From Leifsonia shinshuensis (GTDB lineage Bacteria > Actinomycetota > Actinomycetes > Actinomycetales > Microbacteriaceae): DNA of 64,000 nt. Every line of letters starts with the position of its first letter. The first letter of the stretch is position 1. A model generated the notes under the pieces. That model was not told where the DNA came from, searched no databases, and was given only the letters and a program-made list of their open reading frames with translations. The translations under genes and the position numbers were made by a program. Location: positions 992,001 through 1,056,000 of the forward strand of contig NZ_CP043641.1 of the NCBI RefSeq assembly GCF_014217625.1, in the 5' to 3' direction. Below are positions 1-64,000 of the stretch, piece after piece.

Positions 1-176
1 CGGCGGGCCGGCTCCTCCATCACGCGGCCGGTCAGCAGCGTCTCGAAGGCGCCCGCGACCGGGTCGTGGCGTTTCAGCGAACGCGGCTCGAAGACCTCGA
101 CCCCGAGGATGGTCGCACCCGTGACCGCCGGCGCCAGTCCGGCGCGGACGACCTCAACCTCGGGGAGCTCTGGCAC
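1..176 (-). CDS. mutM: Formamidopyrimidine-DNA glycosylase, N-terminal part (cut by window edge)
   Basis: Base-excision repair enzyme that removes oxidised purines such as 8-oxoguanine and nicks the strand. Only the first 58 codons lie in the window. Starting from a GTG at 176 the protein begins (M)[13 protein letters not shown], the family's hallmark N-terminus, where the Pro after the start is the catalytic Schiff-base nucleophile and the Glu after it is also catalytic. The start lies inside the end of rnc (23 bp overlap), so the two are probably co-translated; rnc-mutM adjacency is common in actinobacteria. The remainder lies beyond the left edge; there is no sign that the gene is broken. 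Confidence 0.93.
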
Positions 177-867
177 GGCGGCGGTTCAGCTCGGTCCAGG
201 CGCTGAGCGCGGCGGCCATCTCGGCCTGCTTCTTGCTCGTGCCCTCCCCCGTCGCGGTGACGAGGTCGCCGACCGAGACGGTGGCGTGGAAGGTCTTGGA
301 GTGATCGGGGCCGGTGTTGGTGACGGTGTAGACCGGGAGGCCGGCGCCGCGGTGGGCCGCGGCCTCCTGGAGGCTCGTCTTGGGGTCCATCGCCGCCCCG
401 AACCGATCCGGGTCCGCCAGCAGCGGGTCGACCAGACGCAGCACGAGTGCCGTCGCCTCATCCCCTCCGGCGTCGAGGTAGGCGGCGCCGATCAGCGCCT
501 CCACCGTGTCGGCCAGGATGGACGCCTTGTCGCGGCCGCCGCTCTGGTTCTCGCCGCGGCCGAGGCGCAGATACTGGCCCAGGTCGATGCTGCGCGCGAC
601 CTCCGCCAGCGCGACCGAGCTGACCAGGCTGGCCCGGCGCTTGGCGAGCTCGCCCTCGTCGAGGTCCGGGTTCTCCCGGAACAGCTTGACGGTGACGGCC
701 TGCCCGAGGATCGAGTCGCCGAGGAACTCCAGGCGCTCGTTGTTCGGGATGCCGCCGTTCTCGTACGCGAACGACCGGTGGGTCAGCGCAAGCACGAGAA
801 GCTCGGGGTCGATGTCGACCCCGAGCTTCTCGATGAGGGCGGAGCGGTCAGTGTTCTCCCCGACCAC
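154..867 (-). CDS. rnc: Ribonuclease III
   Basis: Double-strand-specific endoribonuclease that processes rRNA precursors and other structured RNAs. The 237-residue protein has the usual layout. The catalytic domain carries the signature ERLEFLGDS at residues 44-52 and the second acidic pair D120/E123 ([10 protein letters not shown]). A double-stranded RNA-binding domain occupies about residues 160-230 and ends in a basic tail. It follows rpmF by about 54 bp and overlaps mutM by 23 bp, in the order yceD-rpmF-rnc-mutM. Length and motifs are normal for the family. Confidence 0.97.
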
Positions 868-921
868 GTGCTCCCTGCCCCCTACTTGTTGCGTCCTGCG
901 CTGTTCAGCCCTGTGGGCGGA

Positions 922-1125
922 TCAGACGTCGGCGACCTTGCGGCCCTTGTACTCCATGAAGAGCGCGGTGCCCGCGGAGTCCTCGACGACCTTGGCGCGG
1001 TGCGGGAGGCTGTAGACGACCTTGCCGTTCTCGATCGACTTGACGAGCGTGGGGACCTCGGCCTTCCACTGCGAACGGCGGGCGTGGGTGTTGGCGCGAG
1101 ACTGCTTCCGCTTCGGAACGGCCAT
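922..1125 (-). CDS. rpmF: 50S ribosomal protein L32
   Basis: Structural protein of the large ribosomal subunit, 67 residues. The start is the ATG at 1125, giving [20 protein letters not shown], the standard actinobacterial L32 N-terminus; longer readings through this frame run into the upstream gene. The zinc-binding Cys residues of some L32 forms are absent (no Cys in the protein), so this is the Cys-minus form. The gene lies 2 bp after yceD and is followed by rnc, the widely conserved yceD-rpmF pairing. Confidence 0.97.
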
Positions 1126-1127
1126 GA

Positions 1128-1700
1128 CTATCTCTCTTCTCCAGCCCCGGCGGCCGGGGCGTTGTTGCTGGTGGACTCGGTGTCGGAAGCCTGGAACGCC
1201 GCGAGCGCGGACCAGCGAGGAGCGATGGTCTCGTTCGGCTTGCGGTCCGGTACATCCGCCAGCCTCTCCCCGGTCTCTGGATCGAGACCCGGGCAGTCCG
1301 GCCGGCACACCGGCTGAAACGGCAGTGACAACACCACCGCATCCCTGATCAGAGGTTCAAGATCCACGTGGTCGTCGTGAACCTCATAATCAAAAGCTTC
1401 CGTAGAAGGATACGCGAAAAGTTCCTGGAAATCGACTTCGACAGGCTGGGCGATGTCGATCAGGCAGCGTCCGCAGACGCCGGTGGCGGTGGTCTCGGCC
1501 TCCGCCGTGACCAGGATCCCCTCGTGCATCGACTCCAGCCGGAGGTCGAGTTCGATGGTCTCGCCCTCGGGGACGGACAGGAGTCCCTCGCCGAGTCTCG
1601 CGTCGACCGGGATGCTGACGTGCTGCTCCCGCATCTCGCCGGGACGCCGCATCAGGTCGTACACGTTGACGATGTACGGGCTCTTTCTGAACGTGCTCAC
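1128..1700 (-). CDS. yceD: YceD-like DUF177 protein
   Basis: Member of the YceD/DUF177 family, a conserved gene found directly before rpmF and linked to 23S rRNA accumulation and ribosome assembly in plants and bacteria. The 190-residue product has the CGRCL motif mid-protein and a second Cys pair ([12 protein letters not shown]) towards the C-terminus; together the four Cys could bind a metal (inference). The start is a GTG at 1700. A TAAAAT box 8 nt upstream suggests a leaderless transcript that also carries rpmF and probably rnc-mutM. The upstream transglutaminase gene stops only 11 bp away. Confidence 0.93.
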
Positions 1701-1708
1701 GGTCGACT

Positions 1709-1714
1709 ATTTTA
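1709..1714 (-). promoter_or_regulatory. -10 box TAAAAT before yceD
   Basis: TAAAAT on the minus strand, 8 nt before the GTG of yceD. It is an AT-rich hexamer in a GC-rich setting and overlaps the TAA stop of the upstream gene. I see no convincing -35. If it is used, yceD-rpmF-rnc-mutM starts as a leaderless mRNA separate from the moxR-DUF58-transglutaminase operon. Confidence 0.45.
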
Positions 1715-3976
1715 CGCGGGGCCGCCGACGCTCGCAGGCGACCGCCAGCCGGCTGGCAGCAACGACACAGGAATGAGCGCCGCCTTCAGCCGTACCCCGC
1801 GGCCCGCCTGCGCCTCGAGCGCGGCGATCACGCGCTGGAGGTCGTCCGCGAGACCCACCGCGACGGCGCGCGTCGGCGGCCCGAAGGCGTCGCGCTCGCG
1901 CACGTCCAGCAGGCGCAGCACGGCCTCCTCCCCCGGCGTGCCTTCGACCGCGGCGGCGATCCGGCGCGCGAAGACGCGCGGCGTCTCGGTGTCAGGGGCC
2001 GACCAGCCCAGGTCGCGCGCGGTGTCGCGCAGCTCGTCCCAGACGATCGACGCGCCGCCCCACGACTCGGAGAGCCGTCTCAGCCTGGCCCGTCTGCGCA
2101 TCCGGCGCAGCACGGCGGGGGTCAGGAGCACCGCCAGCACCAGCAGCGCCACGCCGAGCCCGGAGAGCACCGGCTGCAGCGGCGACGGCGGGGTGGTCCC
2201 GGCCGCGCCCGCGACGTTCGGCTGGTCGGTCGGGACGAGGCGCTTCGGCGCGGCGGACGAGCCGGGCGCCGAGGTCGGGGCCACCTGGTCCGGGGTCGCG
2301 TTCGGGCGCGTATAGCTCGGGATGGTGCCGCGGCCGACCGTCGGCTCGAACGGCACCCAGCCGACGCCCGCGAAGTACAGCTCGGGCCAGGCGTGCAGGT
2401 CGTCGCTGGTCACCGTGTAGGTGCCGGGGCTGTTCGCGGTCCCGCCGCTCGATGTGCCGGGCAGGTAGCCCTCCGCCACCCGCGCCGGGATGCCGAGGCT
2501 GCGGGCCATCAGCGCCATCGCCGAGGCGAAGTGGACGCAGTAGCCGCTCTTGACCTCCAGGAACTTCGCGATCACACGCGCGCCGTCTCCGTCGTAGCCC
2601 TGCTTCAGCGGCGTCTGCGTGGAGTACACGAAGCCGTTGTCGCGGAAGTAGTCCTGCAGCGCCACCGCCTTGTCGTACTCCGAGACCGCCCCCGCCGTCG
2701 CGGCCAGCGCGGTCTGCCCCACGATCGCGGGCATGTTGGACGGCAGGAAGAGGTCGCGCTGGATGTCGGCGGGGACGAAGCCTCCCGCCGCCTTCAGCTG
2801 GTCGGCCGTCGGCGCCAGCACGAGGCTGGTCGCGGTGTACTTCTGGCCCTGCGTCGTCACGTTGATGCCGCCGAGGGTGAGGTCGTCCGGATCCCACGAC
2901 CAGGTGCCGTTCAGGCCCTTCACCGACTGCACGGGCGCCGGGACCGGCAGCCAGCGGCTGGTCATGTCGTCGATCTCCACCGTCGTGCTGATCTTGCTCC
3001 GCTTCACGGTGTCCGACAGCCCGGGGACCGGCCCGACGGCGACGCCGTCGGAGAGCCGCTTGGTGTCCCGCTCGCGGTGCTTCCAGACCGAGCCGGTGAA
3101 CTGGTCGAGCGAGGCGAGCTTGAGGTACTGGCCGGCGGAGGCGGTGGTCGTGTAGGTCAGCGCGCGGACCGCGGCGGGCCTGCGGAGGTCCTTGCCGAGG
3201 TCGATCAGCGGCGTCACAGTGCCGCCGATCGAGATGCCGCCTGCGGTGAAGGAGGTCGCTCCGCCCTTGTCGAATCCAGGAGCCGTCCCGGACAGCAGCA
3301 TCGCCACGACGACCGCCGCGGCCCCGACGGACAGCGCGGCGCCGGGTCGTCCTGCTCCCGGGCGCCTGGTGCGGACGTCGGAGCGCAGCAGCCAGAGGAA
3401 CGCCGCGGCGGAAGCCGCCAGCGCGATCGGGTCCAGCCCGTCGCCCAGCAGCGCGCCCGGCACGACGAGCACCGCCGCGACCCCGATGGCGGTGAAGGCG
3501 GGCGCGCGGATCGCGATGGCCAGGATGTCGAGCACGATCGCGATCAGGCAGGCGCCGGCCACGACCAGGAAGATGAACTCGGGAAGGCTCTCCGCGGGCG
3601 TCCCCTGCTGGTAGATCGAGAGCATCGCCTGCTGCAGGTACACGCCCCAGCGCTGCACGGTCGCCGGCGTCGGGATGAGCCCGAGCAGCCCGGTGCCATT
3701 TCCGAAGGTCACGGTCATGACGATCGCGGCGAGCACGACTTCGAGCACGGGGACCAGTCCGCGGTGCACCCCGATCGTGCGGAGGCCCGCGCCGCTCACC
3801 AGCAGGAACGCGCTGGTCAGCATGAGCGCGAACCACCACGTCGGCCCTTGGATGAGCCCACCGAGCGCGAAGCTGAGCGCGAGCATCTGCAGGACGAGCG
3901 CTCCGGTGATCCGCCAGTAGGCCTGGCGCCGGCGCCGGACGCCGGTCAGCCCGAGCGGGACGGCCTCGCTAACCAT
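1712..3976 (-). CDS. Membrane-anchored transglutaminase-like protein (TgpA type), cluster 1
   Basis: Predicted integral membrane protein of 754 residues with an external transglutaminase-fold domain. The first ~210 residues hold a series of hydrophobic helices (DUF3488-like). The transglutaminase core carries C480 in SGYCVHFASAM, H528 in DDLHAWPEL and an acidic residue in VPFEPT, so the catalytic Cys-His-acid triad is intact. A further TM segment (about residues 635-655) leads to a cytoplasmic DUF4129-like tail. The ATG at 3976 overlaps the DUF58 stop by 8 bp, so the genes are coupled. The role is not known; the fold suggests peptide crosslinking or hydrolysis at the cell surface. The second copy at 19611-21905 has lost the triad. 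Confidence 0.88.
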   Translation of the reverse strand: MVSEAVPLGLTGVRRRRQAYWRITGALVLQMLALSFALGGLIQGPTWWFALMLTSAFLLVSGAGLRTIGVHRGLVPVLEVVLAAIVMTVTFGNGTGLLGLIPTPATVQRWGVYLQQAMLSIYQQGTPAESLPEFIFLVVAGACLIAIVLDILAIAIRAPAFTAIGVAAVLVVPGALLGDGLDPIALAASAAAFLWLLRSDVRTRRPGAGRPGAALSVGAAAVVVAMLLSGTAPGFDKGGATSFTAGGISIGGTVTPLIDLGKDLRRPAAVRALTYTTTASAGQYLKLASLDQFTGSVWKHRERDTKRLSDGVAVGPVPGLSDTVKRSKISTTVEIDDMTSRWLPVPAPVQSVKGLNGTWSWDPDDLTLGGINVTTQGQKYTATSLVLAPTADQLKAAGGFVPADIQRDLFLPSNMPAIVGQTALAATAGAVSEYDKAVALQDYFRDNGFVYSTQTPLKQGYDGDGARVIAKFLEVKSGYCVHFASAMALMARSLGIPARVAEGYLPGTSSGGTANSPGTYTVTSDDLHAWPELYFAGVGWVPFEPTVGRGTIPSYTRPNATPDQVAPTSAPGSSAAPKRLVPTDQPNVAGAAGTTPPSPLQPVLSGLGVALLVLAVLLTPAVLRRMRRRARLRRLSESWGGASIVWDELRDTARDLGWSAPDTETPRVFARRIAAAVEGTPGEEAVLRLLDVRERDAFGPPTRAVAVGLADDLQRVIAALEAQAGRGVRLKAALIPVSLLPAGWRSPASVGGPA

Positions 3977-5321
3977 GGCCCACCACCGCCCGCTGCCGGT
4001 CGAGGGCACGCTGCCAGCACTCGGCGGGGTCGTCGCCGACGGAGAACGGCACGCACAGCCAGCCGGCGTCGGCGAGCACCTCCTCCACCTCTGCGCCCGC
4101 CGTCTCGCCGATGAAGGCGACCGCCGGGTCGCCCATCCCGCGGAGGCCCGCGAGCGACCCGAGCTCCGGCGAGCCGTCGAGCAGCGCCGCGAAGATCGGG
4201 ACGGAGCGGCCGGCCCGGCGCAGCCCGGAGGCCAGCTCGGCGACCGCGTCGTCGCGCGTGTCGGCGGTCGCGTCGACCGCGGCGAGGTCCGCGAGCAGCA
4301 GCCGGTCGGCGGCGCCGCGGTCGTAGGTGGGCGTCACCGACCCGAGCGTGCCGGTCCTCCCCGCCCCGCTGCGGCCGGAGAGCTGCCGCGGCGCGGTCTC
4401 GACCACGCTGAGCACGAACCCCTCGTCGAGGAGGTGGACGCCGACCGACGCCACCAGCTCGATCAGCGTCTCGAACAGTTCGTCCTCCGGCTCGTACGCG
4501 CTGCGGGTGGCGGGCCGGATGACGCCGGGCGGTGTCGGCGCCGGCCGGGTGTCCATCAGGATCCAGGCCTCCGGATTGCTGCGCTGCTCCTCCTGCCGGA
4601 CCATCAGCTTGTCGTGCCGCGCCGTCGCCCGCCAGTGCACCCGGCGCAGCGGGTCGCCCGGCCGGTACTCGCGCGCGATCAGCTCGTCGGCGCTCGGGAT
4701 GCTGTGCCGCTGCAGCTCGTGTTCCGCGCCCTCGCTGTGCGCCACGTCCAGCTCGCCGCTGGTCAGCGGCACGACCCGCGGCGTCACCAGGAGCTGCCGG
4801 GGCTGCCCGAGCGCGTACTCCGCGTACGCCACGCCGAACGGGTCGGTGCGGCTCACGATCAGGGGCCCCACCGGGTGCGAGCCGCGCTTGTAGGCGACCA
4901 CGTCCTGCCGCAGCACGACCGTGTCCCGTCCGTGCGTCACGTTGACCTGGTGGGCGCCGAGCCGCGGGAACGGCGCAGACCTCTGCACCTCGACCCCGGC
5001 CGGGGCATACTCGCGCCAGCGGGCCGGAGGGCTCGGCCGGGTGGACTGGTTGCGCGCCGTGGTGACGATGGTCGCCTGCTCCCCCACCGCGACGATGTCG
5101 GGATGGAAGGTACGGGCGACGGTGAGCCGCGGCCGGTCGAGGGTCACCGAGATCATCGCCGCGAGCGGCAGCACCGTGAGGAAGACGCCGATGAAGAGCA
5201 CGTCCGTCCGGCCGAAGAGCGCGGAGGCGGCCAGCGCGACGACGCCGACGGCGCCGAAGGTCCAGCCGCGCGCGGTGGGGCGCGGCTTCTTCAGGGGCGA
5301 CGGCCCCCAGCGCCCTGCCAT
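3969..5321 (-). CDS. DUF58 domain protein, cluster 1
   Basis: 450-residue protein of the DUF58 family, usually found with MoxR ATPases and thought to be their von Willebrand A-like partner. Two adjacent TM helices sit near the N-terminus (about residues 22-62). They are followed by a beta-rich segment and the family motif around YRPGDPLRRVHWRATARHDKL, then a region resembling a vWA fold (ILMDTRPAPTPPG). It lies 3 bp after the MoxR gene and overlaps the transglutaminase by 8 bp, so the three genes form one operon. The biochemical function is unknown; membrane assembly or maturation of surface proteins is inferred from neighbours. Confidence 0.9.
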   Translation of the reverse strand: MAGRWGPSPLKKPRPTARGWTFGAVGVVALAASALFGRTDVLFIGVFLTVLPLAAMISVTLDRPRLTVARTFHPDIVAVGEQATIVTTARNQSTRPSPPARWREYAPAGVEVQRSAPFPRLGAHQVNVTHGRDTVVLRQDVVAYKRGSHPVGPLIVSRTDPFGVAYAEYALGQPRQLLVTPRVVPLTSGELDVAHSEGAEHELQRHSIPSADELIAREYRPGDPLRRVHWRATARHDKLMVRQEEQRSNPEAWILMDTRPAPTPPGVIRPATRSAYEPEDELFETLIELVASVGVHLLDEGFVLSVVETAPRQLSGRSGAGRTGTLGSVTPTYDRGAADRLLLADLAAVDATADTRDDAVAELASGLRRAGRSVPIFAALLDGSPELGSLAGLRGMGDPAVAFIGETAGAEVEEVLADAGWLCVPFSVGDDPAECWQRALDRQRAVVGHG

Positions 5322-5324
5322 GGC

Positions 5325-6440
5325 CTACTCCCCGCCTGTGCGCGCCGCTCCGGAGGCGGCCCGGCCTCTGCCGGCGCCCGCCGTCTCGCTCCCGCCGCCG
5401 ATCGCGCCGGAGCCGACCGGGACGGGCGTCGCGGCGACGATCCGGCGGACGATGTCCGCGATCACCGGGGCGCTCTCATGGTGGTGGCCGAGCGCGCGGC
5501 TGGTCGGCAGCAGCCGGTGGCCGAGCACCGGGACCGCCAGGGCGTCGATGTCGTCGGGCAGCACGAAGTCGCGGCCGTCGAGCGCCGCCATCGCCTTGGC
5601 CGCGCGCACGAGCTGCAGCGTGGCGCGGGGGCTCCCGCCCAGCCGGAGGTCGCGGTCCTCGCGCGTCGCGCGCACCAGGTCGACCGCGTACTGCTTGACC
5701 GGCGTCGACGCGAACACCGCACGGGCCGTCGTCATCATGGAGCGCAGCTCCTCCGAGGTGACCACCGGCCCGATCCGGGACAGCGGGCTGGAGGTGTCGC
5801 GCGTGGTCAGCATCGCGAGCTCGGAGTCGTCGTCCGGGTAGCCCATCGCGATGCGGGCCATGAAGCGGTCGCGCTGCGCCTCCGGGAGGGCGTAGGTGCC
5901 CTCCATCTCGACCGGGTTCTGCGTCGCCACGACGATGAACGGCGCGGCCAGCGGATACGTCGAGCCGTCGACCGTGACCTGCCGCTCCTCCATGCACTCC
6001 AGGAGGGCGGACTGTGTCTTGGGGCTGGCCCGGTTGATCTCGTCGCCGATCACGATGTTCGCGAACACCGCGCCCGGCTTGAACTCGAAGCGCCGCTCCG
6101 CCTGGTTGTAGACCGAGACGCCGGTGACGTCGCTCGGCAGCAGGTCGGGCGTGAACTGGATGCGGCTGACCGAGCAGTCCACCGACTTCGCCAGCGACTT
6201 GGCCAGCATGGTCTTGCCGACGCCCGGCACGTCCTCGATCAGGAGGTGGCCCTCGGCGAGCAGGACGACGAGCGCCGTCTGGACCGCGTCGTGCTTGCCG
6301 TCGATGACGGACTCCACGTTTGCGGTGATCTGCTCCGCGGCGCGCCGCAGCTCGTCCAGGTCCATCCCCGGCGCGGGCAGGCCCACCTCCTCCGGGGCGA
6401 CAGAGGATTCCGTGGGCTGGCGCGTCGCGTAACTGTTCAT
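5325..6440 (-). CDS. MoxR-family AAA ATPase, cluster 1
   Basis: AAA+ chaperone-like ATPase of the MoxR family, 371 residues. Walker A is EDVPGVGKTMLAK, Walker B is VIGDEINRASPKTQ, and sensor residues follow in VATQNPVEMEGTYALPEAQ. A C-terminal lid domain ends in a Gly/Ala-rich tail (about residues 345-371) that looks disordered. It heads the moxR-DUF58-transglutaminase operon, beginning 13 bp after coaD. MoxR proteins typically help insert metals or assemble complexes with vWA/DUF58 partners; the client here is unknown. Confidence 0.93.
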   Translation of the reverse strand: MNSYATRQPTESSVAPEEVGLPAPGMDLDELRRAAEQITANVESVIDGKHDAVQTALVVLLAEGHLLIEDVPGVGKTMLAKSLAKSVDCSVSRIQFTPDLLPSDVTGVSVYNQAERRFEFKPGAVFANIVIGDEINRASPKTQSALLECMEERQVTVDGSTYPLAAPFIVVATQNPVEMEGTYALPEAQRDRFMARIAMGYPDDDSELAMLTTRDTSSPLSRIGPVVTSEELRSMMTTARAVFASTPVKQYAVDLVRATREDRDLRLGGSPRATLQLVRAAKAMAALDGRDFVLPDDIDALAVPVLGHRLLPTSRALGHHHESAPVIADIVRRIVAATPVPVGSGAIGGGSETAGAGRGRAASGAARTGGE

Positions 6441-6453
6441 CTCTCCACCCGGG

Positions 6454-6936
6454 TCATGTGGTTGACAGCAGCTCGGATACGGCGGGAGGCACGTAGGGGC
6501 TCACGTCCCCGCCGAGGTTGGCGACCTGGCGCACGAGGGAGCTCGACACGTGCGCGTTCGCCGGATCGGGAAGCAGGAAGACCGTCTCGACGTCGGCGAG
6601 GTGGCGGTTCACGATCGCCATCGGGGTCTCGTAGGCGACGTCGACCTGGGAGCGGATGCCCTTGACCAGCACATCGGCTCCGACATCGGTGCAGTAGTCG
6701 ACCAGGAGGCCGACCGACCAGGAGGCCACGACGATGCGCCCCTGGATCCCGGCGTCCTCGATCGAGCGCTCGATCAGCGCCACGCGCTGCGCGATGGGCA
6801 GCAGGGCCGACTTGTCCGGGTTGTGCACCACCAGGACATGGACCTCGTCCCACAGCCGAGCGGCCCGCTCGATGACATCGAGATGCCCGAGAGTGACCGG
6901 GTCGAACGATCCAGGGACTACGGCGATCCTGTTCAT
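6454..6936 (-). CDS. coaD: Pantetheine-phosphate adenylyltransferase
   Basis: Fourth step of coenzyme A synthesis: transfers an adenylyl group from ATP to 4'-phosphopantetheine, giving dephospho-CoA. The 160-residue protein starts [20 protein letters not shown], with the nucleotidyltransferase T/HxGH motif as TLGH. The C-terminal SSSLVRQVA matches the conserved ISSTxVR motif. I chose the ATG at 6936 because it gives the family's exact N-terminus. A TAGTCT hexamer lies 8 nt upstream, so the message may be leaderless. recG ends about 90 bp upstream. Confidence 0.96.
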
Positions 6937-7025
6937 AGGGCACCAGACTATTACGCAGTACCCGGCATTTCGTTGTGAATCCGTTATCTTCACAGAGCAG
7001 AGTGTCGCGTGGCCCGGCGGCTGCG

Positions 7026-9239
7026 TCAGGACTTGCCGAGGAAGGCCCGCTCCGACTCGTCGAGCCGCCGGGCGAGCGCCGCGGCGAGGGCGGGATGCGC
7101 GGCCAGGCCGCCGTCGTCGAGGGTCTCCGCCGCTGCGACCCTGGCCTCCGAGATCAGCTCGCCGTCGGACACCACGCGCAGCAGCTTCAGCGACGACCGG
7201 CCGCCGGACTGGCGGCTGCCGAGCACGTCGCCCTCGCGGCGCAGCTCCAGGTCGACGTTGGCCAGCTCGAACCCGTCCAGGGTGGCGGCGACGGCGTCGA
7301 CGCGCTCGCGGGCGAGCGAGCCCTCTTCGGCGTAGGTGACGAGCAGGCAGAGCCCGGGGATGTCGCCCCGGCCCACCCGGCCGCGGAGCTGGTGGAGCTG
7401 GGAGACGCCGAACCGGTCGGCGTCCAGCACGATCATGGCGGACGCGTTCGGCACGTTGACGCCGACCTCGATCACCGTCGTGGCGATCAGGAGGTCGAGG
7501 TCGCCGGCGGCGAACGCCCGCATGACCGTGTCCTTCTCGTCGGACGACAGCCTCCCGTGCAGCACGCCGACGCGCGTCCCGGCGAACAGCGGGTCGGCGC
7601 GCACCTGGGCTGCGACCGACTCGACGTTCGCGGGGACGCGGGGCGGGCCTGCCGCCTCGTCCGCGTCGTCCGGCTGCGGCTCCTCGCCGTCGTCCTCGGC
7701 CTCCTTGGCGCTGATCGCCGGGCAGACGACGAAGACCTGCCGGCCGCGCCCGATCTCCTCGGACGCGCGCTCCCAGATCCGGCGCTCCCAGCCCGGCCGG
7801 TCGGCGAGCGGGACGACGAAGCTCTCGATCCCCTGGCGTCCCGCGGGCAGCTGGGCGATGGTGGAGACCTCCAGGTCGCCGAACACCGTCATCGCGACCG
7901 TGCGCGGGATGGGCGTCGCGGTGAGCACGAGCACGTGCGGCGGCGTGCCGCCCTTCGCGCGCAGCGCCTCCCGCTGCTCGACGCCGAAGCGGTGCTGCTC
8001 GTCCACGACCACCAGGCCGAGGTCGAAGAACGTGACGGCGTCACCGAGCAGGGCGTGGGTGCCGACCACGATCCGGGACTGCCCGCTCACCGTCCGCAGC
8101 AGCGCCCGCTTGCGCTCGGCGGTCGAGAGCTGGCCGGTGAGGAGCGTCGGCATCACCTCGGCGGAGAGGTCGGGGCCGAGCATGTCGGCGATCGAGCGCA
8201 GGTGCTGGGCGGCCAGGACCTCCGTCGGCGCGAGCAGCGCGGACTGGCCGCCGCTGTCGGCCACGGCGAGCATCGCCCGCAGCGCGACCAGGGTCTTGCC
8301 CGAGCCGACCTCGCCCTGCACCAGGCGGTGCATCGGCTCGGCCGAGCCGAGGTCGTGCGCGATCTCCCGGCCGACGTCGGCCTGGTCGCCGGTCAGGGTG
8401 AACGGCAGGACGGCGTCGAACCGCTCCAGGAGCCCGCCCGGCGTCGCCTGCCGCGGGGTCGCCGCGACCGAGCGGTTCTCCGCGCGCTGCTGGAGGAGCG
8501 CGGCCTGCAGCACGAACGCCTCCTGGAAACGCAGCGCATCGCGCGCCCGCTGCCACTCGGGGTTCTTCTGCGGCCGGTGGATGCCCTCCAGCGCCTCGCG
8601 GAACGGCAGCAGCCCGCGCTCCGTCGCGATCGAGGCCGGCACCGGGTCGGGGCACGGCCCGAGCGCGTCGAGCGCGAGGCCGACGGCCTTCTGCACCTGC
8701 CAGCTCGCCACCGTCCCGGTCGCCGGGTAGATCGGGATCGGGGTCTGCGCCCACTCCTTGGCCGCGGCGCTGCCCGGGGCGACGGCGTTCTCCGAGTCTT
8801 CGGCGAAGAGCTCGTAGTCGGGGTGCGCGAGTTGCAGGGCGCCGCGGTACGCGGAGACCTTGCCGGCGAAGATGCCCCGCACGCCAGGGGCGAGCTCCTT
8901 GGAGCGCCAGGCCTGGTTGAAGAACGTGAGGGTCAGGATGCCTTCGCCGTCGGAGATCTTGACCTCCAGGATGGACCCGCGCCTGGCGCGCATCGGCCGC
9001 TCCTGCACCCGCAGCACCTCGGCGACGATCGTCACGTGCTCGTCCAGCGGCAGGTTCGCCAGCGCGGTCAGCTCGCCGCGGCTGGCGTAGCGGCGCGGGT
9101 AGTGGGCGAGCAGATCGGCGACGGTGCGCATCCCGAAGGCCTTCTCGAACGCGGAGGCCGTGCGCCCGCCCAGCACGCCGGTCAGCCGGGTCTCGAGCGC
9201 GACGGAGCCGCCGGAGGCCGGGGCGGTGCTGGAGGTCAT
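7026..9239 (-). CDS. recG: ATP-dependent DNA helicase RecG
   Basis: Branch-migrating helicase that regresses stalled replication forks and processes Holliday junctions. 737 residues. An N-terminal wedge/OB region (about residues 60-190) is followed by the two helicase lobes, with GEVGSGKT (Walker A), a DEQH box in [17 protein letters not shown] (motif III), and QLRGRVGRG (motif VI). A short acidic insert ([15 protein letters not shown]) sits between the helicase lobes. The ATG at 9239 overlaps the upstream TPR gene's stop as ATGA, so the two are coupled. Confidence 0.97.
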
Positions 9240-10009
9240 GGTTCGATCGTAGGGGCCGCCTCCGTCGCCGCGTCGCGCACATGCGCCTCGACCTCGGCGA
9301 GGGCGGCGAGCTCGTCCGCCACGTCGCTCTCCCCCGGGCGCTCGGCCGCGAGCCTGGCCTGGATGTCGAGGGCCTCCTGCCAGCGGCCGACCTCGCGCAG
9401 GCAGCGGGCGAGCGACCAGCGCGCGGCGAACTGCTGGTCGAGCGTGCCGTAGCGCTCCGCGGCCTCCAGGGCGGCCTCGAACGAGCCCAGCGCCTCCTGC
9501 GGTCGACCGGCTTCGAACAGCGCCCAGCCGCGGTTGTTGTGCAGGGCGACGCCCCAGCGCAGCGTCCGGGGGTCCGTGACCGCCGCGAGCTCGGCCAGAC
9601 CCTCCTCGGTCCACTGCTCGGAGCGGGCGGGGTCCGCGATGGCGAGCATGTGGGCGGCGTCGACCGCGAGGAACGCGTCGTCGTCGCGCCGCGCCGCCAG
9701 CAGGGCGCTCTCGAACAGCCGGACGGCCTCCGCCCGCAGCCCCTCTGTGTTGCGGAGGCGGCCGCGCTCGAGCAGGATGCGCACGGCGAGCGTGCCGAGC
9801 GCGGGCTCCAGGGAGTCGAGCAGTCCGTCCGCCTCGGCGTACCGGCCTTGCAGGCCGAGGGCGCGGGCGCGCTGGGTCTCCAGCTCGGCCCGCACCAGTT
9901 CGGGGCGGTCCGGCTCTGCGGCAGCGATCGCGAAGCGTTCGGCGGAGGCGATGGGGTCGTCATACCGCCATAGGGCGTCGAGTTCCGCCTGCTGGAGGCG
10001 TTCGTCCAT
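9236..10009 (-). CDS. Tetratricopeptide-repeat-like protein
   Basis: 257-residue all-alpha protein beginning MDERLQQAELDALWRYDDP. It consists of repeating helical pairs with TPR-like spacing (for example NNRGWALFEAGRPQEALGSFEAAL, then FAARWSLARCLREVGRWQEALDIQ, shown here only as examples of the A-G-P pattern). No catalytic motif is visible; a scaffold or protein-binding role is likely. It lies directly before recG with an ATGA overlap and diverges from rsmD with about 50 bp between them. The frame stays open upstream into rsmD, but that part has no protein-like character. Confidence 0.82.
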   Translation of the reverse strand: MDERLQQAELDALWRYDDPIASAERFAIAAAEPDRPELVRAELETQRARALGLQGRYAEADGLLDSLEPALGTLAVRILLERGRLRNTEGLRAEAVRLFESALLAARRDDDAFLAVDAAHMLAIADPARSEQWTEEGLAELAAVTDPRTLRWGVALHNNRGWALFEAGRPQEALGSFEAALEAAERYGTLDQQFAARWSLARCLREVGRWQEALDIQARLAAERPGESDVADELAALAEVEAHVRDAATEAAPTIEP

Positions 10010-10042
10010 CCTCCTATTCTGCTGACGCCGCGGCGGCACCGC

Positions 10043-10048
10043 TAGGCT
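10043..10048 (+). promoter_or_regulatory. -10 box TAGGCT before rsmD
   Basis: TAGGCT ends 9 nt before the ATG at 10058 and only 3 nt before the ATG at 10052. The spacing favours the second ATG as the start of a leaderless rsmD message. Confidence 0.4.
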
Positions 10049-10057
10049 CGGATGGCT

Positions 10058-10633
10058 ATGACCCGAATCGTCTCCGGCTTCGCCGGCTCGCTGACGCTCC
10101 AGGTGCCGAAGTCGGGCACACGCCCCACCAGCGACCGCGTGCGCGAAGCGGTGTTCTCCGGGCTGGACGCGCGCGACGCGGTCCGCGGGGCGCACGTGCT
10201 CGACCTGTTCGCCGGCTCCGGCGCGCTCGGGCTGGAGGCCGCCAGCCGCGGGGCGTCCCGCGTGCTGCTGGTCGAGAAGTCGGCGGCGGCCGCGGCGATC
10301 TGCCGGCGGAACGCGCAGGCCGTGGTGCGCGCGGCGCCGAAGGACGCCCGGCCCGAGGTGGACGTGCGGGCGACGGCGGTCCTGCCGTACCTGGCGGCCG
10401 CCGGATCGTCCGCGGCGCGCTTCGATCTGGTGTTCGTCGACCCGCCCTACGACCTCCCCGACGCCGACCTGCTTGCCGTGCTCACCGCGCTCGTCCCACT
10501 GCTGACCGAGGACGCGCTCGTCTGCGTCGAGCGCAGCACCCGCGACGGCGCCCCCACCCTCCCCGGCCCCCTCACCCTGGACCGCACCCGCACCTACGGC
10601 GAAACCGCCGTCCACTACCTGTCCCCCGCCTGA
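10058..10633 (+). CDS. rsmD: 16S rRNA (guanine(966)-N(2))-methyltransferase
   Basis: SAM-dependent methyltransferase that modifies G966 of 16S rRNA. The 191-residue protein begins MTRIVSGFAGSLTLQVP. It has the RsmD signature RPTSDRVREAVFSGL, the SAM-binding VLDLFAGSGALGLEAASRG, and the catalytic VDPPYDLPD (DPPY, typical of amino-N-methylation). An ATG two codons earlier (10052) is in frame; I prefer 10058 because of the family N-terminus and the position of the TAGGCT box. In many actinobacteria rsmD lies next to recG and coaD, as here. Confidence 0.95.
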   Translation: MTRIVSGFAGSLTLQVPKSGTRPTSDRVREAVFSGLDARDAVRGAHVLDLFAGSGALGLEAASRGASRVLLVEKSAAAAAICRRNAQAVVRAAPKDARPEVDVRATAVLPYLAAAGSSAARFDLVFVDPPYDLPDADLLAVLTALVPLLTEDALVCVERSTRDGAPTLPGPLTLDRTRTYGETAVHYLSPA

Positions 10634-10723
10634 CCACCGCCACCGGAGGACTCCCGCCCTCCCCGGCCGTCGATCTCCTCCGCCGGCTGATCGCACCCGG
10701 CGTGTCGGGCCGGATCTCCTCCG

Positions 10724-11719
10724 TCAGCCGCTGTGGCCGTCCCACTCCAGATAGGGGTCCCAGCCGCCGCGCTCGTCGAAGGGGTGGCCGTCGACCAGGA
10801 GGCCGGCGCCCTTGCGGACCGTGCCGACGCGCCGGAAGCCGCCGGGCAGCTCCGTGTCCGGCGGGAAGCAGGCGAGGAGGCCGTGGTCCTCTCCCCCGGT
10901 CAGCGCGGTGAGCGGGTCGTCGCCGAGGGCGGCGCGATCGAGGTCGATGGCGACGCTGCTCGCTTCGGCCACCCGGCGGGCGTCGAGCGCGAGGCCGTCG
11001 CTCAGGTCGAGCATCGCGGTCGCGCCGGCGTCCGCGGCCAGGGGGCCGTCGGCGACGGGAGGCCGCGGCCGCAGCTGGGCGCCGACCAGGTCGGGATGCG
11101 CGGCGGCGACGGCCGCGAAGCGCTCGCGGTCGGGCACGCCGTCCACGTCGACGGCCTCCGCGAACAGCAGCCGGAGTCCCGCCGCCGCGGCGCCGAGCCG
11201 ACCGGAGACCGCCACCACGTCGCCAGGACGAGCGCCGCTCCGCAGCACAGGGCCGCGGCCCCGGAGGTCGCCGAACGCGGTCACCGCGAGCGTCAGCGTG
11301 TCCGAGGCCGACAGGTCGCCGCCGACCACGCCGCAGCCCGGCGCGAGCTCGGCGCACGCCGCGCGGAAGCCGTCCGCGATGTGCTCCAGCGCCGACACCG
11401 GGAGCGTCTGCGGCGCCGCGATCGCGACCACGAGCGCCGTCGGCACCGCGCCCATGGCGGCCACGTCCGACAGGTTGGTCGCCGCGGCCTTCCAGCCCAG
11501 GTCCTCCGGGGACGACCAGGCCAGCCGGAAGTCGGGGCCGTGCACCATCATGTCGGTGGTCACCACGAACCGGCCGTCCGGCGCCGCGAGCACCGCGGCG
11601 TCGTCACCGGGGCCGACGAGCGTCGCCGCCGACTCCGGCAGACGCGGGAAGATCCGCTTCAGCGCCTCCCGCTCGGACGCACCCGCGACGGTGTCGGCCG
11701 CGCTCCCAGAATCCACCAT
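10724..11719 (-). CDS. thiL: Thiamine-monophosphate kinase
   Basis: Phosphorylates thiamine monophosphate to thiamine pyrophosphate with ATP. 331 residues. The PurM-like fold is clear from LVGPGDDAAVLAAPDGRFVVT, the metal-binding DMMVHG, and the later DLSDGLALDARRVAEAS. The gene converges on rsmD (90 bp gap without an obvious terminator) and diverges from a lipoprotein gene 26 bp away. A TACCGT box 8 nt before the ATG suggests a leaderless mRNA. Confidence 0.96.
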   Translation of the reverse strand: MVDSGSAADTVAGASEREALKRIFPRLPESAATLVGPGDDAAVLAAPDGRFVVTTDMMVHGPDFRLAWSSPEDLGWKAAATNLSDVAAMGAVPTALVVAIAAPQTLPVSALEHIADGFRAACAELAPGCGVVGGDLSASDTLTLAVTAFGDLRGRGPVLRSGARPGDVVAVSGRLGAAAAGLRLLFAEAVDVDGVPDRERFAAVAAAHPDLVGAQLRPRPPVADGPLAADAGATAMLDLSDGLALDARRVAEASSVAIDLDRAALGDDPLTALTGGEDHGLLACFPPDTELPGGFRRVGTVRKGAGLLVDGHPFDERGGWDPYLEWDGHSG

Positions 11720-11727
11720 GACTCACA

Positions 11728-11737
11728 ACGGTAGCCT
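11728..11737. promoter_or_regulatory. Overlapping divergent -10 boxes between thiL and the DUF3515 lipoprotein gene
   Basis: In the 26-bp gap, TAGCCT (11732-11737, plus strand) lies 8 nt before the ATG at 11746. TACCGT (minus strand, 11733-11728) lies 8 nt before the thiL ATG at 11719. The two hexamers share 2 bp, so RNA polymerase probably cannot open both at once. Both transcripts would be leaderless. Confidence 0.45.
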
Positions 11738-11745
11738 GAATCCTG

Positions 11746-12261
11746 ATGTCCGCTCGCCGCTCCGCCCTCGCCCTCGTGCTCGCCGCCGCCGCGCTCGCCC
11801 TCGCCGGGTGCGCGCCCACGGTCTCCCTCGACCCGGGGGCGGACGCGAACAACCCCGGCTGCGCCGAGATCTCCGTCCGGCTCCCCGACTCGGTGGCCGA
11901 CAAGGACCGCCGCCAGACCGACGCGCAGGCGACAGGCGCCTGGGGCGACCCCGCCGCCGTGCTGCTGCGCTGCGGCGTCCCGCCGATCGGGCCGACGACG
12001 AAGCCGTGCGTGGATGTCAGCGGCGTCGACTGGGTGCTGATGTCCGACCCCGCCGCGAAGCAGGTCGTCTACCAGACCTTCGGCCGGACGCCGGCGACGG
12101 AGGTCATCATCGACCACGTCTCCGGAGCCTCCGACGCCGCCGTGCTGCCGGAGTTCGCCTCGGCGATCTCGAGCGTCAAGCAGACCGAGAAGTGTCTCTC
12201 CACGCTCGACACGACGCTCACGCCGCCGTCGGCGACGCCGAGCCCGACGCCCTCGCGCTGA
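11746..12261 (+). CDS. DUF3515 family lipoprotein
   Basis: Exported lipoprotein of 171 residues, function unknown. The N-terminus MSARRSALAL is basic then hydrophobic and ends in a lipobox, LALAGC, with the lipidated Cys at residue 22. The mature part matches the actinobacterial DUF3515 family, which typically lies beside thiL or ddl. It carries a Cys pair (PGCAEISVRLPDSV and LLRCGVPP) and ends in a Thr/Pro/Ser-rich tail. It diverges from thiL and converges on ddl; the long repeats at 12269-12477 fill that gap. Confidence 0.9.
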   Translation: MSARRSALALVLAAAALALAGCAPTVSLDPGADANNPGCAEISVRLPDSVADKDRRQTDAQATGAWGDPAAVLLRCGVPPIGPTTKPCVDVSGVDWVLMSDPAAKQVVYQTFGRTPATEVIIDHVSGASDAAVLPEFASAISSVKQTEKCLSTLDTTLTPPSATPSPTPSR

Positions 12262-12268
12262 CGCCGCA

Positions 12269-12477
12269 CATTCGTGCCGAATCTCGCGTTACGCGCTGCG
12301 ATTCACGACATTCGGCACGAATGGCCCCCGCGCAGTCACCGCTCACATTCGGCACGAATGTCGCGTTTCGCGCGCGCATTCGCGACATTCGGCACGAATC
12401 GCGAGGCGCAGGGCAGCTCACATTCGTGCTGAATGTCGCGTTTCGCGCGCGCATTCGCGACATTCGGCACGAATGTG
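12269..12477. repeat. Cluster of three long near-palindromic repeats in a convergent gap
   Basis: Three units share the core ATTCG-N3-CGAAT flanked by GTCGCG. Unit A (12269-12323) has perfect 14-bp arms CATTCGTGCCGAAT / ATTCGGCACGAATG. Unit B (12346-12399) has left and right copies of ATTCGGCACGAAT joined by GTCGCG...CGCGAC. Unit C has 22-bp arms (12419-12440 and 12456-12477) that match at 21 of 22 positions across a 15-nt GC-rich loop. The cluster fills the gap between the convergent lipoprotein gene and ddl. It has no T-run typical of an intrinsic terminator. A related pair lies at 62738-62799. Likely REP-like elements; bidirectional transcription blocking is possible. Confidence 0.85.
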
Positions 12478-12483
12478 GGGGGG

Positions 12484-13575
12484 CTACGCGCGCGCGATGG
12501 CCACCTGCAGGAGCTCGTCGATCAGCTCCGGGTAGGCCAGCCCCGACTCCTGCCAGCAGCGCGGGAACATCGAGATCGGCGTGAAGCCCGGCATCGTGTT
12601 GATCTCGTTGACCACGAAGCCGTCTTCGGTGAGGAAGAAGTCCACCCGGGACAGGCCCTCCGCGCCGATGGCGTCGAACGCCCGCACGCCCAGGTCGCGC
12701 ATCTCGGCCAGCTCGGCGTCGGTCAGTTCGGCCGGGCAGACCAGGTCGATGCCCGGAGCGTCCAGGTACTTGGCCGCGAAGTCGTAGAAGTCCCGGCCGG
12801 TGATGACGATCTCGCCTGCCACCGACGCACGCGCCGGCTGGCCCGGACGGCCGCCCAGCACCGCGATCTCCACCTCGCGTCCGACCACCGCGGACTCGAT
12901 CAGCACGCGGTCGTCCTCGGCGAGGGCGGTGTCGATCGCCGCTCCCAGGTCGTCCCACGAGGTGACCTTGGACACCCCGACGCTGGAGCCGGCCCGGGCG
13001 GGCTTCACGAACGCCGGGAGTCCGAGCAGCTCGGCCTCGCCGCGTACGGACTCGCGGTCGGTCGCCCACTGGTAGGCGGTCACGGTCTGCCACGGCGCGA
13101 CGGGGATGCCCGCCTGCTGCAGCACGGTCTTGGTGAAGTGCTTGTCCATGCCGAGCGCGCTCGCGAGCACGCCACTGCCGACGTACGGGAGGCCGACGAG
13201 CTCGAGCATGCCCTGGACCGTGCCGTCCTCGCCCCACGGGCCGTGCAGGATCGGGAACACGACATCTACCGCGCCGAGCGCCGACCGGGTGCCGTCGGCC
13301 GCGACCACGGACAGCTCGCGCGAGGTCGACGACTCCGGCCAGACGATGCGCGAACCGTTGTCCTCCACCTCCGGGAGGGCGTCCGCGTTCAGCGCGAAGC
13401 GCGCCGCGTCGTCCGGCTGCAGCGTGAAGGCGCCCTCGTGGGTGATGCCGACGGGGATGACGTCGTAGCGGTCACGGTCGATCGCCGCCAGGACTCCCGC
13501 CGCCGTCGCGCAGCTGATCGAATGCTCGCTTGAGCGACCTCCAAACAGAAGTGCGACTGCGACCTTGTCCGTCAT
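12484..13575 (-). CDS. ddl: D-alanine--D-alanine ligase
   Basis: ATP-grasp enzyme making D-Ala-D-Ala for peptidoglycan. 363 residues starting MTDKVAVALLFGGRSSEHS, the family N-terminus. The ATP-grasp parts are visible as ALGMDKHFTKTVLQQAG, PARAGSSVGVSKV and the metal-binding VNEINTMPGFT. The ATG at 13575 lies inside the 3' end of gpsA: the frames overlap by 104 bp, which is unusual and is reported as a finding. The neighbours gpsA and plsC make a compact envelope operon. Confidence 0.97.
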   Translation of the reverse strand: MTDKVAVALLFGGRSSEHSISCATAAGVLAAIDRDRYDVIPVGITHEGAFTLQPDDAARFALNADALPEVEDNGSRIVWPESSTSRELSVVAADGTRSALGAVDVVFPILHGPWGEDGTVQGMLELVGLPYVGSGVLASALGMDKHFTKTVLQQAGIPVAPWQTVTAYQWATDRESVRGEAELLGLPAFVKPARAGSSVGVSKVTSWDDLGAAIDTALAEDDRVLIESAVVGREVEIAVLGGRPGQPARASVAGEIVITGRDFYDFAAKYLDAPGIDLVCPAELTDAELAEMRDLGVRAFDAIGAEGLSRVDFFLTEDGFVVNEINTMPGFTPISMFPRCWQESGLAYPELIDELLQVAIARA

Positions 13576-14629
13576 CCGTTGTCCTCTCTCCCTGGGGTTC
13601 GTCGTCCTCGGTGGTCAGATGGGGCGCGATATCCTTCGGGTCGAGCGTCCCGGCGAGCACCTGGCTCACCTGGCGGACGATCGGCATGTCCACGCCGCGC
13701 TCCTCCGCGAGGCGGAGGATCGGCGCCACTGACGCAAGGCCCTCCGCGGTCTGGTTCATCTGCTTGACGACGTCGTTGAAGCTGTAGCCCTGCCCGAGCA
13801 GGCGCCCGGCGGTGTTGTTGCGGCTGAGCGGCGACTCGCACGTGGCGATCAGGTCGCCGAGGCCCGCGAGGCCGGAGAGCGTCACGGCTTCCGCGCCGTA
13901 CGCTACGGCGAAGTCGGTCATCTCGACCAGGCCGCGGGTGATGATGGACGCCTTGGTGTTCTCGCCGTAGCCGACGCCGTCCACGATGCCGATCGCCACC
14001 GCGATGAGGTTCTTCAGGACGCCGCCGAACTCCGTGCCGATGACGTCGGTGTTCACGAAGCTGCGGAAGTAGCGGTTGGTGGCGGCCATCGCCACGGCCT
14101 GCGCGGTCTCCAGGCTCTCCGAGGACACCACCGCGGCGGTCGGCTGCTCGCGCGCGATCTCCAGCGCGAGGTTCGGCCCGGACGCCACCGCGATCCGCTC
14201 GGCCTCGATCGGGAGGCCCTGCGCGATCACCTCGCTCATCCGCAGGCCGGTGCCCTTCTCCACGCCCTTCATCAGGCTCACGAGGATGGTCGACGGGCCG
14301 AGGTGCGGCGCGATGGCGTCCAGATTCGAGCGCAGCGTCTGGCTCGGGATCGACACGAACACCTGCTCGGCGCCGCGCATCGCCTCGCCGATGTGGGAGG
14401 TCGCCCGCAGGTTGCGCGGGAGGTTGATGCCCTCCAGGTAGTCGCTGTTGCGCTTGACCTCGTTGATCTCGCGCGCCACCTCCGGGCGGCGCGACCAGAG
14501 CACGACGTCGTTTCCGCCGTCGGCCAGGATCTTCGCGAAGGTCGTCCCCCAGCTTCCGGCGCCGAGGACGGCGATGCGGCGGGGAGGCGTAGTCGGTCGT
14601 GCGGCCGTCCGGCCTTTCCTGTCAGCCAT
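13472..14629 (-). CDS. gpsA: Glycerol-3-phosphate dehydrogenase [NAD(P)+]
   Basis: Reduces dihydroxyacetone phosphate to glycerol-3-phosphate for phospholipid synthesis. 385 residues. It begins with a basic extension, then IAVLGAGSWGTTFAKIL (Rossmann motif); EFGGVLKNLIAVAIGIVDG holds the catalytic Lys. The usual protein is about 330-345 residues; here the C-terminus runs on for about 40 residues that are Asp/Glu/Arg-rich and lie mostly inside ddl. In the third frame a TGA overlaps the ddl ATG (ATGA), so a one-base shift would give a normal-length protein. Upstream, its ATG overlaps the plsC stop by 8 bp. Confidence 0.95.
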   Translation of the reverse strand: MADRKGRTAARPTTPPRRIAVLGAGSWGTTFAKILADGGNDVVLWSRRPEVAREINEVKRNSDYLEGINLPRNLRATSHIGEAMRGAEQVFVSIPSQTLRSNLDAIAPHLGPSTILVSLMKGVEKGTGLRMSEVIAQGLPIEAERIAVASGPNLALEIAREQPTAAVVSSESLETAQAVAMAATNRYFRSFVNTDVIGTEFGGVLKNLIAVAIGIVDGVGYGENTKASIITRGLVEMTDFAVAYGAEAVTLSGLAGLGDLIATCESPLSRNNTAGRLLGQGYSFNDVVKQMNQTAEGLASVAPILRLAEERGVDMPIVRQVSQVLAGTLDPKDIAPHLTTEDDEPQGERTTDDGQGRSRTSVWRSLKRAFDQLRDGGGSPGGDRP

Positions 14630-15425
14630 CGAAGCGGCCGGTCTCCTTCTGGTTGTGCGCCGCCGGGTCCCAGCGGGTCTCGGGCGCCTTCTCGCCGCGC
14701 AGGTCCTCCAGCAGCGCGGTGATGGCGTTCATGATGACCTCGGTCGCCTCGGTGAGGGTCGCCTGGTCCAGGTTGCGGCCCCGGAACGCGGACAGGTCGA
14801 CCGGGTCGCCGACCTTGACCGCGATGGTCTTGCGCGGGAAGAAGCTGATCTTCTTGGCGTAGCGCGCCATGACCTGTTGGGTGCCCCAGTGCGCGATCGG
14901 GATGACGGGGAGGTCGTGCTCCAGCGCCATGCGGGCCGCGCCGGTCTTGCCGCGCATCGGCCACATGTCGGGGTCGCGGGTCAGCGAGCCCTCCGGGTAG
15001 ATGACGACGACCTTGCCGTCGTCCACGATCTTCTGCGCCTCGGCCAGCGGGGCCGCGCCGCGCCCCGACCCGCCGCGCGCGACCGGGACCTGCCCGGACT
15101 TGCGCAGGAACCACCCGGCGACGGGGACGCGGAACAGGCTCTCCTTGGCGAGGAACCGCGGCAGCCGCCCGAGTTTCCACACCACCATGCCGATCATCAC
15201 CGGGTCGATCTCGCTGTAGTGGTTCGGCGAGATGATGTAGGCGCCGTGCTTCGGCAGTTTCTGGCCGTCGGTGATCCGGAACCGGGCGAGCAGGCTCCCC
15301 AGCGGGACGATGAGGCCGGCCAGCACCCAGAAGATGGTGGGCCTGCTCTTCTCGGAGCGCTGACGAGCGGGCTTCGCGGGCGCGGACGCAGACGGGTTCA
15401 CGGGTTCATCGGGATGGGGCACCAT
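14622..15425 (-). CDS. plsC: 1-acyl-sn-glycerol-3-phosphate acyltransferase (PlsC-like)
   Basis: Acylates lysophosphatidic acid (or a related acceptor) in phospholipid synthesis. 267 residues. After a Ser/Ala/Lys-rich start there is one membrane segment (FWVLAGLIVPLGSLLA). The HX4D acyltransferase motif is NHYSEIDP, and YPEGSLTRDPDMWPMRGK is the acceptor-binding EGSR-type block. It sits between murA and gpsA; the product of GpsA feeds the same pathway. A GATAAT box just before the start suggests a nearly leaderless transcript, in which case the GTG one codon inside could be the real start. Confidence 0.93.
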   Translation of the reverse strand: MVPHPDEPVNPSASAPAKPARQRSEKSRPTIFWVLAGLIVPLGSLLARFRITDGQKLPKHGAYIISPNHYSEIDPVMIGMVVWKLGRLPRFLAKESLFRVPVAGWFLRKSGQVPVARGGSGRGAAPLAEAQKIVDDGKVVVIYPEGSLTRDPDMWPMRGKTGAARMALEHDLPVIPIAHWGTQQVMARYAKKISFFPRKTIAVKVGDPVDLSAFRGRNLDQATLTEATEVIMNAITALLEDLRGEKAPETRWDPAAHNQKETGRFDG

Positions 15426-15441
15426 CCCATTATCCAGGGCC

Positions 15442-16812
15442 TCAGCCCTCGAGGACGAAGTCCGCTCCGAGCAGTTCGAGCTTGGTGATGAACTTCTCGT
15501 ACCCGCGGCTGATGATGCCGACGTTGCTGACGGTCGAGCGTCCCTCAGCGGTCAGGGCCGCGATGAGGTGGCTGAAGCCGCCGCGCAGGTCGGGGATCTC
15601 GATGTCGGCGCCCTTCAGCTCGACCGGCCCCATGATCACCGCGGAGTGGTTAAAGTTGCGCTGGCCGAACCGGCAGGCGTGACCACCGAGGCACTCCTTG
15701 TGCACCTGGATCTTCGCGCCCATGTCGATCAGGGCGTCCGTGAAGCCGAACCGCTGCTCGTACACCGTCTCGTGCACGATGGACACGCCGTTCGCCTTGG
15801 CGAGGGCGACCACCAGCGGCTGCTGCCAGTCGGTCATGAAGCCGGGGTGCACGTCGGTCTCGATCACGACGGGCTTGAGCTCGCCTCCCGGGTGGAAGAA
15901 GCGGATGCCGTCGTCGTGGATCTCGAACGCGCCGCCGACCTTGCGGAAGACGTTGAGGAAGGTCAGCATCTCGGGCTGGCGGGCGCCGCCGACGTAGATG
16001 TCGCCGTTGGTGGCGAGGGCGGCAGCGGCCCAGCTCGCGGCCTCGTTGCGGTCGAACAGCGCGGTGTGGCTGTAGCCGACCAGCTTGTCGACGCCCTCGA
16101 TACGGATCACGCGGTCGGTGTCGACCGAGATGATCGCGCCCATCTTCTGCAGGACGTTGATCAGGTCCATGATCTCGGGCTCGATCGCCGCGCCCTTGAG
16201 CTCGGTGATGCCCTCCGCGCGGACCGCGGTGAGCAGCACCTGCTCGGTCGCGCCGACGCTCGGGTACGGCAGCTCCAGCTTGGCGCCATGCAGGCCCTCG
16301 GGGGCCGACATCCGGATGCCGCTCGGGAGCTTGTCGACCACGGCGCCGAACTTGCGCAGCACCTCGAGGTGGTAGTCGATCGGACGGTCGCCGATGCGGC
16401 AGCCGCCGAGGTCGGGGATGAACGCCTCGCCCAGGCGGTGCAGCAGCGGCCCGCAGAACAGGATCGGGATGCGGCTGGACCCGGCGTGCGCGTCGATGTC
16501 GGCCATGTGCGCCGACTCGACCGCGCTGGGGTCGAGCAGGAGCTCGCCCTCCTCCGCGCCGTCGGTGACCTTGACGCCGTGGACCTCGAGGAGGCCGCGG
16601 ACGACCCGGACATCGCTGATGTTCGGGACGTTCCGCAGCACGCTCGGGCCCTCGCCCAGGATGGCGGCGACCATCGCCTTGGTGACGAAGTTCTTGGCTC
16701 CGCGCACCTCGATGCGGCCCCGCAGAGGGATGCCGCCGTTGATCGTGATGCGGTCGGCCGTGAGGCCGACGTGGGCGCCTGCCGCCTGGGAGTCCTGAAG
16801 AAGCGAGTTCAA
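15442..16812 (-). CDS. murA: UDP-N-acetylglucosamine 1-carboxyvinyltransferase
   Basis: First committed step of peptidoglycan synthesis: adds enolpyruvate from PEP to UDP-GlcNAc. 456 residues with the EPSP-synthase-like double fold. [13 protein letters not shown] near the N-terminus carries the substrate-binding Lys-Asn pair. C138 in [15 protein letters not shown] is the Cys that fosfomycin alkylates in sensitive enzymes, so this one has the sensitive-type residue. The protein is longer than the E. coli enzyme (about 420) because of an N-terminal extension and short inserts. Its ATG lies 4 bp inside the end of leuD. Confidence 0.96.
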
Positions 16813-17408
16813 ATTTTCACCGGGAGTGTCTTGGGCCGCCAGCTTGCGCGAGCGGCTTCGTATTCGGAGATGCGCGCCTCGTCGCGCAGGGTCAGAGCGA
16901 TGTCGTCCAACCCTTCGAGCAAACGCCAGCGAGTGTAGTCGTCGATGTCGAAAGACACCTGGACCCCACCGACGATCGCAGTCTTGGCAACCAGATCCAC
17001 CGTCGCGGATATTCCCGGCTCGGCCTCGATGGCCGCCCAGAGACGCTCGGCGTCCTCCTCCGTGATGATGCCGGTGAGCAGGCCCTGCTTGCCCGAGTTG
17101 CCCCGGAAGATGTCCGCGAACCGGGGGCTCAGGACGACCTGGAAGCCGTAGTCGCGCAGCGCCCAGACGGCGTGCTCCCGCGAGGAGCCTGTGCCGAAGT
17201 CGGGGCCGGCCACGAGGACGCGCGCGCCCTGGTAGGCCTCCTGGTTGAGGATGAACTCAGGATCCTTGCGCCACTCGTGGAAGAGCGCGTCGTCGAAGCC
17301 GGTCTTGGTGACCCGCTTGAGGAAGACGGCCGGGATGATCTGGTCGGTGTCGACGTTGGAGCGGCGGAAGGGCACGGCCACACCGGTGACGGTCTCGAAC
17401 TTCTCCAT
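16809..17408 (-). CDS. leuD: 3-isopropylmalate dehydratase small subunit
   Basis: Small (swivelling) subunit of isopropylmalate isomerase in leucine synthesis; pairs with LeuC. 199 residues starting [26 protein letters not shown], where the NVDTDQI block is the family's hallmark. [17 protein letters not shown] is the substrate-binding loop. The ATG at 17408 shares one base with the leuC stop (TGATG), so the subunits are translated in step. I chose this start over longer readings because it gives the family N-terminus. Confidence 0.97.
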
Positions 17409-18904
17409 CAGGCGCCCACCTTCTCTCCGGTCGACGTATCGACATCGTCGTGCTCCAGGTCCCACGGGCTGGAGAGCGTGCCGCGGATGGCCGTGGCCGC
17501 CGCGACCAGCGGCGACACCAGGTGGGTGCGGCCGCCCTTGCCCTGCCTGCCCTCGAAGTTCCGGTTGGAGGTGGAGGCGCAGCGCTCCCCCGGCGCGAGC
17601 TGGTCGGGGTTCATGCCCAGGCACATCGAGCAGCCGGCGAACCGCCACTCGGCGCCGAACTCCTCGACGATCTTGTCGATGCCCTCGGCCTCGGCCTCGA
17701 TGCGCACGCGGGCACTGCCCGGCACGACCATGACGCGGACGCCGTCCGCCTTCTTCTGCCCCTTGATGACGGAGGCGAAGGCGCGGAGGTCCTCGATGCG
17801 GCTGTTGGTGCACGAGCCCATGAACACGGCGTCGACCGGGATGCTCTTCATCGGCGTGCCCGGGGCCAGGTCCATGTACTCCAGCGCGCGCTCGGCGGCG
17901 GCGCGGGCGTTCGGCTCGGCGATCGCGGCGGGGTCGGGGACGGCCTGGCTGAGCGAGACGCCCTGGCCGGGGTTGGTGCCCCAGGTCACGAACGGCTCGA
18001 TCGCGGCGGCGTCGAGGTAGACCTCGGCGTCGAAGACCGCGTCGTCGTCCGTGGCGAGCGTGTCCCAGTAGGCGACAGCGTCGTCCCAGTCGGCGCCCTC
18101 CGGCGCGTGCGGACGGCCCTTCAGGTACGCGTAGGTGGTCTCGTCGGGCGCGACCATGCCGGCGCGTGCGCCCGCCTCGATCGACATGTTGCAGATCGTC
18201 ATGCGGCCCTCCATGGAGAGCGCGCGGATGGCGCTGCCGCGGTACTCGAGCACGTAGCCCTGCCCGCCGCCGGTGCCGATCTTCGCGATGACCGCGAGGA
18301 TGATGTCCTTCGCCGTCACGCCGGGGCGCAGCTCGCCCTCGACCGTGATGGCCATGGTCTTGAACGGCTTGAGCGGCAGCGTCTGCGTGGCGAGCACGTG
18401 CTCGACCTCGCTGGTGCCGATCCCGAACGCCATCGCGCCGAACGCGCCGTGCGTGGAGGTGTGCGAGTCGCCGCAGACGACCGTGATGCCCGGCATGGTG
18501 AGGCCGAGCTGCGGGCCGACGACGTGCACGATGCCCTGCTCGACGTCGCCGAGCGAGTGCAGCCGGACGCCGAACTCCTCGGCGTTGCGGCGCAGCGTCT
18601 CGATCTGCGTGCGGCTGGTCAGGTCGGCGATGGGCCGGTCGATGCCGATGGTCGGCGTGTTGTGGTCCTCGGTCGCGATGGTGAGGTCGGGGCGGCGGAC
18701 CGGGCGCCCTGCCATGCGCAGGCCGTCGAACGCCTGTGGGCTGGTCACCTCGTGGACGAGGTGGAGGTCGATGTAGATCAGGTCGGGCGAGCCGTCCTCA
18801 CCCTTCACGACCAGGTGGTCTCGCCACACCTTCTCCGCCAAAGTCAGCGGCCTGTGCGGGGTCAACGGACTGTGCGGGGTCAGCGGACTGTGCTGCGTCG
18901 TCAT
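17408..18904 (-). CDS. leuC: 3-isopropylmalate dehydratase large subunit
   Basis: Aconitase-family [4Fe-4S] enzyme that converts 2- to 3-isopropylmalate together with LeuD. 498 residues. The cluster-binding cysteines are in [15 protein letters not shown] and [12 protein letters not shown]. The N-terminus carries a low-complexity insert (HSPLTP repeated, residues about 5-20) before the family's TLAEKVW. A ribosome binding site AAGGAG lies before the ATG at 18904. A leucine leader peptide and hairpin occupy the upstream 115 bp. Confidence 0.97.
18847..18897 (-). repeat. 18-bp tandem repeat inside the leuC start
   Basis: About 2.7 imperfect copies of an 18-bp unit encode the repeated HSPLTP / HRPLTL stretch at LeuC residues 4-21. 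It is a short in-frame slippage-type repeat that lengthens the N-terminus before the conserved part of LeuC. Confidence 0.7.
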
Positions 18905-18950
18905 CTCGGTACTCCTTGAGCTTCGTTTACGGATCAGCCGTCGACGGACT

Positions 18951-18989
18951 CCGCGGCGAGGGTGGCCTGAGGACTAGGACTCGCCGCGG
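18951..18989 (-). promoter_or_regulatory. Attenuator hairpin between leuL and leuC
   Basis: Perfect 10-bp stem: CCGCGGCGAG (18989-18980 in minus-strand reading) pairs with CTCGCCGCGG (18960-18951), loop 19 nt. The 5' arm is part of the leader peptide coding region (codons R-R-G-E) just after its four Leu codons, and the leader's stop lies in the loop. A ribosome stalled on the Leu codons would cover the 5' arm and prevent the stem. No T-run follows, so it may act as a Rho-type or translational block rather than a classic terminator. A second palindrome, CCGTCGACGG, lies at 18939-18948. Confidence 0.7.
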
Positions 18990-19018
18990 CGGCTAAGGAG
19001 GAGCAGACCCGCGAACAC
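18974..19018 (-). CDS. leuL: Leucine leader peptide
   Basis: A 14-codon reading frame starting with GTG and ending TAG encodes (M)FAGLLLLSRRGES. Four consecutive Leu codons (CTG CTC CTC CTT) sit at positions 5-8. A GAGAG stretch precedes the GTG, and an in-frame TAG lies just upstream, so the frame cannot be longer. It lies 69 bp before leuC and overlaps the attenuator stem. Leader peptides rich in the regulated amino acid are the known mechanism of leucine attenuation in enterobacteria; the same mode here is inferred from the layout. Confidence 0.8.
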   Translation of the reverse strand: MFAGLLLLSRRGES

Positions 19019-19069
19019 GCTCTCAGGCTATCACCCGTGCTGGGGGCAGGACTGCAGGCGCACCGGCCG

Positions 19070-19579
19070 TCAGGACCGCTCGACCCGCAGGCCCAGCTCG
19101 CCCAGCAGCAGTCTCCCGCCGCTCTCCACGGTGCCGGCGGTGCCGGGGACGACCCGCAGCGCCTGGCCGTCCGGCGTCACGACGGTCACACCGTTGGTGG
19201 AGTGCAGATCGGTCACCTGGAGGGCGTCGCCCGCCGGGGCGACGGCCGCGTGGGTCTTCGAGACGGTCGAGGTCGGGTCCTCCAGCGCGACCAGCTCCGC
19301 CGGGCCCGCGTGCGCGGCGGACGACGGGTTGCGTCCCAGCAGCACGGTCGCCGTGACCGGGATGCTCCGTCCGCCGGGCGCGGTGAGCCGCCAGACCGGG
19401 GCCCGCACGGCCGCGGGGGCGGGAGCGCCGGCCGCGGCGGGGCGGAACGACGGCAGGCTGATGTGCGCGGGCGGTTCCACGGCCTCCTCGGGCTCGGCCG
19501 GGCCGCCGCGGGACGGGATGAGCCCAGGCGGAGGCACGATGAAGCCCGGCCGCTCGGCGCGCGTGTCGTCTGTCCCCAC
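19070..19579 (-). CDS. FHA domain protein (C-terminal member of the PFNA-like cluster)
   Basis: 169-residue soluble protein with a Pro/Ala-rich N-terminal half and a C-terminal forkhead-associated domain (about residues 72-167). The phosphothreonine-binding residues are present: LGRNPSS (Arg), STVSKTHAAV (Ser/His) and HSTNGVTVV (Asn-Gly). It probably binds a Thr-phosphorylated partner made by the cluster kinase at 30328-31983. The start is a GTG with a TAGAGT box 6 nt upstream, so it may have its own leaderless transcript although it follows the transglutaminase-fold gene by only 31 bp. Confidence 0.9.
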   Translation of the reverse strand: MGTDDTRAERPGFIVPPPGLIPSRGGPAEPEEAVEPPAHISLPSFRPAAAGAPAPAAVRAPVWRLTAPGGRSIPVTATVLLGRNPSSAAHAGPAELVALEDPTSTVSKTHAAVAPAGDALQVTDLHSTNGVTVVTPDGQALRVVPGTAGTVESGGRLLLGELGLRVERS

Positions 19580-19610
19580 GCGCCCACTCTACGGACTGCG
19601 TCCGTCCGCG

Positions 19611-21905
19611 CTACCCGGCACGCCTCCGGTAGCGGAACGCCGCCAGCCGGGCGCGGAGCCGTCCGGCCGCGGTCATGGCGCCCGCGATGGCCTCGTCCGC
19701 GGCGGTCCACGCCTCGGCGGCGCGCTCGTCGGAGACGTCGCTGCCGTCGAACACGGCCGCGTCGACGTGGCGGGCGAGGGTCGCGAGCCCCGCCGCGGGG
19801 ACGGTCAGCCCCTGCGCCTCCGACTGCTGCTCCAGCGCCGCCGCCGTCTGCAGCCGGGTGGCGCGGGGCGGCGGCACGAGGCCGAGCTCGCCGTAGCGGT
19901 CGGACAGCTCCTCCCACGCCCCGGCGGCCCGGCGATCCGGCGGTCCCGTCGTCTCGCGGAGCCGCCGCCTCCGTCGCTTCAGCCAGGCGACGATCAGCAG
20001 CGGCACGAAGTAGAGCAGCAGCGGGACGCCCACCACGCCGAGCACCACCCACGCCCAGGCCGGCACCTGGAAGGCCGGGCCCGGCTGCTTCTTCTCGGTG
20101 TCCTTGGTCTTGACCGGGGTCAGCAGCTCGTCGGAGCGCGGGTCGACCGGCGGAGGTTGGCGCACCTGCGGCTGCGGCTCCAGCTTGGGCTTCGTGGTCT
20201 GGTTCTTCGGCGCGTCCGTCTTGGTCGGCGTCGGGAAGAACGGCACCCAGCCGACGCCTTCGAACGGGACTTCGACCCAGGCCGTGACGTCGTTGCCCGT
20301 CACGGTCGTCGTGCCGGAGCCGGCCTTCGGCGCGAAGCCCATCACCACGCGCGCCGGGTAGCCGAGGTGCCGGGCCATCAGGGCGAAGGCGCTCGCGTAC
20401 TGCTCCTGGTCGCCCACCATCGGGGACGTGCTGAGCAGGTCCGTCATCCGGTCGGCGCCCTCGCCCGCCCGCGACGGGACCGGGTCGGACGCGCGGCCGT
20501 GGCTGAGGTAGCCGAGCGACTTCAGCGAGCGCTCGATGTTGCGGAGCTTCTGGATCGCCGTGTTCGCCGAGCCCGCATACTCCTCGGCCTTCGAGGCCAC
20601 CACGTCCGGCACGTTGTCGACGGGCGGCAGCACGACGTGGGCCGGGGCCGCCTTCGCGAGCTGCTGGTCGTTCGGGACGCGCTGCGCCGTCGCCTCCACC
20701 GTGTAGCGCAGTCCGTCGCGGACGCCGCTGGTGACGGCGCTGGTGCCGGTGGCGGTGTTCACGCGCACGGTCGCAGACGGGTCCTGGCCGGTGTGCGCGT
20801 CGAAGCCGAGCCTGTCCACATAGCCGAGGGTCGGCAGCCAGACGTCGGAGTAGCCGCGGATGTCGATCGTCGCGGTGCTGGTCGGCCCCGGGGTGAAGAG
20901 CGCCGGGCGCGGGATGGAGCTGCCGAGCAGTTCGAAGGCGCCGGATGCCCCGGACTGCGTGCCGGGCGCGCTGACGGTCCAGACCACGCCGTCGTAGCTG
21001 TCCATGGTGGCGAGCCGGATGACCTGGCCCTGCTTCAATCCCTGCACGGTGAAGAGCGTGGTCTTCTCCAGGTCCTTCGTGTACTTGCGGAACCCGGCGA
21101 GCGGGCTCGGGTAGTCCAGCGGGTCGAACGGCGGCGTGACCTCGTCGCGGACGACCAGCCGGGAGGCCGCGGCCGGCGTGAGCAGCGAGCCCGCGACGGC
21201 GCCGACCAGCAGCGCGCCGACGACGACCGCGACGCCGCTCACCAGCCGGGTGCGGCGCACGCCGGCGCCGACGTTGAGCGCGCGGTTCGCCGCGCCGCGA
21301 CGCCAGGCGAGCCAGACCAGGGCGACGCCGGCGAAGACCACGCCGCGGACACCCGCGAAGTAGGCGTCCCTGGTGCCGAGCAGGATGCCGGCGACGAAGA
21401 GCAGCACCGGCCCGATCAGGAGCACCGCGGCGCGGCCCACGGACGCGCCCGCCTTCGCCCGCGGGAGCCACCGCACCGCGAGCGTGATCGACACCAGGGC
21501 GACCAGCCAGCCGGCGACGAACGGCACGACCGCGACGTACGGCGGCGCCTCCAGCGGCGCGCGGAGGGTGACGGCGTCGCTCCAGCCGAACACCGCGCCG
21601 ACGGCGAGCCCGGACAGGCTGTCGAGCGAGGGCAGCACCCCGGAGAGCGCGAGACCCGGCAGCGCGAGCGGCGTGCCGAGCAGGAAGTACGCCGCCAGCG
21701 CGATCACGACCGTCAGCGGCACGGACAGCCGGAACAGCCTCCCCAGCACGGCGACCGCTCCCCCGACGACGACCCCGCCGAGCGCGGCGGAGAGGAACGC
21801 GTAGTGGCCGAAGGCGGGCTCGAACCCGGCCACGGCGACGAGGCTGAGTGCGGTGACGACCGCGATGTCGATCCACGTGGTCCGCGAGAGCCGGTCGGCG
21901 TTCAT
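19611..21905 (-). CDS. Transglutaminase-fold membrane protein without catalytic triad, cluster 2
   Basis: 764-residue paralogue of the protein at 1712-3976: N-terminal TM helices (about residues 10-255), an external domain, one late TM helix (about 617-640) and a cytoplasmic tail. Aligned with the cluster 1 protein, the catalytic Cys is replaced by Gln (Q500, in GDQEQYASAFALMAR), the His by Thr (T541, in NDVTAWVEV) and the acidic residue by Phe (F557, in VPFFPT). The surrounding fold residues are kept. It is therefore probably not an active transglutaminase but a binding or structural version. The ATG overlaps the DUF58 stop (ATGA). Confidence 0.88.
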   Translation of the reverse strand: MNADRLSRTTWIDIAVVTALSLVAVAGFEPAFGHYAFLSAALGGVVVGGAVAVLGRLFRLSVPLTVVIALAAYFLLGTPLALPGLALSGVLPSLDSLSGLAVGAVFGWSDAVTLRAPLEAPPYVAVVPFVAGWLVALVSITLAVRWLPRAKAGASVGRAAVLLIGPVLLFVAGILLGTRDAYFAGVRGVVFAGVALVWLAWRRGAANRALNVGAGVRRTRLVSGVAVVVGALLVGAVAGSLLTPAAASRLVVRDEVTPPFDPLDYPSPLAGFRKYTKDLEKTTLFTVQGLKQGQVIRLATMDSYDGVVWTVSAPGTQSGASGAFELLGSSIPRPALFTPGPTSTATIDIRGYSDVWLPTLGYVDRLGFDAHTGQDPSATVRVNTATGTSAVTSGVRDGLRYTVEATAQRVPNDQQLAKAAPAHVVLPPVDNVPDVVASKAEEYAGSANTAIQKLRNIERSLKSLGYLSHGRASDPVPSRAGEGADRMTDLLSTSPMVGDQEQYASAFALMARHLGYPARVVMGFAPKAGSGTTTVTGNDVTAWVEVPFEGVGWVPFFPTPTKTDAPKNQTTKPKLEPQPQVRQPPPVDPRSDELLTPVKTKDTEKKQPGPAFQVPAWAWVVLGVVGVPLLLYFVPLLIVAWLKRRRRRLRETTGPPDRRAAGAWEELSDRYGELGLVPPPRATRLQTAAALEQQSEAQGLTVPAAGLATLARHVDAAVFDGSDVSDERAAEAWTAADEAIAGAMTAAGRLRARLAAFRYRRRAG

Positions 21906-23224
21906 CGGCCGGCCCGCTTCAGCAGCGCGGGCAGCTCGTCCAGGCGCCCGAGCACGATCAGGATGGTGCGGCCCAGGCGGGCGACGCGCGGCTCGGCCGT
22001 CTCGTCCACCCGGACCGTGATGGTCTCGGTGTCGGAGGTCCAGAGCGCGGCGGCCGCGCGGAGCTCTGCGGGCGTCGCCTGCGAGCCGACGACCGTCACC
22101 GCGAGGCTGGGCGCGCCCATCCGGAGCGTCGCCTGACGGAGGAACTCCCGCACGCCCGCGCCGGAGCCCGACGGCTGGAGGCGGCACGAGTCGTCCAGGA
22201 ACGCCGTCGGCGTGGAGACGCGCAGGCCGCCGCCCTGCCAGAGCGCGTCGATGCCGGTGTCCTCCCGGATGACATGGCAGCCGATCGAGGCGAACACCGA
22301 GACCGCCAGCTCGAACTCGTCGTCGGACGCGAACCGGGCGCGCTCCGCGTCCAGCGCGAGCAGCAGCTGGGACCGCCGGGTCTCCTGGTACTGCCGCACC
22401 ATCAGCTGGCCGGTGCGCGCGGACGTGCGCCAGTGCACGTTGCGGATGTCGTCGCCCGCCTCGTACGTGCGCAGTGCGTGGAAGGCGAGGTCGGAGTCGG
22501 TGATCACCTTGGTGGTCTGGCCTTCGAGGTCGCGGACGAGCCCGCGGGCGGTCGCGGCGAGCCGGACGGTGCGCGGGTGGACGAACAGCTCGACCTGGTC
22601 GGTCCAGCGCGTCGTGCGCCGCAGCAGCCCGAGCTGATCGCCGCGGACCGAGATCGCGGGGCCGGCGAGGATGAGGGCGCGACGGGCGGTCGGGACGGCG
22701 AACAGCTCCTCGACCTCCGCTCCCGGGACGAGGCGGGGCACGGTGAACCCGGCGACGCCCTCCCCGACCGGCAGCTCCAGCCGGGTCGGGAGGACCGGCC
22801 GCTGCCCGCTGTTGCGGACGGTCAGCCGCCCGTACGCCCGGTCGCCGGCGACCACGCGGCGCGGCGTGAGCTCGACGCCCACCGCATAGGTCGAGCGGCC
22901 GATCACGAAGCCGACCGCGAGCACGAGGGCGGCGAGCAGCGTCGCGCCGAGGAAGGCGAACTCCGCCCAGCCGAACACGAGCACGAGCGTCAGCGCCAGC
23001 ACGCCGGAGACCAGCACCACCCAGCCGAGCGCGCTGACAGTCCGCACGACCGGCGAGACGCGCGCGACGACGGCGCGGCCCGCAGGCGCGCCACGCGCGA
23101 CGAGGCGCCGACCGGTCGCGGCGAGCTGGGCGCCGGCGATCCGCGCCTGCGCCGTGCCTCGCCGCAGCGGGGCGGCGCGGCGTCGCCCGCGTGCGCCCGT
23201 CTCGGTCGTGGTGGATGCGGTCAT
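21902..23224 (-). CDS. DUF58 domain protein, cluster 2
   Basis: 440-residue DUF58 protein. A basic Arg/Ala-rich N-terminus of about 65 residues precedes two TM helices (about 66-112). The family motif YEAGDDIRNVHWRTSARTGQLMV is present in the middle, followed by a vWA-like segment (LLLALDAERARF). Both ends overlap neighbours by 4 bp (ATGA), so MoxR, DUF58 and the transglutaminase-fold protein are made together. Same architecture as the protein at 3969-5321. Confidence 0.9.
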   Translation of the reverse strand: MTASTTTETGARGRRRAAPLRRGTAQARIAGAQLAATGRRLVARGAPAGRAVVARVSPVVRTVSALGWVVLVSGVLALTLVLVFGWAEFAFLGATLLAALVLAVGFVIGRSTYAVGVELTPRRVVAGDRAYGRLTVRNSGQRPVLPTRLELPVGEGVAGFTVPRLVPGAEVEELFAVPTARRALILAGPAISVRGDQLGLLRRTTRWTDQVELFVHPRTVRLAATARGLVRDLEGQTTKVITDSDLAFHALRTYEAGDDIRNVHWRTSARTGQLMVRQYQETRRSQLLLALDAERARFASDDEFELAVSVFASIGCHVIREDTGIDALWQGGGLRVSTPTAFLDDSCRLQPSGSGAGVREFLRQATLRMGAPSLAVTVVGSQATPAELRAAAALWTSDTETITVRVDETAEPRVARLGRTILIVLGRLDELPALLKRAGR

Positions 23225-24189
23225 GCGGCCCGGTAGGCGGGCGGCGTCGCGGCGGCGACAGCCCGCGCCACGATCTCGGCGGCGGTGACCCCGGCGAACT
23301 CCGACTCGGCGTCGACGATGATGCGGTGCGCGAGCACCGGCTGAGCCAGCTCCCGGATGTCGTCGGGCGTCACGTAGCTGCGGCCGGCCGCGATGGCCCA
23401 GGTCTTCGCGGCCCGCGCGAGGGCCAGGGCGCCGCGGATGCTGACGCCGAGCGCGGAGTCCCTGTCGTCGCGGGTGGCGGTGACGATCTCGCTCAGGTAG
23501 CCCATCACCGAGGCGTCGGCGTGGACCTCGGAGGCGAGCTGCGCCAGCGTCGTCACCGAGTCGGCGGCGATGATCGGCCGCACGCCCGACGCCCGCGACC
23601 GGTTCGAGGAGTCGAGCAGGAGGTCGACGGTCGTCGCGTGGTCCGGGTAGCCGAGCGAGGTCTTGATCAGGAACCGGTCGAGCTGGGCCTCCGGCAGCGA
23701 GTAGGTGCCGGACTGCTCGACCGGGTTCTGCGTCGCGATCACCAGGAACGGCGCGCCGACCGGATGGCCGACGCCGTCCACGGTGACGACGCCCTCCTCC
23801 ATGACCTCCAGCAGCGCCGACTGGGTCTTCGGGCTCGCGCGGTTGATCTCGTCGGCCAGCACGACGGAGGCGAAGATCGGGCCGGGGTGGAACTCGAACC
23901 GGCCCGTCGACTGGTCGTAGATGGTGACGCCGGTGACGTCGGAGGGCAGCAGGTCGGGGGTGAACTGGATGCGGGATTGGGTGCCCTCGACCGTGTTCGC
24001 AAGCGCCTTGGCCAGCACCGTCTTGCCGGTGCCCGGCACGTCCTCCAGCAGCACGTGGCCGCCGGAGAGCATCGCGGCGACCACGAGCCGGATGGTGTGC
24101 TCCTTGCCGAGGATCGCCTTGTCGACGTTCGCGACGAGCTGCGCGAACGCGCCGGCGAACCAGTCCGCCTGTTCCTGGGTCACTGCCAC
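23221..24189 (-). CDS. MoxR-family AAA ATPase, cluster 2
   Basis: 322-residue AAA+ ATPase. Walker A is LEDVPGTGKTVLAKAL, Walker B is VVLADEINRASPKTQSALLE; VIATQNPVEQSGTYSLPEAQ follows. Compared with the cluster 1 MoxR it lacks the Gly/Ala-rich tail. It starts 49 bp after the giant Ig/FN3 gene and is coupled to DUF58 by an ATGA overlap. By analogy with the PFNA set it is the AAA-ATPase member; its client could be the giant surface protein (inference). Confidence 0.94.
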   Translation of the reverse strand: MAVTQEQADWFAGAFAQLVANVDKAILGKEHTIRLVVAAMLSGGHVLLEDVPGTGKTVLAKALANTVEGTQSRIQFTPDLLPSDVTGVTIYDQSTGRFEFHPGPIFASVVLADEINRASPKTQSALLEVMEEGVVTVDGVGHPVGAPFLVIATQNPVEQSGTYSLPEAQLDRFLIKTSLGYPDHATTVDLLLDSSNRSRASGVRPIIAADSVTTLAQLASEVHADASVMGYLSEIVTATRDDRDSALGVSIRGALALARAAKTWAIAAGRSYVTPDDIRELAQPVLAHRIIVDAESEFAGVTAAEIVARAVAAATPPAYRAA

Positions 24190-24238
24190 GGTTGATCCTT
24201 CTTGTCGGTTGTCGGTCGGGTCTGGTCGGGGGCCGGGC

Positions 24239-27200
24239 TCACTGCGCCCAGTTCTGGACGCTGCTCTGCACGCCGTTCACGACGACGTACGCGCCGGGGT
24301 ACCCGCAGTACGGCTGCTGGCCGTCCGGCGCGCCGCGGTAGTGGGCGTGCCCGGTGCCGTCGGTGGAGATGGACGGCGACCAGAGTGTGCTCCCATTGCA
24401 GTGCACCTGCATCGGGAAGGTGCGGTTGGCCGGGAAGTTGTTCAGCGTCACGTCGTAGGTGTAGCTGTGCGCGTAGCCCGGCTCCGGGTTGCCCTTGGCG
24501 AGGTCGATCGACGGCTGCGGCGCCGGCTTGTTCGCGACCTGGACCGAGCCGGAGGACGCCGTCGGCCCGGCTTTGCCGCTGTGGTCGTTCGTGGCGTATA
24601 CGTCGAACGAGTAGCTGCCTGCGCCCTTGCCGCCCTCGGACGCGCTCGTGCCCGATGTCGTCTGCCAGGCGCCGTTGTTGAGCCGGTAGTGGTAGGTCAC
24701 CGCCCCGCCGCCGGTGCCGTCCGGGTCGCGCAGCGCGTTCCAGCTCATGCGCACCGTGGCCGGCGCGTACTGGTCGGCCGTGATGGTGAGACCGCCGACC
24801 TTGCTGGGCGTCCCGTAGGGCGTGACCGCCGCGCTCTGCGCGGACACCGGGCCCCAGCCGTCGGCGTTGTGCGCGCGGACGGCGAACCGGTACGACTTGC
24901 CGTTGGTCAGCCCGGTGATGTCCACCCGGCCGATCGCGCCGACGGTGACGGTGCTCTCGCCGCCGCTGACCTCATAGGAGTCGATCGGCTTGCCGTTGTC
25001 GGCCGGGGCGGCGATGGTCACGCTCGCGCGGCCGTCGCCCGCCGACGGGTTCGACGGCGCGGGCGGCTGCGCCGGGACGTCGTGGATGGTGACCCGGTAC
25101 TGCCCGATCGCCGCGGCCGTGCGCTGCGGATCCTTCGTCGCGTCCTCCACGTGGTACACGATGTTGACCGCGCCGATCGCCGCACCGGAGGCAGCGCTGA
25201 CCGTGATGGAGCTCGCCGTGTGGGTGACGGTGACGCCGGAGGGCGCGCTCTGCGCCTGCGCGTCGGTGATGGTCAGAGGTGTGCCGGGGAACGGGTTCAC
25301 CCACGCCGAGTCCGAGGACGCGCCCTGCAGCGTGCCGCTCGACCCGCGTTTCAGCTCGGAGGTCTGCGGCGGGTTCTTCTGGGTGGCCACCGGCCGCGAC
25401 GAACTCACCACCTGTACGTTCACGGTGCCGGTGATCGTGTGCGTGCCCGAGCTGATCGTCACCGTCACGGCGGTGGACTCCCCCGGCTGGACGCCGAGCG
25501 GCGCGGAGAGCGACAGCGTCGAGCCGCTCAGCGAGACGGCGATCTTCTGGTTCGGCCACTGCGGGTTCGAGTAGCTGAGCTTCGCGAGGATGGCCGGGTT
25601 CGGGTGGTAGCTCGACGCCCGCAGGTCGACCGCGAGCGGAGCCTCCCCCGGCTCGATCTTCTCGGTCGGCGACGTGAACGTCGGCGCGACATCCGCCTGC
25701 TCCGGGTCGCCCACGGTGAGTGGGAGGACGAGCGTGGTGATGCGGTCGGAGGTCGCCCCGGCGTCCCGGCCGTCGTCGACCTTGAAGGTGATCGCGGCCG
25801 GACCCCGGTAGTCCTTCAGCGCGCTGAAGGTCAGCGTGTCGTCGCCGCCGAACGACGACGCGCCCGAGCTGTTCGTCGCGCTGACGCCCGACGCGCCGGT
25901 GAGCTTCACGCTCCGGCCGGACGGCACGGTGAGGATGTCCGACAGCTTCCAGCTCTTGCTGCCGTTCATGGGCACGATCTGCTGCGGGAGGCCGTCCTTG
26001 ATCCGCGGCGGGGCGGTCGCGTCGCCCTTGGGCGGAACGACAATGAAGGCGTCGCCGCTGAGCCCGGTGACCCGGTCGGTCACCGAGTACGCGATCGCGG
26101 TCCGGCGGTCGCCCGGGCGCACGGTCACCGTGCCGTCGCTCCCGACGTCGGCCGCGGACGCGTTCGGGCCGAGCACCGCGACCTGGAGGTCCCCGACGAG
26201 GCCGGACGGGTTGACCGCGCCTTCCAGCGCGTTCACCTTCACGCTCGACTTGTTCGAGACGGCGTCGGCCTCCAGCACGTGGTCGACGGCGGACGGCGGC
26301 ACGTCTTTGGCGTCCGGGGTCACGGTGAGCTGGATGAACGCGCTCGCGACCCCGCCCTGGCCGTTCGTGATCTGGTACCGCACGACGTAGGAGCCCTCGC
26401 GGTCCGGCGCCTTCACCAGCACGATCTTGCCGTGCACGGACGCGGTGAGGCCCTGGTCCACGTGCAGCAGCTTCTTCTGCAGAGCGATGGCATAGCCGTT
26501 CGGGTCCGAGTCGTTGTCGAGCACCGGGACCGCGATGGTCCGGCCGGGCTTGACCTGCACCGGGTCGTTGACGGCTACGGGAGGCCGCACCTGGCTCGGC
26601 CGCGGGATGACGCCGACGTTCACGGTGCCGGTCGCGGTCTTCCCGTAGGTGTCCTTCACCGTGTACGTGAACGTGTCGGTGCCCGCGGAGTCCGGGTACG
26701 CCTCGTACGTGAACGCCGTGCTGGTCGTGCCGGAGATCCGGCCGAGGGTCGGCTGACTGCCGAGCCCGGCGAGCACGACGGAGTCGCCGTCCGGGTCGAT
26801 GCCGTCGAGCGGGACCTCGATCGGGACGGACGAGCCGGCGAAGGCGCGCACGGTCAGCGGCTGCGGCTGCGGGGCGCGGTCGCTCCCCTTGTCCGGGGCG
26901 GTCACCACGAAGGTGACGGTGGCCTGCGCCTTCTGCCCGTACTTGTCGGTGATCCCGTAGACGACGCTGTACTGGCCGGGCGTTGTCGGAGCCTGGTAGC
27001 GCACGGTCTTGCCGCTCACGAACGCCGTGGCCCCCTTGCCGGCCGCGGAGGCGTCGCGCAGCTGCGGGTCGAGCGAGAACGGCGCGTTGTCGGGCGACGA
27101 GTCGTTGTCGAGCACGGAGGCGGTCGCGACGTCCCCCGCCCGGACGGTCACGGTGTCGTCCACCGCGACGGGAGGCTGGTGCACGACCAGCGGCGGCACC

Positions 27201-29518
27201 GGGATGACGGTGATCCCGGCCGTCGCCTCGTGCGTCCCGTCCGACACCGTGTACTGGAGCTGCACCTGCTGGGTCAGCACGGTCGGCGCGGTGATCTTGA
27301 CCACCGCGTTGTCCAGGACCTCCACGTCGAGGTCCTGGGCTCCCGGCCCTGGCGTCACCTGCCGCACGACGAGGACGCGCCCCGACGGCGAGACGTCGTT
27401 GTCGAGCACGGCGACCGAGGTCGGCTCGCCCGGCCGGACGTACGCGCGGTCCGCGACCGCGATCGGCGGCGCGTCGGTGGCGCCTTGCTGCGCGACGTCG
27501 AAGCGCACGATCCCGGTCGTGCTCTTGGGCCCGGCGCCGAGCGTGTACTCGGCGTAGTACTCGCCGGCCGCGCTGGTCGTGAGCGTGAGCGTGCCGTGCG
27601 CCGGATCGGCCGTCACCCGCCCGGACCCCGGTCCCGTCAGCGTCGCGCCCACCAGGGTGAGCGGCTCCCCCGACGGCGACTGGTCGTTGTCCAGCGGGTG
27701 GACGACGACGGGCTGCCCGGTGAACCCCGAGCCGAAGTCCGGCACGGCCACCGGGTCGAGCGTGCCGGAGGGCTTCACCGTGACGATCAGGCTCCCGGTC
27801 GTGGACTTCCGGCCATCGGAGACCGTGACGCGGACCTCCTTCGATCCCGCCTGGCCGGTCTTGCTCGTGAACGTCACGTCGCCGTCCGGCTTGAACCGCA
27901 CGTCGTCCTCGGTCGTGGCGGACGCGGAGACGAGCGAGAGGTCGTCGCCGTCGGGGTCCAGCCAGTCGTTGAGCACGTTGTAGGTCACCGACTGGCCGAC
28001 CTCCGTCTGGGCCGCGCTCGGCCGGGTCGACGCCGGCGGGTCGTTCTGGGCGTCCAGGTGGATGGTCGCGTTGACGTTCGCGGACGCCGTCCCGCCCCGG
28101 CCGTCGTCGATGGAGTAGCGGAAGGTCACCGTCCCGGTCACGCCGTCCTTCGGCGTGAACTGGATGGCGCGCCCGCCCTCCACCAGCGCGAGCTGCCCCT
28201 GATCGGCCGGGATCGGCGAGACCTGCGTGATGGTGAGCACGTCCCCGTCGGGATCGGTGTCGTTCGCCAGCACGTGCAGCACGGTCGAGCGGCCCGGCCG
28301 CACGCCGAAGCTGTCGTCCACCGCGGTGGGCGGGCGGTTCACCGAGGTGCGCTGCGCGAGGGTGTCCGCGAAGGACTGCACGACCGGCTTCTCCTCGCCG
28401 GTGTCGCCCTGGACGGTCGTGTCGTTGGGCTTGAGCTGCGCCCAGTTCTGCACCAGGCGCATGTTGGAGGACACCACCCAGGCGTTCCCGTCGCGCAGGT
28501 TGTTGAGGGCGATGACGCCGTGGTTGACCCGGAACTCCAGGTCGTCGCCGGTCACCTGCTGGTCGATGTCCAGCCCGACCGGCTTCGTGCCGTCGCAGGC
28601 GTAGAGGTAGCGGGCGGACCCGGCCCAGGCCCCGTACGAGCAGGTGCCGAGCCGGACCGGTGCGGAGACCGCGCTCGCTCCTCCGCTGGAGGTCGCGCCG
28701 GCGGGTGCCGAGGTCACCGTGCCCCCGGCGAGCGGGACGCTCAGCAGGCTGTTCGCCGTCGCGACGAGCGCGGCCGGGTCGTCGGGGCCGGGCTGCTGGA
28801 TCCGCAGGCCCTTCGCCGGGAGGGCGACGGTCGTGCCCGAGTCGGTGACCAGCTTGTCCGCCTGCGTGTCGAGCAGCACCGCATGGTCGCCGACCGCGGA
28901 AAGCTGGAAGGAGCCCGGCACCGGGAACGACGCCGAGGACGCCGCCGCGCCGGGATGGTCGACCGTGACGAGCCGCTTGCCCTTCGGCGCGGCGACGAAC
29001 GTCTTCCCCGACTTCGCGACCACCAGCTTCGCGCCAGCGCCCACCGAAGCCGTCGGCGTCGTCTTCGATTTGTCGAAGTCGAGCCGTCCGGTGGCGTCGA
29101 GCACCCACAGCGAGCCAGTCGGCGAGAGCACGGAGAGCGTCGACCCGCCGTAGCCGACCTGGGAGCCGTCCGGCACCTGGATGCGGCCGCCGAGCGACAC
29201 GAACGCCGGGTCGATGCGGTCGACGGTCCCGTGCGGGAGGTCGGTGAGGAAGTACGACGAGCCGTCCTGCAGCACGTCCAGGTCGGCGGAGGACCCGGTG
29301 ACCGCGGCGTCGAGCTCGTCGATCTGATGGTTGAGGCGGCCGCCGAGCAGCCGCTCGCCGTTCGTCACCCAGACGTCGCGGGTGTCGAGCTGGACGGCGT
29401 TGACCGGGAATCCGCGGTGCAGCACCGCGACCGTGAGCGGGACCCCTGCGACGACGGCGAGAGCAGTGGCGATGGCGAGCGTCTTGCGCTCGCGGATCCA
29501 CTTGCTCAACGATGCCAA
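24239..29518 (-). CDS. Giant exported Ig-like / fibronectin type III protein
   Basis: About 1759 residues. A TM helix near the N-terminus (TLAIATALAVVAGVPL) anchors or exports it. Next comes a region of about 350 residues with beta-propeller-like repeats, then roughly eleven Ig-like domains of about 95 residues. Several of these have the V-x-V-L-D/A-N-D-x-D/S-P-D/S-G signature, for example VLHVLANDTDPDGD. Two FN3 domains follow (ITGLTNGKSYRFAVRAHN) and a C-terminal segment of about 95 residues with two Cys. I chose TTG at 29518 because the upstream GGGGGA is placed as a ribosome binding site; ATGs at 29608 and 29599 are in frame. Probably the surface effector of the cluster, corresponding to FN3 in PFNA. 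Confidence 0.85.
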   Translation of the reverse strand: MASLSKWIRERKTLAIATALAVVAGVPLTVAVLHRGFPVNAVQLDTRDVWVTNGERLLGGRLNHQIDELDAAVTGSSADLDVLQDGSSYFLTDLPHGTVDRIDPAFVSLGGRIQVPDGSQVGYGGSTLSVLSPTGSLWVLDATGRLDFDKSKTTPTASVGAGAKLVVAKSGKTFVAAPKGKRLVTVDHPGAAASSASFPVPGSFQLSAVGDHAVLLDTQADKLVTDSGTTVALPAKGLRIQQPGPDDPAALVATANSLLSVPLAGGTVTSAPAGATSSGGASAVSAPVRLGTCSYGAWAGSARYLYACDGTKPVGLDIDQQVTGDDLEFRVNHGVIALNNLRDGNAWVVSSNMRLVQNWAQLKPNDTTVQGDTGEEKPVVQSFADTLAQRTSVNRPPTAVDDSFGVRPGRSTVLHVLANDTDPDGDVLTITQVSPIPADQGQLALVEGGRAIQFTPKDGVTGTVTFRYSIDDGRGGTASANVNATIHLDAQNDPPASTRPSAAQTEVGQSVTYNVLNDWLDPDGDDLSLVSASATTEDDVRFKPDGDVTFTSKTGQAGSKEVRVTVSDGRKSTTGSLIVTVKPSGTLDPVAVPDFGSGFTGQPVVVHPLDNDQSPSGEPLTLVGATLTGPGSGRVTADPAHGTLTLTTSAAGEYYAEYTLGAGPKSTTGIVRFDVAQQGATDAPPIAVADRAYVRPGEPTSVAVLDNDVSPSGRVLVVRQVTPGPGAQDLDVEVLDNAVVKITAPTVLTQQVQLQYTVSDGTHEATAGITVIPVPPLVVHQPPVAVDDTVTVRAGDVATASVLDNDSSPDNAPFSLDPQLRDASAAGKGATAFVSGKTVRYQAPTTPGQYSVVYGITDKYGQKAQATVTFVVTAPDKGSDRAPQPQPLTVRAFAGSSVPIEVPLDGIDPDGDSVVLAGLGSQPTLGRISGTTSTAFTYEAYPDSAGTDTFTYTVKDTYGKTATGTVNVGVIPRPSQVRPPVAVNDPVQVKPGRTIAVPVLDNDSDPNGYAIALQKKLLHVDQGLTASVHGKIVLVKAPDREGSYVVRYQITNGQGGVASAFIQLTVTPDAKDVPPSAVDHVLEADAVSNKSSVKVNALEGAVNPSGLVGDLQVAVLGPNASAADVGSDGTVTVRPGDRRTAIAYSVTDRVTGLSGDAFIVVPPKGDATAPPRIKDGLPQQIVPMNGSKSWKLSDILTVPSGRSVKLTGASGVSATNSSGASSFGGDDTLTFSALKDYRGPAAITFKVDDGRDAGATSDRITTLVLPLTVGDPEQADVAPTFTSPTEKIEPGEAPLAVDLRASSYHPNPAILAKLSYSNPQWPNQKIAVSLSGSTLSLSAPLGVQPGESTAVTVTISSGTHTITGTVNVQVVSSSRPVATQKNPPQTSELKRGSSGTLQGASSDSAWVNPFPGTPLTITDAQAQSAPSGVTVTHTASSITVSAASGAAIGAVNIVYHVEDATKDPQRTAAAIGQYRVTIHDVPAQPPAPSNPSAGDGRASVTIAAPADNGKPIDSYEVSGGESTVTVGAIGRVDITGLTNGKSYRFAVRAHNADGWGPVSAQSAAVTPYGTPSKVGGLTITADQYAPATVRMSWNALRDPDGTGGGAVTYHYRLNNGAWQTTSGTSASEGGKGAGSYSFDVYATNDHSGKAGPTASSGSVQVANKPAPQPSIDLAKGNPEPGYAHSYTYDVTLNNFPANRTFPMQVHCNGSTLWSPSISTDGTGHAHYRGAPDGQQPYCGYPGAYVVVNGVQSSVQNWAQ

Positions 29519-29620
29519 GACTCTGATATCCCCCGGGACTGGAAACACAAGTACGCTAACACGGCCCCTGAACGGGATCGGATGGGGAGGACTCCCCATC
29601 CGCCGCACAGCGCGCCCAGC

Positions 29621-30331
29621 TCAGTCGCTGCCAGAATCCGCCGGGCCGGCGGCCGCGTCAAGCAGCGGGAGGTCTTCGATCCCGACGAGCCGCGTCGTCA
29701 CCGCGTACTCCACCAGGCGTGCGCGGCGGTTCGTCGCCAGCTTTCCGCGGCCTCCGCGCAGCCCGGCGACGCCGAGCCGGTCGAGCTTGTCGCAGACGTT
29801 GTCGAGCTTGCGGTTGAAGGTCGTCATGCTCCAGCCGAGCCGCTCCGCCGCCTCCGCGGAGCTCGGAATGCTGCCCCGGCCGGGCAGCGACTGGGTCAGC
29901 ACACCCTCGGCGAGCGCCACGATGAGCTGCCGCTGGCTGGTGGTCAGTGTCACGGGGAGGACCGTCGTCGAGCCTCCCGTGCCGTCCACCGCGACCGAGG
30001 TGTTGAAGTAGTCCGCGTCGCTGGAGATCGTGAAGTCGTAGGTCGTCGCGCCCGCGCTGAACATGACGTGCAGGGTCTGGAACACGATCGGCAGCTTCGC
30101 CCCTGGCGCGAGCCAGGCCTGCATCGTGCCGGAGGCGTCGGTGACCGTCGCGGTGAGCAGCGTGCCGACGTTGTTCAGCCACCACATCCCGAAGTCGTTG
30201 CTGATGCTGAGGAACCGCCGGTGCAGGTACGGGTTGTCGTCGATCGACAGGTCGGCCTCCCGGCCGATGCCGAACTCCGCGTCGGCGGCGACCGGATACT
30301 CCTCGCCGCAGAACTCGACCGTGAGGCTCAC
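29621..30331 (-). CDS. FHA-like domain fused to a helix-turn-helix-like C-terminus
   Basis: 236-residue soluble protein. The first ~110 residues look like an FHA domain: FGIGREADLSID (Gly-Arg), NPYLHRRFLSI (His) and WLNNVGTLL (Asn-x-Gly), although the usual Ser before the His is absent. The C-terminal half (TLTTSQRQLIVALAEG, then SSAEAAERLGWSMTTFNRKL) resembles a winged-helix or sigma-type HTH. It could read kinase output and bind DNA (inference). GTG at 30331 overlaps the kinase stop as GTGA, with AAGG 10 nt upstream; a second GTG at 30340 is possible. Confidence 0.75.
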   Translation of the reverse strand: MSLTVEFCGEEYPVAADAEFGIGREADLSIDDNPYLHRRFLSISNDFGMWWLNNVGTLLTATVTDASGTMQAWLAPGAKLPIVFQTLHVMFSAGATTYDFTISSDADYFNTSVAVDGTGGSTTVLPVTLTTSQRQLIVALAEGVLTQSLPGRGSIPSSAEAAERLGWSMTTFNRKLDNVCDKLDRLGVAGLRGGRGKLATNRRARLVEYAVTTRLVGIEDLPLLDAAAGPADSGSD

Positions 30332-31983
30332 GAGGAGCACGCCTTCAGCGGCTGGGACGTGCGGCCGGCGCGGATGGTGGTGACGTCGACGCAGACCGGC
30401 ACGCCGGGCGTGAGGCCGGTGAGGGTGACCGTCGTGTCGGACGTGACGGCGGGCGCGTCGGTGGTGCCCTCGCGCACCCAGGAGTACTGGTCGCCGGACT
30501 TCGGCTGGGCGGTCTTCCAGACGATGGTGGCCGAGGTGGCCGCGGCGTCGCGCTTGGCGGAGACCAGCGTGGGCTGCGGGACGACCGTGACCGGGACGAC
30601 GCCGTCGTCGCCGCCCTGCCGGTTCGTGGCCGGGGCGGCGGGCGTGAGGGCGTTGGAGACGATCGCGGCGCCCACGGCGATCACCACGACCGCCGCTGCG
30701 CCGGCGGCGATCCAGGTGAGGAGGCGGCGGCGTGGGGCGTTCTCGGGCTGCCGGCCGCGGTCACTCTCGGGCTCGGCCTCCGGGGCGACGGCGACGGGAG
30801 CGGGGCGCAGGACCGTGCTCTCGACCGGGGCAGGGACCCCGGCCACCGGAGAGACGGGGGCGATGCCGCGGATGCGGGTCGGCTCGGCGGTCGGCGCGGC
30901 CTCCGGAGCGGGCTGCGCCTGCGGGTCGGGCTCCGGCGCCGCCTTCGGCCGCACCGGCTGCGCCACGACGGTCGCGACGGACCGCGCGCGGGTCGCCCCC
31001 GCGTCGCCGGCCTCCCCCGCGCCTTCCGCCACACCGACGTGGTCGGTCGCGATGTGGAGGTTGGGCACGTCGATGCTCGTCGGCGAGAGACCGAGCTCCA
31101 GCTCCACCCGCTGCAGCGCGCGGGCGAACTCGACCGCCGAGCCGTAGCGGTTCTCCCGGCGCGGGGCCATCCCCGTCCGCAGCACCGCGGTCAGCGACGG
31201 CGGGAGGTCGGGCCGGTCGAGCGGGGTGATCATCCCGCGCTCGATGCGGCCGATCAGGTCGAGCGTCCCGTTGGAGCGGCCGGGCACCTCGAACGGCGTG
31301 CGCCCGGCGAGCAGCGTGTGGAGCGTCGCAGCGAGCGAGAAGATGTCGCTGCGGACATCCGGGTCCGGGTCGTCGGCGAACATCTCCGGCGGCGACCACG
31401 GCACGCTGAGCCCGACGGACCGGCTCCCGCTCGTGGCCGTGTCCGACCCCGCCCGGCGCAGCTCGGACAGCGTCGCCGTGTGCACCGGCAGCTCCTCCAG
31501 AGCGGAGGCGATGCCGAAGTCGGTCAGCGCCGGCCAGCCGAACGCGTTCGTCAGCACGTTGGCCGGCTTGATGTCGCGATGCAGGATGCCGGCGTCGTGC
31601 GCGGTCGCGACGGCGCTCGAGAGCCGCACGCCGGTCCGCAGCGCGTCCTCCACCGGGATGCGCTCGCGCTTGAGCCGGTCGGCGAGCGACGGGCCGGAGC
31701 AGTACTCCATCACCAGGTACGGCCGGTCGTCGCCGGAGACCCCCGCGTCGAAGATCGTCGCGATGAACGGGTGCGCGGACAGCCGCGCCATCACGTTCGC
31801 CTCGGTCACGAACCGGGCGCGCGCCGCCTCGTCCACGCTGTCGGTCAGCAGCACCTTCACGGCGACGCTGCGCTTGGGCAGCTCCTGCTCGTAGAGGAAG
31901 ACGTCGGAGAAGCCCCCGGAGCCGAGCAGCCGGATGAAATGCAGCCCGGCCAACTCGGGAGGCGTCGACGCCATCCTCCTCAT
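30328..31983 (-). CDS. Membrane Ser/Thr protein kinase with external FN3-like domain
   Basis: 551-residue Hanks-type kinase. Catalytic features are complete: GSGGFSDV loop, VAVKVLL Lys, FVTEANVMARL Glu, LHRDIKPANVL, TDFGIAS. A Pro/Ala-rich linker of about 100 residues leads to one TM helix (about 421-443), then an extracellular domain of about 105 residues resembling FN3 (VSAKRDAAATSATIVWKT). There are no PASTA repeats, so it differs from PknB and matches the Pkb2 type of the PFNA cluster. The ATG at 31983 has GAGGAG 6 nt before it. The matching phosphatase lies two genes upstream. Confidence 0.93.
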   Translation of the reverse strand: MRRMASTPPELAGLHFIRLLGSGGFSDVFLYEQELPKRSVAVKVLLTDSVDEAARARFVTEANVMARLSAHPFIATIFDAGVSGDDRPYLVMEYCSGPSLADRLKRERIPVEDALRTGVRLSSAVATAHDAGILHRDIKPANVLTNAFGWPALTDFGIASALEELPVHTATLSELRRAGSDTATSGSRSVGLSVPWSPPEMFADDPDPDVRSDIFSLAATLHTLLAGRTPFEVPGRSNGTLDLIGRIERGMITPLDRPDLPPSLTAVLRTGMAPRRENRYGSAVEFARALQRVELELGLSPTSIDVPNLHIATDHVGVAEGAGEAGDAGATRARSVATVVAQPVRPKAAPEPDPQAQPAPEAAPTAEPTRIRGIAPVSPVAGVPAPVESTVLRPAPVAVAPEAEPESDRGRQPENAPRRRLLTWIAAGAAAVVVIAVGAAIVSNALTPAAPATNRQGGDDGVVPVTVVPQPTLVSAKRDAAATSATIVWKTAQPKSGDQYSWVREGTTDAPAVTSDTTVTLTGLTPGVPVCVDVTTIRAGRTSQPLKACSS

Positions 31984-31993
31984 GCGCCGCTCC

Positions 31994-33196
31994 TCATCGG
32001 CCGGCCTCGACCGTGAGCGTCGCGCCGCTGCCGAGGTCGACCACGGTGCCGGCGACCACGGTCGTGGGCTCTCCGGCGCGCAGCTTCTGCGGGGACTTGC
32101 CCGGCAGGACGATCAGGGTGCCGTTGCGCGAGTGGAGGTCGGTGACGACGACGGTGTCGCCCTCGACGGCGACCGCGACGTGCGAGCGCGAGATGTCCTC
32201 CTCGACGCCGGTCAGGGTCAGCGGGCGGGCGCCGCGCAGCGTCCGGAAGGCGGAGGCGCTCGGAGCGCGGCCGACGATCACGGCGCCGGCCAGCGGCTCG
32301 CTGCGGCCGTCCGGGAGGATCAGCCGGTAGCCTGCGGCAGCAGGGGGCTCGGCCGGTTCGGCGGGTGGCTCCGCTGCTGCTTCGACCGGGGTGCGCGCGG
32401 GGAGGTCGCCGCTCAGCACGGTCAGGCCGTCGTGGTCGCCGACCGCCGCGGCGGACGGGAAGGAGTCGGTGATGAAGCCGGGGAGGTCGATCCGGGCGGG
32501 CTCCTGCGCCTGCTCGGCCCGGACGGCGGCCTCCTCGATTCCGCGCATCATCGTCGCGCCGAAGAGGTGGTCGTAACCGGAGGGTTCACGCTCGGGGGGC
32601 TCTGCGATGGTGGACTCGGGGACGCGGGTGGGCTGGTCGACGGGTGCGGGCTCCGGAGCCACCGGCTCCAGCGTCCCCGGCTCCAGGGCCACCGGCTCCA
32701 GCGCCCCGTCCTCCAGCACCACCGGCTCGGTGATCCGCGACAGCTTCGCCGGCTCCCCACCGTCCCGTGGCGGCGCCGCAGCGTCCCCCGACGCCGTCCA
32801 CACCAGCGCCGTGCCGCGCACGATGCCCTCGGCCACCGGCAGCGTCGCGCCGCCCGGCTCCCCCAGGGTCACCGCCGACGCGGCCTCCACCTGCGTCTCC
32901 AGCCAGGACGACACCGCCGCGCGCAGTTCGCGGGGGCCGCCGTCGTCCGTCACCGTCGCCGGCAGCCCGCGGACCGCGAGCAGCACGGCCTCCCCGCTCG
33001 TGTCGAGGAGCCCGAACGCCGGGGTCCGGCTCAGGCCGTCCGCGATCAGCGCGTCCAAGGTCTCGGCGAAGCCGGTCCGCACCGCGGTCAGGTAGCGCAG
33101 CAGCGGCTCGCGGCCGGCCTGCGCGACGAGGAGCGCCCGCCCGGCCGCCGCGACGACCGCCCACTCCCCTGCCGTCGCCTGCTGCACCTCGAACAC
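31994..33196 (-). CDS. FHA domain protein with unassigned N-terminal domain
   Basis: 400 residues. The N-terminal part (about 1-150) is an unassigned alpha/beta domain (starts MFEVQQATAGEWAVVAAAG). The middle is Pro/Glu/Ala-rich and probably flexible. The C-terminal FHA domain (about 300-398) has all binding residues: VIVGRAPSAS, EDISRSHVAVA, HSRNGTLIVL. It lies between the PP2C and the kinase with gaps of 6 and 10 bp, so it is likely a substrate or adaptor of both. Confidence 0.9.
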   Translation of the reverse strand: MFEVQQATAGEWAVVAAAGRALLVAQAGREPLLRYLTAVRTGFAETLDALIADGLSRTPAFGLLDTSGEAVLLAVRGLPATVTDDGGPRELRAAVSSWLETQVEAASAVTLGEPGGATLPVAEGIVRGTALVWTASGDAAAPPRDGGEPAKLSRITEPVVLEDGALEPVALEPGTLEPVAPEPAPVDQPTRVPESTIAEPPEREPSGYDHLFGATMMRGIEEAAVRAEQAQEPARIDLPGFITDSFPSAAAVGDHDGLTVLSGDLPARTPVEAAAEPPAEPAEPPAAAGYRLILPDGRSEPLAGAVIVGRAPSASAFRTLRGARPLTLTGVEEDISRSHVAVAVEGDTVVVTDLHSRNGTLIVLPGKSPQKLRAGEPTTVVAGTVVDLGSGATLTVEAGR

Positions 33197-33202
33197 GTGC
33201 GA

Positions 33203-34012
33203 TTACTCCCTCGGCTGCGTGTCGTCGAGCTCCCGGCCGGCGAGCCTGTCGCGGGTGTCGACAGCGGCCGGAGCGTCATCCCCCGGCCTCGATTCAACCA
33301 CGATCACCGTGACATTGTCGTGGCCACCCGCCGCGACCGCGGCCTCCACCAGCACGGCGGCCGGATCGTCGGGGTCGCCGGCGAGCAGTTCCGCGATCGT
33401 CTCGTCGCCGAGCTCCCTGGTCAGCCCGTCCGAGCAGATCAGGAAGGTCTGGCGCCCGGTCTCCGGCAGCAGCTCGCTGTCCGTGTCCACGAAGTCCTCT
33501 GCGCCGAGCGCCCGCGTGATCACGTTGCGCTCCGGGTGCACGGCAGCCTGCTCGGGGCTGATGAGCCCGGCGTCGACGAGTTCCTGGACCGCCGAGTGGT
33601 CGACGGTCAGGCGGCTGAGCTGCCGTCCGTCCCACCCGTAGACGCGGGAGTCGCCGACGTTGACGACCATCCACTCCTCCGCGGCGCGCTCGGGCACGCG
33701 CACCCGCACGACGCCGGTGAGCGTGGTGCCCGCGACGGCGGCGCCGGTCTCCTCGGCGTCGGACAGCGCCCGCACCGCGGCGTTCGCCTCGTCGATCGCG
33801 GTGATGACCTCCTCCGGCGTCGGGGTGGCCCCGGCGGGGAGGGTGCGGGCGAGGCTCTCAACCGCCGTCCGGCTCGCCACGTCGCCGCGTGCGTGACCGC
33901 CCATCCCGTCCGCGACCACGAAGACCGGGTCCTGCGCGAGGTAGCTGTCCTCGTTGACGTGCCGGACCGCTCCGGTGTCGCTGCGGGCGCTCACCTCGAC
34001 GCGGGAAGTCAT
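33203..34012 (-). CDS. PP2C-family protein phosphatase
   Basis: 269-residue Ser/Thr phosphatase that would reverse the cluster kinase. It has the PPM motifs: HVNEDSYLAQ, VVADGMGGHARGD, VVNVGDSRVYGW, LICSDGLTREL and GGHDNVTVIV. The Asp residues bind the two catalytic Mn/Mg ions. It has no membrane segment, so it is cytosolic. Its ATG overlaps the terC stop (ATGA), so its translation is coupled to a gene that has a manganese riboswitch. Confidence 0.94.
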   Translation of the reverse strand: MTSRVEVSARSDTGAVRHVNEDSYLAQDPVFVVADGMGGHARGDVASRTAVESLARTLPAGATPTPEEVITAIDEANAAVRALSDAEETGAAVAGTTLTGVVRVRVPERAAEEWMVVNVGDSRVYGWDGRQLSRLTVDHSAVQELVDAGLISPEQAAVHPERNVITRALGAEDFVDTDSELLPETGRQTFLICSDGLTRELGDETIAELLAGDPDDPAAVLVEAAVAAGGHDNVTVIVVESRPGDDAPAAVDTRDRLAGRELDDTQPRE

Positions 34013-35079
34013 GTGCGTGGGTCCTCCGGGGAGTTCTCGGCCTGGGCGGCCTCTGCGGTCGTCGTCGCCGGTTCGTCATCCCCCTGGATGGCGTGCTCGA
34101 CGGTGGTGCCGCTCAGGTGCAGCCTCACCAGACTAGCGACGGTCGCGACCACCATCGCACCGACGATCACCGCGAGGGAGGTCCAGGTGCTGATATCGGG
34201 GGCCCACTCGATGTGCTCGCCGCCGTTGACGAACGGCAGCGTGTTCTCGTGCATGGCGTGGAAGACCAGCTTGACGCCGATGAAGGCGAGAATGAACGCG
34301 ATCCCGTACTTGAGGTAGACGAGCTTCTCCAGCAGGTGACCCAGCAGGAAGTACAGCTGCCGCAGCCCCATCAGGGCGAACACGTTGGCGGTGAACACGA
34401 TGAACGCGCTCTGCGTGATGCCGAAGATCGCCGGGATGGAGTCGAGCGCGAACAGCAGGTCGGTCGTCCCGAGCGCCAGGAACACGATGATCAGCGGCGT
34501 GAACATCCGCCGGCCGTTCACCGTGGTGCGCAGCTTGTTGCCCTCGTACTGGTCGGAGACCTGGAGCCTGCGCCGGGCGAAGCGGATGAACCAGCTGTCC
34601 TGCGCGCCCTCGTCGTCGTGCTTCCCGAACGCCTGGTTGAACGCCGTCCAGAGCAGGAAGGCGCCGAACAGGTAGAAGATCGCGCTGAAGCTGGCGATGA
34701 GGCCGGCGCCGAGCAGGATGAACACGCCGCGGAACACCAGCGCCAGGATGATGCCCACCATGAGCACCTCCTGCTGGTACTTCCTGGGCACGGCGAACCG
34801 GCCCATGATGATCACGAACACGAACAGGTTGTCGATGCTCAGGCTGTACTCGGTGAGCCAGCCGGCGAGGAACTGCCCGGCGTGCTCGGCGTCGCCGATC
34901 AGCAGCATGAGCAGCGCAAACACCAGCGCCAGGCCGACGTAGAACGCCACCCAGAGCGCGGACTCCTTCGGGCTCGGGATGTGCGGCCGCTTGTAGACGA
35001 TCAGGAGGTCGAAGGCGAGGACGAGCAGCAGGACGACGAAGCTGCCGACCTCGAACCAGAGCGGGAGGGCGAGTTCCAA
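34009..35079 (-). CDS. TerC-family integral membrane protein (probable Mn exporter)
   Basis: 356 residues with about nine TM helices. The two acidic TerC motifs are present: YSLSIDNLFVFVIIMGRF and LLFALDSIPAIFGIT. TerC-family proteins such as Alx and YkoY/YceF are linked to manganese efflux and to metal loading of exported enzymes. The start is a TTG at 35079 preceded by AAAGG with 7 nt spacing; a longer reading would include the riboswitch. The tail (last ~30 residues) is acidic and Thr/Ala-rich. It heads the PP2C-FHA-kinase operon. Confidence 0.93.
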   Translation of the reverse strand: MELALPLWFEVGSFVVLLLVLAFDLLIVYKRPHIPSPKESALWVAFYVGLALVFALLMLLIGDAEHAGQFLAGWLTEYSLSIDNLFVFVIIMGRFAVPRKYQQEVLMVGIILALVFRGVFILLGAGLIASFSAIFYLFGAFLLWTAFNQAFGKHDDEGAQDSWFIRFARRRLQVSDQYEGNKLRTTVNGRRMFTPLIIVFLALGTTDLLFALDSIPAIFGITQSAFIVFTANVFALMGLRQLYFLLGHLLEKLVYLKYGIAFILAFIGVKLVFHAMHENTLPFVNGGEHIEWAPDISTWTSLAVIVGAMVVATVASLVRLHLSGTTVEHAIQGDDEPATTTAEAAQAENSPEDPRT

Positions 35080-35218
35080 CGGGAGACCTTTCGAAGGGTG
35101 TGCGGGATGAACCCGAAAGTCTCTCCCGCACATCCGTGCCGCTGCGCCCGGGCCCGAACGGACCGTGATGACGTGCGCAGCGCGAGGCCGCTCGGCCTCT
35201 TCGGGATACTCCCCTTCG
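35080..35218 (-). ncRNA. yybP-ykoY-type manganese riboswitch before terC
   Basis: Aptamer 35114-35218. P1 is CGAAGG (35218-35213) pairing with CTTTCG (35119-35114). The invariant GGGGAGTA follows the 5' arm, and GGGAGAGAC precedes the 3' arm. P2 pairs TCCCG with CGGGA. P3 is GCTGCGC / GCGCAGC and encloses ACGTCATCACG and a short GGTCC-GTTC-GGGCC hairpin ending in CCGG, matching the family's layout. The expression platform at 35080-35093 (CGAAAGGTCTCCCG) contains the ribosome binding site and is nearly complementary to CGGGAGAGACTTTCG of the aptamer. P1 formation on metal binding should free the site: an ON switch for Mn. Confidence 0.93.
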
Positions 35219-35227
35219 CGAGCACCC

Positions 35228-35233
35228 AGTCTA
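35228..35233 (-). promoter_or_regulatory. -10 box TAGACT for the terC leader
   Basis: TAGACT on the minus strand ends 9 nt before P1 of the riboswitch, a good distance for transcription starting just ahead of the aptamer. No clear -35. It lies back-to-back with the box for the KTSC gene. Confidence 0.4.
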
Positions 35234-35246
35234 CCGGGTCGGCGTG

Positions 35247-35252
35247 TATCGT
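35247..35252 (+). promoter_or_regulatory. -10 box TATCGT for the KTSC gene
   Basis: TATCGT ends 7 nt before the ATG at 35260, consistent with a leaderless transcript. Divergent from the terC promoter about 14 bp away. Confidence 0.4.
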
Positions 35253-35259
35253 CCCCACC

Positions 35260-35472
35260 ATGCGGCGAGAGCTCTTCGACAGCACGGCGATCGCCTCTGC
35301 GGGCTACGACGCGGACACGGCGGTCCTGGAGATCGAGTTCGGCTCGGGCGGCGTCTACCGCTACCTGCTCGTGCCGCCGCGGGTCTGGCGGGAGTTGCAG
35401 GAGGCGGACTCGCCGGGGAGGTACTTCGCGGAGAGCGTGCGGGATCGGTTCCCCGAGGAGTGGGTGCCCTGA
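35260..35472 (+). CDS. KTSC domain protein
   Basis: 70-residue protein made almost entirely of a KTSC-like domain: STAIASAGYDADTAVLEIEF, then VYRYLLVPPRVWREL and GRYFAESVRDRFP. KTSC domains occur alone or beside RNA-related enzymes; their role is unresolved. In this copy the Lys-Thr-Ser-Cys signature is degenerate (no Cys). The gene starts at an ATG that is probably the 5' end of the mRNA and is divergent from terC. Confidence 0.85.
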   Translation: MRRELFDSTAIASAGYDADTAVLEIEFGSGGVYRYLLVPPRVWRELQEADSPGRYFAESVRDRFPEEWVP

Positions 35473-35473
35473 C

Positions 35474-35525
35474 GGGTGGGTGCCCGGAGCGCCGGGAGCC
35501 CTGCGGATGGGTGCTCTGAGCGCCG
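35474..35525. repeat. Imperfect direct repeat after the KTSC gene
   Basis: Two 21-bp copies, at 35474-35494 and 35505-35525, match at 18 of 21 positions. The sequence resembles the last codons of the KTSC gene (GTGGGTGCCC), suggesting local duplication of its 3' end. Confidence 0.55.
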
Positions 35526-35531
35526 TGCGGC

Positions 35532-36335
35532 TTACCGCTGCGCGAGCAGACCCGCCTGGCGCTCGTGCACTCCGGCCACCCAGTCGTAGACGGCGTCCGG
35601 CCCGAGCCGCGGGTCGTCTGCGGGGTCCTCGCCGGCCCGGAGCGCCAGCAGGTACGCCCGGTCGAGGTCGATGCGCTCCCGGAGGCCGTCGGCTCCGGTG
35701 ACCGAGCCGTGGCCGGGGACGACCGTCTCGACGCCGTCCGAGATGCCCTCCAGGAGGGTCAGGGCGGCGAGGTAGTCCTCGACGGGGTCCTCCGCGCTGT
35801 GGTCGAGCAGCGGCACGAGCACATCCGACAGGAGGTCGCCGGCGACGAGGACCCCGCTCTCCTCGATCAGGAGCGCGGCGTGGCCGGCCGCGTGGGCGCG
35901 GTGCTCGACGACCCGGACGCGCGGGCCGTCCCACGGGACCCACTCGGCGCCCTCCGGGAGCGCGGTGAGCTCGCCGAACAGGGTCAGCGGCACCTCCTCC
36001 GCGATGTCGGCCGGGATCATCGGGGCGACCCGCTCCCGCCAGGAGTCGTTCGCGAGGAAGGCCTCGATCGCGCCCGCAGCGCGCGCCGTCGCGAAGCGCG
36101 GAGCCGTGCCGAAGGCGGGATGCCAGAGCACGTGGTCCCAGTGCGGATGGGTGGCGAACCCGGCCACGACCGGCGTGCCGGACGCCCGCAGCTCGGCCGC
36201 GATGCCGCCCAGCTCCGCGTCGAGGATCCCCGGATCGACCAGCAGCGCGCCCGCGCCCCCGTCGACCACGATGGTGTTGGTCTGGCAGAACTGGCTCTGG
36301 TGGACGCGCACGCCCTCGGCGACCGGATTCAGCAT
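35532..36335 (-). CDS. Metallo-beta-lactamase-fold hydrolase
   Basis: 267-residue MBL-fold protein. The metal-binding HxHxDH is THPHWDHVLW; further ligands are AHAAGHAALLI and AGDLLSDVLVP (Asp). It has no signal peptide. The substrate is unknown; the sequence is of the glyoxalase II / lactonase-like branch. TACGGT lies 7 nt before the ATG at 36335, so the mRNA may be leaderless. It is separated from tRNA-Glu by a strong terminator. Confidence 0.9.
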   Translation of the reverse strand: MLNPVAEGVRVHQSQFCQTNTIVVDGGAGALLVDPGILDAELGGIAAELRASGTPVVAGFATHPHWDHVLWHPAFGTAPRFATARAAGAIEAFLANDSWRERVAPMIPADIAEEVPLTLFGELTALPEGAEWVPWDGPRVRVVEHRAHAAGHAALLIEESGVLVAGDLLSDVLVPLLDHSAEDPVEDYLAALTLLEGISDGVETVVPGHGSVTGADGLRERIDLDRAYLLALRAGEDPADDPRLGPDAVYDWVAGVHERQAGLLAQR

Positions 36336-36373
36336 GGTGGCGACCGTAGCAGACGGCCGGCGCGCGCATGCGA

Positions 36374-36407
36374 AAAGCCCTCCCGGACGAGTGTCCGGGA
36401 GGGCTTT
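36374..36407 (-). terminator. Intrinsic terminator after tRNA-Glu
   Basis: A 15-bp perfect stem, AAAGCCCTCCCGGAC / GTCCGGGAGGGCTTT, with a 4-nt loop, followed in the tRNA direction by a further T and TCG. The A-run at the other end would also let it work from the right-hand direction. Confidence 0.9.
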
Positions 36408-36413
36408 CGGTGT

Positions 36414-36489
36414 TGGTGACCCCAGCGGGATTTGAACCCGCGTTACCGCCGTGAGAGGGCGACGTCCTAGGCCGCTAAACGATGGGGCC
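36414..36489 (-). tRNA. tRNA-Glu (anticodon CTC)
   Basis: 76 nt including an encoded CCA. Acceptor GGCCCCA pairs with TGGGGTC; the D-arm has TTTAGCGGCCTAGGA; the anticodon loop CCTCTCA gives CTC; the T-arm is GCGGGTTCAAATCCCGC. All stems close. A plausible promoter lies just upstream and a strong terminator just downstream. Confidence 0.97.
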
Positions 36490-36506
36490 GTTTTTGCAAC
36501 TCATTG

Positions 36507-36536
36507 ATAATGCCACAGATGGCGGCCTTCCTCCAA
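36507..36536 (-). promoter_or_regulatory. Promoter for tRNA-Glu
   Basis: -35 TTGGAG (36536-36531), 18-nt spacer, -10 CATTAT (36512-36507), about 17 nt before the mature tRNA end. The region is AT-rich compared with its surroundings. Confidence 0.45.
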
Positions 36537-36572
36537 AACGGGGCCGTCATCCCGGGAGTGTCGCACCGGCCG

Positions 36573-37487
36573 TCAGACCAGGACGCGCAACGCGCCGGGC
36601 ACGACCGCGACCTCGACCGGCAGCGGCCCGATCCGCTCGCCGTCTGCGTAGGCGATGACGCCCTCCGCCTCGATGCGGACCGTGCTGAGTCCGCGGAAGG
36701 AGACCTCCGGCAGGCCGGTGTGCTCGCCGCGGAAGACCTTCGGGAAGAGGCGGAGGAAGCGCGGGCGGGACATCTTCGTCACCACGAAGAGGTCGAGGCG
36801 GCCGTCGCCGAGGTCGGCGTGCGGGACGATCCGCATGCCGCCGCCGAGCGAGCGATTGTTGGCGACCGAGACGAGCATCGCCTCGGTGACGATCGGCTCG
36901 CCGTCCGCCACGATGCGGTATGGGCGGGCGTGCAAAACGGCCAGCTCGCGCAGCAGCGCGAACACGTAGCGGCTGCGGCCGCGCGGGCGCGTCATCAGGT
37001 TGGCGCGCTCGTTCACGGTCGCGTCGAAGCCGGCCGAGAGGACGCAGCCGAACCAGGTGCTGAGCTCGCTGTGCTTGTCGCCGTGCCGGATGATCCCGGC
37101 GTCGATCGTGCGCGGCGGGCGTCCCAGCGCCTCCAGGAGCTGATCGGTCGCGGCGTCGGCGTCGTCGGTGGGGATGCCGAGGCCGTCGGCGAGGTCGTTG
37201 CCGGTGCCGCTCGGCACGATGCCCAGCGGGACCTCCGTCTGCGCGACGATGTTGATGCCGAGGTTCGCCATGCCGTCTCCCCCGACCACGACAAGCGCGT
37301 CGGCGCCGGCCTCCACGGCGCGGATCGTCTCCCGGCGCAGCAGCTCGATGTTGGCCTCGTCCACCGGGATCACGGTGTGGCCGGCGGCGCGCAGCCGCTC
37401 GACGACGCGCGGCCCGACCTCGCGGCGCCGTCCGAACGACGCCATCGGGTTGACCGCGACGACCACGGTCCGAGGGGTGACAGGCAT
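36573..37487 (-). CDS. Diacylglycerol/lipid kinase family protein (YegS/DAGK)
   Basis: 304-residue lipid kinase that would phosphorylate diacylglycerol or a related lipid. The DAGK catalytic motifs are VVVGGDGMANLG and GIVPSGTGNDLADGLGIP. The N-terminal VVVAVNPMASFGRRR block is the usual nucleotide-binding start. No TM helix. It diverges from the hydrolase at 37576 and is the last gene before the tRNA-Glu promoter. Confidence 0.92.
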   Translation of the reverse strand: MPVTPRTVVVAVNPMASFGRRREVGPRVVERLRAAGHTVIPVDEANIELLRRETIRAVEAGADALVVVGGDGMANLGINIVAQTEVPLGIVPSGTGNDLADGLGIPTDDADAATDQLLEALGRPPRTIDAGIIRHGDKHSELSTWFGCVLSAGFDATVNERANLMTRPRGRSRYVFALLRELAVLHARPYRIVADGEPIVTEAMLVSVANNRSLGGGMRIVPHADLGDGRLDLFVVTKMSRPRFLRLFPKVFRGEHTGLPEVSFRGLSTVRIEAEGVIAYADGERIGPLPVEVAVVPGALRVLV

Positions 37488-37575
37488 AGACCACGACTAT
37501 GGCATAGCCGCCGTCCGGCGAAGCGCGACACGACCGGAACTGGCGCGCGGTCCCCGGTGGAGGTTGGATGAAGCC

Positions 37576-38214
37576 ATGAGACTGACGAAGTTCGAACACG
37601 CCGCCCTGCTCCTGGAGGAGTCCGGGAAGAAGCTCTTCATCGATCCGGGCAGCTTCACCTCGCCGCTGACGGACACCGCGAACACGGTGGCCGTGGTGAT
37701 CACGCACGAGCACGCCGATCACTGGACCCCGGAGCAGCTGAAGCGCGTCGTCGAGATGAACGCCGAGGTGCAGATCTTCGCCCCGGAAGGCGTGGCCAAA
37801 GCGGCGGCGGACTTCGACATCACGGTTGTGCACGCGGGCGACACCGTGGAGGCCGACCCGTTCACGCTCCGCTTCTTCGGCGGGCGGCACGCCGTCATCC
37901 ACGAGAGCATCCCGGTGGTCGACAACCTCGGCGTGCTGGTCAACGACGAGCTCTACTACGCGGGCGACTCGTTCGTCATCCCGGAGGGCGTCGAGCTCGA
38001 CGTGCTGGCGGTGCCCGCCGGCGCTCCGTGGATGAAGGTCGCGGAGACGATGGACTACGTGCTGGCGGCGAAGCCGAAGCGCAGCTTCCCCACCCACGAG
38101 ATGGTGCTGTCGCGCGCGGGCAAGGACCTCTCGAACGCCCGGATCGCGTGGGCGACGGAGCAGAACGGCGGAGAGTTCTTCGCCCTCGAGCCGGGCGACA
38201 CGCTCGACCTGTGA
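37576..38214 (+). CDS. Metallo-beta-lactamase-fold hydrolase (UlaG-like branch)
   Basis: 212-residue MBL-fold protein starting MRLTKFEHAALLLEESG. Metal ligands: ITHEHADHWTPEQ (HxHxDH), GRHAVIH and YYAGDSFVIP (Asp). FPTHEM supplies the last His. This compact branch includes UlaG and YtnP-like proteins; the substrate is not known. The start is chosen for the typical N-terminus; a longer reading runs into the lipid kinase region. Confidence 0.92.
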   Translation: MRLTKFEHAALLLEESGKKLFIDPGSFTSPLTDTANTVAVVITHEHADHWTPEQLKRVVEMNAEVQIFAPEGVAKAAADFDITVVHAGDTVEADPFTLRFFGGRHAVIHESIPVVDNLGVLVNDELYYAGDSFVIPEGVELDVLAVPAGAPWMKVAETMDYVLAAKPKRSFPTHEMVLSRAGKDLSNARIAWATEQNGGEFFALEPGDTLDL

Positions 38215-38263
38215 GTGGGAACGACGCACGCGCCCGAGTGACCCGGCCCGTGGGCGCCCGCCG

Positions 38264-39658
38264 ATGACCGCCGACTCCCGCCCGGCGGTCGTCTGGTTCC
38301 GCGACGACCTCCGGGTGGCCGACAACCCGGCCCTCGACGCCGCCGCGCGCACGGGCCGCCCGGTCGTCTGCGTCTATGTCTGGGACGACGAGTCCCCCGG
38401 CCTGCGCGCACCCGGCGGCGCAGCCCGGTGGTGGCTGCACCACAGCCTCACCTCCCTCGACGCCGACCTCTGCGAGCGGGGCGCCCGGCTCACCGTTCTG
38501 CGCGGCCCGGCAGAGCAAACCATCGCCGCGCTCCTCGCCGACGTGGATGCCGCGGCCGTCTCCTGGAACCGCCGCTACGGCGGCGCGGAGCGGCGGATCG
38601 ACACCGCGGTGAAGTCCGCCGCGCGGGAGGCCGGGATCGAGGCGGAGAGCTTCGGCGCGAGCCTGCTCTTCGAGCCGTGGACCATCCGCACCGGGTCCGG
38701 CACCCCGTTCTCGGTCTTCACGCCGTTCTGGCGGGCGTGCCAGTCCGTCCCGGCGCCGCGCAAGCCGCTGCCCGCGCCCGAGCGGCTGACTCCCGGCCCC
38801 GCTCTCGACGGCCTCCCGATCGACGACCTCGGGCTCCTGCCGACGCACCCCGACTGGGCGGCCGGCCTGCGCGACACCTGGGAGCCCGGCGAACGCCACG
38901 CCCACGCCGACCTCGACGCCTTCGTCTCCGACGGCCTGGCCGGTTACCGCGAGCAGCGGGACGTTCCGGGCGTCGACGGCACCTCCCGGCTGTCCCCGCG
39001 CCTGCGCTGGGGCGAGCTGAGCCCGCACCAGGTCTGGCACGCGGTCACGGTCGCGCGCGACGACGGCAGGCGGGGCGCCGCCGTGGCAGAGGCCGCGACC
39101 ACCTTCCTCTCCGAGCTCGGCTGGCGCGAGTTCGCCTATCACACGCTCTTCGAGCATCCCGACCTGGCCACCGTCAACATCCATCGCGAGTACGACTCCT
39201 TCCCCTGGCCGCGCCTGCACCCGTCCGTGCTGCGCGCCTGGCAACAGGGTCGCACCGGCGTCCCGCTCGTGGACGCCGGGATGCGAGAACTGTGGACAAC
39301 CGGAGTCATGCACAACCGGGTGCGGATGGTGGTCGCATCGTTCCTCACCAAGAACCTGCTGATCGACTGGCGGCGCGGCGAGCAGTGGTTCTGGGACACC
39401 CTGGTGGACGCCGACCCCGCGAGCAATCCGTTCAATTGGCAGTGGGTCGCCGGCTCAGGAGCCGACGCCGCGCCCTACTTCCGGGTCTTCAACCCCGAGC
39501 TGCAGCGCACCAAGTTCGACCGGCACGGCGACTATGTGCGGCGCTGGGCGCCGGACTGGGACACCGGCGACTACCCCGAGCCGGTCGTGGACCTGGCCGA
39601 GTCCCGGCGCGCGGCGCTGGCCGCCTACGACACGGTGAAACGCTCTCAGCGGGCGTGA
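38264..39658 (+). CDS. phrB: Deoxyribodipyrimidine photolyase (cryptochrome/photolyase family)
   Basis: Light-driven flavoenzyme that splits UV-induced pyrimidine dimers. 464 residues: an N-terminal antenna-binding domain (VVWFRDDLRVADNPAL) and a C-terminal FAD domain with TSRLSPRLRWGELSP, HRVRMVVASFLTKNLLIDWR-type helices (NRVRMVVASFLTK here) and FNWQWVAGSG. Conserved Trp residues for electron transfer are present. It ends 13 bp inside the convergent gene at 39646. Suggests exposure to sunlight. Confidence 0.94.
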   Translation: MTADSRPAVVWFRDDLRVADNPALDAAARTGRPVVCVYVWDDESPGLRAPGGAARWWLHHSLTSLDADLCERGARLTVLRGPAEQTIAALLADVDAAAVSWNRRYGGAERRIDTAVKSAAREAGIEAESFGASLLFEPWTIRTGSGTPFSVFTPFWRACQSVPAPRKPLPAPERLTPGPALDGLPIDDLGLLPTHPDWAAGLRDTWEPGERHAHADLDAFVSDGLAGYREQRDVPGVDGTSRLSPRLRWGELSPHQVWHAVTVARDDGRRGAAVAEAATTFLSELGWREFAYHTLFEHPDLATVNIHREYDSFPWPRLHPSVLRAWQQGRTGVPLVDAGMRELWTTGVMHNRVRMVVASFLTKNLLIDWRRGEQWFWDTLVDADPASNPFNWQWVAGSGADAAPYFRVFNPELQRTKFDRHGDYVRRWAPDWDTGDYPEPVVDLAESRRAALAAYDTVKRSQRA

Positions 39659-39909
39659 TCGGCGAGGATCTGGTCCACGTCGATCTGCTGCAGCAGCGCC
39701 GGCCAGTCCAGCCCGCGCGCGACGTCGGCCAGCTCCTCGTCGGCCAGCACTTTGCCGCTGCGCTCCACGACGATCCCCTTCGGAAGCTTGCGGTTCAGCT
39801 CGGCCAGGATGGCGTCGTCCACCGCCTCGGTGTCGAAGTCGGCGCCGACCTGCGCGTAGTAGTCGGAGGACAGCGTGTAGGAGACGATCCCGGTCTCGAT
39901 CTGGCTCAT
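39646..39909 (-). CDS. Small protein of unknown function
   Basis: 87-residue acidic protein, MSQIETGIVSYTLSSDYYAQ at the start. It is predicted mostly helical, has no Cys and no membrane segment. I do not recognise the family. Protein-like composition and a clean ATG support it as real. An ATG three codons earlier (39918) is also possible. It overlaps the end of the photolyase by 13 bp tail-to-tail and lies just downstream of the LuxR gene. Confidence 0.6.
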   Translation of the reverse strand: MSQIETGIVSYTLSSDYYAQVGADFDTEAVDDAILAELNRKLPKGIVVERSGKVLADEELADVARGLDWPALLQQIDVDQILADHAR

Positions 39910-39961
39910 GTGCGGCATGGTAGACCGACGGGCACGACACCCGTCAAGCCCTGCGCCCCCG

Positions 39962-42805
39962 TCACGCCCTGCGCTCGGCCGCCCACGCCGCGATCTCCGC
40001 CCGCCGGGAGGCGCCGAGCTTCGCGAGGATGTGCTCGACGTGCGTCGACACGGTCTTCGGGGCGATGTGGAGGACAGCGGCGATCTCCCGGTTCGTCGCG
40101 CCTCCCGCGATCTGAGCGGCGACCTCCTCCTCCCGTGCGCTGAGCGTGGACGGCACGACGCCCTCGGCGAGCCGTGCGGCCAGTTCGTCGGCACGGCGTG
40201 CGATCACCGTCCCCGGCGCTCGCGTGCGGGCCTCGGCGACGAGGGCGGCGGCCTCCACCGGGCTCCGGGTGCGCCGGGCGCACTCGGCGCGGTCCAGGAT
40301 CGCCTGCGTCCCCTCCCACCAGCGGCCGAGCGCGTCCCAGCCGGCGGAGGCCGAGCCGAGCAGCTCCCGGGCGTCGGAGGGGCGCCGCTCGCGGAGGGCG
40401 AGGAGGCCGGCGGCGTGCTGCAGGGCGAACTCCGTCCCGGGGATCCGCCGTCGCTCGACCAGGGCGCCGACCCGCTCCAGCCAGGACTGCGCTCCGGCGA
40501 CGTCGCCCGCCGCCAGGTACGCCCGCACGCCGGTGACCGCGAACGGGAAGGCGTAGGCGGAGTCCTCGACCCGGTGCGACTCGACCGCGCCGCGCTCGCA
40601 CTGCCGGACGGCCTCGGCGGCGTCGCCCGCGAGCAGCGCCGTCTCGGCCAGGCCCCAGAGCGCCGGTGACAGCCGCTGCAGCTCCTGCATCCGCTCGCCG
40701 ATCGCCTCCGCCCGGCGCAGCAGCTCGCCTGCCCGGCCGAGGTCACCGGACGACAGCGCGCAATAGCCGAGCACGTGCAGGGCGGTGACCTCGGTGGTGA
40801 TGCCGCCGCGGCCGTCCGCGAGGGCGTGCCCGGCGAGCTCCGCGGCGGCACGCAGGTCGCCGGTGGCCCAGCGGACGTGCGCCAGGTGCGCGGTCAGATA
40901 GTGGGCGTCGTTCCAGCGCTCGATGCGCTCGGCGTAGGCAATCCCGTCGGCCAGCCACCCCACGCCGCGCCCGTACTGGAGCAGCACGGACGCCGACGAG
41001 CCGAGCATCCGGTACGCGCGGGCCGCCGCCTCCTCCCGGCCGTGCGCCGCGCCCTCCTCCGCCGCAGTGCGCAGCAGGTCCCAGGCCGGGTCGCCGTCGC
41101 CCGCGAACACCAGGACGGACCCGAGGGTGGCGTCGACGCCGATCTGGTCGGCCTCCGCGGTGAGGAGCGGGCGGGCCTCCTCCGCTACCCGCCTGGCGTC
41201 GTCCAGCCGCCGCTCGAGCATGGCGGCCGCGGCCTGCGCGGCGAGCAGCCGGCCGCGCACCTGGACGGCCTCCGCGTCGTCGTCGCCGTCGATCCAGCCG
41301 AGCGCGGCGCGGAGGTCGGCCACCCGCGAGGGGCAGTCCGCGCCGAGGAGGTGCCGGGCGGCGACGAGCGCCGGCGCGACCGCGGCGGCCTCCCGTGCGA
41401 CGCCTGCCGCCCGGTAGAGCTCGATGGCGCGGGCGAACTCGGCCTCGGCCTCCCGGTTCGCGTCGACGGCGGCGAGCTCGGCCCCGAGCCTGCGCAGGAG
41501 GTCGGCGCGGTCGCGGCCCTCCACGGCGAGCGGCATCGTCCGCTGGGCGCGACGGTAGAGGTCGGCGGCCTCGCGGTGCGCCGACAGCATGGAGGCGCGC
41601 TCGGCCGCACGCCGGGCCAGCGCGTAGGCCGTGCGCGCGCGCCCTGCCCGTTCGGCGTGCAGCGACAGCAGCGCGTCGGACAGGCCGGCGCCGGCGTCCA
41701 CCACGCGACCGTGCAGGGTGCGCCGGCGCGCGGACGGGACGGCCGAGTACACGGCGTCGCGGATGAGGGCGTGCCGGAAGTCGTAGCCGCCCGCCGTCGC
41801 GCGGACCAGGAGGTGCTGCGCCGCGAGGTCGTCGAGGGCGGCCTCCCGCGCGGCCCGGTCCAGCTCGTCGCCGACGACCACCGCGAGCAGCCGCACGTCG
41901 AACTCGCGTCCGATCACCGCCGCCGCGTCCAGCACCGCCGCCGACGCCGGTGTCAGCGCGCGCGTCCGGGAGAGGACGGCAGCGGCCACGGTCTCCGGCG
42001 CGCCGCCGGGGTCGTCGGAGCCGCCGAAGCCGCCCAAGCCGTCCGCGAGCAGCTCCTCCACGTGCAGCGGGATGCCGTCGCTCACGGCGTGCAGCCGCTC
42101 GGCCTCCTCGGCGGACGGCTCGGTCCCCCGGATCGCGGCGAGCATGCGCGCGACCCCGTCGGCGCCGAGCCGCTCGGGCCGCACCTCCTCCGCCAGCCGG
42201 TGCCCCACCAGGTCGAGCCGCCAGGAGGTCGCCTCCGCCGCGACCTCCGGGTCCTCGGTGCGGAACGTCGCGACCACGAGGCTCGGCCGCTCGCGCACGG
42301 CGACCGCGACCCTGCGCAGGACATCGAGCCCGAGTTGGTCGGCCCAGTGCACGTCCTCCAGAGCCAGAATGGTCGGCAGCGTGAGCGCGGTCGCGAGCGT
42401 GGTGGCCAGCTCGGCGACCAGGAGACGGCGCCGGGCGGTGCGCGCTGCCGGATCGGCGGCGTCCGCCGGGTCGCCGTGCAGCACCAGTCCCCTGATCCGT
42501 TCGGCCGCCGGTGCGTCGCCCGCCTCGGCCAGCGAGGCGGCGACGCCGAGCAGCAGCATCCCCGGCGTCTCGCGGTCGTCCGCGTACGCGTCGGCGTGCA
42601 CGCGGCGCACGTCGCTGAGTGCGACGACCTCCTCCATCAGCCTCGACTTGCCGATCCCGGCCTCGCCTGCGATCAGCAGGAGGCCGCCCCGGCCCTCCAG
42701 CGCGGCGGCCTGACGACGGCGCGCCAGCGCGAGCAGGTCCAGCCTGCCCACGAACACCGGGCACACGCGTTCGGCGCCCCGGAACGATGCCGGCGCCGCA
42801 TCCAT
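39962..42805 (-). CDS. LAL-type LuxR-family regulator with ATPase domain
   Basis: 947-residue transcription factor. An N-terminal STAND-type ATPase has Walker A IAGEAGIGKSRLMEE (about residues 37-51) and Walker B TILALEDVHWADQ. A long middle region of helical TPR-like repeats follows. The C-terminus (about 885-945) has a LuxR HTH, STLSAREEEVAAQIAGG, with NREIAAVLHIAPKTVSTH. Proteins of this type are activated by binding a small ligand and ATP. A TATGCT box 6 nt before the ATG suggests a leaderless message. Divergent from the DUF4242 gene, a candidate target. Confidence 0.92.
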   Translation of the reverse strand: MDAAPASFRGAERVCPVFVGRLDLLALARRRQAAALEGRGGLLLIAGEAGIGKSRLMEEVVALSDVRRVHADAYADDRETPGMLLLGVAASLAEAGDAPAAERIRGLVLHGDPADAADPAARTARRRLLVAELATTLATALTLPTILALEDVHWADQLGLDVLRRVAVAVRERPSLVVATFRTEDPEVAAEATSWRLDLVGHRLAEEVRPERLGADGVARMLAAIRGTEPSAEEAERLHAVSDGIPLHVEELLADGLGGFGGSDDPGGAPETVAAAVLSRTRALTPASAAVLDAAAVIGREFDVRLLAVVVGDELDRAAREAALDDLAAQHLLVRATAGGYDFRHALIRDAVYSAVPSARRRTLHGRVVDAGAGLSDALLSLHAERAGRARTAYALARRAAERASMLSAHREAADLYRRAQRTMPLAVEGRDRADLLRRLGAELAAVDANREAEAEFARAIELYRAAGVAREAAAVAPALVAARHLLGADCPSRVADLRAALGWIDGDDDAEAVQVRGRLLAAQAAAAMLERRLDDARRVAEEARPLLTAEADQIGVDATLGSVLVFAGDGDPAWDLLRTAAEEGAAHGREEAAARAYRMLGSSASVLLQYGRGVGWLADGIAYAERIERWNDAHYLTAHLAHVRWATGDLRAAAELAGHALADGRGGITTEVTALHVLGYCALSSGDLGRAGELLRRAEAIGERMQELQRLSPALWGLAETALLAGDAAEAVRQCERGAVESHRVEDSAYAFPFAVTGVRAYLAAGDVAGAQSWLERVGALVERRRIPGTEFALQHAAGLLALRERRPSDARELLGSASAGWDALGRWWEGTQAILDRAECARRTRSPVEAAALVAEARTRAPGTVIARRADELAARLAEGVVPSTLSAREEEVAAQIAGGATNREIAAVLHIAPKTVSTHVEHILAKLGASRRAEIAAWAAERRA

Positions 42806-42811
42806 GCGCGA

Positions 42812-42817
42812 AGCATA
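42812..42817 (-). promoter_or_regulatory. -10 box TATGCT for the LuxR gene
   Basis: TATGCT on the minus strand, 6 nt before the ATG at 42805; consistent with leaderless initiation. Confidence 0.45.
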
Positions 42818-42845
42818 GCGCCGCGCGCGGCCGCGCAGCACCGGG

Positions 42846-42863
42846 ATCGGTCGGATGACCGAT
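42846..42863. promoter_or_regulatory. Candidate operator ATCGGTC-N4-GACCGAT
   Basis: Perfect 7-bp inverted repeat with a 4-nt spacer between the divergent LuxR and DUF4242 genes. Its position fits a binding site for the LAL regulator, but no direct evidence links them. A second hairpin GCGACGAG-N7-CTCGTCGC (42881-42903) lies in the DUF4242 5' untranslated region. Confidence 0.4.
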
Positions 42864-42942
42864 GCCGCGCAAGCGGGCGCGCGACGAGACTCCTTCTCGT
42901 CGCGGGGAGGATCCCCGGCGGCACGAGGAGAAGGAGCCGATC

Positions 42943-43191
42943 ATGGCACGATTCATGGACATCCACGATGGATTCGTCGGCGTCACGGAGGACCAGCTCG
43001 CCGAAGCCCACGCCGCCGACCTGGCGGTCGAGGGCGAGGAGGGCGTGCACTTCGAGACCGCCTGGCTCGACCCGGAGAGCGGCAAGGTGTTCTGCCTGTC
43101 GACCGGGCCGTCCAAGGAGGCGGTCATGCGCGTGCACGAGAAGGCCGGCCACCCCACCGATCAGGTCTACGCCGTCGACATCATGGTCTGA
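42943..43191 (+). CDS. DUF4242 (SCO4226-like) small protein
   Basis: 82-residue ferredoxin-like-fold protein beginning MARFMDIHDGFVGVTEDQL. It matches the DUF4242 family, whose Streptomyces member SCO4226 binds nickel. A strong ribosome binding site (GAGAAGGAG) lies 8 nt before the ATG. The conserved block EKAGHPTDQVYAVDIM is present. Function in the cell is unknown. Confidence 0.85.
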   Translation: MARFMDIHDGFVGVTEDQLAEAHAADLAVEGEEGVHFETAWLDPESGKVFCLSTGPSKEAVMRVHEKAGHPTDQVYAVDIMV

Positions 43192-43237
43192 CACCCGGTC
43201 CACGCGGGTCAGGCCCACGCGGCGTAGAGTGCGCCGC

Positions 43238-43483
43238 ATGACGGATCGACACGACGAGGCGCCCGAGCCTGCCGAGTACCGCGAACACGAGCTGAGGGAC
43301 AAGGTCTCCGGGCTCGGGGACACGCCGGAGGACGCCCTGGAGGAGGTGGCGAGCCGCAACGACTCGCTCGAGGAGCGGCTGCCGGACGAGGAGCTGAGCG
43401 TCAGCGGGCGCGGTTCCTCCGAGCACGACGACGAGGAGGATCCCGACGTGCCCCGCGCCGAGGGGGCACCCGGCCAGGGGTAG
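43238..43483 (+). CDS. Small acidic protein of unknown function
   Basis: 81 residues, very rich in Asp, Glu and Ser, with no hydrophobic core; likely disordered. It begins MTDRHDEAPEPAEYREHEL. TAGAGT lies 7 nt before the ATG, suggesting a leaderless mRNA. I do not recognise a family. Short Glu/Asp-rich proteins of this kind are common in Microbacteriaceae. Confidence 0.6.
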   Translation: MTDRHDEAPEPAEYREHELRDKVSGLGDTPEDALEEVASRNDSLEERLPDEELSVSGRGSSEHDDEEDPDVPRAEGAPGQG

Positions 43484-43547
43484 GCCGCCGCGGTCGTCCC
43501 TCACTGGGGACTGGGAGGCCGTCCCGCACGTCCGTACGCTGGCGGGG

Positions 43548-44351
43548 ATGAACGACGACGGACGGCGCACGAAGCGCATGCGCGACCGCGCCGCAGGCGC
43601 CGCGGTGATGGAGCAGGTGGTCCGTCTGCACACGCAGTCGCCGCCGCGATCCGCCCTGGCCCGCGCTCTCGGCGCTCCGCCGATCGGTGCGGACACGGCG
43701 CCCTGGTTCGCCGGCGCGCTCGGCGAGCGGGAGGTGGGCGCGCTGCTCGACCGGCTGCCCGAGGGCTGGAGCGTCTTCCACGCCATCCCGGTCGGCACAC
43801 GCCCTGACGCCTCCGGAGCGGTCGCCGACGTCGACCACATCGTGGCCGGGCCGGCCGGCGTGTTCGTCGTCAACACCAAGCACCACCGTGGACAACGCGT
43901 GTGGGTGGGCGAGCGCGCGGTGCTGGTCGCCGGTCAGAAGCAGCCGTACCTCCGCAACTCCGACCTGGAGGCCTCCCGCGTCCGCGGCGTGCTCGCCCAG
44001 GCGGGCATCGTGGCGCCCGTGACGGCCGTGGTCGCGCTCGTCGGGACCAAAGAGGTCACCGTGCGGCAGCAGCCGCGCCGCGTGATGGTGCTGCGGGCCG
44101 AAGGGCTCGTGCGCTGGCTGACGCGACGTCCTGCCGTGCTGGACGCCGCCACGACGTCCGCCGTGGCACGCCTGTTCGACGACCCGGCGACCTGGCGTAC
44201 GGTGGACTCCTCCTCCGACACGCTGGAGCGGTTCGCGGTGATCGAGCGCGAGGTCAGGAACGCACAGCTCGTGCGCTTCGGCTGGGGCCTCGCGGCGGCG
44301 CTCGGCGTGGTCGCCGTCGCGCTCCCCCTGATCCCCGCGCTGACCCGCTGA
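43548..44351 (+). CDS. NERD domain membrane-anchored protein
   Basis: 267 residues with a nuclease-related (NERD) domain at about 58-170. Putative active-site residues are in ALGEREVGALLD (Glu), VADVDHIVAGP (Asp) and VFVVNTKHHRGQ (Lys of the N-x-K motif). One TM helix (about 245-263) is near the C-terminus, so the domain is cytoplasmic and tail-anchored. NERD proteins are thought to act on nucleic acids, but the reaction is unproven. TACGCT lies 7 nt before the ATG. Confidence 0.88.
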   Translation: MNDDGRRTKRMRDRAAGAAVMEQVVRLHTQSPPRSALARALGAPPIGADTAPWFAGALGEREVGALLDRLPEGWSVFHAIPVGTRPDASGAVADVDHIVAGPAGVFVVNTKHHRGQRVWVGERAVLVAGQKQPYLRNSDLEASRVRGVLAQAGIVAPVTAVVALVGTKEVTVRQQPRRVMVLRAEGLVRWLTRRPAVLDAATTSAVARLFDDPATWRTVDSSSDTLERFAVIEREVRNAQLVRFGWGLAAALGVVAVALPLIPALTR

Positions 44352-44354
44352 TCG

Positions 44355-45227
44355 CTAGACCGGGACCGCCGCCGTCCGCATCGTGAGCGAGGCCGCCTCC
44401 ACGTCGTAGTCGAGCTCCACGCGGATGGCCGCGACCTCCGCGAGCGAGCGCAGATGAGTGCCGCCGCACGGGATCTCGACCACGCCGTCCGGGAGCCCGG
44501 CCCGCCAGCGCCGCCGCTCCCCCAGCCCGTCGCCGTCGCGCTCGATCGAGATGGCGACGTCCGCCCCTGCCGCCACCCAGCCGGCGAGCCGCGCATTGGC
44601 GGCGTCGGTCACCGCGGCGAGCGCGCCGGGCAGCTCCGCAGCGGCGAAGCCCTTCTTCCGCAGGCTCTTGCCGATGCGGTACTCGTCCACCGAGCCGTCC
44701 GGGAGGATGCGCGAGGAGGCGATGGCGAGCTGGTCGAACGCCGGCTTGCCGCGGCCGTCGACCGGGACCTCCTTCGTCCAGAGGCCGGAGAGCGCCTCGT
44801 CCAGCGCGAGCGAGGCCAGGTGGCACGCGGTGTGGCCGGTCGAGAGTCCGTCGCGGGCCTCCGCGTCGACCGCCACCTCGACGGCGGCGCCCGGCTCGAC
44901 GCCGGTCGCGTCGTCCACGAGGTGGCAGACCAGGAACGCCCAGCCCTCGGTGCCGGTGCGGACCGGGGCGTCGCCGACGTGCAGCGTGGTGCCGTCCGTC
45001 GCGCCGACGACCGCGGCGACCACCGGGACGACCCGGCCGCCCACGGTCAGCGTGCCCGTGTCTGCGGGCTGGTCGGGCCAGACCGGGTCGACCGGGTGGA
45101 AGGCCGTGCGGTCGAGGATCACGGCGCTGCGGCCGTCTGCGAGCGGCTCGACGTGCAGGACCGTTCCGGTGGAGGCGAGGTCGCCGTCGGGGTAGGTGAC
45201 GGCGGTGTCCGCGGTGGGGAGGGTCAT
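44355..45227 (-). CDS. Alanyl-tRNA editing (AlaX-like) protein
   Basis: 290-residue protein related to the editing domain of alanyl-tRNA synthetase, which deacylates mischarged Ser/Gly-tRNA-Ala. Zinc ligands are visible: HTACHLAS (HxxxH, with GHTACHL) and PCGGTHLRS (CxxxH). There is no tRNA synthetase catalytic domain. It ends 3 bp from the NERD gene end (convergent). TACGCT and GGAGGG both precede the ATG. Confidence 0.85.
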   Translation of the reverse strand: MTLPTADTAVTYPDGDLASTGTVLHVEPLADGRSAVILDRTAFHPVDPVWPDQPADTGTLTVGGRVVPVVAAVVGATDGTTLHVGDAPVRTGTEGWAFLVCHLVDDATGVEPGAAVEVAVDAEARDGLSTGHTACHLASLALDEALSGLWTKEVPVDGRGKPAFDQLAIASSRILPDGSVDEYRIGKSLRKKGFAAAELPGALAAVTDAANARLAGWVAAGADVAISIERDGDGLGERRRWRAGLPDGVVEIPCGGTHLRSLAEVAAIRVELDYDVEAASLTMRTAAVPV

Positions 45228-45272
45228 CCCTCCAGCGTAGGGGACCCTCCCACCGCGGCCTCCCGGCGCGGG

Positions 45273-46988
45273 CTACTTCGTGAGCGAGTCCACGTACGCG
45301 GAGTGCGCCTTCATCCACTTCTCGACGATGCCGTCGTACTGGCTGGCGTCCGCCTTGCCGTTGTACATCGCATTCTCGAGCGAGTAGAGCATGTCGGACT
45401 TCATGTGGAACTTCTTCACCCACGTCGCGATCTGCGGGAACTTCCGCGGGAAGTCCTTGCTCGCGATGGAGTGGATGGACTCGGCCGCTCCCAGGGTGTT
45501 CTTCGGGTCCTTGAGGTCCTTCAGCTGCCACTGGTCGTAGGCCCAGTGCGGGCGCCACAGCGTGACCGCGATGTTGTCGTGCTTCTGCATCGCGCTGGAC
45601 AGCTCGGCGAGCATGGCGGGCGTGGAGGATGTGACGTAGTCCATCTTCCCGAGCCCGTACTCCGGGATGACCTTCTTCTGGGTCGCCTCGGTGAGCCCGG
45701 CGCCCGGCTCGATGCCGACCAGCCGGTTGCCGAAGTCCGAGGCGTGCGACGCGAGCTGGTCGAGCGAGTCGATCGGGGCGTCCTTGTTGACCGCGATGGT
45801 CAGCTTGGCCTCGTCGTTCCACGCCCCCAGGTCGGTGAGGTGCGCGCCGTACGTCTTCATGTACTGCGCGTGCGTGGTCGGCAGCCAGCCGTCGAACGCC
45901 ACGTCGTAGTCCCCCGTGCTGAGCCCGGCGAAGGCCGGGCCCGCGTCGGCGTACTCGAACTGCACCCGGTAGCCCTCGCGCTCCAGCACGTGCTTCCACA
46001 GGTAGGAGGCCGCCTCGCCCTCCGGCCAGCCGTTGAACACGGCGACCTTCACGTCGCCCTTGTCGCCGCCCGCGGTGGAGGCCGCGCTCACGGCCGTCCC
46101 GCCGATGACGACCAGGAGGCCGGCGCCGAGCACCGCGAGCGCGCGCTTCGGCATCCGCAGCCGCGCCTTTCCGACCGAGGCGGTGAGGCGGTCGAGGATG
46201 ATCGCCAGGATGACGACGGCGATGCCCGCCTCGAAGCCGAGCCCGACGTCCACCCGGCTGAGCGCCTGGACGATGTCGCGGCCGAGGCCGCCACCGCCGA
46301 CCATGCCCGCGATGACGACCATGGAGAGCGACAGCATGATGACCTGGTTGACGCCGGCGAGGATCGACGGCATCGCGAGCGGCAGCTGGATCTGACGGAG
46401 GATGCGGCGCGGCGGCGAGCCGAACGCACGGCCAGCCTCCACCAGCTCGGTGTCGACGCCGCGGATGCCGAGCTCGGTGAGCCGCACGCCCGGCGCCATC
46501 GCGAACACGATGGTGGCGACCATGCCGGGCACCACGCCCACCCGGAACAGGATGAGCGCCGGGATCAGGTACACGAACGCGGGCATCGTCTGCATGAAGT
46601 CGAGCACCGGCCGGATGATCGCCGACGCCGTCCTCGACCGGGCGGCCAGGATGCCGAGCGGCACGCTCAGCGCGATCGCGATGGCCGAGGAGACCAGCAC
46701 GAGCGCGAGGGTGTCCATCGCGTTCGGCCACTGGCCGATCCCGGCGATGAGCAGGGGCCCGAGCACGGCGCCCGCGCCGAACACCCAGCCGCGCAGCCAG
46801 ACCGCGAGGATCGCGAGGATGAGGATGACGCCCCAGAACGGCGGCGTCTGCAGCGCCCAGTCGACGCCGTCGTACATCCCGGTGAAGACCACGCGGATGA
46901 CGTCGAACAGGCCGCCGAAGGTGGTGGTGACGAAGTCGACGACCGCGGTCGCCCACTGGCCGAGCGGGATCAGGTGCGCCGTGTTCAC
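45273..46988 (-). CDS. Glycine betaine/proline ABC transporter, fused permease and substrate-binding protein
   Basis: 571-residue ProW-ProX fusion. The permease part has about six TM helices and the EAA-type loop (ELVEAGRAFGSPPRR). The final TM helix (AVLGAGLLVVIGGTAV) tethers an OpuAC-type binding domain outside the cell. That domain contains the Trp residues typical of an aromatic cage (NGWPEGE, FDGWLPTTHAQY, LWRPHWAYDQW). The GTG at 46988 overlaps the ATPase stop (GTGA). Imports compatible solutes, so probably induced by osmotic stress. Confidence 0.92.
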   Translation of the reverse strand: MNTAHLIPLGQWATAVVDFVTTTFGGLFDVIRVVFTGMYDGVDWALQTPPFWGVILILAILAVWLRGWVFGAGAVLGPLLIAGIGQWPNAMDTLALVLVSSAIAIALSVPLGILAARSRTASAIIRPVLDFMQTMPAFVYLIPALILFRVGVVPGMVATIVFAMAPGVRLTELGIRGVDTELVEAGRAFGSPPRRILRQIQLPLAMPSILAGVNQVIMLSLSMVVIAGMVGGGGLGRDIVQALSRVDVGLGFEAGIAVVILAIILDRLTASVGKARLRMPKRALAVLGAGLLVVIGGTAVSAASTAGGDKGDVKVAVFNGWPEGEAASYLWKHVLEREGYRVQFEYADAGPAFAGLSTGDYDVAFDGWLPTTHAQYMKTYGAHLTDLGAWNDEAKLTIAVNKDAPIDSLDQLASHASDFGNRLVGIEPGAGLTEATQKKVIPEYGLGKMDYVTSSTPAMLAELSSAMQKHDNIAVTLWRPHWAYDQWQLKDLKDPKNTLGAAESIHSIASKDFPRKFPQIATWVKKFHMKSDMLYSLENAMYNGKADASQYDGIVEKWMKAHSAYVDSLTK

Positions 46989-48304
46989 GCGACCACCTCC
47001 GCCTCGTCCGCCCCGACCGGGATGGGGTCGCCGCCGGCGCTCTCCCGCAGGGCCAGCGTCATCGCGTCCACCGGCACGGTCGCGGGCGGCTCGACGACGA
47101 CCGGGATCTCGGTGGTGTCGCTGGAGACGTTCCCGAGCGCCGCGAGCAGGGTGACCCGCGGGATGACGCCGAGCAGGCGGCGCTGGTCGTCGACGACGGC
47201 CAGCGGCAGGGCGCTGCCGACGGCAGGCTCCACCAGCTCGCTCAGCACCTCGTCCCGCGACACCGTCGCGATGTCCTCGTCGATCGCCTCGGTCAGGTCG
47301 CCCTGGCCGTCGCGGACCTGGCGCATCACGTCGCGGTCGCGCACGGCGCCGAGCAGTCGCCGGCCCTGGCCGACGACGAACGCGGCGGAGGTCTGGAGGT
47401 CGCGCATGGTCCGCATCGCGGCGCGCGGCCCGCCCGCCACGGTGACCAGCGCGCGGGCCGGCTCCATCACGCTCGCGGCGGTGAGCACGCGGGCGCGGTC
47501 GACGTCCTGCACGAAGCTGGCGACGTAGTCGTTCGCGGGGTCGGTGAGGATCTCCTCCGGCGTGCCGGTCTGGACGATCCGGCCGTCGCGCATGACAGCG
47601 ATCCGGTCGCCGAGGAACATCGCCTCGTTGAGGTCGTGCGTGATGAAGACGATGGTCTTGCCGAGCGTGCTCTGCAGTTCGAGCAGCTGCTCCTGCATCT
47701 CGCGGCGGATGAGCGGGTCGAGCGCGGAGAACGCCTCGTCCATCAGCAGGACGTCGGTGTCGGCGGCCAGCGCACGGCCGAGGCCGACGCGCTGTTGCAT
47801 CCCGCCGGAGAGCTCGCCGGGGAGCTTGTCGCCCCAGCCGCCGAGGCCGACCAGCTCGAGCACCTCGGCCGCGCGCTCGCGGCGCTCGGCGGCGGACATC
47901 CCGCGCACCTCCAGGCCGTAGGCGATGTTGTCGAGGACGGTGCGGTGCGGAAGCAGAGCGAAGTGCTGGAACACCATCGAGATGTGCTGCTGGCGGACGG
48001 CGCGGAGCTTCGCGCCAGCGAGGCCAGTGATCGTGGTGCCCATGACCTCCACGTCGCCCGCCGTGGGCTCCAGCAGCCCGTTGAGGAGCCGGATCAGGGT
48101 GGACTTGCCCGAGCCGGACAGGCCCATCACGACGAAGATCTCGCCGCGCTTCACGGTCAGACTCGCGTCGATGACGGCGGCCGTGCCGAGCCCGGCGACG
48201 TCCTTCCGGCTCGCGCCCTCCCGCAGCCGGCGCACGGACTCCTGGGGTTTGCGTCCGAAGACTTTGAAGATGTTCCTCGCCTCGACGGCGATCGTGTTGC
48301 TCAA
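46985..48304 (-). CDS. proV: Glycine betaine/proline ABC transporter ATPase (ProV-like)
   Basis: 439-residue ABC ATPase with C-terminal CBS domains. Walker A is VVMGLSGSGKSTLIRLL; the signature is LSGGMQQRVGLGRALA; Walker B is VLLMDEAFSALDP. Two CBS domains (about 285-400) sense ionic strength in related transporters. The start is TTG at 48304, preceded by GGAGAG at 8 nt; no ATG gives a better N-terminus. It forms a two-gene operon with the permease/binding fusion. Confidence 0.92.
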   Translation of the reverse strand: MSNTIAVEARNIFKVFGRKPQESVRRLREGASRKDVAGLGTAAVIDASLTVKRGEIFVVMGLSGSGKSTLIRLLNGLLEPTAGDVEVMGTTITGLAGAKLRAVRQQHISMVFQHFALLPHRTVLDNIAYGLEVRGMSAAERRERAAEVLELVGLGGWGDKLPGELSGGMQQRVGLGRALAADTDVLLMDEAFSALDPLIRREMQEQLLELQSTLGKTIVFITHDLNEAMFLGDRIAVMRDGRIVQTGTPEEILTDPANDYVASFVQDVDRARVLTAASVMEPARALVTVAGGPRAAMRTMRDLQTSAAFVVGQGRRLLGAVRDRDVMRQVRDGQGDLTEAIDEDIATVSRDEVLSELVEPAVGSALPLAVVDDQRRLLGVIPRVTLLAALGNVSSDTTEIPVVVEPPATVPVDAMTLALRESAGGDPIPVGADEAEVVA

Positions 48305-48673
48305 AACGTGTTCTCTCCGCGGTGCGCGCTCGCGTCTGGTGGACGCGCGCACTCTGGTCACGCCCGGGCCGACGGCATGCGGCGACGGCAGCACGACTCG
48401 AGCGCGGGCCTTCCGCGCGAATCGCCATCGCTGGCGCGACCATCGGGGTGCGCCCACGCCAGCCGACCGTACGATCCGAGCGGGGCCACCGGTGCGGCCG
48501 CACGGCCCGGGATCGCGGGCTGGTTCACCTCGCCCGCGCCGAGTCGTCCGGCGCACGAGGCCCCTCGACGCTATCAGGGTTCTCGCAGCGACCGCGAATC
48601 GAGAGCGGGTGAAACCGGGTGCGGGGAGCCGGCGGACCTTCCGCGCGCCGCGCGATTCCGGCAGAGTGTGCGC
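48305..48673. other. Divergent intergenic region, proV / DyP peroxidase
   Basis: 369 bp between the divergent betaine transporter and the peroxidase. The proV side has a perfect inverted repeat GTGCGCGC (48322-48329) / GCGCGCAC (48345-48352), which could form a leader hairpin or an operator. I see no coding frame with protein-like character and no convincing promoter hexamers. Confidence 0.6.
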
Positions 48674-49642
48674 ATGGCCAACTCCACGGGCGACCACGCC
48701 TGGCACCGCGTCCCGATCGAGCCGCAGAGCGTCGACGCGCCGCTCTCGCGCGCGGCCGTCTTCCTCGTCGTGACGGTCGCGGACTCCCCCGACGCCGTCG
48801 CGACCGCGCGGGATGTCGTGGCGAACATCTCCGACCTGGTGAAGACGGTCGGCTTCCGCGATCTGAACGCCCACCTGTCGTGCAACATCGGCGTCGGGGC
48901 GGCGTTCTGGAGCAGGCTGACCGACGCCGCGCCGCCGAAGGAGCTGCGCCCGTTCCAGGAGATCCGCGGAGCGGTCCACACGGCCGTCGCGACACCGGGC
49001 GACCTGCTGTTCCACATCCGGGCCGAGCGCGGCGACTTCTGCTTCGAGTTCGAGCGGCAGCTGCTGGACAACCTCGGCGACGCGGTGACCGTGGTGGACG
49101 AGGTGGTCGGCTTCCGGTACTTCGACTCCCGCGACCTCCTCGGCTTCGTCGACGGCACGGCGAACCCGACCGGCGGCGACATGGCGGGCTCCGCGATCGT
49201 CGGCGACGAGGACGCCGCGTACGCCGGCGGCAGCTACGTCGTCGTGCAGAAGTACCTGCACGACCTCGCCTCCTGGGACCGCCTCCCCGTGCCGTCGCAG
49301 GAGGGCGTGATCGGCCGCACGAAGGTGGAGAACATCGAGCTGCCGGACGTCGAGCACGGCCAGAAGGCCCACAAGCAGCTGACGACGATCACCGACGAGA
49401 ACGGTGTCGAGCACGACATCCTGCGCGACAACATGCCGTTCGGCAGGCCGGGCCACGGCGAGTTCGGCACGTACTTCATCGGCTACTCGCGCGAGCTGTG
49501 GGTGATCGAGCGGATGCTGGAGCGGATGTTCATCGGGGACCCGCCCGGCAGCCACGACCGCATCCTGGACTTCTCCACCGCCGCGACCGGAACGACGTTC
49601 TTCGTCCCGACGCGCGGGTTCCTCGAGTCGCTGGGCGACTGA
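48674..49642 (+). CDS. Dye-decolorizing (DyP-type) heme peroxidase
   Basis: 322-residue heme peroxidase of the cytoplasmic YfeX-like branch; no Tat or Sec signal. The DyP motif GXXDG is GFVDGTANPTGG, containing the distal Asp; the downstream His and Arg of the heme pocket are in VEHGQKAHKQL and PFGRPGHGEFG. Oxidises dyes or porphyrins with hydrogen peroxide. The start MANSTGDHAWHRVP is the typical N-terminus. The 3' end overlaps the EamA gene by 160 bp tail-to-tail. Confidence 0.93.
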   Translation: MANSTGDHAWHRVPIEPQSVDAPLSRAAVFLVVTVADSPDAVATARDVVANISDLVKTVGFRDLNAHLSCNIGVGAAFWSRLTDAAPPKELRPFQEIRGAVHTAVATPGDLLFHIRAERGDFCFEFERQLLDNLGDAVTVVDEVVGFRYFDSRDLLGFVDGTANPTGGDMAGSAIVGDEDAAYAGGSYVVVQKYLHDLASWDRLPVPSQEGVIGRTKVENIELPDVEHGQKAHKQLTTITDENGVEHDILRDNMPFGRPGHGEFGTYFIGYSRELWVIERMLERMFIGDPPGSHDRILDFSTAATGTTFFVPTRGFLESLGD

Positions 49643-50508
49643 GCCCGGGGCGTGCCCTGGCGCTTCGCGACTTGCCCCACGCCGATCCCGGCGACGACGA
49701 TCGCGACGCCGAGGAGCTGACGCCCGCTGAGCGACTCGCCCGCCACGAGCGCGCCCAGGGCGACGCCGGTGATCGGGTTGAGCAGGCCGACCAGCCCGGC
49801 GACGGCCGGACCGAGCCGCCGGATGCCCGCGAACCAGGCCAGGAACGCCAGCGCCGTCGCGACGAGCGAGACGTAGGCGAAGCCGGCGATGGCGGGCCCG
49901 TCGAGCCCGGGAGGCGCGCCCTCGAACGCGACGGCGAACGGCACGACGAGCAGGCCGCCCGCGACGAGCTGCCAGGCGGTCGAGGAGAGCACGTCGACGT
50001 CGCTCCAGCGCGCGGCGAGCACGTAGCCCGCCGCCGAGAGCAGCATGGCCGCGATGGCCGCGGCGACGCCGAGCGGGTCCACCGGCGCTGCGCCCCCGAG
50101 CAGCATCACCGCGACGCCGGCGACTCCCGCGAGCGCACCGGCCAGCGAGAGCAGCCGAGGCCGCTGGCCCAGCAGCATCCAGCCGAAGCCCATCATGGCC
50201 AGCGGCGAGGTCGCCATGACCGTCGAGGCGACCGACGACGGCAGCAGCTTCGCGACGGCGTAGACCAGCACGAAGAACCCGCCCGCGTTGAGCGTTCCGA
50301 GCAGCGGAGCACGCCACCACCACGACCCGCGCGGCAGTCTCCTGACGACCGCGAGCAGCAGGAGCCCGGCGGGCAGCGCGCGCAGCACCGCGCCCCACAG
50401 CGGCGCGTCCGGGAGGACGGCGCGGGTGACGACGTAGGTCGAGCCCCAGGCGATGGGCGCGATCGCTGTGACAGCGATCCAGCGGAATTTACCTTCCATG
50501 GAAGACAT
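49483..50508 (-). CDS. EamA-family (drug/metabolite transporter) permease
   Basis: 341 residues, ten predicted TM helices with the duplicated EamA fold (WIAVTAIAPIAWGSTYVVTR at the start). It may export a small molecule recognised by the neighbouring MarR regulator. The last ~55 residues are not hydrophobic and lie inside the peroxidase gene in the opposite direction. ATG 50508 has GGAAG 5 nt upstream; the ATG at 50499, 7 nt after a TATTAT box, would give a leaderless message and is an equally good start. Confidence 0.88.
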   Translation of the reverse strand: MSSMEGKFRWIAVTAIAPIAWGSTYVVTRAVLPDAPLWGAVLRALPAGLLLLAVVRRLPRGSWWWRAPLLGTLNAGGFFVLVYAVAKLLPSSVASTVMATSPLAMMGFGWMLLGQRPRLLSLAGALAGVAGVAVMLLGGAAPVDPLGVAAAIAAMLLSAAGYVLAARWSDVDVLSSTAWQLVAGGLLVVPFAVAFEGAPPGLDGPAIAGFAYVSLVATALAFLAWFAGIRRLGPAVAGLVGLLNPITGVALGALVAGESLSGRQLLGVAIVVAGIGVGQVAKRQGTPRAQSPSDSRNPRVGTKNVVPVAAVEKSRMRSWLPGGSPMNIRSSIRSITHSSRE

Positions 50509-50533
50509 AATAGCTTCCGCGGAAGCTATTATG
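50493..50533. promoter_or_regulatory. Operator and divergent promoter: 28-bp perfect palindrome plus a second CTTCC-N2-GGAAG site
   Basis: 50506-50533 is a perfect 28-bp palindrome, CATAATAGCTTCCG and its mirror, between EamA and marR. It contains TATTAT -10 boxes on both strands: 50527-50532 for marR (6 nt before the GTG) and 50512-50507 for EamA (7 nt before the ATG at 50499). A second dyad, CTTCCATGGAAG, lies at 50493-50504 and has the same half-site CTTCC. Binding of the MarR protein would shut both promoters. Confidence 0.85.
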
Positions 50534-50538
50534 GAACC

Positions 50539-51033
50539 GTGAGCTCACCCGATCATGTCGCCCGCATCCAGGAGGAGTGGCGCCGCGAGCGTCCCGACCT
50601 CGACCCGTCCCCGCAGGGCGTGATCGGCCGCCTGCACCTGGTCGCCGGGCTGCTGACCGACGAGCTGGTCGCCGTCTACGCGCAGCACGGGCTGACCGAG
50701 GGCGACTTCGACGTGCTCGCGACGCTTCGGCGCGCGGGAGCCCCCTACGAGCGCACCCCGGGCGAGCTCGCCGAACACACGATGGTCACCTCCGGGGGTA
50801 TGAGCAAGCGCATCGACCGGCTGGAGGGCGCCGGGCTGGTCTCGCGGCGCGCCTCCTCCACGGACGGCCGCGGCCGGGTGGTCGCCCTCACCCCGGACGG
50901 GCTCGAGCGGATCGACGCCGCGGTCACCGCGCACCTGGCCAACGAGCGGCGGCTGGTGGACGAGCTCTCCCCCGCCGACGCACGCGCGCTGGAGCGCATT
51001 CTGACCGGCTGGCTGGGGCGGCTCGGCGGCTGA
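50539..51033 (+). CDS. MarR-family transcriptional regulator
   Basis: 164-residue winged-helix repressor starting from GTG at 50539. The HTH is in GELAEHTMVTSGGMSKRIDRLE, with the wing DGRGRVVALTPDGLE. It is divergent from EamA and separated by the palindrome described above, so it probably represses itself and the exporter and is released by the exporter's substrate. The message is likely leaderless. Confidence 0.93.
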   Translation: MSSPDHVARIQEEWRRERPDLDPSPQGVIGRLHLVAGLLTDELVAVYAQHGLTEGDFDVLATLRRAGAPYERTPGELAEHTMVTSGGMSKRIDRLEGAGLVSRRASSTDGRGRVVALTPDGLERIDAAVTAHLANERRLVDELSPADARALERILTGWLGRLGG

Positions 51034-51149
51034 CCGATCCGCGGCGCGGCGCCGGCCGTCGGCCACGTGACGCCGCATGACGCGCGCGCCCGCAACAGGT
51101 CGTCATCTTCGTGGCGACGGGTGGCGGCGGCAGGGTACAAAAGGCCATC

Positions 51150-51431
51150 ATGTCGCGCATCTTCACGAGCAAGTTCAACCCGGGCCGCGCCCGCTGGGAG
51201 CTGGTGGTCAGCCCGCGCGGCGACGTCTACGCGTTCCCGCTCACGCTGCCGATCGCGCAGCGGCAGGTGCTCGGCGGCCACCGGCGGTACCTGGTCGGCA
51301 AGGTCGCGAAGCGGCAGGAGACGTGGACAGCGGCCGGGCCCTCCGGGCTCGTCTACGGCACGACCTTCCCGACGCTGCCCTCCGCCCTGGAAGCCATCGC
51401 CGACGAAGTCGACCTCGCGCCGGTGCCCTGA
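51150..51431 (+). CDS. Small protein of unknown function
   Basis: 93 residues, MSRIFTSKFNPGRARWELVV at the start, basic, with no TM segment and no Cys. It looks like a single small beta-rich domain (VVSPRGDVYAFPLTL). I do not recognise the family. A TACAAA box 8 nt before the ATG supports a leaderless transcript. It converges on sufU with 10 bp between stops. Confidence 0.65.
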   Translation: MSRIFTSKFNPGRARWELVVSPRGDVYAFPLTLPIAQRQVLGGHRRYLVGKVAKRQETWTAAGPSGLVYGTTFPTLPSALEAIADEVDLAPVP

Positions 51432-51441
51432 TGAGCGACGG

Positions 51442-53452
<2,011 letters not shown>

Positions 53453-53540
53453 GACCGCCGCCCCGACGCAGGCGCGGCGAACGGCGCAGCCGCGGCGAAC
53501 GGCGCTGGACGCGCCCGCGGATGCGGCGTAAATTCGCCGC

Positions 53541-55496
53541 GTGCGCTCTCGGCTGCTGGTGCCGGCGGCGATCGTCGCGGCGATCGCGCTCCCCACGCTG
53601 CTCGCGTCGCCCGCGTCGGCGGCGACGACGGGACTCTGGGCGGGCTGGAGCACGACCGGCACGAACTCCTTCACGGTCCAGGTCGCGAACACGCCGGCGA
53701 TCAGCGCGACCGTGACGACGGACTCGCGCCAGGGCCAGATCGGGGTGATCAGCGGAGCGTCGACGTGGCTCGGCGCGGGCACACCGGTCGGTGCGAAATA
53801 CGGTTCCAGCCAGGGGAAGCCCTACCTCAACCTCCGGCCCAAGGCCGACTCCCCGAGCGCGCCGTCGACCACGACATACTCGTTCGCCGCGCCCACCCCG
53901 ACCTCCGGCTGGACGTTCGTGCTCGGCGACATCGACGCGGACGCCGTGCAGGTGCGCGCGATCGGCCCCGACGGCGCACTGCTCACGGCTGCGCAGCTCG
54001 GCTACCGCGGCGGCTTCAACTACTGCGCTCCCGGAGTCGCCGGGAAGCCGTCGTGCACGGGGTCCGCCACCGACATCCCGAGCTGGGATCCGGCGACGCT
54101 CACCCTCACCGGCAATGCGGCGGCGACCGACACGAACGGCTCCGCCGGCTGGTTCGAACCGAACGCCCCGATCTCGGCGCTGACCTTCCTCTTCCGGCAG
54201 CGGTCCGGACTCCCCGTCTACCAGACCTGGTTCGCCTCGCTCGCGCGCGACATCACCGGGACCGTCACAGCGACGACCGGCTCGGCGGCCGGGGCCACCC
54301 TGACCCTGCGTGACGCGGACGGCGCGGTCGTCGCCACCACGACCTCCGCCGCGGACGGCAGCTACTCCTTCGCGGGCGTGCAGGCGAGCGCCGGCTACAC
54401 GGTGACCTTCGCGCCGCCGGCGGGCTCCATCGCCGACGGGGCGCGCACGAAGCCGGCGGACCTCTCGGCCGCCGACGCAGTCGTGGACTTCGCGACGCAC
54501 GTCATCGTCCCGGTCGCCGTCGGCGGCACCGTGCGCGACACCGACGGCGCCCCCGTTCCGAACGCGACCGTCCAGCTGGCGCCCGGCCTCACGACCACGA
54601 CGGGACCGGACGGCGGTTATCTGTTCGACACCGCGGCAGTGGGCACGTACCAGGTGCAGGTCGTCGGCGTCCCCGCCGGCTACACGGTGCTGGGCGGACC
54701 GGTCGCGGTCACCGTCCCTCCCGGATCCGAGACACCCATCGGCGGAGTGGACTTCACCCTGCGCGCGAGCCCCGACCTCACCGGCACGGTGGCGGACGCG
54801 GGCGGCGGGGTCGCCGGCGTCGTCGTGACCGCGACCTCCGCCGGCGGTTCGGTCAGCGCGGTCACGGAGGCCGACGGCTCGTACCGGCTGCCCGGGCTCG
54901 CCGCAGGCGGCTACACCGTGACCGTCGCAGCGCCGCCCGGCTACAGCGTCAGCGGCCCCGCGAGCCGCGCCGAGACCGTGGCGACGGCCGACGTGACCGG
55001 CGTGGACTTCGCGCTCACCCGCTCCGGGGCGGTCGAGGGCACGGTCGCCTCCCCGGCCGGACCCGTCGCGGGTGCGGAGGTGATCGTCCAGGGGATGTCC
55101 GGCACGATCGCGCTGACGACCGGGGCCGACGGGACGTATGCGACGGGAGGCCTCGCCGCGGGCGTCTACACGATCACCGTGACTCCGCCCGCCGGGTACG
55201 TCGACGCCGGGGCGTCGCAGCGGACCGTCACGATCACCGCCGCCGGCGAGTCCGTCACCGGACAGGACTTCGCCCTGGCTGCGGCGGCGACTCCGCCTCC
55301 TCCGCCTGCTCCGCCTGCATCGGGTGGTGGTCCGTCGGGCACCGGAGCGTCCACCGTGCCCACCGGTGAGCTCGCGGACACGGGCTCGGACGCCGCGCCC
55401 GCCGCGGCGGCCGGCCTGCTGGCGATCGCCGGCGGTGCGGCGCTGACGATCGCGGGCCGGGCGCGGAGGATGCGGAGCAGCACCCCGATGCGGTGA
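53541..55496 (+). CDS. Secreted surface protein with carboxypeptidase-regulatory-like repeats and a sortase signal
   Basis: 651 residues. Signal peptide at 1-27 (ends LASPASA). A first domain of about 215 residues is unassigned. Then four or five repeats of about 75-90 residues resemble SdrD-B / CnaB-type domains, for example VSGVDF-type ends and G-x-Y-x-F/L-x-G-L-A-A/G-G-x-Y-T-V/I turns. The C-terminus has GELADTG at about 610, a hydrophobic helix and a basic tail: a cell-wall sorting signal. LAxTG motifs are targets of class E sortases. GTG start with TAAATT 6 nt upstream. Confidence 0.85.
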   Translation: MRSRLLVPAAIVAAIALPTLLASPASAATTGLWAGWSTTGTNSFTVQVANTPAISATVTTDSRQGQIGVISGASTWLGAGTPVGAKYGSSQGKPYLNLRPKADSPSAPSTTTYSFAAPTPTSGWTFVLGDIDADAVQVRAIGPDGALLTAAQLGYRGGFNYCAPGVAGKPSCTGSATDIPSWDPATLTLTGNAAATDTNGSAGWFEPNAPISALTFLFRQRSGLPVYQTWFASLARDITGTVTATTGSAAGATLTLRDADGAVVATTTSAADGSYSFAGVQASAGYTVTFAPPAGSIADGARTKPADLSAADAVVDFATHVIVPVAVGGTVRDTDGAPVPNATVQLAPGLTTTTGPDGGYLFDTAAVGTYQVQVVGVPAGYTVLGGPVAVTVPPGSETPIGGVDFTLRASPDLTGTVADAGGGVAGVVVTATSAGGSVSAVTEADGSYRLPGLAAGGYTVTVAAPPGYSVSGPASRAETVATADVTGVDFALTRSGAVEGTVASPAGPVAGAEVIVQGMSGTIALTTGADGTYATGGLAAGVYTITVTPPAGYVDAGASQRTVTITAAGESVTGQDFALAAAATPPPPPAPPASGGGPSGTGASTVPTGELADTGSDAAPAAAAGLLAIAGGAALTIAGRARRMRSSTPMR

Positions 55497-55587
55497 CGGT
55501 GCCGACGGCATGTCGGCCGCCTCCACCTGCTAGCCTGACCTCGCGCATCCGGGGGGACTGCGCAGCGGTCTCGCTCGTGGGGGGAAC

Positions 55588-55725
55588 ATGAATCGTCGTC
55601 AGGCCGTGCTGGCCGCTGTCCTGCTGTCCGTCGTCGCCGCCGCGCTGGTCGGATTCGGCTCGGCGGCCGTGCTCGACTCGCTCACGGGCGCGGGACCCAC
55701 TCCGACGGTGCACCGGACTCCGTAG
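55588..55725 (+). CDS. Very small secreted or membrane protein
   Basis: 45 residues: MNRRQAVLAAVLLSVVAAAL then FGSAAV and a short Pro/Thr-rich tail. One TM helix or a signal peptide. A strong GGGGGG ribosome binding site lies before the ATG. Upstream a TAGCCT box and the GCGCA-N11-TGCGC hairpin (about 55550-55566) make a short leader. Family unknown. Confidence 0.6.
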   Translation: MNRRQAVLAAVLLSVVAAALVGFGSAAVLDSLTGAGPTPTVHRTP

Positions 55726-55775
55726 CCGGGCTCGTCTCTCCTGGCGTCCCGCGGCCGACCCGACTCGACGGCGCC

Positions 55776-56243
55776 TTACTCCACCGCCGCCCGCGCCAGG
55801 TCCCGCAGCTCGACCAGCCGCCCCGCCGCGCCACCGCGGCCGCCGCGGATCGCGATGTGCTGCCGCGCCGACGGCGTGAACGCGGCGTCCAGCGCGTAGG
55901 TCACCATCAGCAGGTAGAACCGCAGCAGCCGGGACGCGTCCGCCCGCAGCTGCTCCTGCTCCGGCTCGCACGTCATCCCGTCGAGCCAGCGCGAGAGCTG
56001 GGTGAAGGCGATCCGCAGCCGGAGGCCCTGGCGCGCGTCGGCCACACCGAGACGGCGGTCCGCGGGCCGGACCCCGACCGGGTGGCCGGGCTCCCCCGCC
56101 ACTGCGCACCGTTCCAGGAGGCTCTCCGCGGCGGACAGGTGCGACACGGCTTCGTCCAGCACGGCGAGCAGCGTCAGCGCGCTCAAACCGTCTTCCGCCA
56201 GGGCCGCCGGGTCGGCGTCGCGTGCTCGGGAGAACCAGCCCAT
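55776..56243 (-). CDS. Helical protein of unknown function
   Basis: 155 residues starting MGWFSRARDADPAALAEDG. Mostly amphipathic helices, no TM. AGGAGGGAGG lies before the ATG. Conserved-looking LSRWLDGMTCEPEQEQL block. I do not recognise a family. Convergent with the small ORF at 55588 and divergent from the membrane protein at 56442. Confidence 0.65.
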   Translation of the reverse strand: MGWFSRARDADPAALAEDGLSALTLLAVLDEAVSHLSAAESLLERCAVAGEPGHPVGVRPADRRLGVADARQGLRLRIAFTQLSRWLDGMTCEPEQEQLRADASRLLRFYLLMVTYALDAAFTPSARQHIAIRGGRGGAAGRLVELRDLARAAVE

Positions 56244-56441
56244 CGAGGCGCCTCCCTCCTGCCGGTGTCCTGCTGAAGTGGTCCGATTGTACGCTCGCGC
56301 GCCGGGGGCAGGCTCGCCCTTTACCCCCGATGTCCGACCTGAACAAGGTCCTTCCTCGGGGGCCGGAACGCGTCTAGCGTCCGCTCCGGCAGTTCCAACG
56401 ACCCTCCCGTCGCAGAGGCGGGTGAAGGAGGAGGCACCGAG

Positions 56442-57368
56442 ATGACGGACCGTAGGCCCCCAGCAGACGAACCGACCGGGACCCGGGCGTACGAGCCGGA
56501 GACGCGGGCGTACGACGCGGCGCCCCGCGACGAGGCCCTCGCCGACGGCACGGCGACCGTGCCGGCCGCCGGAGCGCACAGGGCGGCGGGTGAGCCGGTC
56601 GAGCCGGTCGCCGCGCGCCCGGTGTCCGCGCGGGCCGCGGGCGAGCCGGTGGACGACGCGGTGGACGACCCGGCCGGCACGCGCCGCGTGGACGACCGCT
56701 CCCTCGACGAGGAGCCGGTGGACGAGTACCCGCGCGCCGCCCGCTACCCGAGCGACACCCGCGAGGAGACGGACGAGGCGGTCCGGGTCGACGGCAACCG
56801 GACGCTGCGCGAGAACGTGGTCGCCCGCGAGCGCAGCGAGTTCGGCGGCATGAAGTTCGGCTCCGCGTTCTTCGGCTGGCTGACCGCGACCGGGATGGCG
56901 GTCCTGCTGACGGCGCTGGTCGCCGCGGCGGGCGCGGCCGTCGGCTTCGGCGCGACCGGCGGCGGCAACGCGGCCGCGAACGCCGCGAACAAGAACGCCG
57001 CCACGATCGGCATCGCCGGCGCGATCGCACTCGTCGTGATCGCGTTCGTGGCCTACTACTGCGGCGGCTACGTCGCCGGCCGGATGGCCCGGTTCGACGG
57101 CGCCCGCCAGGGGCTGGCGGTGTGGATCTGGGCGATCATCATCGCGGTCGTGGTCGCCGTCCTGACCCTCATCCTCGGCGCGCAGTACAACATCCTCGGC
57201 AACATCAACGGGTTCCCGCGCATCCCGCTGGACGAGGGCAGCGTCACGGTGACCGGCATCATCACCGCGGTGGCCGTGGCCATCGTCAGCCTCGCGGGCG
57301 CCGTGCTCGGCGGAGTGGCCGGCATGCGCTACCACCGCCGGGTCGACCGGGTCGGGCTGGGGAGCTGA
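56442..57368 (+). CDS. Membrane protein with disordered N-terminal region
   Basis: 308 residues. The first ~140 are Pro/Asp/Arg-rich and look disordered (DETREETD style), followed by four TM helices (about 148-300) with the ICE-like pattern AFVAYYCGGYVAGRMARFDG. This region resembles the YrzE-like / DUF-type membrane protein family. AAGGAGGAGG lies 9 nt before the ATG. Role unknown. Confidence 0.75.
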   Translation: MTDRRPPADEPTGTRAYEPETRAYDAAPRDEALADGTATVPAAGAHRAAGEPVEPVAARPVSARAAGEPVDDAVDDPAGTRRVDDRSLDEEPVDEYPRAARYPSDTREETDEAVRVDGNRTLRENVVARERSEFGGMKFGSAFFGWLTATGMAVLLTALVAAAGAAVGFGATGGGNAAANAANKNAATIGIAGAIALVVIAFVAYYCGGYVAGRMARFDGARQGLAVWIWAIIIAVVVAVLTLILGAQYNILGNINGFPRIPLDEGSVTVTGIITAVAVAIVSLAGAVLGGVAGMRYHRRVDRVGLGS

Positions 57369-57645
57369 TCGACCGGCACTTCGTCTCGGGTCTCGAACAG
57401 AGAGGTGCAGCCGGTCTCACCCCGTCCTGTGGATGAGATCGGCCGCACCGTCACCCGCATCATGGAGTGACCTTCGGTCGCGGAACCCCCGTGCCGCTAT
57501 CCCGGTCGAATGATCATGCCTGCCGGGGGTTACCGGAAGGTGAACTGCAGCCTGTGACTACCCCCAGAAAGGGTGCTTCACGCTGAGGATCCTCCGATGC
57601 GGGGCCGCCGACCGATAGGGTCGGGGCACCCGAACGAGGAGCCCG
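57369..57645. other. Intergenic region with a GC hairpin
   Basis: 277 bp. An 8-bp stem AACCCCCG (57484-57491) / CGGGGGTT (57524-57531) encloses a 32-nt loop with the palindrome ATGATCAT. No T-run follows, so terminator function is doubtful. TAGGGT at about 57615-57620 could be the -10 of the DUF2510 gene. Nothing protein-like is seen. Confidence 0.45.
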
Positions 57646-58116
57646 ATGAGCCAGTTGCCGCCGCCCGGCTGGTACCCCGACGCCGACACCCGGTTCCAGC
57701 GCTGGTGGGACGGCCTCCGCTGGACCGACGCCGTGCGCCCGCTCGCCCCCTCGCTGCCGGTCGCCGGCCCTCCCCCGACCAACGGCCTCGCCACGGCGTC
57801 GCTCGCCGCCGGCGTCGTCGCCGCGGCGGTCGTCGTGCTGGCGCTCACCCTCGGAGGCGGCGTCGACCCGCTGCTCGCCCTGCTGATCCTGGTCGGCGTC
57901 GGCCTGTCCGTCGGGCTCGGCATCCCGGCGCTGATCCGCGCTGGAGTCCTGCCGCAGCACCTCGGGAGGGCGCGCGCCGTCTGGGGGATCTGCCTCGGCG
58001 CCGGCGCGCTGCTGGGCTGCGTGCTCGCGGTGGCGCTGGTGTTCGGCGGCACGGGAGTGGACGGCGGGACGAACGCGCTGGGCGCGGAAGAGTGTCCGGC
58101 GGCTGCCGCGGCCTGA
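57646..58116 (+). CDS. DUF2510 membrane protein
   Basis: 156 residues. The N-terminal DUF2510 motif is PPPGWYPDADTRFQRWWDGLRWTDAV, a short Trp-rich module typical of actinobacterial membrane proteins. Two or three TM helices follow (VVAAAVVVLALTLGG and ILVGVGLSVGLGIPAL). GAGGAG lies before the ATG. Function unknown. Confidence 0.85.
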   Translation: MSQLPPPGWYPDADTRFQRWWDGLRWTDAVRPLAPSLPVAGPPPTNGLATASLAAGVVAAAVVVLALTLGGGVDPLLALLILVGVGLSVGLGIPALIRAGVLPQHLGRARAVWGICLGAGALLGCVLAVALVFGGTGVDGGTNALGAEECPAAAAA

Positions 58117-58147
58117 CCTGTTGATGGACCTCGATGTGGAGGATGAA

Positions 58148-58651
58148 ATGACCGACGACTCTGTGGCTCCTGTGCCGACGCAGGGGGTTCCGCCCGTCCC
58201 GCCTATTGCGCCTGTCGCGCCCGAGTGGGCGAGCGCGCCGCAGGCCGGCACGTGGCAGACCCAGCCGCCGGCCGCCGCGCCTGTGCCCGTCCCCGCCGAG
58301 AAGTCGCCGAAGCTCGGCCGCGTCGCGATGATCATGGCCGTCTGCGTGATCAGCCTGTCCGTGCTGGTCTCCGTGCTGCAGGGCGTGTTCGCGACGACCC
58401 TGCGCACCTACAGCACGAACGCGGGCGCCGGCTTCAACATGCACCCCGACCAGGGCTGGTTCGGCTTCCAGATGCTCGTCGGCTCGATCTTCGGCATCTG
58501 GGCTCTGACCCAGGGCATCGTGGCCGTCGCCCAGAACCGCGGCCGCCGCAACGGTATCGTCGCGATCGTCCTCGCGGCCGCCGCCCCGATCGTCAGCCTC
58601 ATCGTGTGGATGGCACTGGGGTTCGCGTTCGGGCAGCACGTGCAGGGGTGA
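58148..58651 (+). CDS. Membrane protein of unknown function
   Basis: 167 residues with a Pro/Ala-rich N-terminus (about 1-50) and three TM helices (MIMAVCVISLSVLVSVL, MLVGSIFGIWALTQGI, IVLAAAAPIVSLIVWM). GGAGG lies 6 nt before the ATG at 58148; an upstream in-frame ATG (58121) lacks such a site. It follows the DUF2510 gene by 31 bp and is probably co-transcribed. Confidence 0.7.
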   Translation: MTDDSVAPVPTQGVPPVPPIAPVAPEWASAPQAGTWQTQPPAAAPVPVPAEKSPKLGRVAMIMAVCVISLSVLVSVLQGVFATTLRTYSTNAGAGFNMHPDQGWFGFQMLVGSIFGIWALTQGIVAVAQNRGRRNGIVAIVLAAAAPIVSLIVWMALGFAFGQHVQG

Positions 58652-58688
58652 GTGCCGCGCTCCCGCCTGCGACGACAGCCCTGCTTGA

Positions 58689-59147
58689 ATGGGAGCCATG
58701 CTCGAGCGCTGCTCCCCCGGAGACGTCGACTCGCTGACGGCGTTCCTCCGCCAGGCGGACCTCACCCTCAGCGGGCTGGACTCCCCTGGCGTGCGCCTCT
58801 GGGTGGAGCGCGCCGAGGACGGGTCGATCGTCGGCAGCACCGGGTACGAGCTGAGCGCGGACGGCGCGCACGCCCTCATCCGGAGCGTCGCGGTGGGCGC
58901 CGATCACCGATCGGGGGGCCGCGGGACGAGGCTCGCTCGGTACGCGCTCGGTCAGGCGACGCGCGAGGGCGCGACACGGGCATGGCTGTTCAGCCACCGC
59001 TCCGGGCCGTTCTGGGAGTCGCTGGACTTCGTCCGCGCCGACCGCGACGAGCTCGCGGCCGCGCTCTCTTCGACGCACCAGGTGGCGTTGTTCCGGCGGA
59101 CAGGTCAGCTCGCGCACGAAGTCGCGTGGTCGCGCCGGCTGGGGTGA
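58689..59147 (+). CDS. GNAT-family N-acetyltransferase
   Basis: 152 residues with the acetyl-CoA-binding GNAT motif VAVGADHRSGGRGTRLARYAL (R/Q-x-x-G-x-G/A). C-terminal FWESLDF matches the family's end. Resembles ArsN2-like acetyltransferases, but substrate cannot be told. Start may be the ATG at 58698. Confidence 0.82.
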   Translation: MGAMLERCSPGDVDSLTAFLRQADLTLSGLDSPGVRLWVERAEDGSIVGSTGYELSADGAHALIRSVAVGADHRSGGRGTRLARYALGQATREGATRAWLFSHRSGPFWESLDFVRADRDELAAALSSTHQVALFRRTGQLAHEVAWSRRLG

Positions 59148-59298
59148 CCAGTCACACGGGACAGCGGGCGACCCGGCACCACGCTCCGGGATGAGTGGCG
59201 GACTCCGGAAACGGCAGGCCCTGTCGATTTCCGACCCCCTCCCCCGTCGTACTGCTGAGCCGGCACCTGACGCCGGCCAGAGTCAGAAGGAGCACATC

Positions 59299-59586
59299 AT
59301 GTCCGCTTTCGTCTTCGCTTTCCGCAACGACCCCGCTGTGAACGCCACCGAGGAGGAGATCGCCGCCTGGGGGTCCTGGTTCCAGAAGCTCGGCCCAGCG
59401 GTGACCGACATGGGCAGCCGTGTCGGCGCCACCAGCCTGCTGGGAACGTCCGCGGGAGCCAACGCCCTTTCCGGGTACGCTCTCGTCGACGCACCCGACC
59501 TGACCGCGGCGACCGCGCTGGCCGAGGGATGCCCGGGCCTCTCCTACGGCGGCAGCGTCGAGGTGGGCGAAGTCATCGCGATGTAG
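59299..59586 (+). CDS. YCII-related small protein
   Basis: 95 residues, MSAFVFAFRNDPAVNATEEE at the start. The ferredoxin-like YCII/DGPF type fold is suggested by F-V-F-A-F-R start, WGSWFQKLGPAV and EGCPGLSYGGSVEVGEV. AGAAGGAG precedes the ATG. A terminator follows at 59614-59638. Function unknown; such proteins often act as accessory enzymes with ECF sigma factors, none of which is nearby. Confidence 0.8.
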   Translation: MSAFVFAFRNDPAVNATEEEIAAWGSWFQKLGPAVTDMGSRVGATSLLGTSAGANALSGYALVDAPDLTAATALAEGCPGLSYGGSVEVGEVIAM

Positions 59587-59613
59587 CCCGGCGCTCACGT
59601 TCCGCACGACAAG

Positions 59614-59638
59614 AGGCCCCGGCCCGTCGCCGGGGCCT
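59614..59638 (+). terminator. Intrinsic terminator after the YCII-like gene
   Basis: Stem AGGCCCCGGC / GCCGGGGCCT (10 bp), loop CCGTC, followed by TCTTCC. An A-rich stretch on the other side makes it usable in both directions. Confidence 0.85.
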
Positions 59639-59738
59639 TCTTCCGGTGCCCGGGCTCCTGGCGATGATCCTGTCTGTCATGCTCACCGACCCGGAACGGT
59701 CCCTCGGCGTCGTGTCGGCAGCGATCCCGTGGATCGCC

Positions 59739-59780
59739 GTGCTGGCGACTCTGGGTGCTGGCGAACCTGGGTGCTGGCGG
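59739..59780 (+). repeat. 16-bp tandem repeat
   Basis: GTGCTGGCGACTCTGG (59739-59754), GTGCTGGCGAACCTGG (59755-59770) and a partial third copy GTGCTGGCGG (59771-59780). It lies at the edge of a lower-GC pocket. An open frame covers it (59664-59813) but it is short and without recognisable family. Confidence 0.7.
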
Positions 59781-59801
59781 AGCGTCGTTCGAGCGAGTGC
59801 G

Positions 59802-60623
59802 TCACCCGGGTAAGTTCTCGTCCTCCGCAACTCCGGGCTCAGCCTCAGCCGGCAGGACACGAACGCGATCAGGCAGACGTTGAGGAAGGCCCGGAGCCCC
59901 CTCCCGGATCGCGTCCCACCGAGGATCTGTCCCATCACCTCGAAGTCCGTGCGCCTCAGTGAAGTAGTGCCAGCACACGCCCGCAAGAGCAGGCGCATCC
60001 AGCATCGGAGCCACCGCCGCGATCGCCTCGGTCAACGATCTCCGGGTCCGATCCAGTGCGACGGTGAAATCGCCGAGTCGCGGCTCCCACCCTTTCTTCG
60101 CAACTGGTTTCGCCGCCCCGAGAGCCATGTACGCGTAGCCCCGGTCGTTCATCGCGAAGTAGACGGTTTCCGACGAGAGTTTGCCGAAATCGAGCGCCCA
60201 CAGAACGGGGGTCCGCTCCGCGTTCCATTCGGGGATCATCGCCTCCACGAGGTAATTGGTTGCGTGTCTGACCGGCTCGACCAGGCCACTGAAGAAGCCA
60301 TCCGCGTCGTCGCCCATCCAAAAATCCCATCCGGGGTCGCCCACCGAAAGAACGTAAGTCCCGCCGTGCTCGTTGCGGAACCTCGACGTCGGCTGCTCCA
60401 AGAACTCTGTGGAACGGATGACGGAGAGAGCGGCCCGCAAGCCATCTCGCTTACCGATGAGCTTGGCCGGCTTGGCCTCTTCGTCCAGGACGGAGATGAG
60501 TTCCATCCCAGTGCGCACGTTCGAACGAGCGAGCACTCGCGCGGCGTCCACGTAGTTGGTGCGTGCTTCGAACTGCGCCCGCTGCACCGCTTCCAGCATC
60601 CGCTCGCGATCCCTGATCTTCAT
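59802..60623 (-). CDS. Protein of unknown function in a lower-GC pocket
   Basis: 273 residues starting MKIRDRERMLEAVQRAQFEA. Contains two Trp-rich parts (GDPGWDFWMGDD and VLWALDFGKLSSETVYF) and CWHYFTEAHG near the C-terminus. No TM helix. I do not recognise it. Codon use is less GC-rich than the neighbours. The last ~40 residues (Pro/Glu-rich after EAHGLRG) could be an artefact of a lost stop. The gene lies beside tRNA-Gln, a common site for acquired DNA. AGGGGAGGC precedes the ATG. Confidence 0.65.
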   Translation of the reverse strand: MKIRDRERMLEAVQRAQFEARTNYVDAARVLARSNVRTGMELISVLDEEAKPAKLIGKRDGLRAALSVIRSTEFLEQPTSRFRNEHGGTYVLSVGDPGWDFWMGDDADGFFSGLVEPVRHATNYLVEAMIPEWNAERTPVLWALDFGKLSSETVYFAMNDRGYAYMALGAAKPVAKKGWEPRLGDFTVALDRTRRSLTEAIAAVAPMLDAPALAGVCWHYFTEAHGLRGDGTDPRWDAIREGAPGLPQRLPDRVRVLPAEAEPGVAEDENLPG

Positions 60624-60888
60624 CGCGTGCCTCCCCTGACTAACAGGTCTACGCCCCGGGATTCGCTTACGCCACATCGGGAAGACGACCGGCGCCGAGC
60701 CCATCGACGCCCGTCGTGGGCGGCACTGAGTGAACCGCGTTTCACACCGTCGCACACATACCCCGGCCGACTACTTCAACTCAGACCTGACAGCCGGCCG
60801 GTAACCCCACCGGTGGCCAGTGCGCTACCTCACAGAACGAATCCGGCGTGTCCCCCGGCTGCGCCAACGACCTCGGCCTCATAGGCAC
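60624..60888. other. Intergenic region before the tRNA-Gln terminator
   Basis: About 265 bp with no frame of protein-like character, no repeats and no promoter I can support. GC is lower than the flanking genes. Confidence 0.5.
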
Positions 60889-60920
60889 GAAAAACCCCCA
60901 CATCGTGCGGATGTGAGGGT
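60889..60920 (-). terminator. Intrinsic terminator after tRNA-Gln
   Basis: 11-bp stem ACCCTCACATC / GATGTGGGGGT (one G-T wobble), loop CGCAC, followed by TTTTTC. Starts 11 nt after the tRNA end. Confidence 0.9.
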
Positions 60921-60930
60921 CACTTTTTCG

Positions 60931-61002
60931 CTGGGGTACCTGGACTCGAACCAAGAACAACTGAACCAGAATCAGCCGTGTTGCCAATTACACCATACCC
61001 CA
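60931..61002 (-). tRNA. tRNA-Gln (anticodon CTG)
   Basis: 72 nt. Acceptor TGGGGTA / TACCCCA, D-arm with TGTAATTGGCAACA, anticodon loop TTCTGGT, T-arm TTGGTTCGAGTCCAG (with one mismatch). CCA is not encoded. Confidence 0.96.
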
Positions 61003-61107
61003 AGGGCTTCGGGCCATGGCCCGGGCACGAGATACAACAATAGCCTATGCTCCGTCGCTTCCACAAAACGCGGGAGGGCCGGGCGAGCCGCGCCCGGCCC
61101 TGGCACG

Positions 61108-62187
61108 TCAGGCTGCGACGGCGGCCGTCTCCTCCTCCTCCGCCGTCGCCGCGATCGTGTCGTCCGCGGCCCGGCGGCGACGCACCGTGAGCAGGTGGCT
61201 GATGCCGATCAGCGCCAAGCCCGCGGTCGCCCAGAGTGCGAGGCGGAGGCCGTCGAAGCCGAACTGCTGGCCCGGCAGGTAGGTCAGCGCCCGCGCGGAG
61301 TCCAGCCAGGCCGCACCTGTCCAGAACGTGCTGAGGCCGGCGAAGAACGGGGGCTGCATGTTCTGCGGGAAGATGCCGCCGGAGGTCGTGACGTTGAGCA
61401 TGACGAACAGCAGGGTGAGGACCGGGGTGGTCCAGCGGCCGAGCATGGGGTGAAGGCCGACACCGATGGTGATGATCCCGAACGTGTAGAGGGCCCCGAG
61501 GAGGCCGATGCTCCACTCGTTGCCGGCGAGTACGTGGAAGATCGGGCCGGCGACGACGGTGGTGATCGCCGAGACGACGACGGCGGTCGCGGCAGACACC
61601 GCGATCCGCCAGCCGATGCCGAGGCGGGCTGCGACGGCGGCGATGGCGATGGCGCTCGAATAGCCGCCGACGCTCATCGCGACCATCATGAAGAACAGGC
61701 CCTGCCCCGTCATGTCGTTCGCCGGGACCGGGCGCACATCGTCGATGGCGACGGGCAGATGCTGCTGGTACGCGATCGGGAGCAGCAGCTCCTGCGCGGC
61801 GGAGGCCTCCGCCGGGGACGCCGCGGTGGAGACGACGATCGTCGCGTGGCCGGCGTCCGTCGCGTAGGCGGCCGAGAGCGTCCCGTCGGCGACCTCCGCC
61901 TTGGCCTTCGCGAGTGTCGTGACGGTGCTCACATCGAGCGCAGAGGGCGCCTTGTCGTTGAGGGCCTGCGCGAAGACGTCGGCCGCGGGACCCTGGCCGA
62001 CGATCCCGACCGGGATGCTGTCGGGCTGAGCGGCGTGGAACGCGCCGAGGTACGCCAGCGCCATCCCTGCCGCGAGGAACAGCGGGATGACGATGTGCGA
62101 GCCGAGTGTCTTCCAGAAGGCGGCGGGCGGCCAGAAGCGCGGAGGCCGGGCGACGGCGGGGACAGGGGTGATGCGGTGCGCGGACAT
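61108..62187 (-). CDS. ABC-2 / YhgE-like membrane protein (DUF3533 type)
   Basis: 359 residues. A TM helix near the N-terminus (SHIVIPLFLAAGMALAY), an external domain of about 130 residues, then five or six TM helices (from GQGLFFMMVAMSVGGYS on) and an acidic tail. It resembles YhgE/Pip-like transporters without ATPase. The divergent MarR gene and operators at 62217-62258 suggest it exports a toxic compound. ATG at 62187; longer reading lacks protein-like character. Confidence 0.83.
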   Translation of the reverse strand: MSAHRITPVPAVARPPRFWPPAAFWKTLGSHIVIPLFLAAGMALAYLGAFHAAQPDSIPVGIVGQGPAADVFAQALNDKAPSALDVSTVTTLAKAKAEVADGTLSAAYATDAGHATIVVSTAASPAEASAAQELLLPIAYQQHLPVAIDDVRPVPANDMTGQGLFFMMVAMSVGGYSSAIAIAAVAARLGIGWRIAVSAATAVVVSAITTVVAGPIFHVLAGNEWSIGLLGALYTFGIITIGVGLHPMLGRWTTPVLTLLFVMLNVTTSGGIFPQNMQPPFFAGLSTFWTGAAWLDSARALTYLPGQQFGFDGLRLALWATAGLALIGISHLLTVRRRRAADDTIAATAEEEETAAVAA

Positions 62188-62210
62188 GGGGTGAGCGGGA
62201 TCCTCTCGAC

Positions 62211-62274
62211 AGCTAAGTTGCAGAGAGCAACGTACGATAATTCGTTGTATTGTGCAACTCGCCGCCGATAGGCT
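62211..62274. promoter_or_regulatory. Divergent promoters and two operator-like dyads, DUF3533 / MarR
   Basis: Dyads GTTGC-N5-GCAAC (62217-62231) and GTTGT-N5-GCAAC (62244-62258). The marR promoter is TTGTAT (62245-62250), 18 nt, TAGGCT (62269-62274), ending 6 nt before the ATG, so it is leaderless; its -35 lies in the second dyad. On the minus strand TTAGCT (62216-62211) lies next to the first dyad. Binding at either site would block both genes. Confidence 0.7.
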
Positions 62275-62280
62275 GAGAAG

Positions 62281-62727
62281 ATGACGCCTCCGACAGCGCC
62301 GGACCCCCGCGACCCGATCGCCCGCGTGCAGCGCGAACTGCTCACCGTCGGCCGCCGCGGCACCGCGCGCGTGCGCCGTGAGGACGAGGCGCTCTCCGTC
62401 GTGGACCGGTCGCTGCTGACGTTCATCCAGGACAACCCGGGCTGCCGCGCGATCGACATCGCGACGCACTTCCAGCTGAACCGCTCCACCGTCTCGCGGC
62501 AGCTCGCCGGCCTCCTGGAGCACGGCTACGTCGCGGCCGACGAGGAGGCGTCGGGAGGCTCACGCGGCATCGCCCTCCGGCTCACCCCCGCCGGCAGCCG
62601 GGCCTTCGATCAGAGCACGCGCACAGTGCTGGACTCGGTCGCGCGCCGGCTCGAGGGCTGGTCGGAGGCCGACCTGGAGGCCTTCGCGCGCATGCTGGAG
62701 CGCTACAACGCGGCCCCCGACGAGTGA
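62281..62727 (+). CDS. MarR-family transcriptional regulator
   Basis: 148-residue winged-helix regulator. HTH in AIDIATHFQLNRSTVSRQLAGL; wing EASGGSRGIALRLTPAG. Divergent from the DUF3533-type exporter with 93 bp between, which holds two dyads. Leaderless start likely. Its 3' end converges on a flavoprotein gene across a pair of long repeats. Confidence 0.93.
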   Translation: MTPPTAPDPRDPIARVQRELLTVGRRGTARVRREDEALSVVDRSLLTFIQDNPGCRAIDIATHFQLNRSTVSRQLAGLLEHGYVAADEEASGGSRGIALRLTPAGSRAFDQSTRTVLDSVARRLEGWSEADLEAFARMLERYNAAPDE

Positions 62728-62737
62728 CCCGCGCGCC

Positions 62738-62799
62738 GCGATTCGTGCCGAATGTCGCGAATCGCGGTGCGAGACGCGCGATTCGTGACGAATGTCGCG
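62738..62799. repeat. Pair of ATTCG-N3-CGAAT repeats in a second convergent gap
   Basis: Two direct 22-bp copies, GCGATTCGTGCCGAATGTCGCG (62738-62759) and the same with one change (62778-62799). They share the core and GTCGCG flank with the units at 12269-12477. Again the gap is between convergent genes. Confidence 0.85.
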
Positions 62800-62803
62800 G
62801 CGG

Positions 62804-63742
62804 CTAGAGGACCGCGTTCTCGTCGACCGCGATGCCGATGAGGTCGCGGTTCACGGCGGCCGCGACCACGGCCCCCGAGCCCGCCGCCACGATCAACTGC
62901 TGCGGCCCCGGCGCCGTCGTCTCCCCCGCCGCGTACACCCCCGGCAGCGACGTGCGCCCGTGCGCGTCCGTCACCAGGTAGCCGTCGGTGTCCCTGTCGA
63001 GGTCGAGCCCGTCCGCGAACGACAACGCGGGAGTCCACACCGGCCGCACGAAGCCGCCCGCGCGCGGCACGACGGTGCCGTCCGTCAGCCGGACGCCGGT
63101 CATGACGCCCTTCTCCCCCACGACGTCCTCGATCGGCCGGCGCTCGACGCCCACACCGAGCCGGGCGAGCGCGCGCTCCTCGTCGTCGCCGATGGGCGCG
63201 ACGCCGTTGGTGAAGACGATCAGGTCGTCCGTCCACTGGGTGAGCAGCAGCGCGCGCTCGGCCAGGTCCGTCGTCTCGCCGATCAGCGCGAGCGGTTCGC
63301 CGGCCTTCTCGTAGCCGTCGCACTCGAGGCAGCTGTGCAGCTGGGTGCCGTAGAACGCGCGCAGGCTCGGGAGGGCGGGCATCGTCTCGGTCACGCCGGT
63401 GGCGATGACCACGGTCTGCGCCACAGCGTCCACGTCGGCGCCGCCGCGCACCCCGGCGCCGCGCACACGGAAACCGTCCGCGTCCACGGTCACCGAGCCC
63501 ACCTGCGCGAACACGACGTCCGCGTCGTCGTAGCCGGAAACCTCCTCGCGGCCGAGGCGGCGCAGCTCCGCGGGAGGCACGCCGTCGCGGCTGAGGAAGC
63601 CGTGCGCCTGCAGCGTCGCCGCGTGCCGCGGCCGGTTGCCGTCGACGACCAGCACCCGCCGGCGGGCGCGCGCGAGGTTCAGCGCGGCACTGAGGCCGGC
63701 CGGGCCGCCCCCGACGACGATGACTTCGACGCTGACCGCCAC
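62804..63742 (-). CDS. Thioredoxin-reductase-like FAD/NAD(P) oxidoreductase
   Basis: 312 residues with FAD motif VVGGGPAGLSAALNLARA and the C-terminal GVYAAGETTAPGPQQ. A CXXC, SCLECDGYEKAG, stands where thioredoxin reductases have CATCDG, so a disulfide-based reaction is possible; but the NADPH domain motif GxGxxA is weak (ALIGETTDLAE), as in bacillithiol/ferredoxin-reductase-like relatives. Start GTG at 63742, 8 bp after gltX. Confidence 0.85.
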   Translation of the reverse strand: MAVSVEVIVVGGGPAGLSAALNLARARRRVLVVDGNRPRHAATLQAHGFLSRDGVPPAELRRLGREEVSGYDDADVVFAQVGSVTVDADGFRVRGAGVRGGADVDAVAQTVVIATGVTETMPALPSLRAFYGTQLHSCLECDGYEKAGEPLALIGETTDLAERALLLTQWTDDLIVFTNGVAPIGDDEERALARLGVGVERRPIEDVVGEKGVMTGVRLTDGTVVPRAGGFVRPVWTPALSFADGLDLDRDTDGYLVTDAHGRTSLPGVYAAGETTAPGPQQLIVAAGSGAVVAAAVNRDLIGIAVDENAVL

Positions 63743-63750
63743 GGGGCGTC

Positions 63751-64000
63751 CTAGCCCAGGCTCGCCGACAGCGCGTCCAGCCGGGCGAGCGACTCGGCCT
63801 TGCCCAGGATCTCCATCGACTCGAAGAGCGGAGGCGACACCCGGCGGCCCGAGACGGCGACGCGCAGCGGCCCGAAGGCGACGCGCGGCTTCAGGCCCAG
63901 GGCCTCCACCAGGGCGTCGCGGAGGGCGGCCTCGATCTCGTCGTGGGTCCACGACGACTCCGGCACGACCTCCAGGGCGCCGATCGACGCGGCCAGCACC
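63751..64000 (-). CDS. gltX: Glutamyl-tRNA synthetase, C-terminal part (cut by window edge)
   Basis: Last 82 codons, ending before the flavoprotein gene. The conserved C-terminal block is [23 protein letters not shown], then [10 protein letters not shown]. It is the anticodon-binding end; the catalytic part lies past the right edge. Confidence 0.93.

Follow-up and report, generated by a model that had tools for sequence, protein, structure and literature searches.

A run of ten closely spaced genes in Leifsonia shinshuensis raises the question of whether PFNA, so far presented as a bifidobacteria-only channel to the human immune system, is a bifidobacterial system at all, and what such a cluster may do in other bacteria. 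In this study, the window, a stretch of 64,000 nucleotides from this species, was analysed by sequence comparison and structure prediction, and the arrangement found in it was compared with other actinobacterial loci.

Gene layout and module borders

The ten genes were read leftward on the minus strand, from TerC (35079) to an FHA protein ending at 19070. From TerC onward, the intergenic gaps were -4, 6, 10, -13, 72, 49, -4, -4, and 31 bases, so the layout in the first-pass annotation, ten genes in one direction with hardly any gaps, was confirmed in the order given there. The gap of -13 becomes -4 with a later FHTH start at 30331, and the gap of 72 shrinks with an earlier start of the giant protein, which is uncertain (29608, 29599, or 29548). 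The features were as follows.

34009..35079, minus strand: TerC/Alx-family membrane protein, a flanking gene overlapping the PP2C gene by 4 bases (TIGR03718, 2.3e-107; Pfam TerC, 1.3e-48)
33203..34012, minus strand: PP2C-type Ser/Thr phosphatase of 269 aa at the upstream border of the module (PP2C_2, PF13672, 4.8e-12)
31994..33196, minus strand: FHA1, 400 aa, with a canonical C-terminal FHA domain (FHA, PF00498, 1.3e-5; GR, SRSH, and SRNG residues)
30328..31983, minus strand: membrane Ser/Thr kinase, 551 aa (Pkinase, PF00069, 2.6e-33; AVKV, HRDIKPAN, and DFG)
30805..30885, minus strand: linker of the kinase, containing the threonine motifs EPTRIR (residues 367-372) and ESTVLR (residues 388-393)
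29621..30340, minus strand: FHTH, 239 aa, or 236 aa from the later start, an FHA-fold domain and a C-terminal helical part, probably helix-turn-helix
24239..29548, minus strand: giant surface protein, 1769 aa (Big_9, 2.2e-79, in seven stretches; fn3, 6.7e-8)
28259..29548, minus strand: predicted membrane anchor and beta-propeller head of the giant protein, residues 1-430 (84-row alignment, AF2, Foldseek)
23221..24189, minus strand: MoxR-family AAA+ ATPase, 322 aa (AAA_3, 1e-61; PGTGKT and DEINR)
21902..23224, minus strand: DUF58 protein, 440 aa (DUF58, PF01882, 5.2e-14)
19611..21905, minus strand: TGM, TgpA-like membrane protein with a predicted pseudo-transglutaminase domain, 764 aa (Transglut_core, 2.3e-15; TgpA_N, 6.9e-8; alignment to 6g49)
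19070..19579, minus strand: FHA2, a small FHA protein of 169 aa at the downstream border of the module (FHA, PF00498, 1.7e-4; GR, SKTH, and STNG)

The phosphatase carried DGMGGH, SDG, and GGHDN motifs and matched a Stp1-like NCBIfam model at 7.1e-60, under the cut-off of that model. The PP2C, the FHA proteins, and TerC had been taken as parts of one unit. PP2C and FHA did belong; prpC and fha also occur in the PFNA clusters of some bifidobacterial species (PMC8430577, as excerpted). TerC was rejected as a component. Among 46 comparable genomes of the family, 29 had terC and leuC at most 1.5 kb apart, and eight of these 29 had FHTH elsewhere; depending on the genome, the block from PP2C to FHA2 was found between terC and leuC, at another site, or not at all. 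TerC matches were present in 59 genomes, of which this comparison classified 51; in the remaining eight (G004, G007, G013, G014, G015, G020, G035, and G050), TerC matches had only 45-54% identity, and none of these shared contig and strand with a leuC match. Since terC stayed beside leuC when the cluster was elsewhere or not found, TerC was considered a neighbour, and the module borders were set at PP2C and FHA2 by the same comparison. A metal riboswitch before TerC, presumably of the yybP-ykoY type, was also sought. When 18800-36600 was searched with Rfam, a tRNA was the sole match above its gathering score and two other matches were sub-threshold; this candidate was rejected.

Homology to PFNA and distribution

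The bifidobacterial PFNA cluster consists of pkb2, fn3, aaa-atp, duf58, and tgm. The window contained homologues of these five genes in one direction and in the same core order, kinase-giant-MoxR-DUF58-TGM, apart from FHTH standing between kinase and giant; the first-pass match to PFNA thus held. Both systems had a homologous giant head and a TGM without catalytic Cys, and an FN3-like kinase module was found in at least four of six Bifidobacterium-type loci. The window differed from Bifidobacterium PFNA in having PP2C and FHA1 upstream of the kinase, FHTH after it, an FHA gene after TGM, and threonine motifs in the kinase linker. The six Bifidobacterium-type loci (L217-L222) had no FHTH; PP2C followed TGM in three, with a weak FHA match beyond it, on the opposite strand in two. 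According to excerpts of published work, eight PFNA genes are co-transcribed in B. longum GT15 (PMC8430577), and a resemblance of PFNA to the mycobacterial moxR operon has been noted (PMC12067865).

The homology extended beyond the FN3 repeats. The giant protein was built of an N-terminal hydrophobic helix, a beta-propeller, Big_9/cadherin-like repeats, and FN3; Pfam marked seven stretches of Big_9 and a single fn3. Its head aligned to the Bifidobacterium-type giants L217-L220 and L222, so that this sequence is common to Bifidobacterium, and Cys303 and Cys318 were invariant in the 84-row alignment. The AF2 model of the head had a pLDDT of 88.5 (91-98 by block over residues 61-370) and a pTM of 0.78. 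Foldseek returned YVTN propeller and BamB structures with a probability of 1.00 and a TM-score by query of 0.41-0.52 for the top three. The giant protein is therefore predicted by modelling to start with a membrane-proximal beta-propeller. The kinase was predicted to comprise a kinase domain, a cytoplasmic linker, a hydrophobic segment from about residue 421, and an extracytoplasmic FN3-like module. The Pfam fn3 match of this module (0.006) was below the cut-off; the module matched four of the six Bifidobacterium-type kinases at E<=1e-5 and a fifth at 0.003, and one was not matched.

The cluster recurred across other Microbacteriaceae, as the proposed neighbourhood check required. The giant-MoxR-DUF58-TGM order was kept in 105 of the 107 fetched loci having both giant and TGM, some of which are not independent (L136 and G033:C12, and L168 and G056:C47, are apparently the same genomes); the two exceptions were L113, with two tandem clusters, and L228, in which no MoxR was picked. 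FHTH directly followed the kinase in 79 of 85 called FHTH genes of the fetched loci. The gene arrangement is thus beyond chance. Among the 60 family genomes, assigned to Microbacteriaceae via named records in the set, a TGM relative at E<=1e-20 was present in 47 regardless of kinase linkage (best E <=3.2e-54 in 46; 1.1e-26 in G051). The FHTH-bearing form was present in 21/60 and is not universal in the family.

PFNA is stated to occur only in bifidobacteria (PMC10688814, in excerpt). This restriction, not the homology, was contradicted by clusters in Leifsonia, Agromyces, Cryobacterium, Microbacterium, Salinibacterium, Arthrobacter, and other records. In the open-access literature, titles and opening lines held no description of PFNA outside bifidobacteria or of a dead TGM. 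These genera are mostly of soil, plants, ice, or water. With the same core in so many other actinobacterial genera, a host-specific origin is unlikely, and the question shifts to genera open to host-free study.

The transglutaminase-fold protein and its MoxR-DUF58 partners

The gene had been annotated as a transglutaminase-fold protein. The fold was supported by the Transglut_core match and by homology to the TgpA-type core (6g49, E 6.5e-13, 11-row profile), while the catalytic residues were lost: in the alignment to 6g49, the slots of Cys, His, and Asp were occupied by Gln500, Thr541, and Phe557, and the Cys-His-Asp/Glu triad of active TgpA was absent from the window TGM. Kinase, PP2C, and MoxR, in contrast to this protein without nucleophile, kept their active-site motifs.

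All 47 TGMs encoded near a kinase or giant head lacked the catalytic Cys, and 18 of the 20 with neither had it, in a census of 67 rows whose Cys-bearing loci were largely hand-picked after Cys had been seen in several; the kinase pattern misses the kinases of L217-L220, L225, and L105, which were counted through the giant head, and the matches to the head profile (E<=1e-3) in L103, L105, L230, and L246 may be propellers that are not related to it. Cys was present in 17 of the 20 regions fetched for comparison, and the window's own third trio was the 18th; L239 and L249 lacked Cys, kinase, and head. Among the homologues of a Bifidobacterium gallicum TGM, all of the best 120 of 474, only some of which carry a Bifidobacterium name, had Ser at the Cys slot. 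E-Q followed this slot in 109/109 giant-linked TGMs of a 159-row census (109 PFNA TGM matches beside a giant plus the window's canonical TGM, with L145 lacking the slot), a conservation that is partly biased because the 80 named-genus loci were found by patterns, one requiring EQYA and leaving the Cys slot free. On a quick tree of 61 of the 67 rows, 16 Cys rows fell on one side of a branch with a support of 93, and the Cys-less PFNA rows needed two changes. Cys may therefore have been lost long ago in a single step or in two, and the association counts do not represent independent cases.

The TGM active site is thus predicted dead, and the protein would act as a non-enzyme. The predicted loss, Bifidobacterium included, corrects the working assumption on tgm. 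Loss of catalysis by itself is not proof of a binding role. Parallel loss of the DUF58 metal site was inspected and gave no clean contrast. The Walker A motif of MoxR was present in 61/62.

A MoxR-DUF58-TgpA trio at 1712-6500 of the window contained the same three families in the same order as the cluster. It had no kinase or giant head nearby, and its TGM kept Cys-His-Glu/Asp, unlike the cluster TGM. The same trio is presumably formed by PA2875-PA2873 of P. aeruginosa, in which we take PA2875 and PA2874 to be MoxR and DUF58. TgpA (PA2873) is active, essential, and co-transcribed with PA2875-PA2874, according to an excerpt of PMC3507681.

Threonine linker, FHA proteins, and proposed role

From a linker set of 90 reduced to 86, the threonine motif gave 117 matches in 57 of the 67 linkers of FHTH loci; the shuffle mean was 1.4, and the Ser and Ala versions gave 0 and 1. 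Another 15 matches occurred in 8 of the 19 linkers labelled as without FHTH, some of these labels being wrong (the FHTH carriers L080 and L092 are missed). The motif was not above shuffles in PP2C, FHTH, giant, MoxR, DUF58, TGM, or FHA2; FHA1 had 6 against 1.6 expected. Among control kinases of the same genome, 1/6 open frames (from L002, L003, L004, L006, and L008) had the motif; L001, L005, and L007 yielded no frame carrying the catalytic pattern applied. The linker motifs are proposed as putative autophosphorylation and FHA docking sites. None of the six Bifidobacterium-type kinases had the motif and their loci had no FHTH, so the threonine/FHTH relay was not considered part of the ancestral core.

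Neither Pfam (E<=0.01) nor NCBIfam contained a family matching FHTH. The earlier guess of an FHA-like/HTH protein was borne out by predicted structure for the FHA fold and only weakly for the HTH part, for which 27 of the 68 members matched HTH_8 at E<=1, the best of them at 0.0095. The model had helices at 134-215. A profile search of solved-structure sequences gave nothing credible, and the HTH half was absent from the fold alignments, which FHA matches filled and which say nothing on the HTH fold. Of the three FHA-type proteins annotated, FHA1 and FHA2 had the canonical GR/SxxH/NG signature, whereas FHTH lacked it: GR, His40, and Asn57 were invariant in 68 rows, no Ser preceded the His, and N-V-G replaced N-G. 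Phosphothreonine binding by FHTH is uncertain because the canonical Ser is missing. This Ser also distinguishes FHTH from EmbR, an FHA-containing M. tuberculosis transcription factor whose aligned FHA part (residues 285-381) is at the C-terminal end; the FHA part of FHTH is N-terminal and is followed by a short helical stretch. FHTH may act independently, because in G036 (L089) it was by itself in the terC-leuC interval and in L140 it neighboured FHA1 with no kinase match.

The computation covered which genes are present and in what order, where the module ends, which residues are lost, the folds as predicted, and the motif; from these we infer the protein contacts, membrane sidedness, phosphorylation, DNA binding, and sensed signal of the following scheme. 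Outside, the giant (anchor, beta-propeller, and Ig/FN3 stalk), the FN3-like module of the kinase, and the pseudo-transglutaminase domain would form or probe a surface complex, with TGM as a binding or scaffold partner and not an enzyme. Inside, the kinase would respond to a presumed signal by phosphorylating threonines of its own linker, on which FHA1 and FHA2 would dock; FHTH, encoded beside the kinase, might carry the signal to DNA, and PP2C would reset it. MoxR with DUF58 would be an ATP-driven chaperone pair remodelling the TGM/giant complex, and MoxR may also be phosphorylated by the kinase, in line with a report on B. longum, in which Pkb2 phosphorylates the PFNA MoxR (PMC8430577, in excerpt). 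The cluster is thus read, with about even confidence, as an Actinomycetales trans-envelope sensing and remodelling unit homologous to PFNA, whose kinase may mark its own linker for FHA readers and whose MoxR-DUF58 pair may work on the complex of pseudo-transglutaminase and giant. Together with the FHA-HTH protein, the Thr-only motif of the linker makes a concrete and testable candidate pathway from phosphorylation to DNA.

The same genes could serve adhesin assembly, with the giant as an adhesin or surface fibre folded or placed by MoxR, DUF58, and TGM, and with kinase, PP2C, and FHA tuning the amount made or displayed. No other product of the cluster is as large as the giant, whose gene stands ahead of MoxR-DUF58-TGM in 105/107 loci, and the FN3 protein is reported in bifidobacterial adhesion (PMC12607495 and PMC6803598, in excerpt); the extracytoplasmic kinase module and threonine-motif linker, however, point to sensing, and FHTH suggests a route to DNA, which makes assembly rather unlikely. 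A conflict or immunity system akin to the MoxR-vWA ternary systems, in which MoxR and a vWA-type partner act with a third component (VMAP or another) and variable effectors, was considered very improbable, on a comparison that covered the bpMoxR profile and the predicted parts of the cluster. The cluster MoxR scored above the Pfam cut-off of bpMoxR (37.3 against 27 bits), and MoxR is paired with a beta-propeller and with DUF58, which we take to have a vWA-like fold. FHA domains are also known in ternary systems (PMC7159879, in excerpt). However, AAA_3 fitted MoxR far better (207 bits), the propeller follows a membrane anchor and would lie outside, and predicted envelope-anchored parts, a pseudo-transglutaminase, and a membrane kinase set the cluster apart.

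Communication with host immunity, with the FN3 protein as a cytokine binder and the kinase as a reporter of signals from the host, would agree with the homologous core in the same order in L217-L222, with the G336 TGM identical to one of B. gallicum, and with cytokine binding published for bifidobacterial PFNA, as excerpted. As a general role it is unlikely, and for the present cluster it had the lowest probability of all: giant and TGM occurred together in 71 of 80 non-Bifidobacterium loci of named genera, mostly of soil, plant, ice, or water, and the TGM relative in 47/60 family genomes. With slightly less than even confidence, the sensing and remodelling reading can be widened: PFNA may be a pan-Actinomycetales envelope-sensing machine and not a bifidobacterial invention for host talk, in which a propeller/Ig giant and a dead transglutaminase as binding scaffold are coupled to a MoxR motor. 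Microbacteriaceae and kin would have gained the phospho-relay, comprising Thr-only kinase docking motifs, FHA readers, and transcription factors of a novel FHA-HTH family. A second PFNA-type cluster, whose kinase is L008, was present in the same genome, and in other genera the kinase block stood after TGM.

Gene content and extent of the module

The ten genes named in the first-pass annotation were confirmed in the same order, all on the minus strand: terC, PP2C, FHA1, the kinase, FHTH (FHA-fold/HTH protein), the giant Ig/FN3 surface protein, MoxR, DUF58, TGM and FHA2. They occupied 19070–35079 (G000:C1:1011070–1027079), and the near-gapless arrangement was likewise seen, with neighbouring genes overlapping or at most 72 bases apart. 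The kinase, PP2C, MoxR, FHA1 and FHA2 carried the expected active-site or binding residues. The closest named relatives of TGM, a TgpA-like membrane protein with a transglutaminase-type domain, were from Leifsonia; L. virtsii TGM (L110) was 79% identical over the best segment.

The core order giant-MoxR-DUF58-TGM was kept in 105 of 107 loci. TerC was a neighbour only. The terC-leuC distance was compared in 46 Microbacteriaceae genomes with typed matches to both genes on one contig and strand. It was below 1.5 kb in 29, 1.5–9 kb in six and 15–40 kb in nine; in two the genes were far apart. Eight of the 29 close pairs had the FHTH-bearing cluster elsewhere, so TerC as a cluster component was not borne out. 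In a further close pair (G036; L089 6900–7697), FHTH stood alone between terC and leuC, and no other part of the module was found there. FHTH lay inside seven of the nine wide pairs; the other two (G023 and G052) enclosed TGM, with no FHTH match. From this comparison, the module runs from PP2C to FHA2, and some lineages have it next to terC. In the window genome, the overlap of terC and PP2C by 4 bases may still couple their expression. A metallo-beta-lactamase-fold-like protein (35532–36335, minus strand), named by eye from sequence, lay between tRNA-Glu (36414–36489) and terC.

FHTH was present in 21 of 60 family genomes and in 10 of 246 phylum genomes (two of the 10 weak), own genome included in both. 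The kinase immediately preceded FHTH in 79 of 85 cases in the fetched loci. The exceptions were L089, L140, L095, the second copy in L074, and L122 and L096, where nothing or an edge lay ahead. In L140, a Microbacteriaceae MAG contig, FHTH adjoined FHA1 and leuC, with no kinase match. The second FHTH of L074 was accompanied by PP2C and FHA genes, and the TGMs of that genome appeared in pieces.

The PP2C-FHA1-kinase(-FHTH) block followed TGM, rather than preceding the giant, in the Herbiconiux, Agreia, Subtercola and Arthrobacter loci and most Microbacterium loci reaching far enough; one Microbacterium locus (L139) had the Leifsonia order. A second PFNA-type cluster of the own genome (L101, G000:C1:599000–618900) comprised FHA1, PP2C, kinase, giant, MoxR, DUF58, TGM and FHA2; no FHTH was found in it. 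Two giants stood in tandem in L075, and two clusters in Humibacter albus (L113). A short contig labelled Stenotrophomonas maltophilia (L181) had a Microbacterium-like TGM-FHA2-PP2C stretch and is probably a contaminant or mislabelled.

Active site of the transglutaminase-type protein

TGM matched Transglut_core, and an 11-row TGM profile could be aligned at E 6.5e-13 to 6g49, a transglutaminase of known structure (P. aeruginosa TgpA). The catalytic Cys, His and Asp slots were altered. In the TGM of this cluster, G-D-Q replaced G-F-C, the His slot was Thr541 and the Asp slot Phe557. Across 67 rows, Cys occupied its slot in 18 of 20 TGMs without kinase or giant head vs 0 of 47 with either. The slot was followed by E-Q in 109 of 109 giant-linked TGMs, a count partly biased by the search pattern. 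Among the best 120 of 474 homologues of the B. gallicum TGM, the slot was Ser in all 120 (119 VGDSEQ[YF]A and one VGNSEQYA). The L101 TGM also lacked Cys. The cluster TGM is predicted from sequence to be a dead transglutaminase. Since His was retained in part of the clusters (D-H-D was the commonest triple), decay seems to have been stepwise, with Cys lost first. In published work, the assignment of tgm as a transglutaminase is labelled predicted or putative. A canonical MoxR-DUF58-TGM trio at 1712–6500 of the window (minus strand) is a natural positive control from the same genome: its TGM has Cys-His-Glu in the three slots, and no kinase lies close by.

Kinase linker, FHTH and giant head

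The linker from the kinase domain to the membrane was Ala- and Pro-rich. The pattern [DE]xT[RKVIMLS][AVILMFRY]R was repeated in it: of 67 linkers from FHTH loci, 57 contained the pattern, and together they gave 117 matches. Shuffles gave a mean of 1.4 and a maximum of 7, a figure that is only descriptive because the pattern was derived by inspecting the linkers themselves. With Ser in place of Thr there were 0 matches, and with Ala there was 1; when the acidic residue was not required, Thr gave 170 matches, Ser 6 and Ala 7. The difference between Thr and Ser carries more weight than the shuffles, since FHA domains recognise phosphothreonine. The motif was not confined to FHTH loci, as 15 matches occurred in 8 of 19 linkers labelled without FHTH. 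Among the other cluster proteins, enrichment was found in none except FHA1 (6 matches vs 1.6).

FHTH had been annotated as FHA-like/HTH.

29621–30340, minus strand, FHTH, FHA fold by structure prediction

The predicted model supported the FHA fold, but the canonical FHA Ser and Asn-Gly were missing. Arg27, His40, Arg41 and Asn57 were invariant in 68 rows. As to the HTH part, the C-terminal half was helical in the model and the HTH_8 match was weak.

In the proposed model, the kinase would phosphorylate threonines of its own linker, FHA1 and FHA2 would dock there, and FHTH would pass the signal on to DNA. The window cluster is a relative of the bifidobacterial PFNA cluster, but none of the six Bifidobacterium-type loci examined showed this putative relay, and the Thr motif was absent from all six of their kinases. 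The extracytoplasmic module of the kinase matched that of four of these six at E ≤ 1e-5, an argument for a common input and against a host-specific one. A passage on B. longum reports that Pkb2 phosphorylates MoxR (PMC8430577). This published work gives the model one experimental anchor. The present analysis shows anatomy and conservation; all contacts and chemical steps of the model are inferred.

Residues 1–430 of the giant were alignable across 84 giants, five of them Bifidobacterium-type, so this head is shared with the bifidobacterial clusters; two cysteines were invariant. The word "propeller" was absent from four PFNA papers (PMC8430577, PMC10688814, PMC12607495 and PMC6803598). In the predicted structure of the head, a helix at the N terminus precedes a beta-propeller modelled with high confidence. 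The best Foldseek matches were an archaeal YVTN propeller and several BamB and cytochrome-cd1-type propellers; they had probability 1.00 with moderate TM-scores, so the propeller fold is clear but no nearest family stands out.
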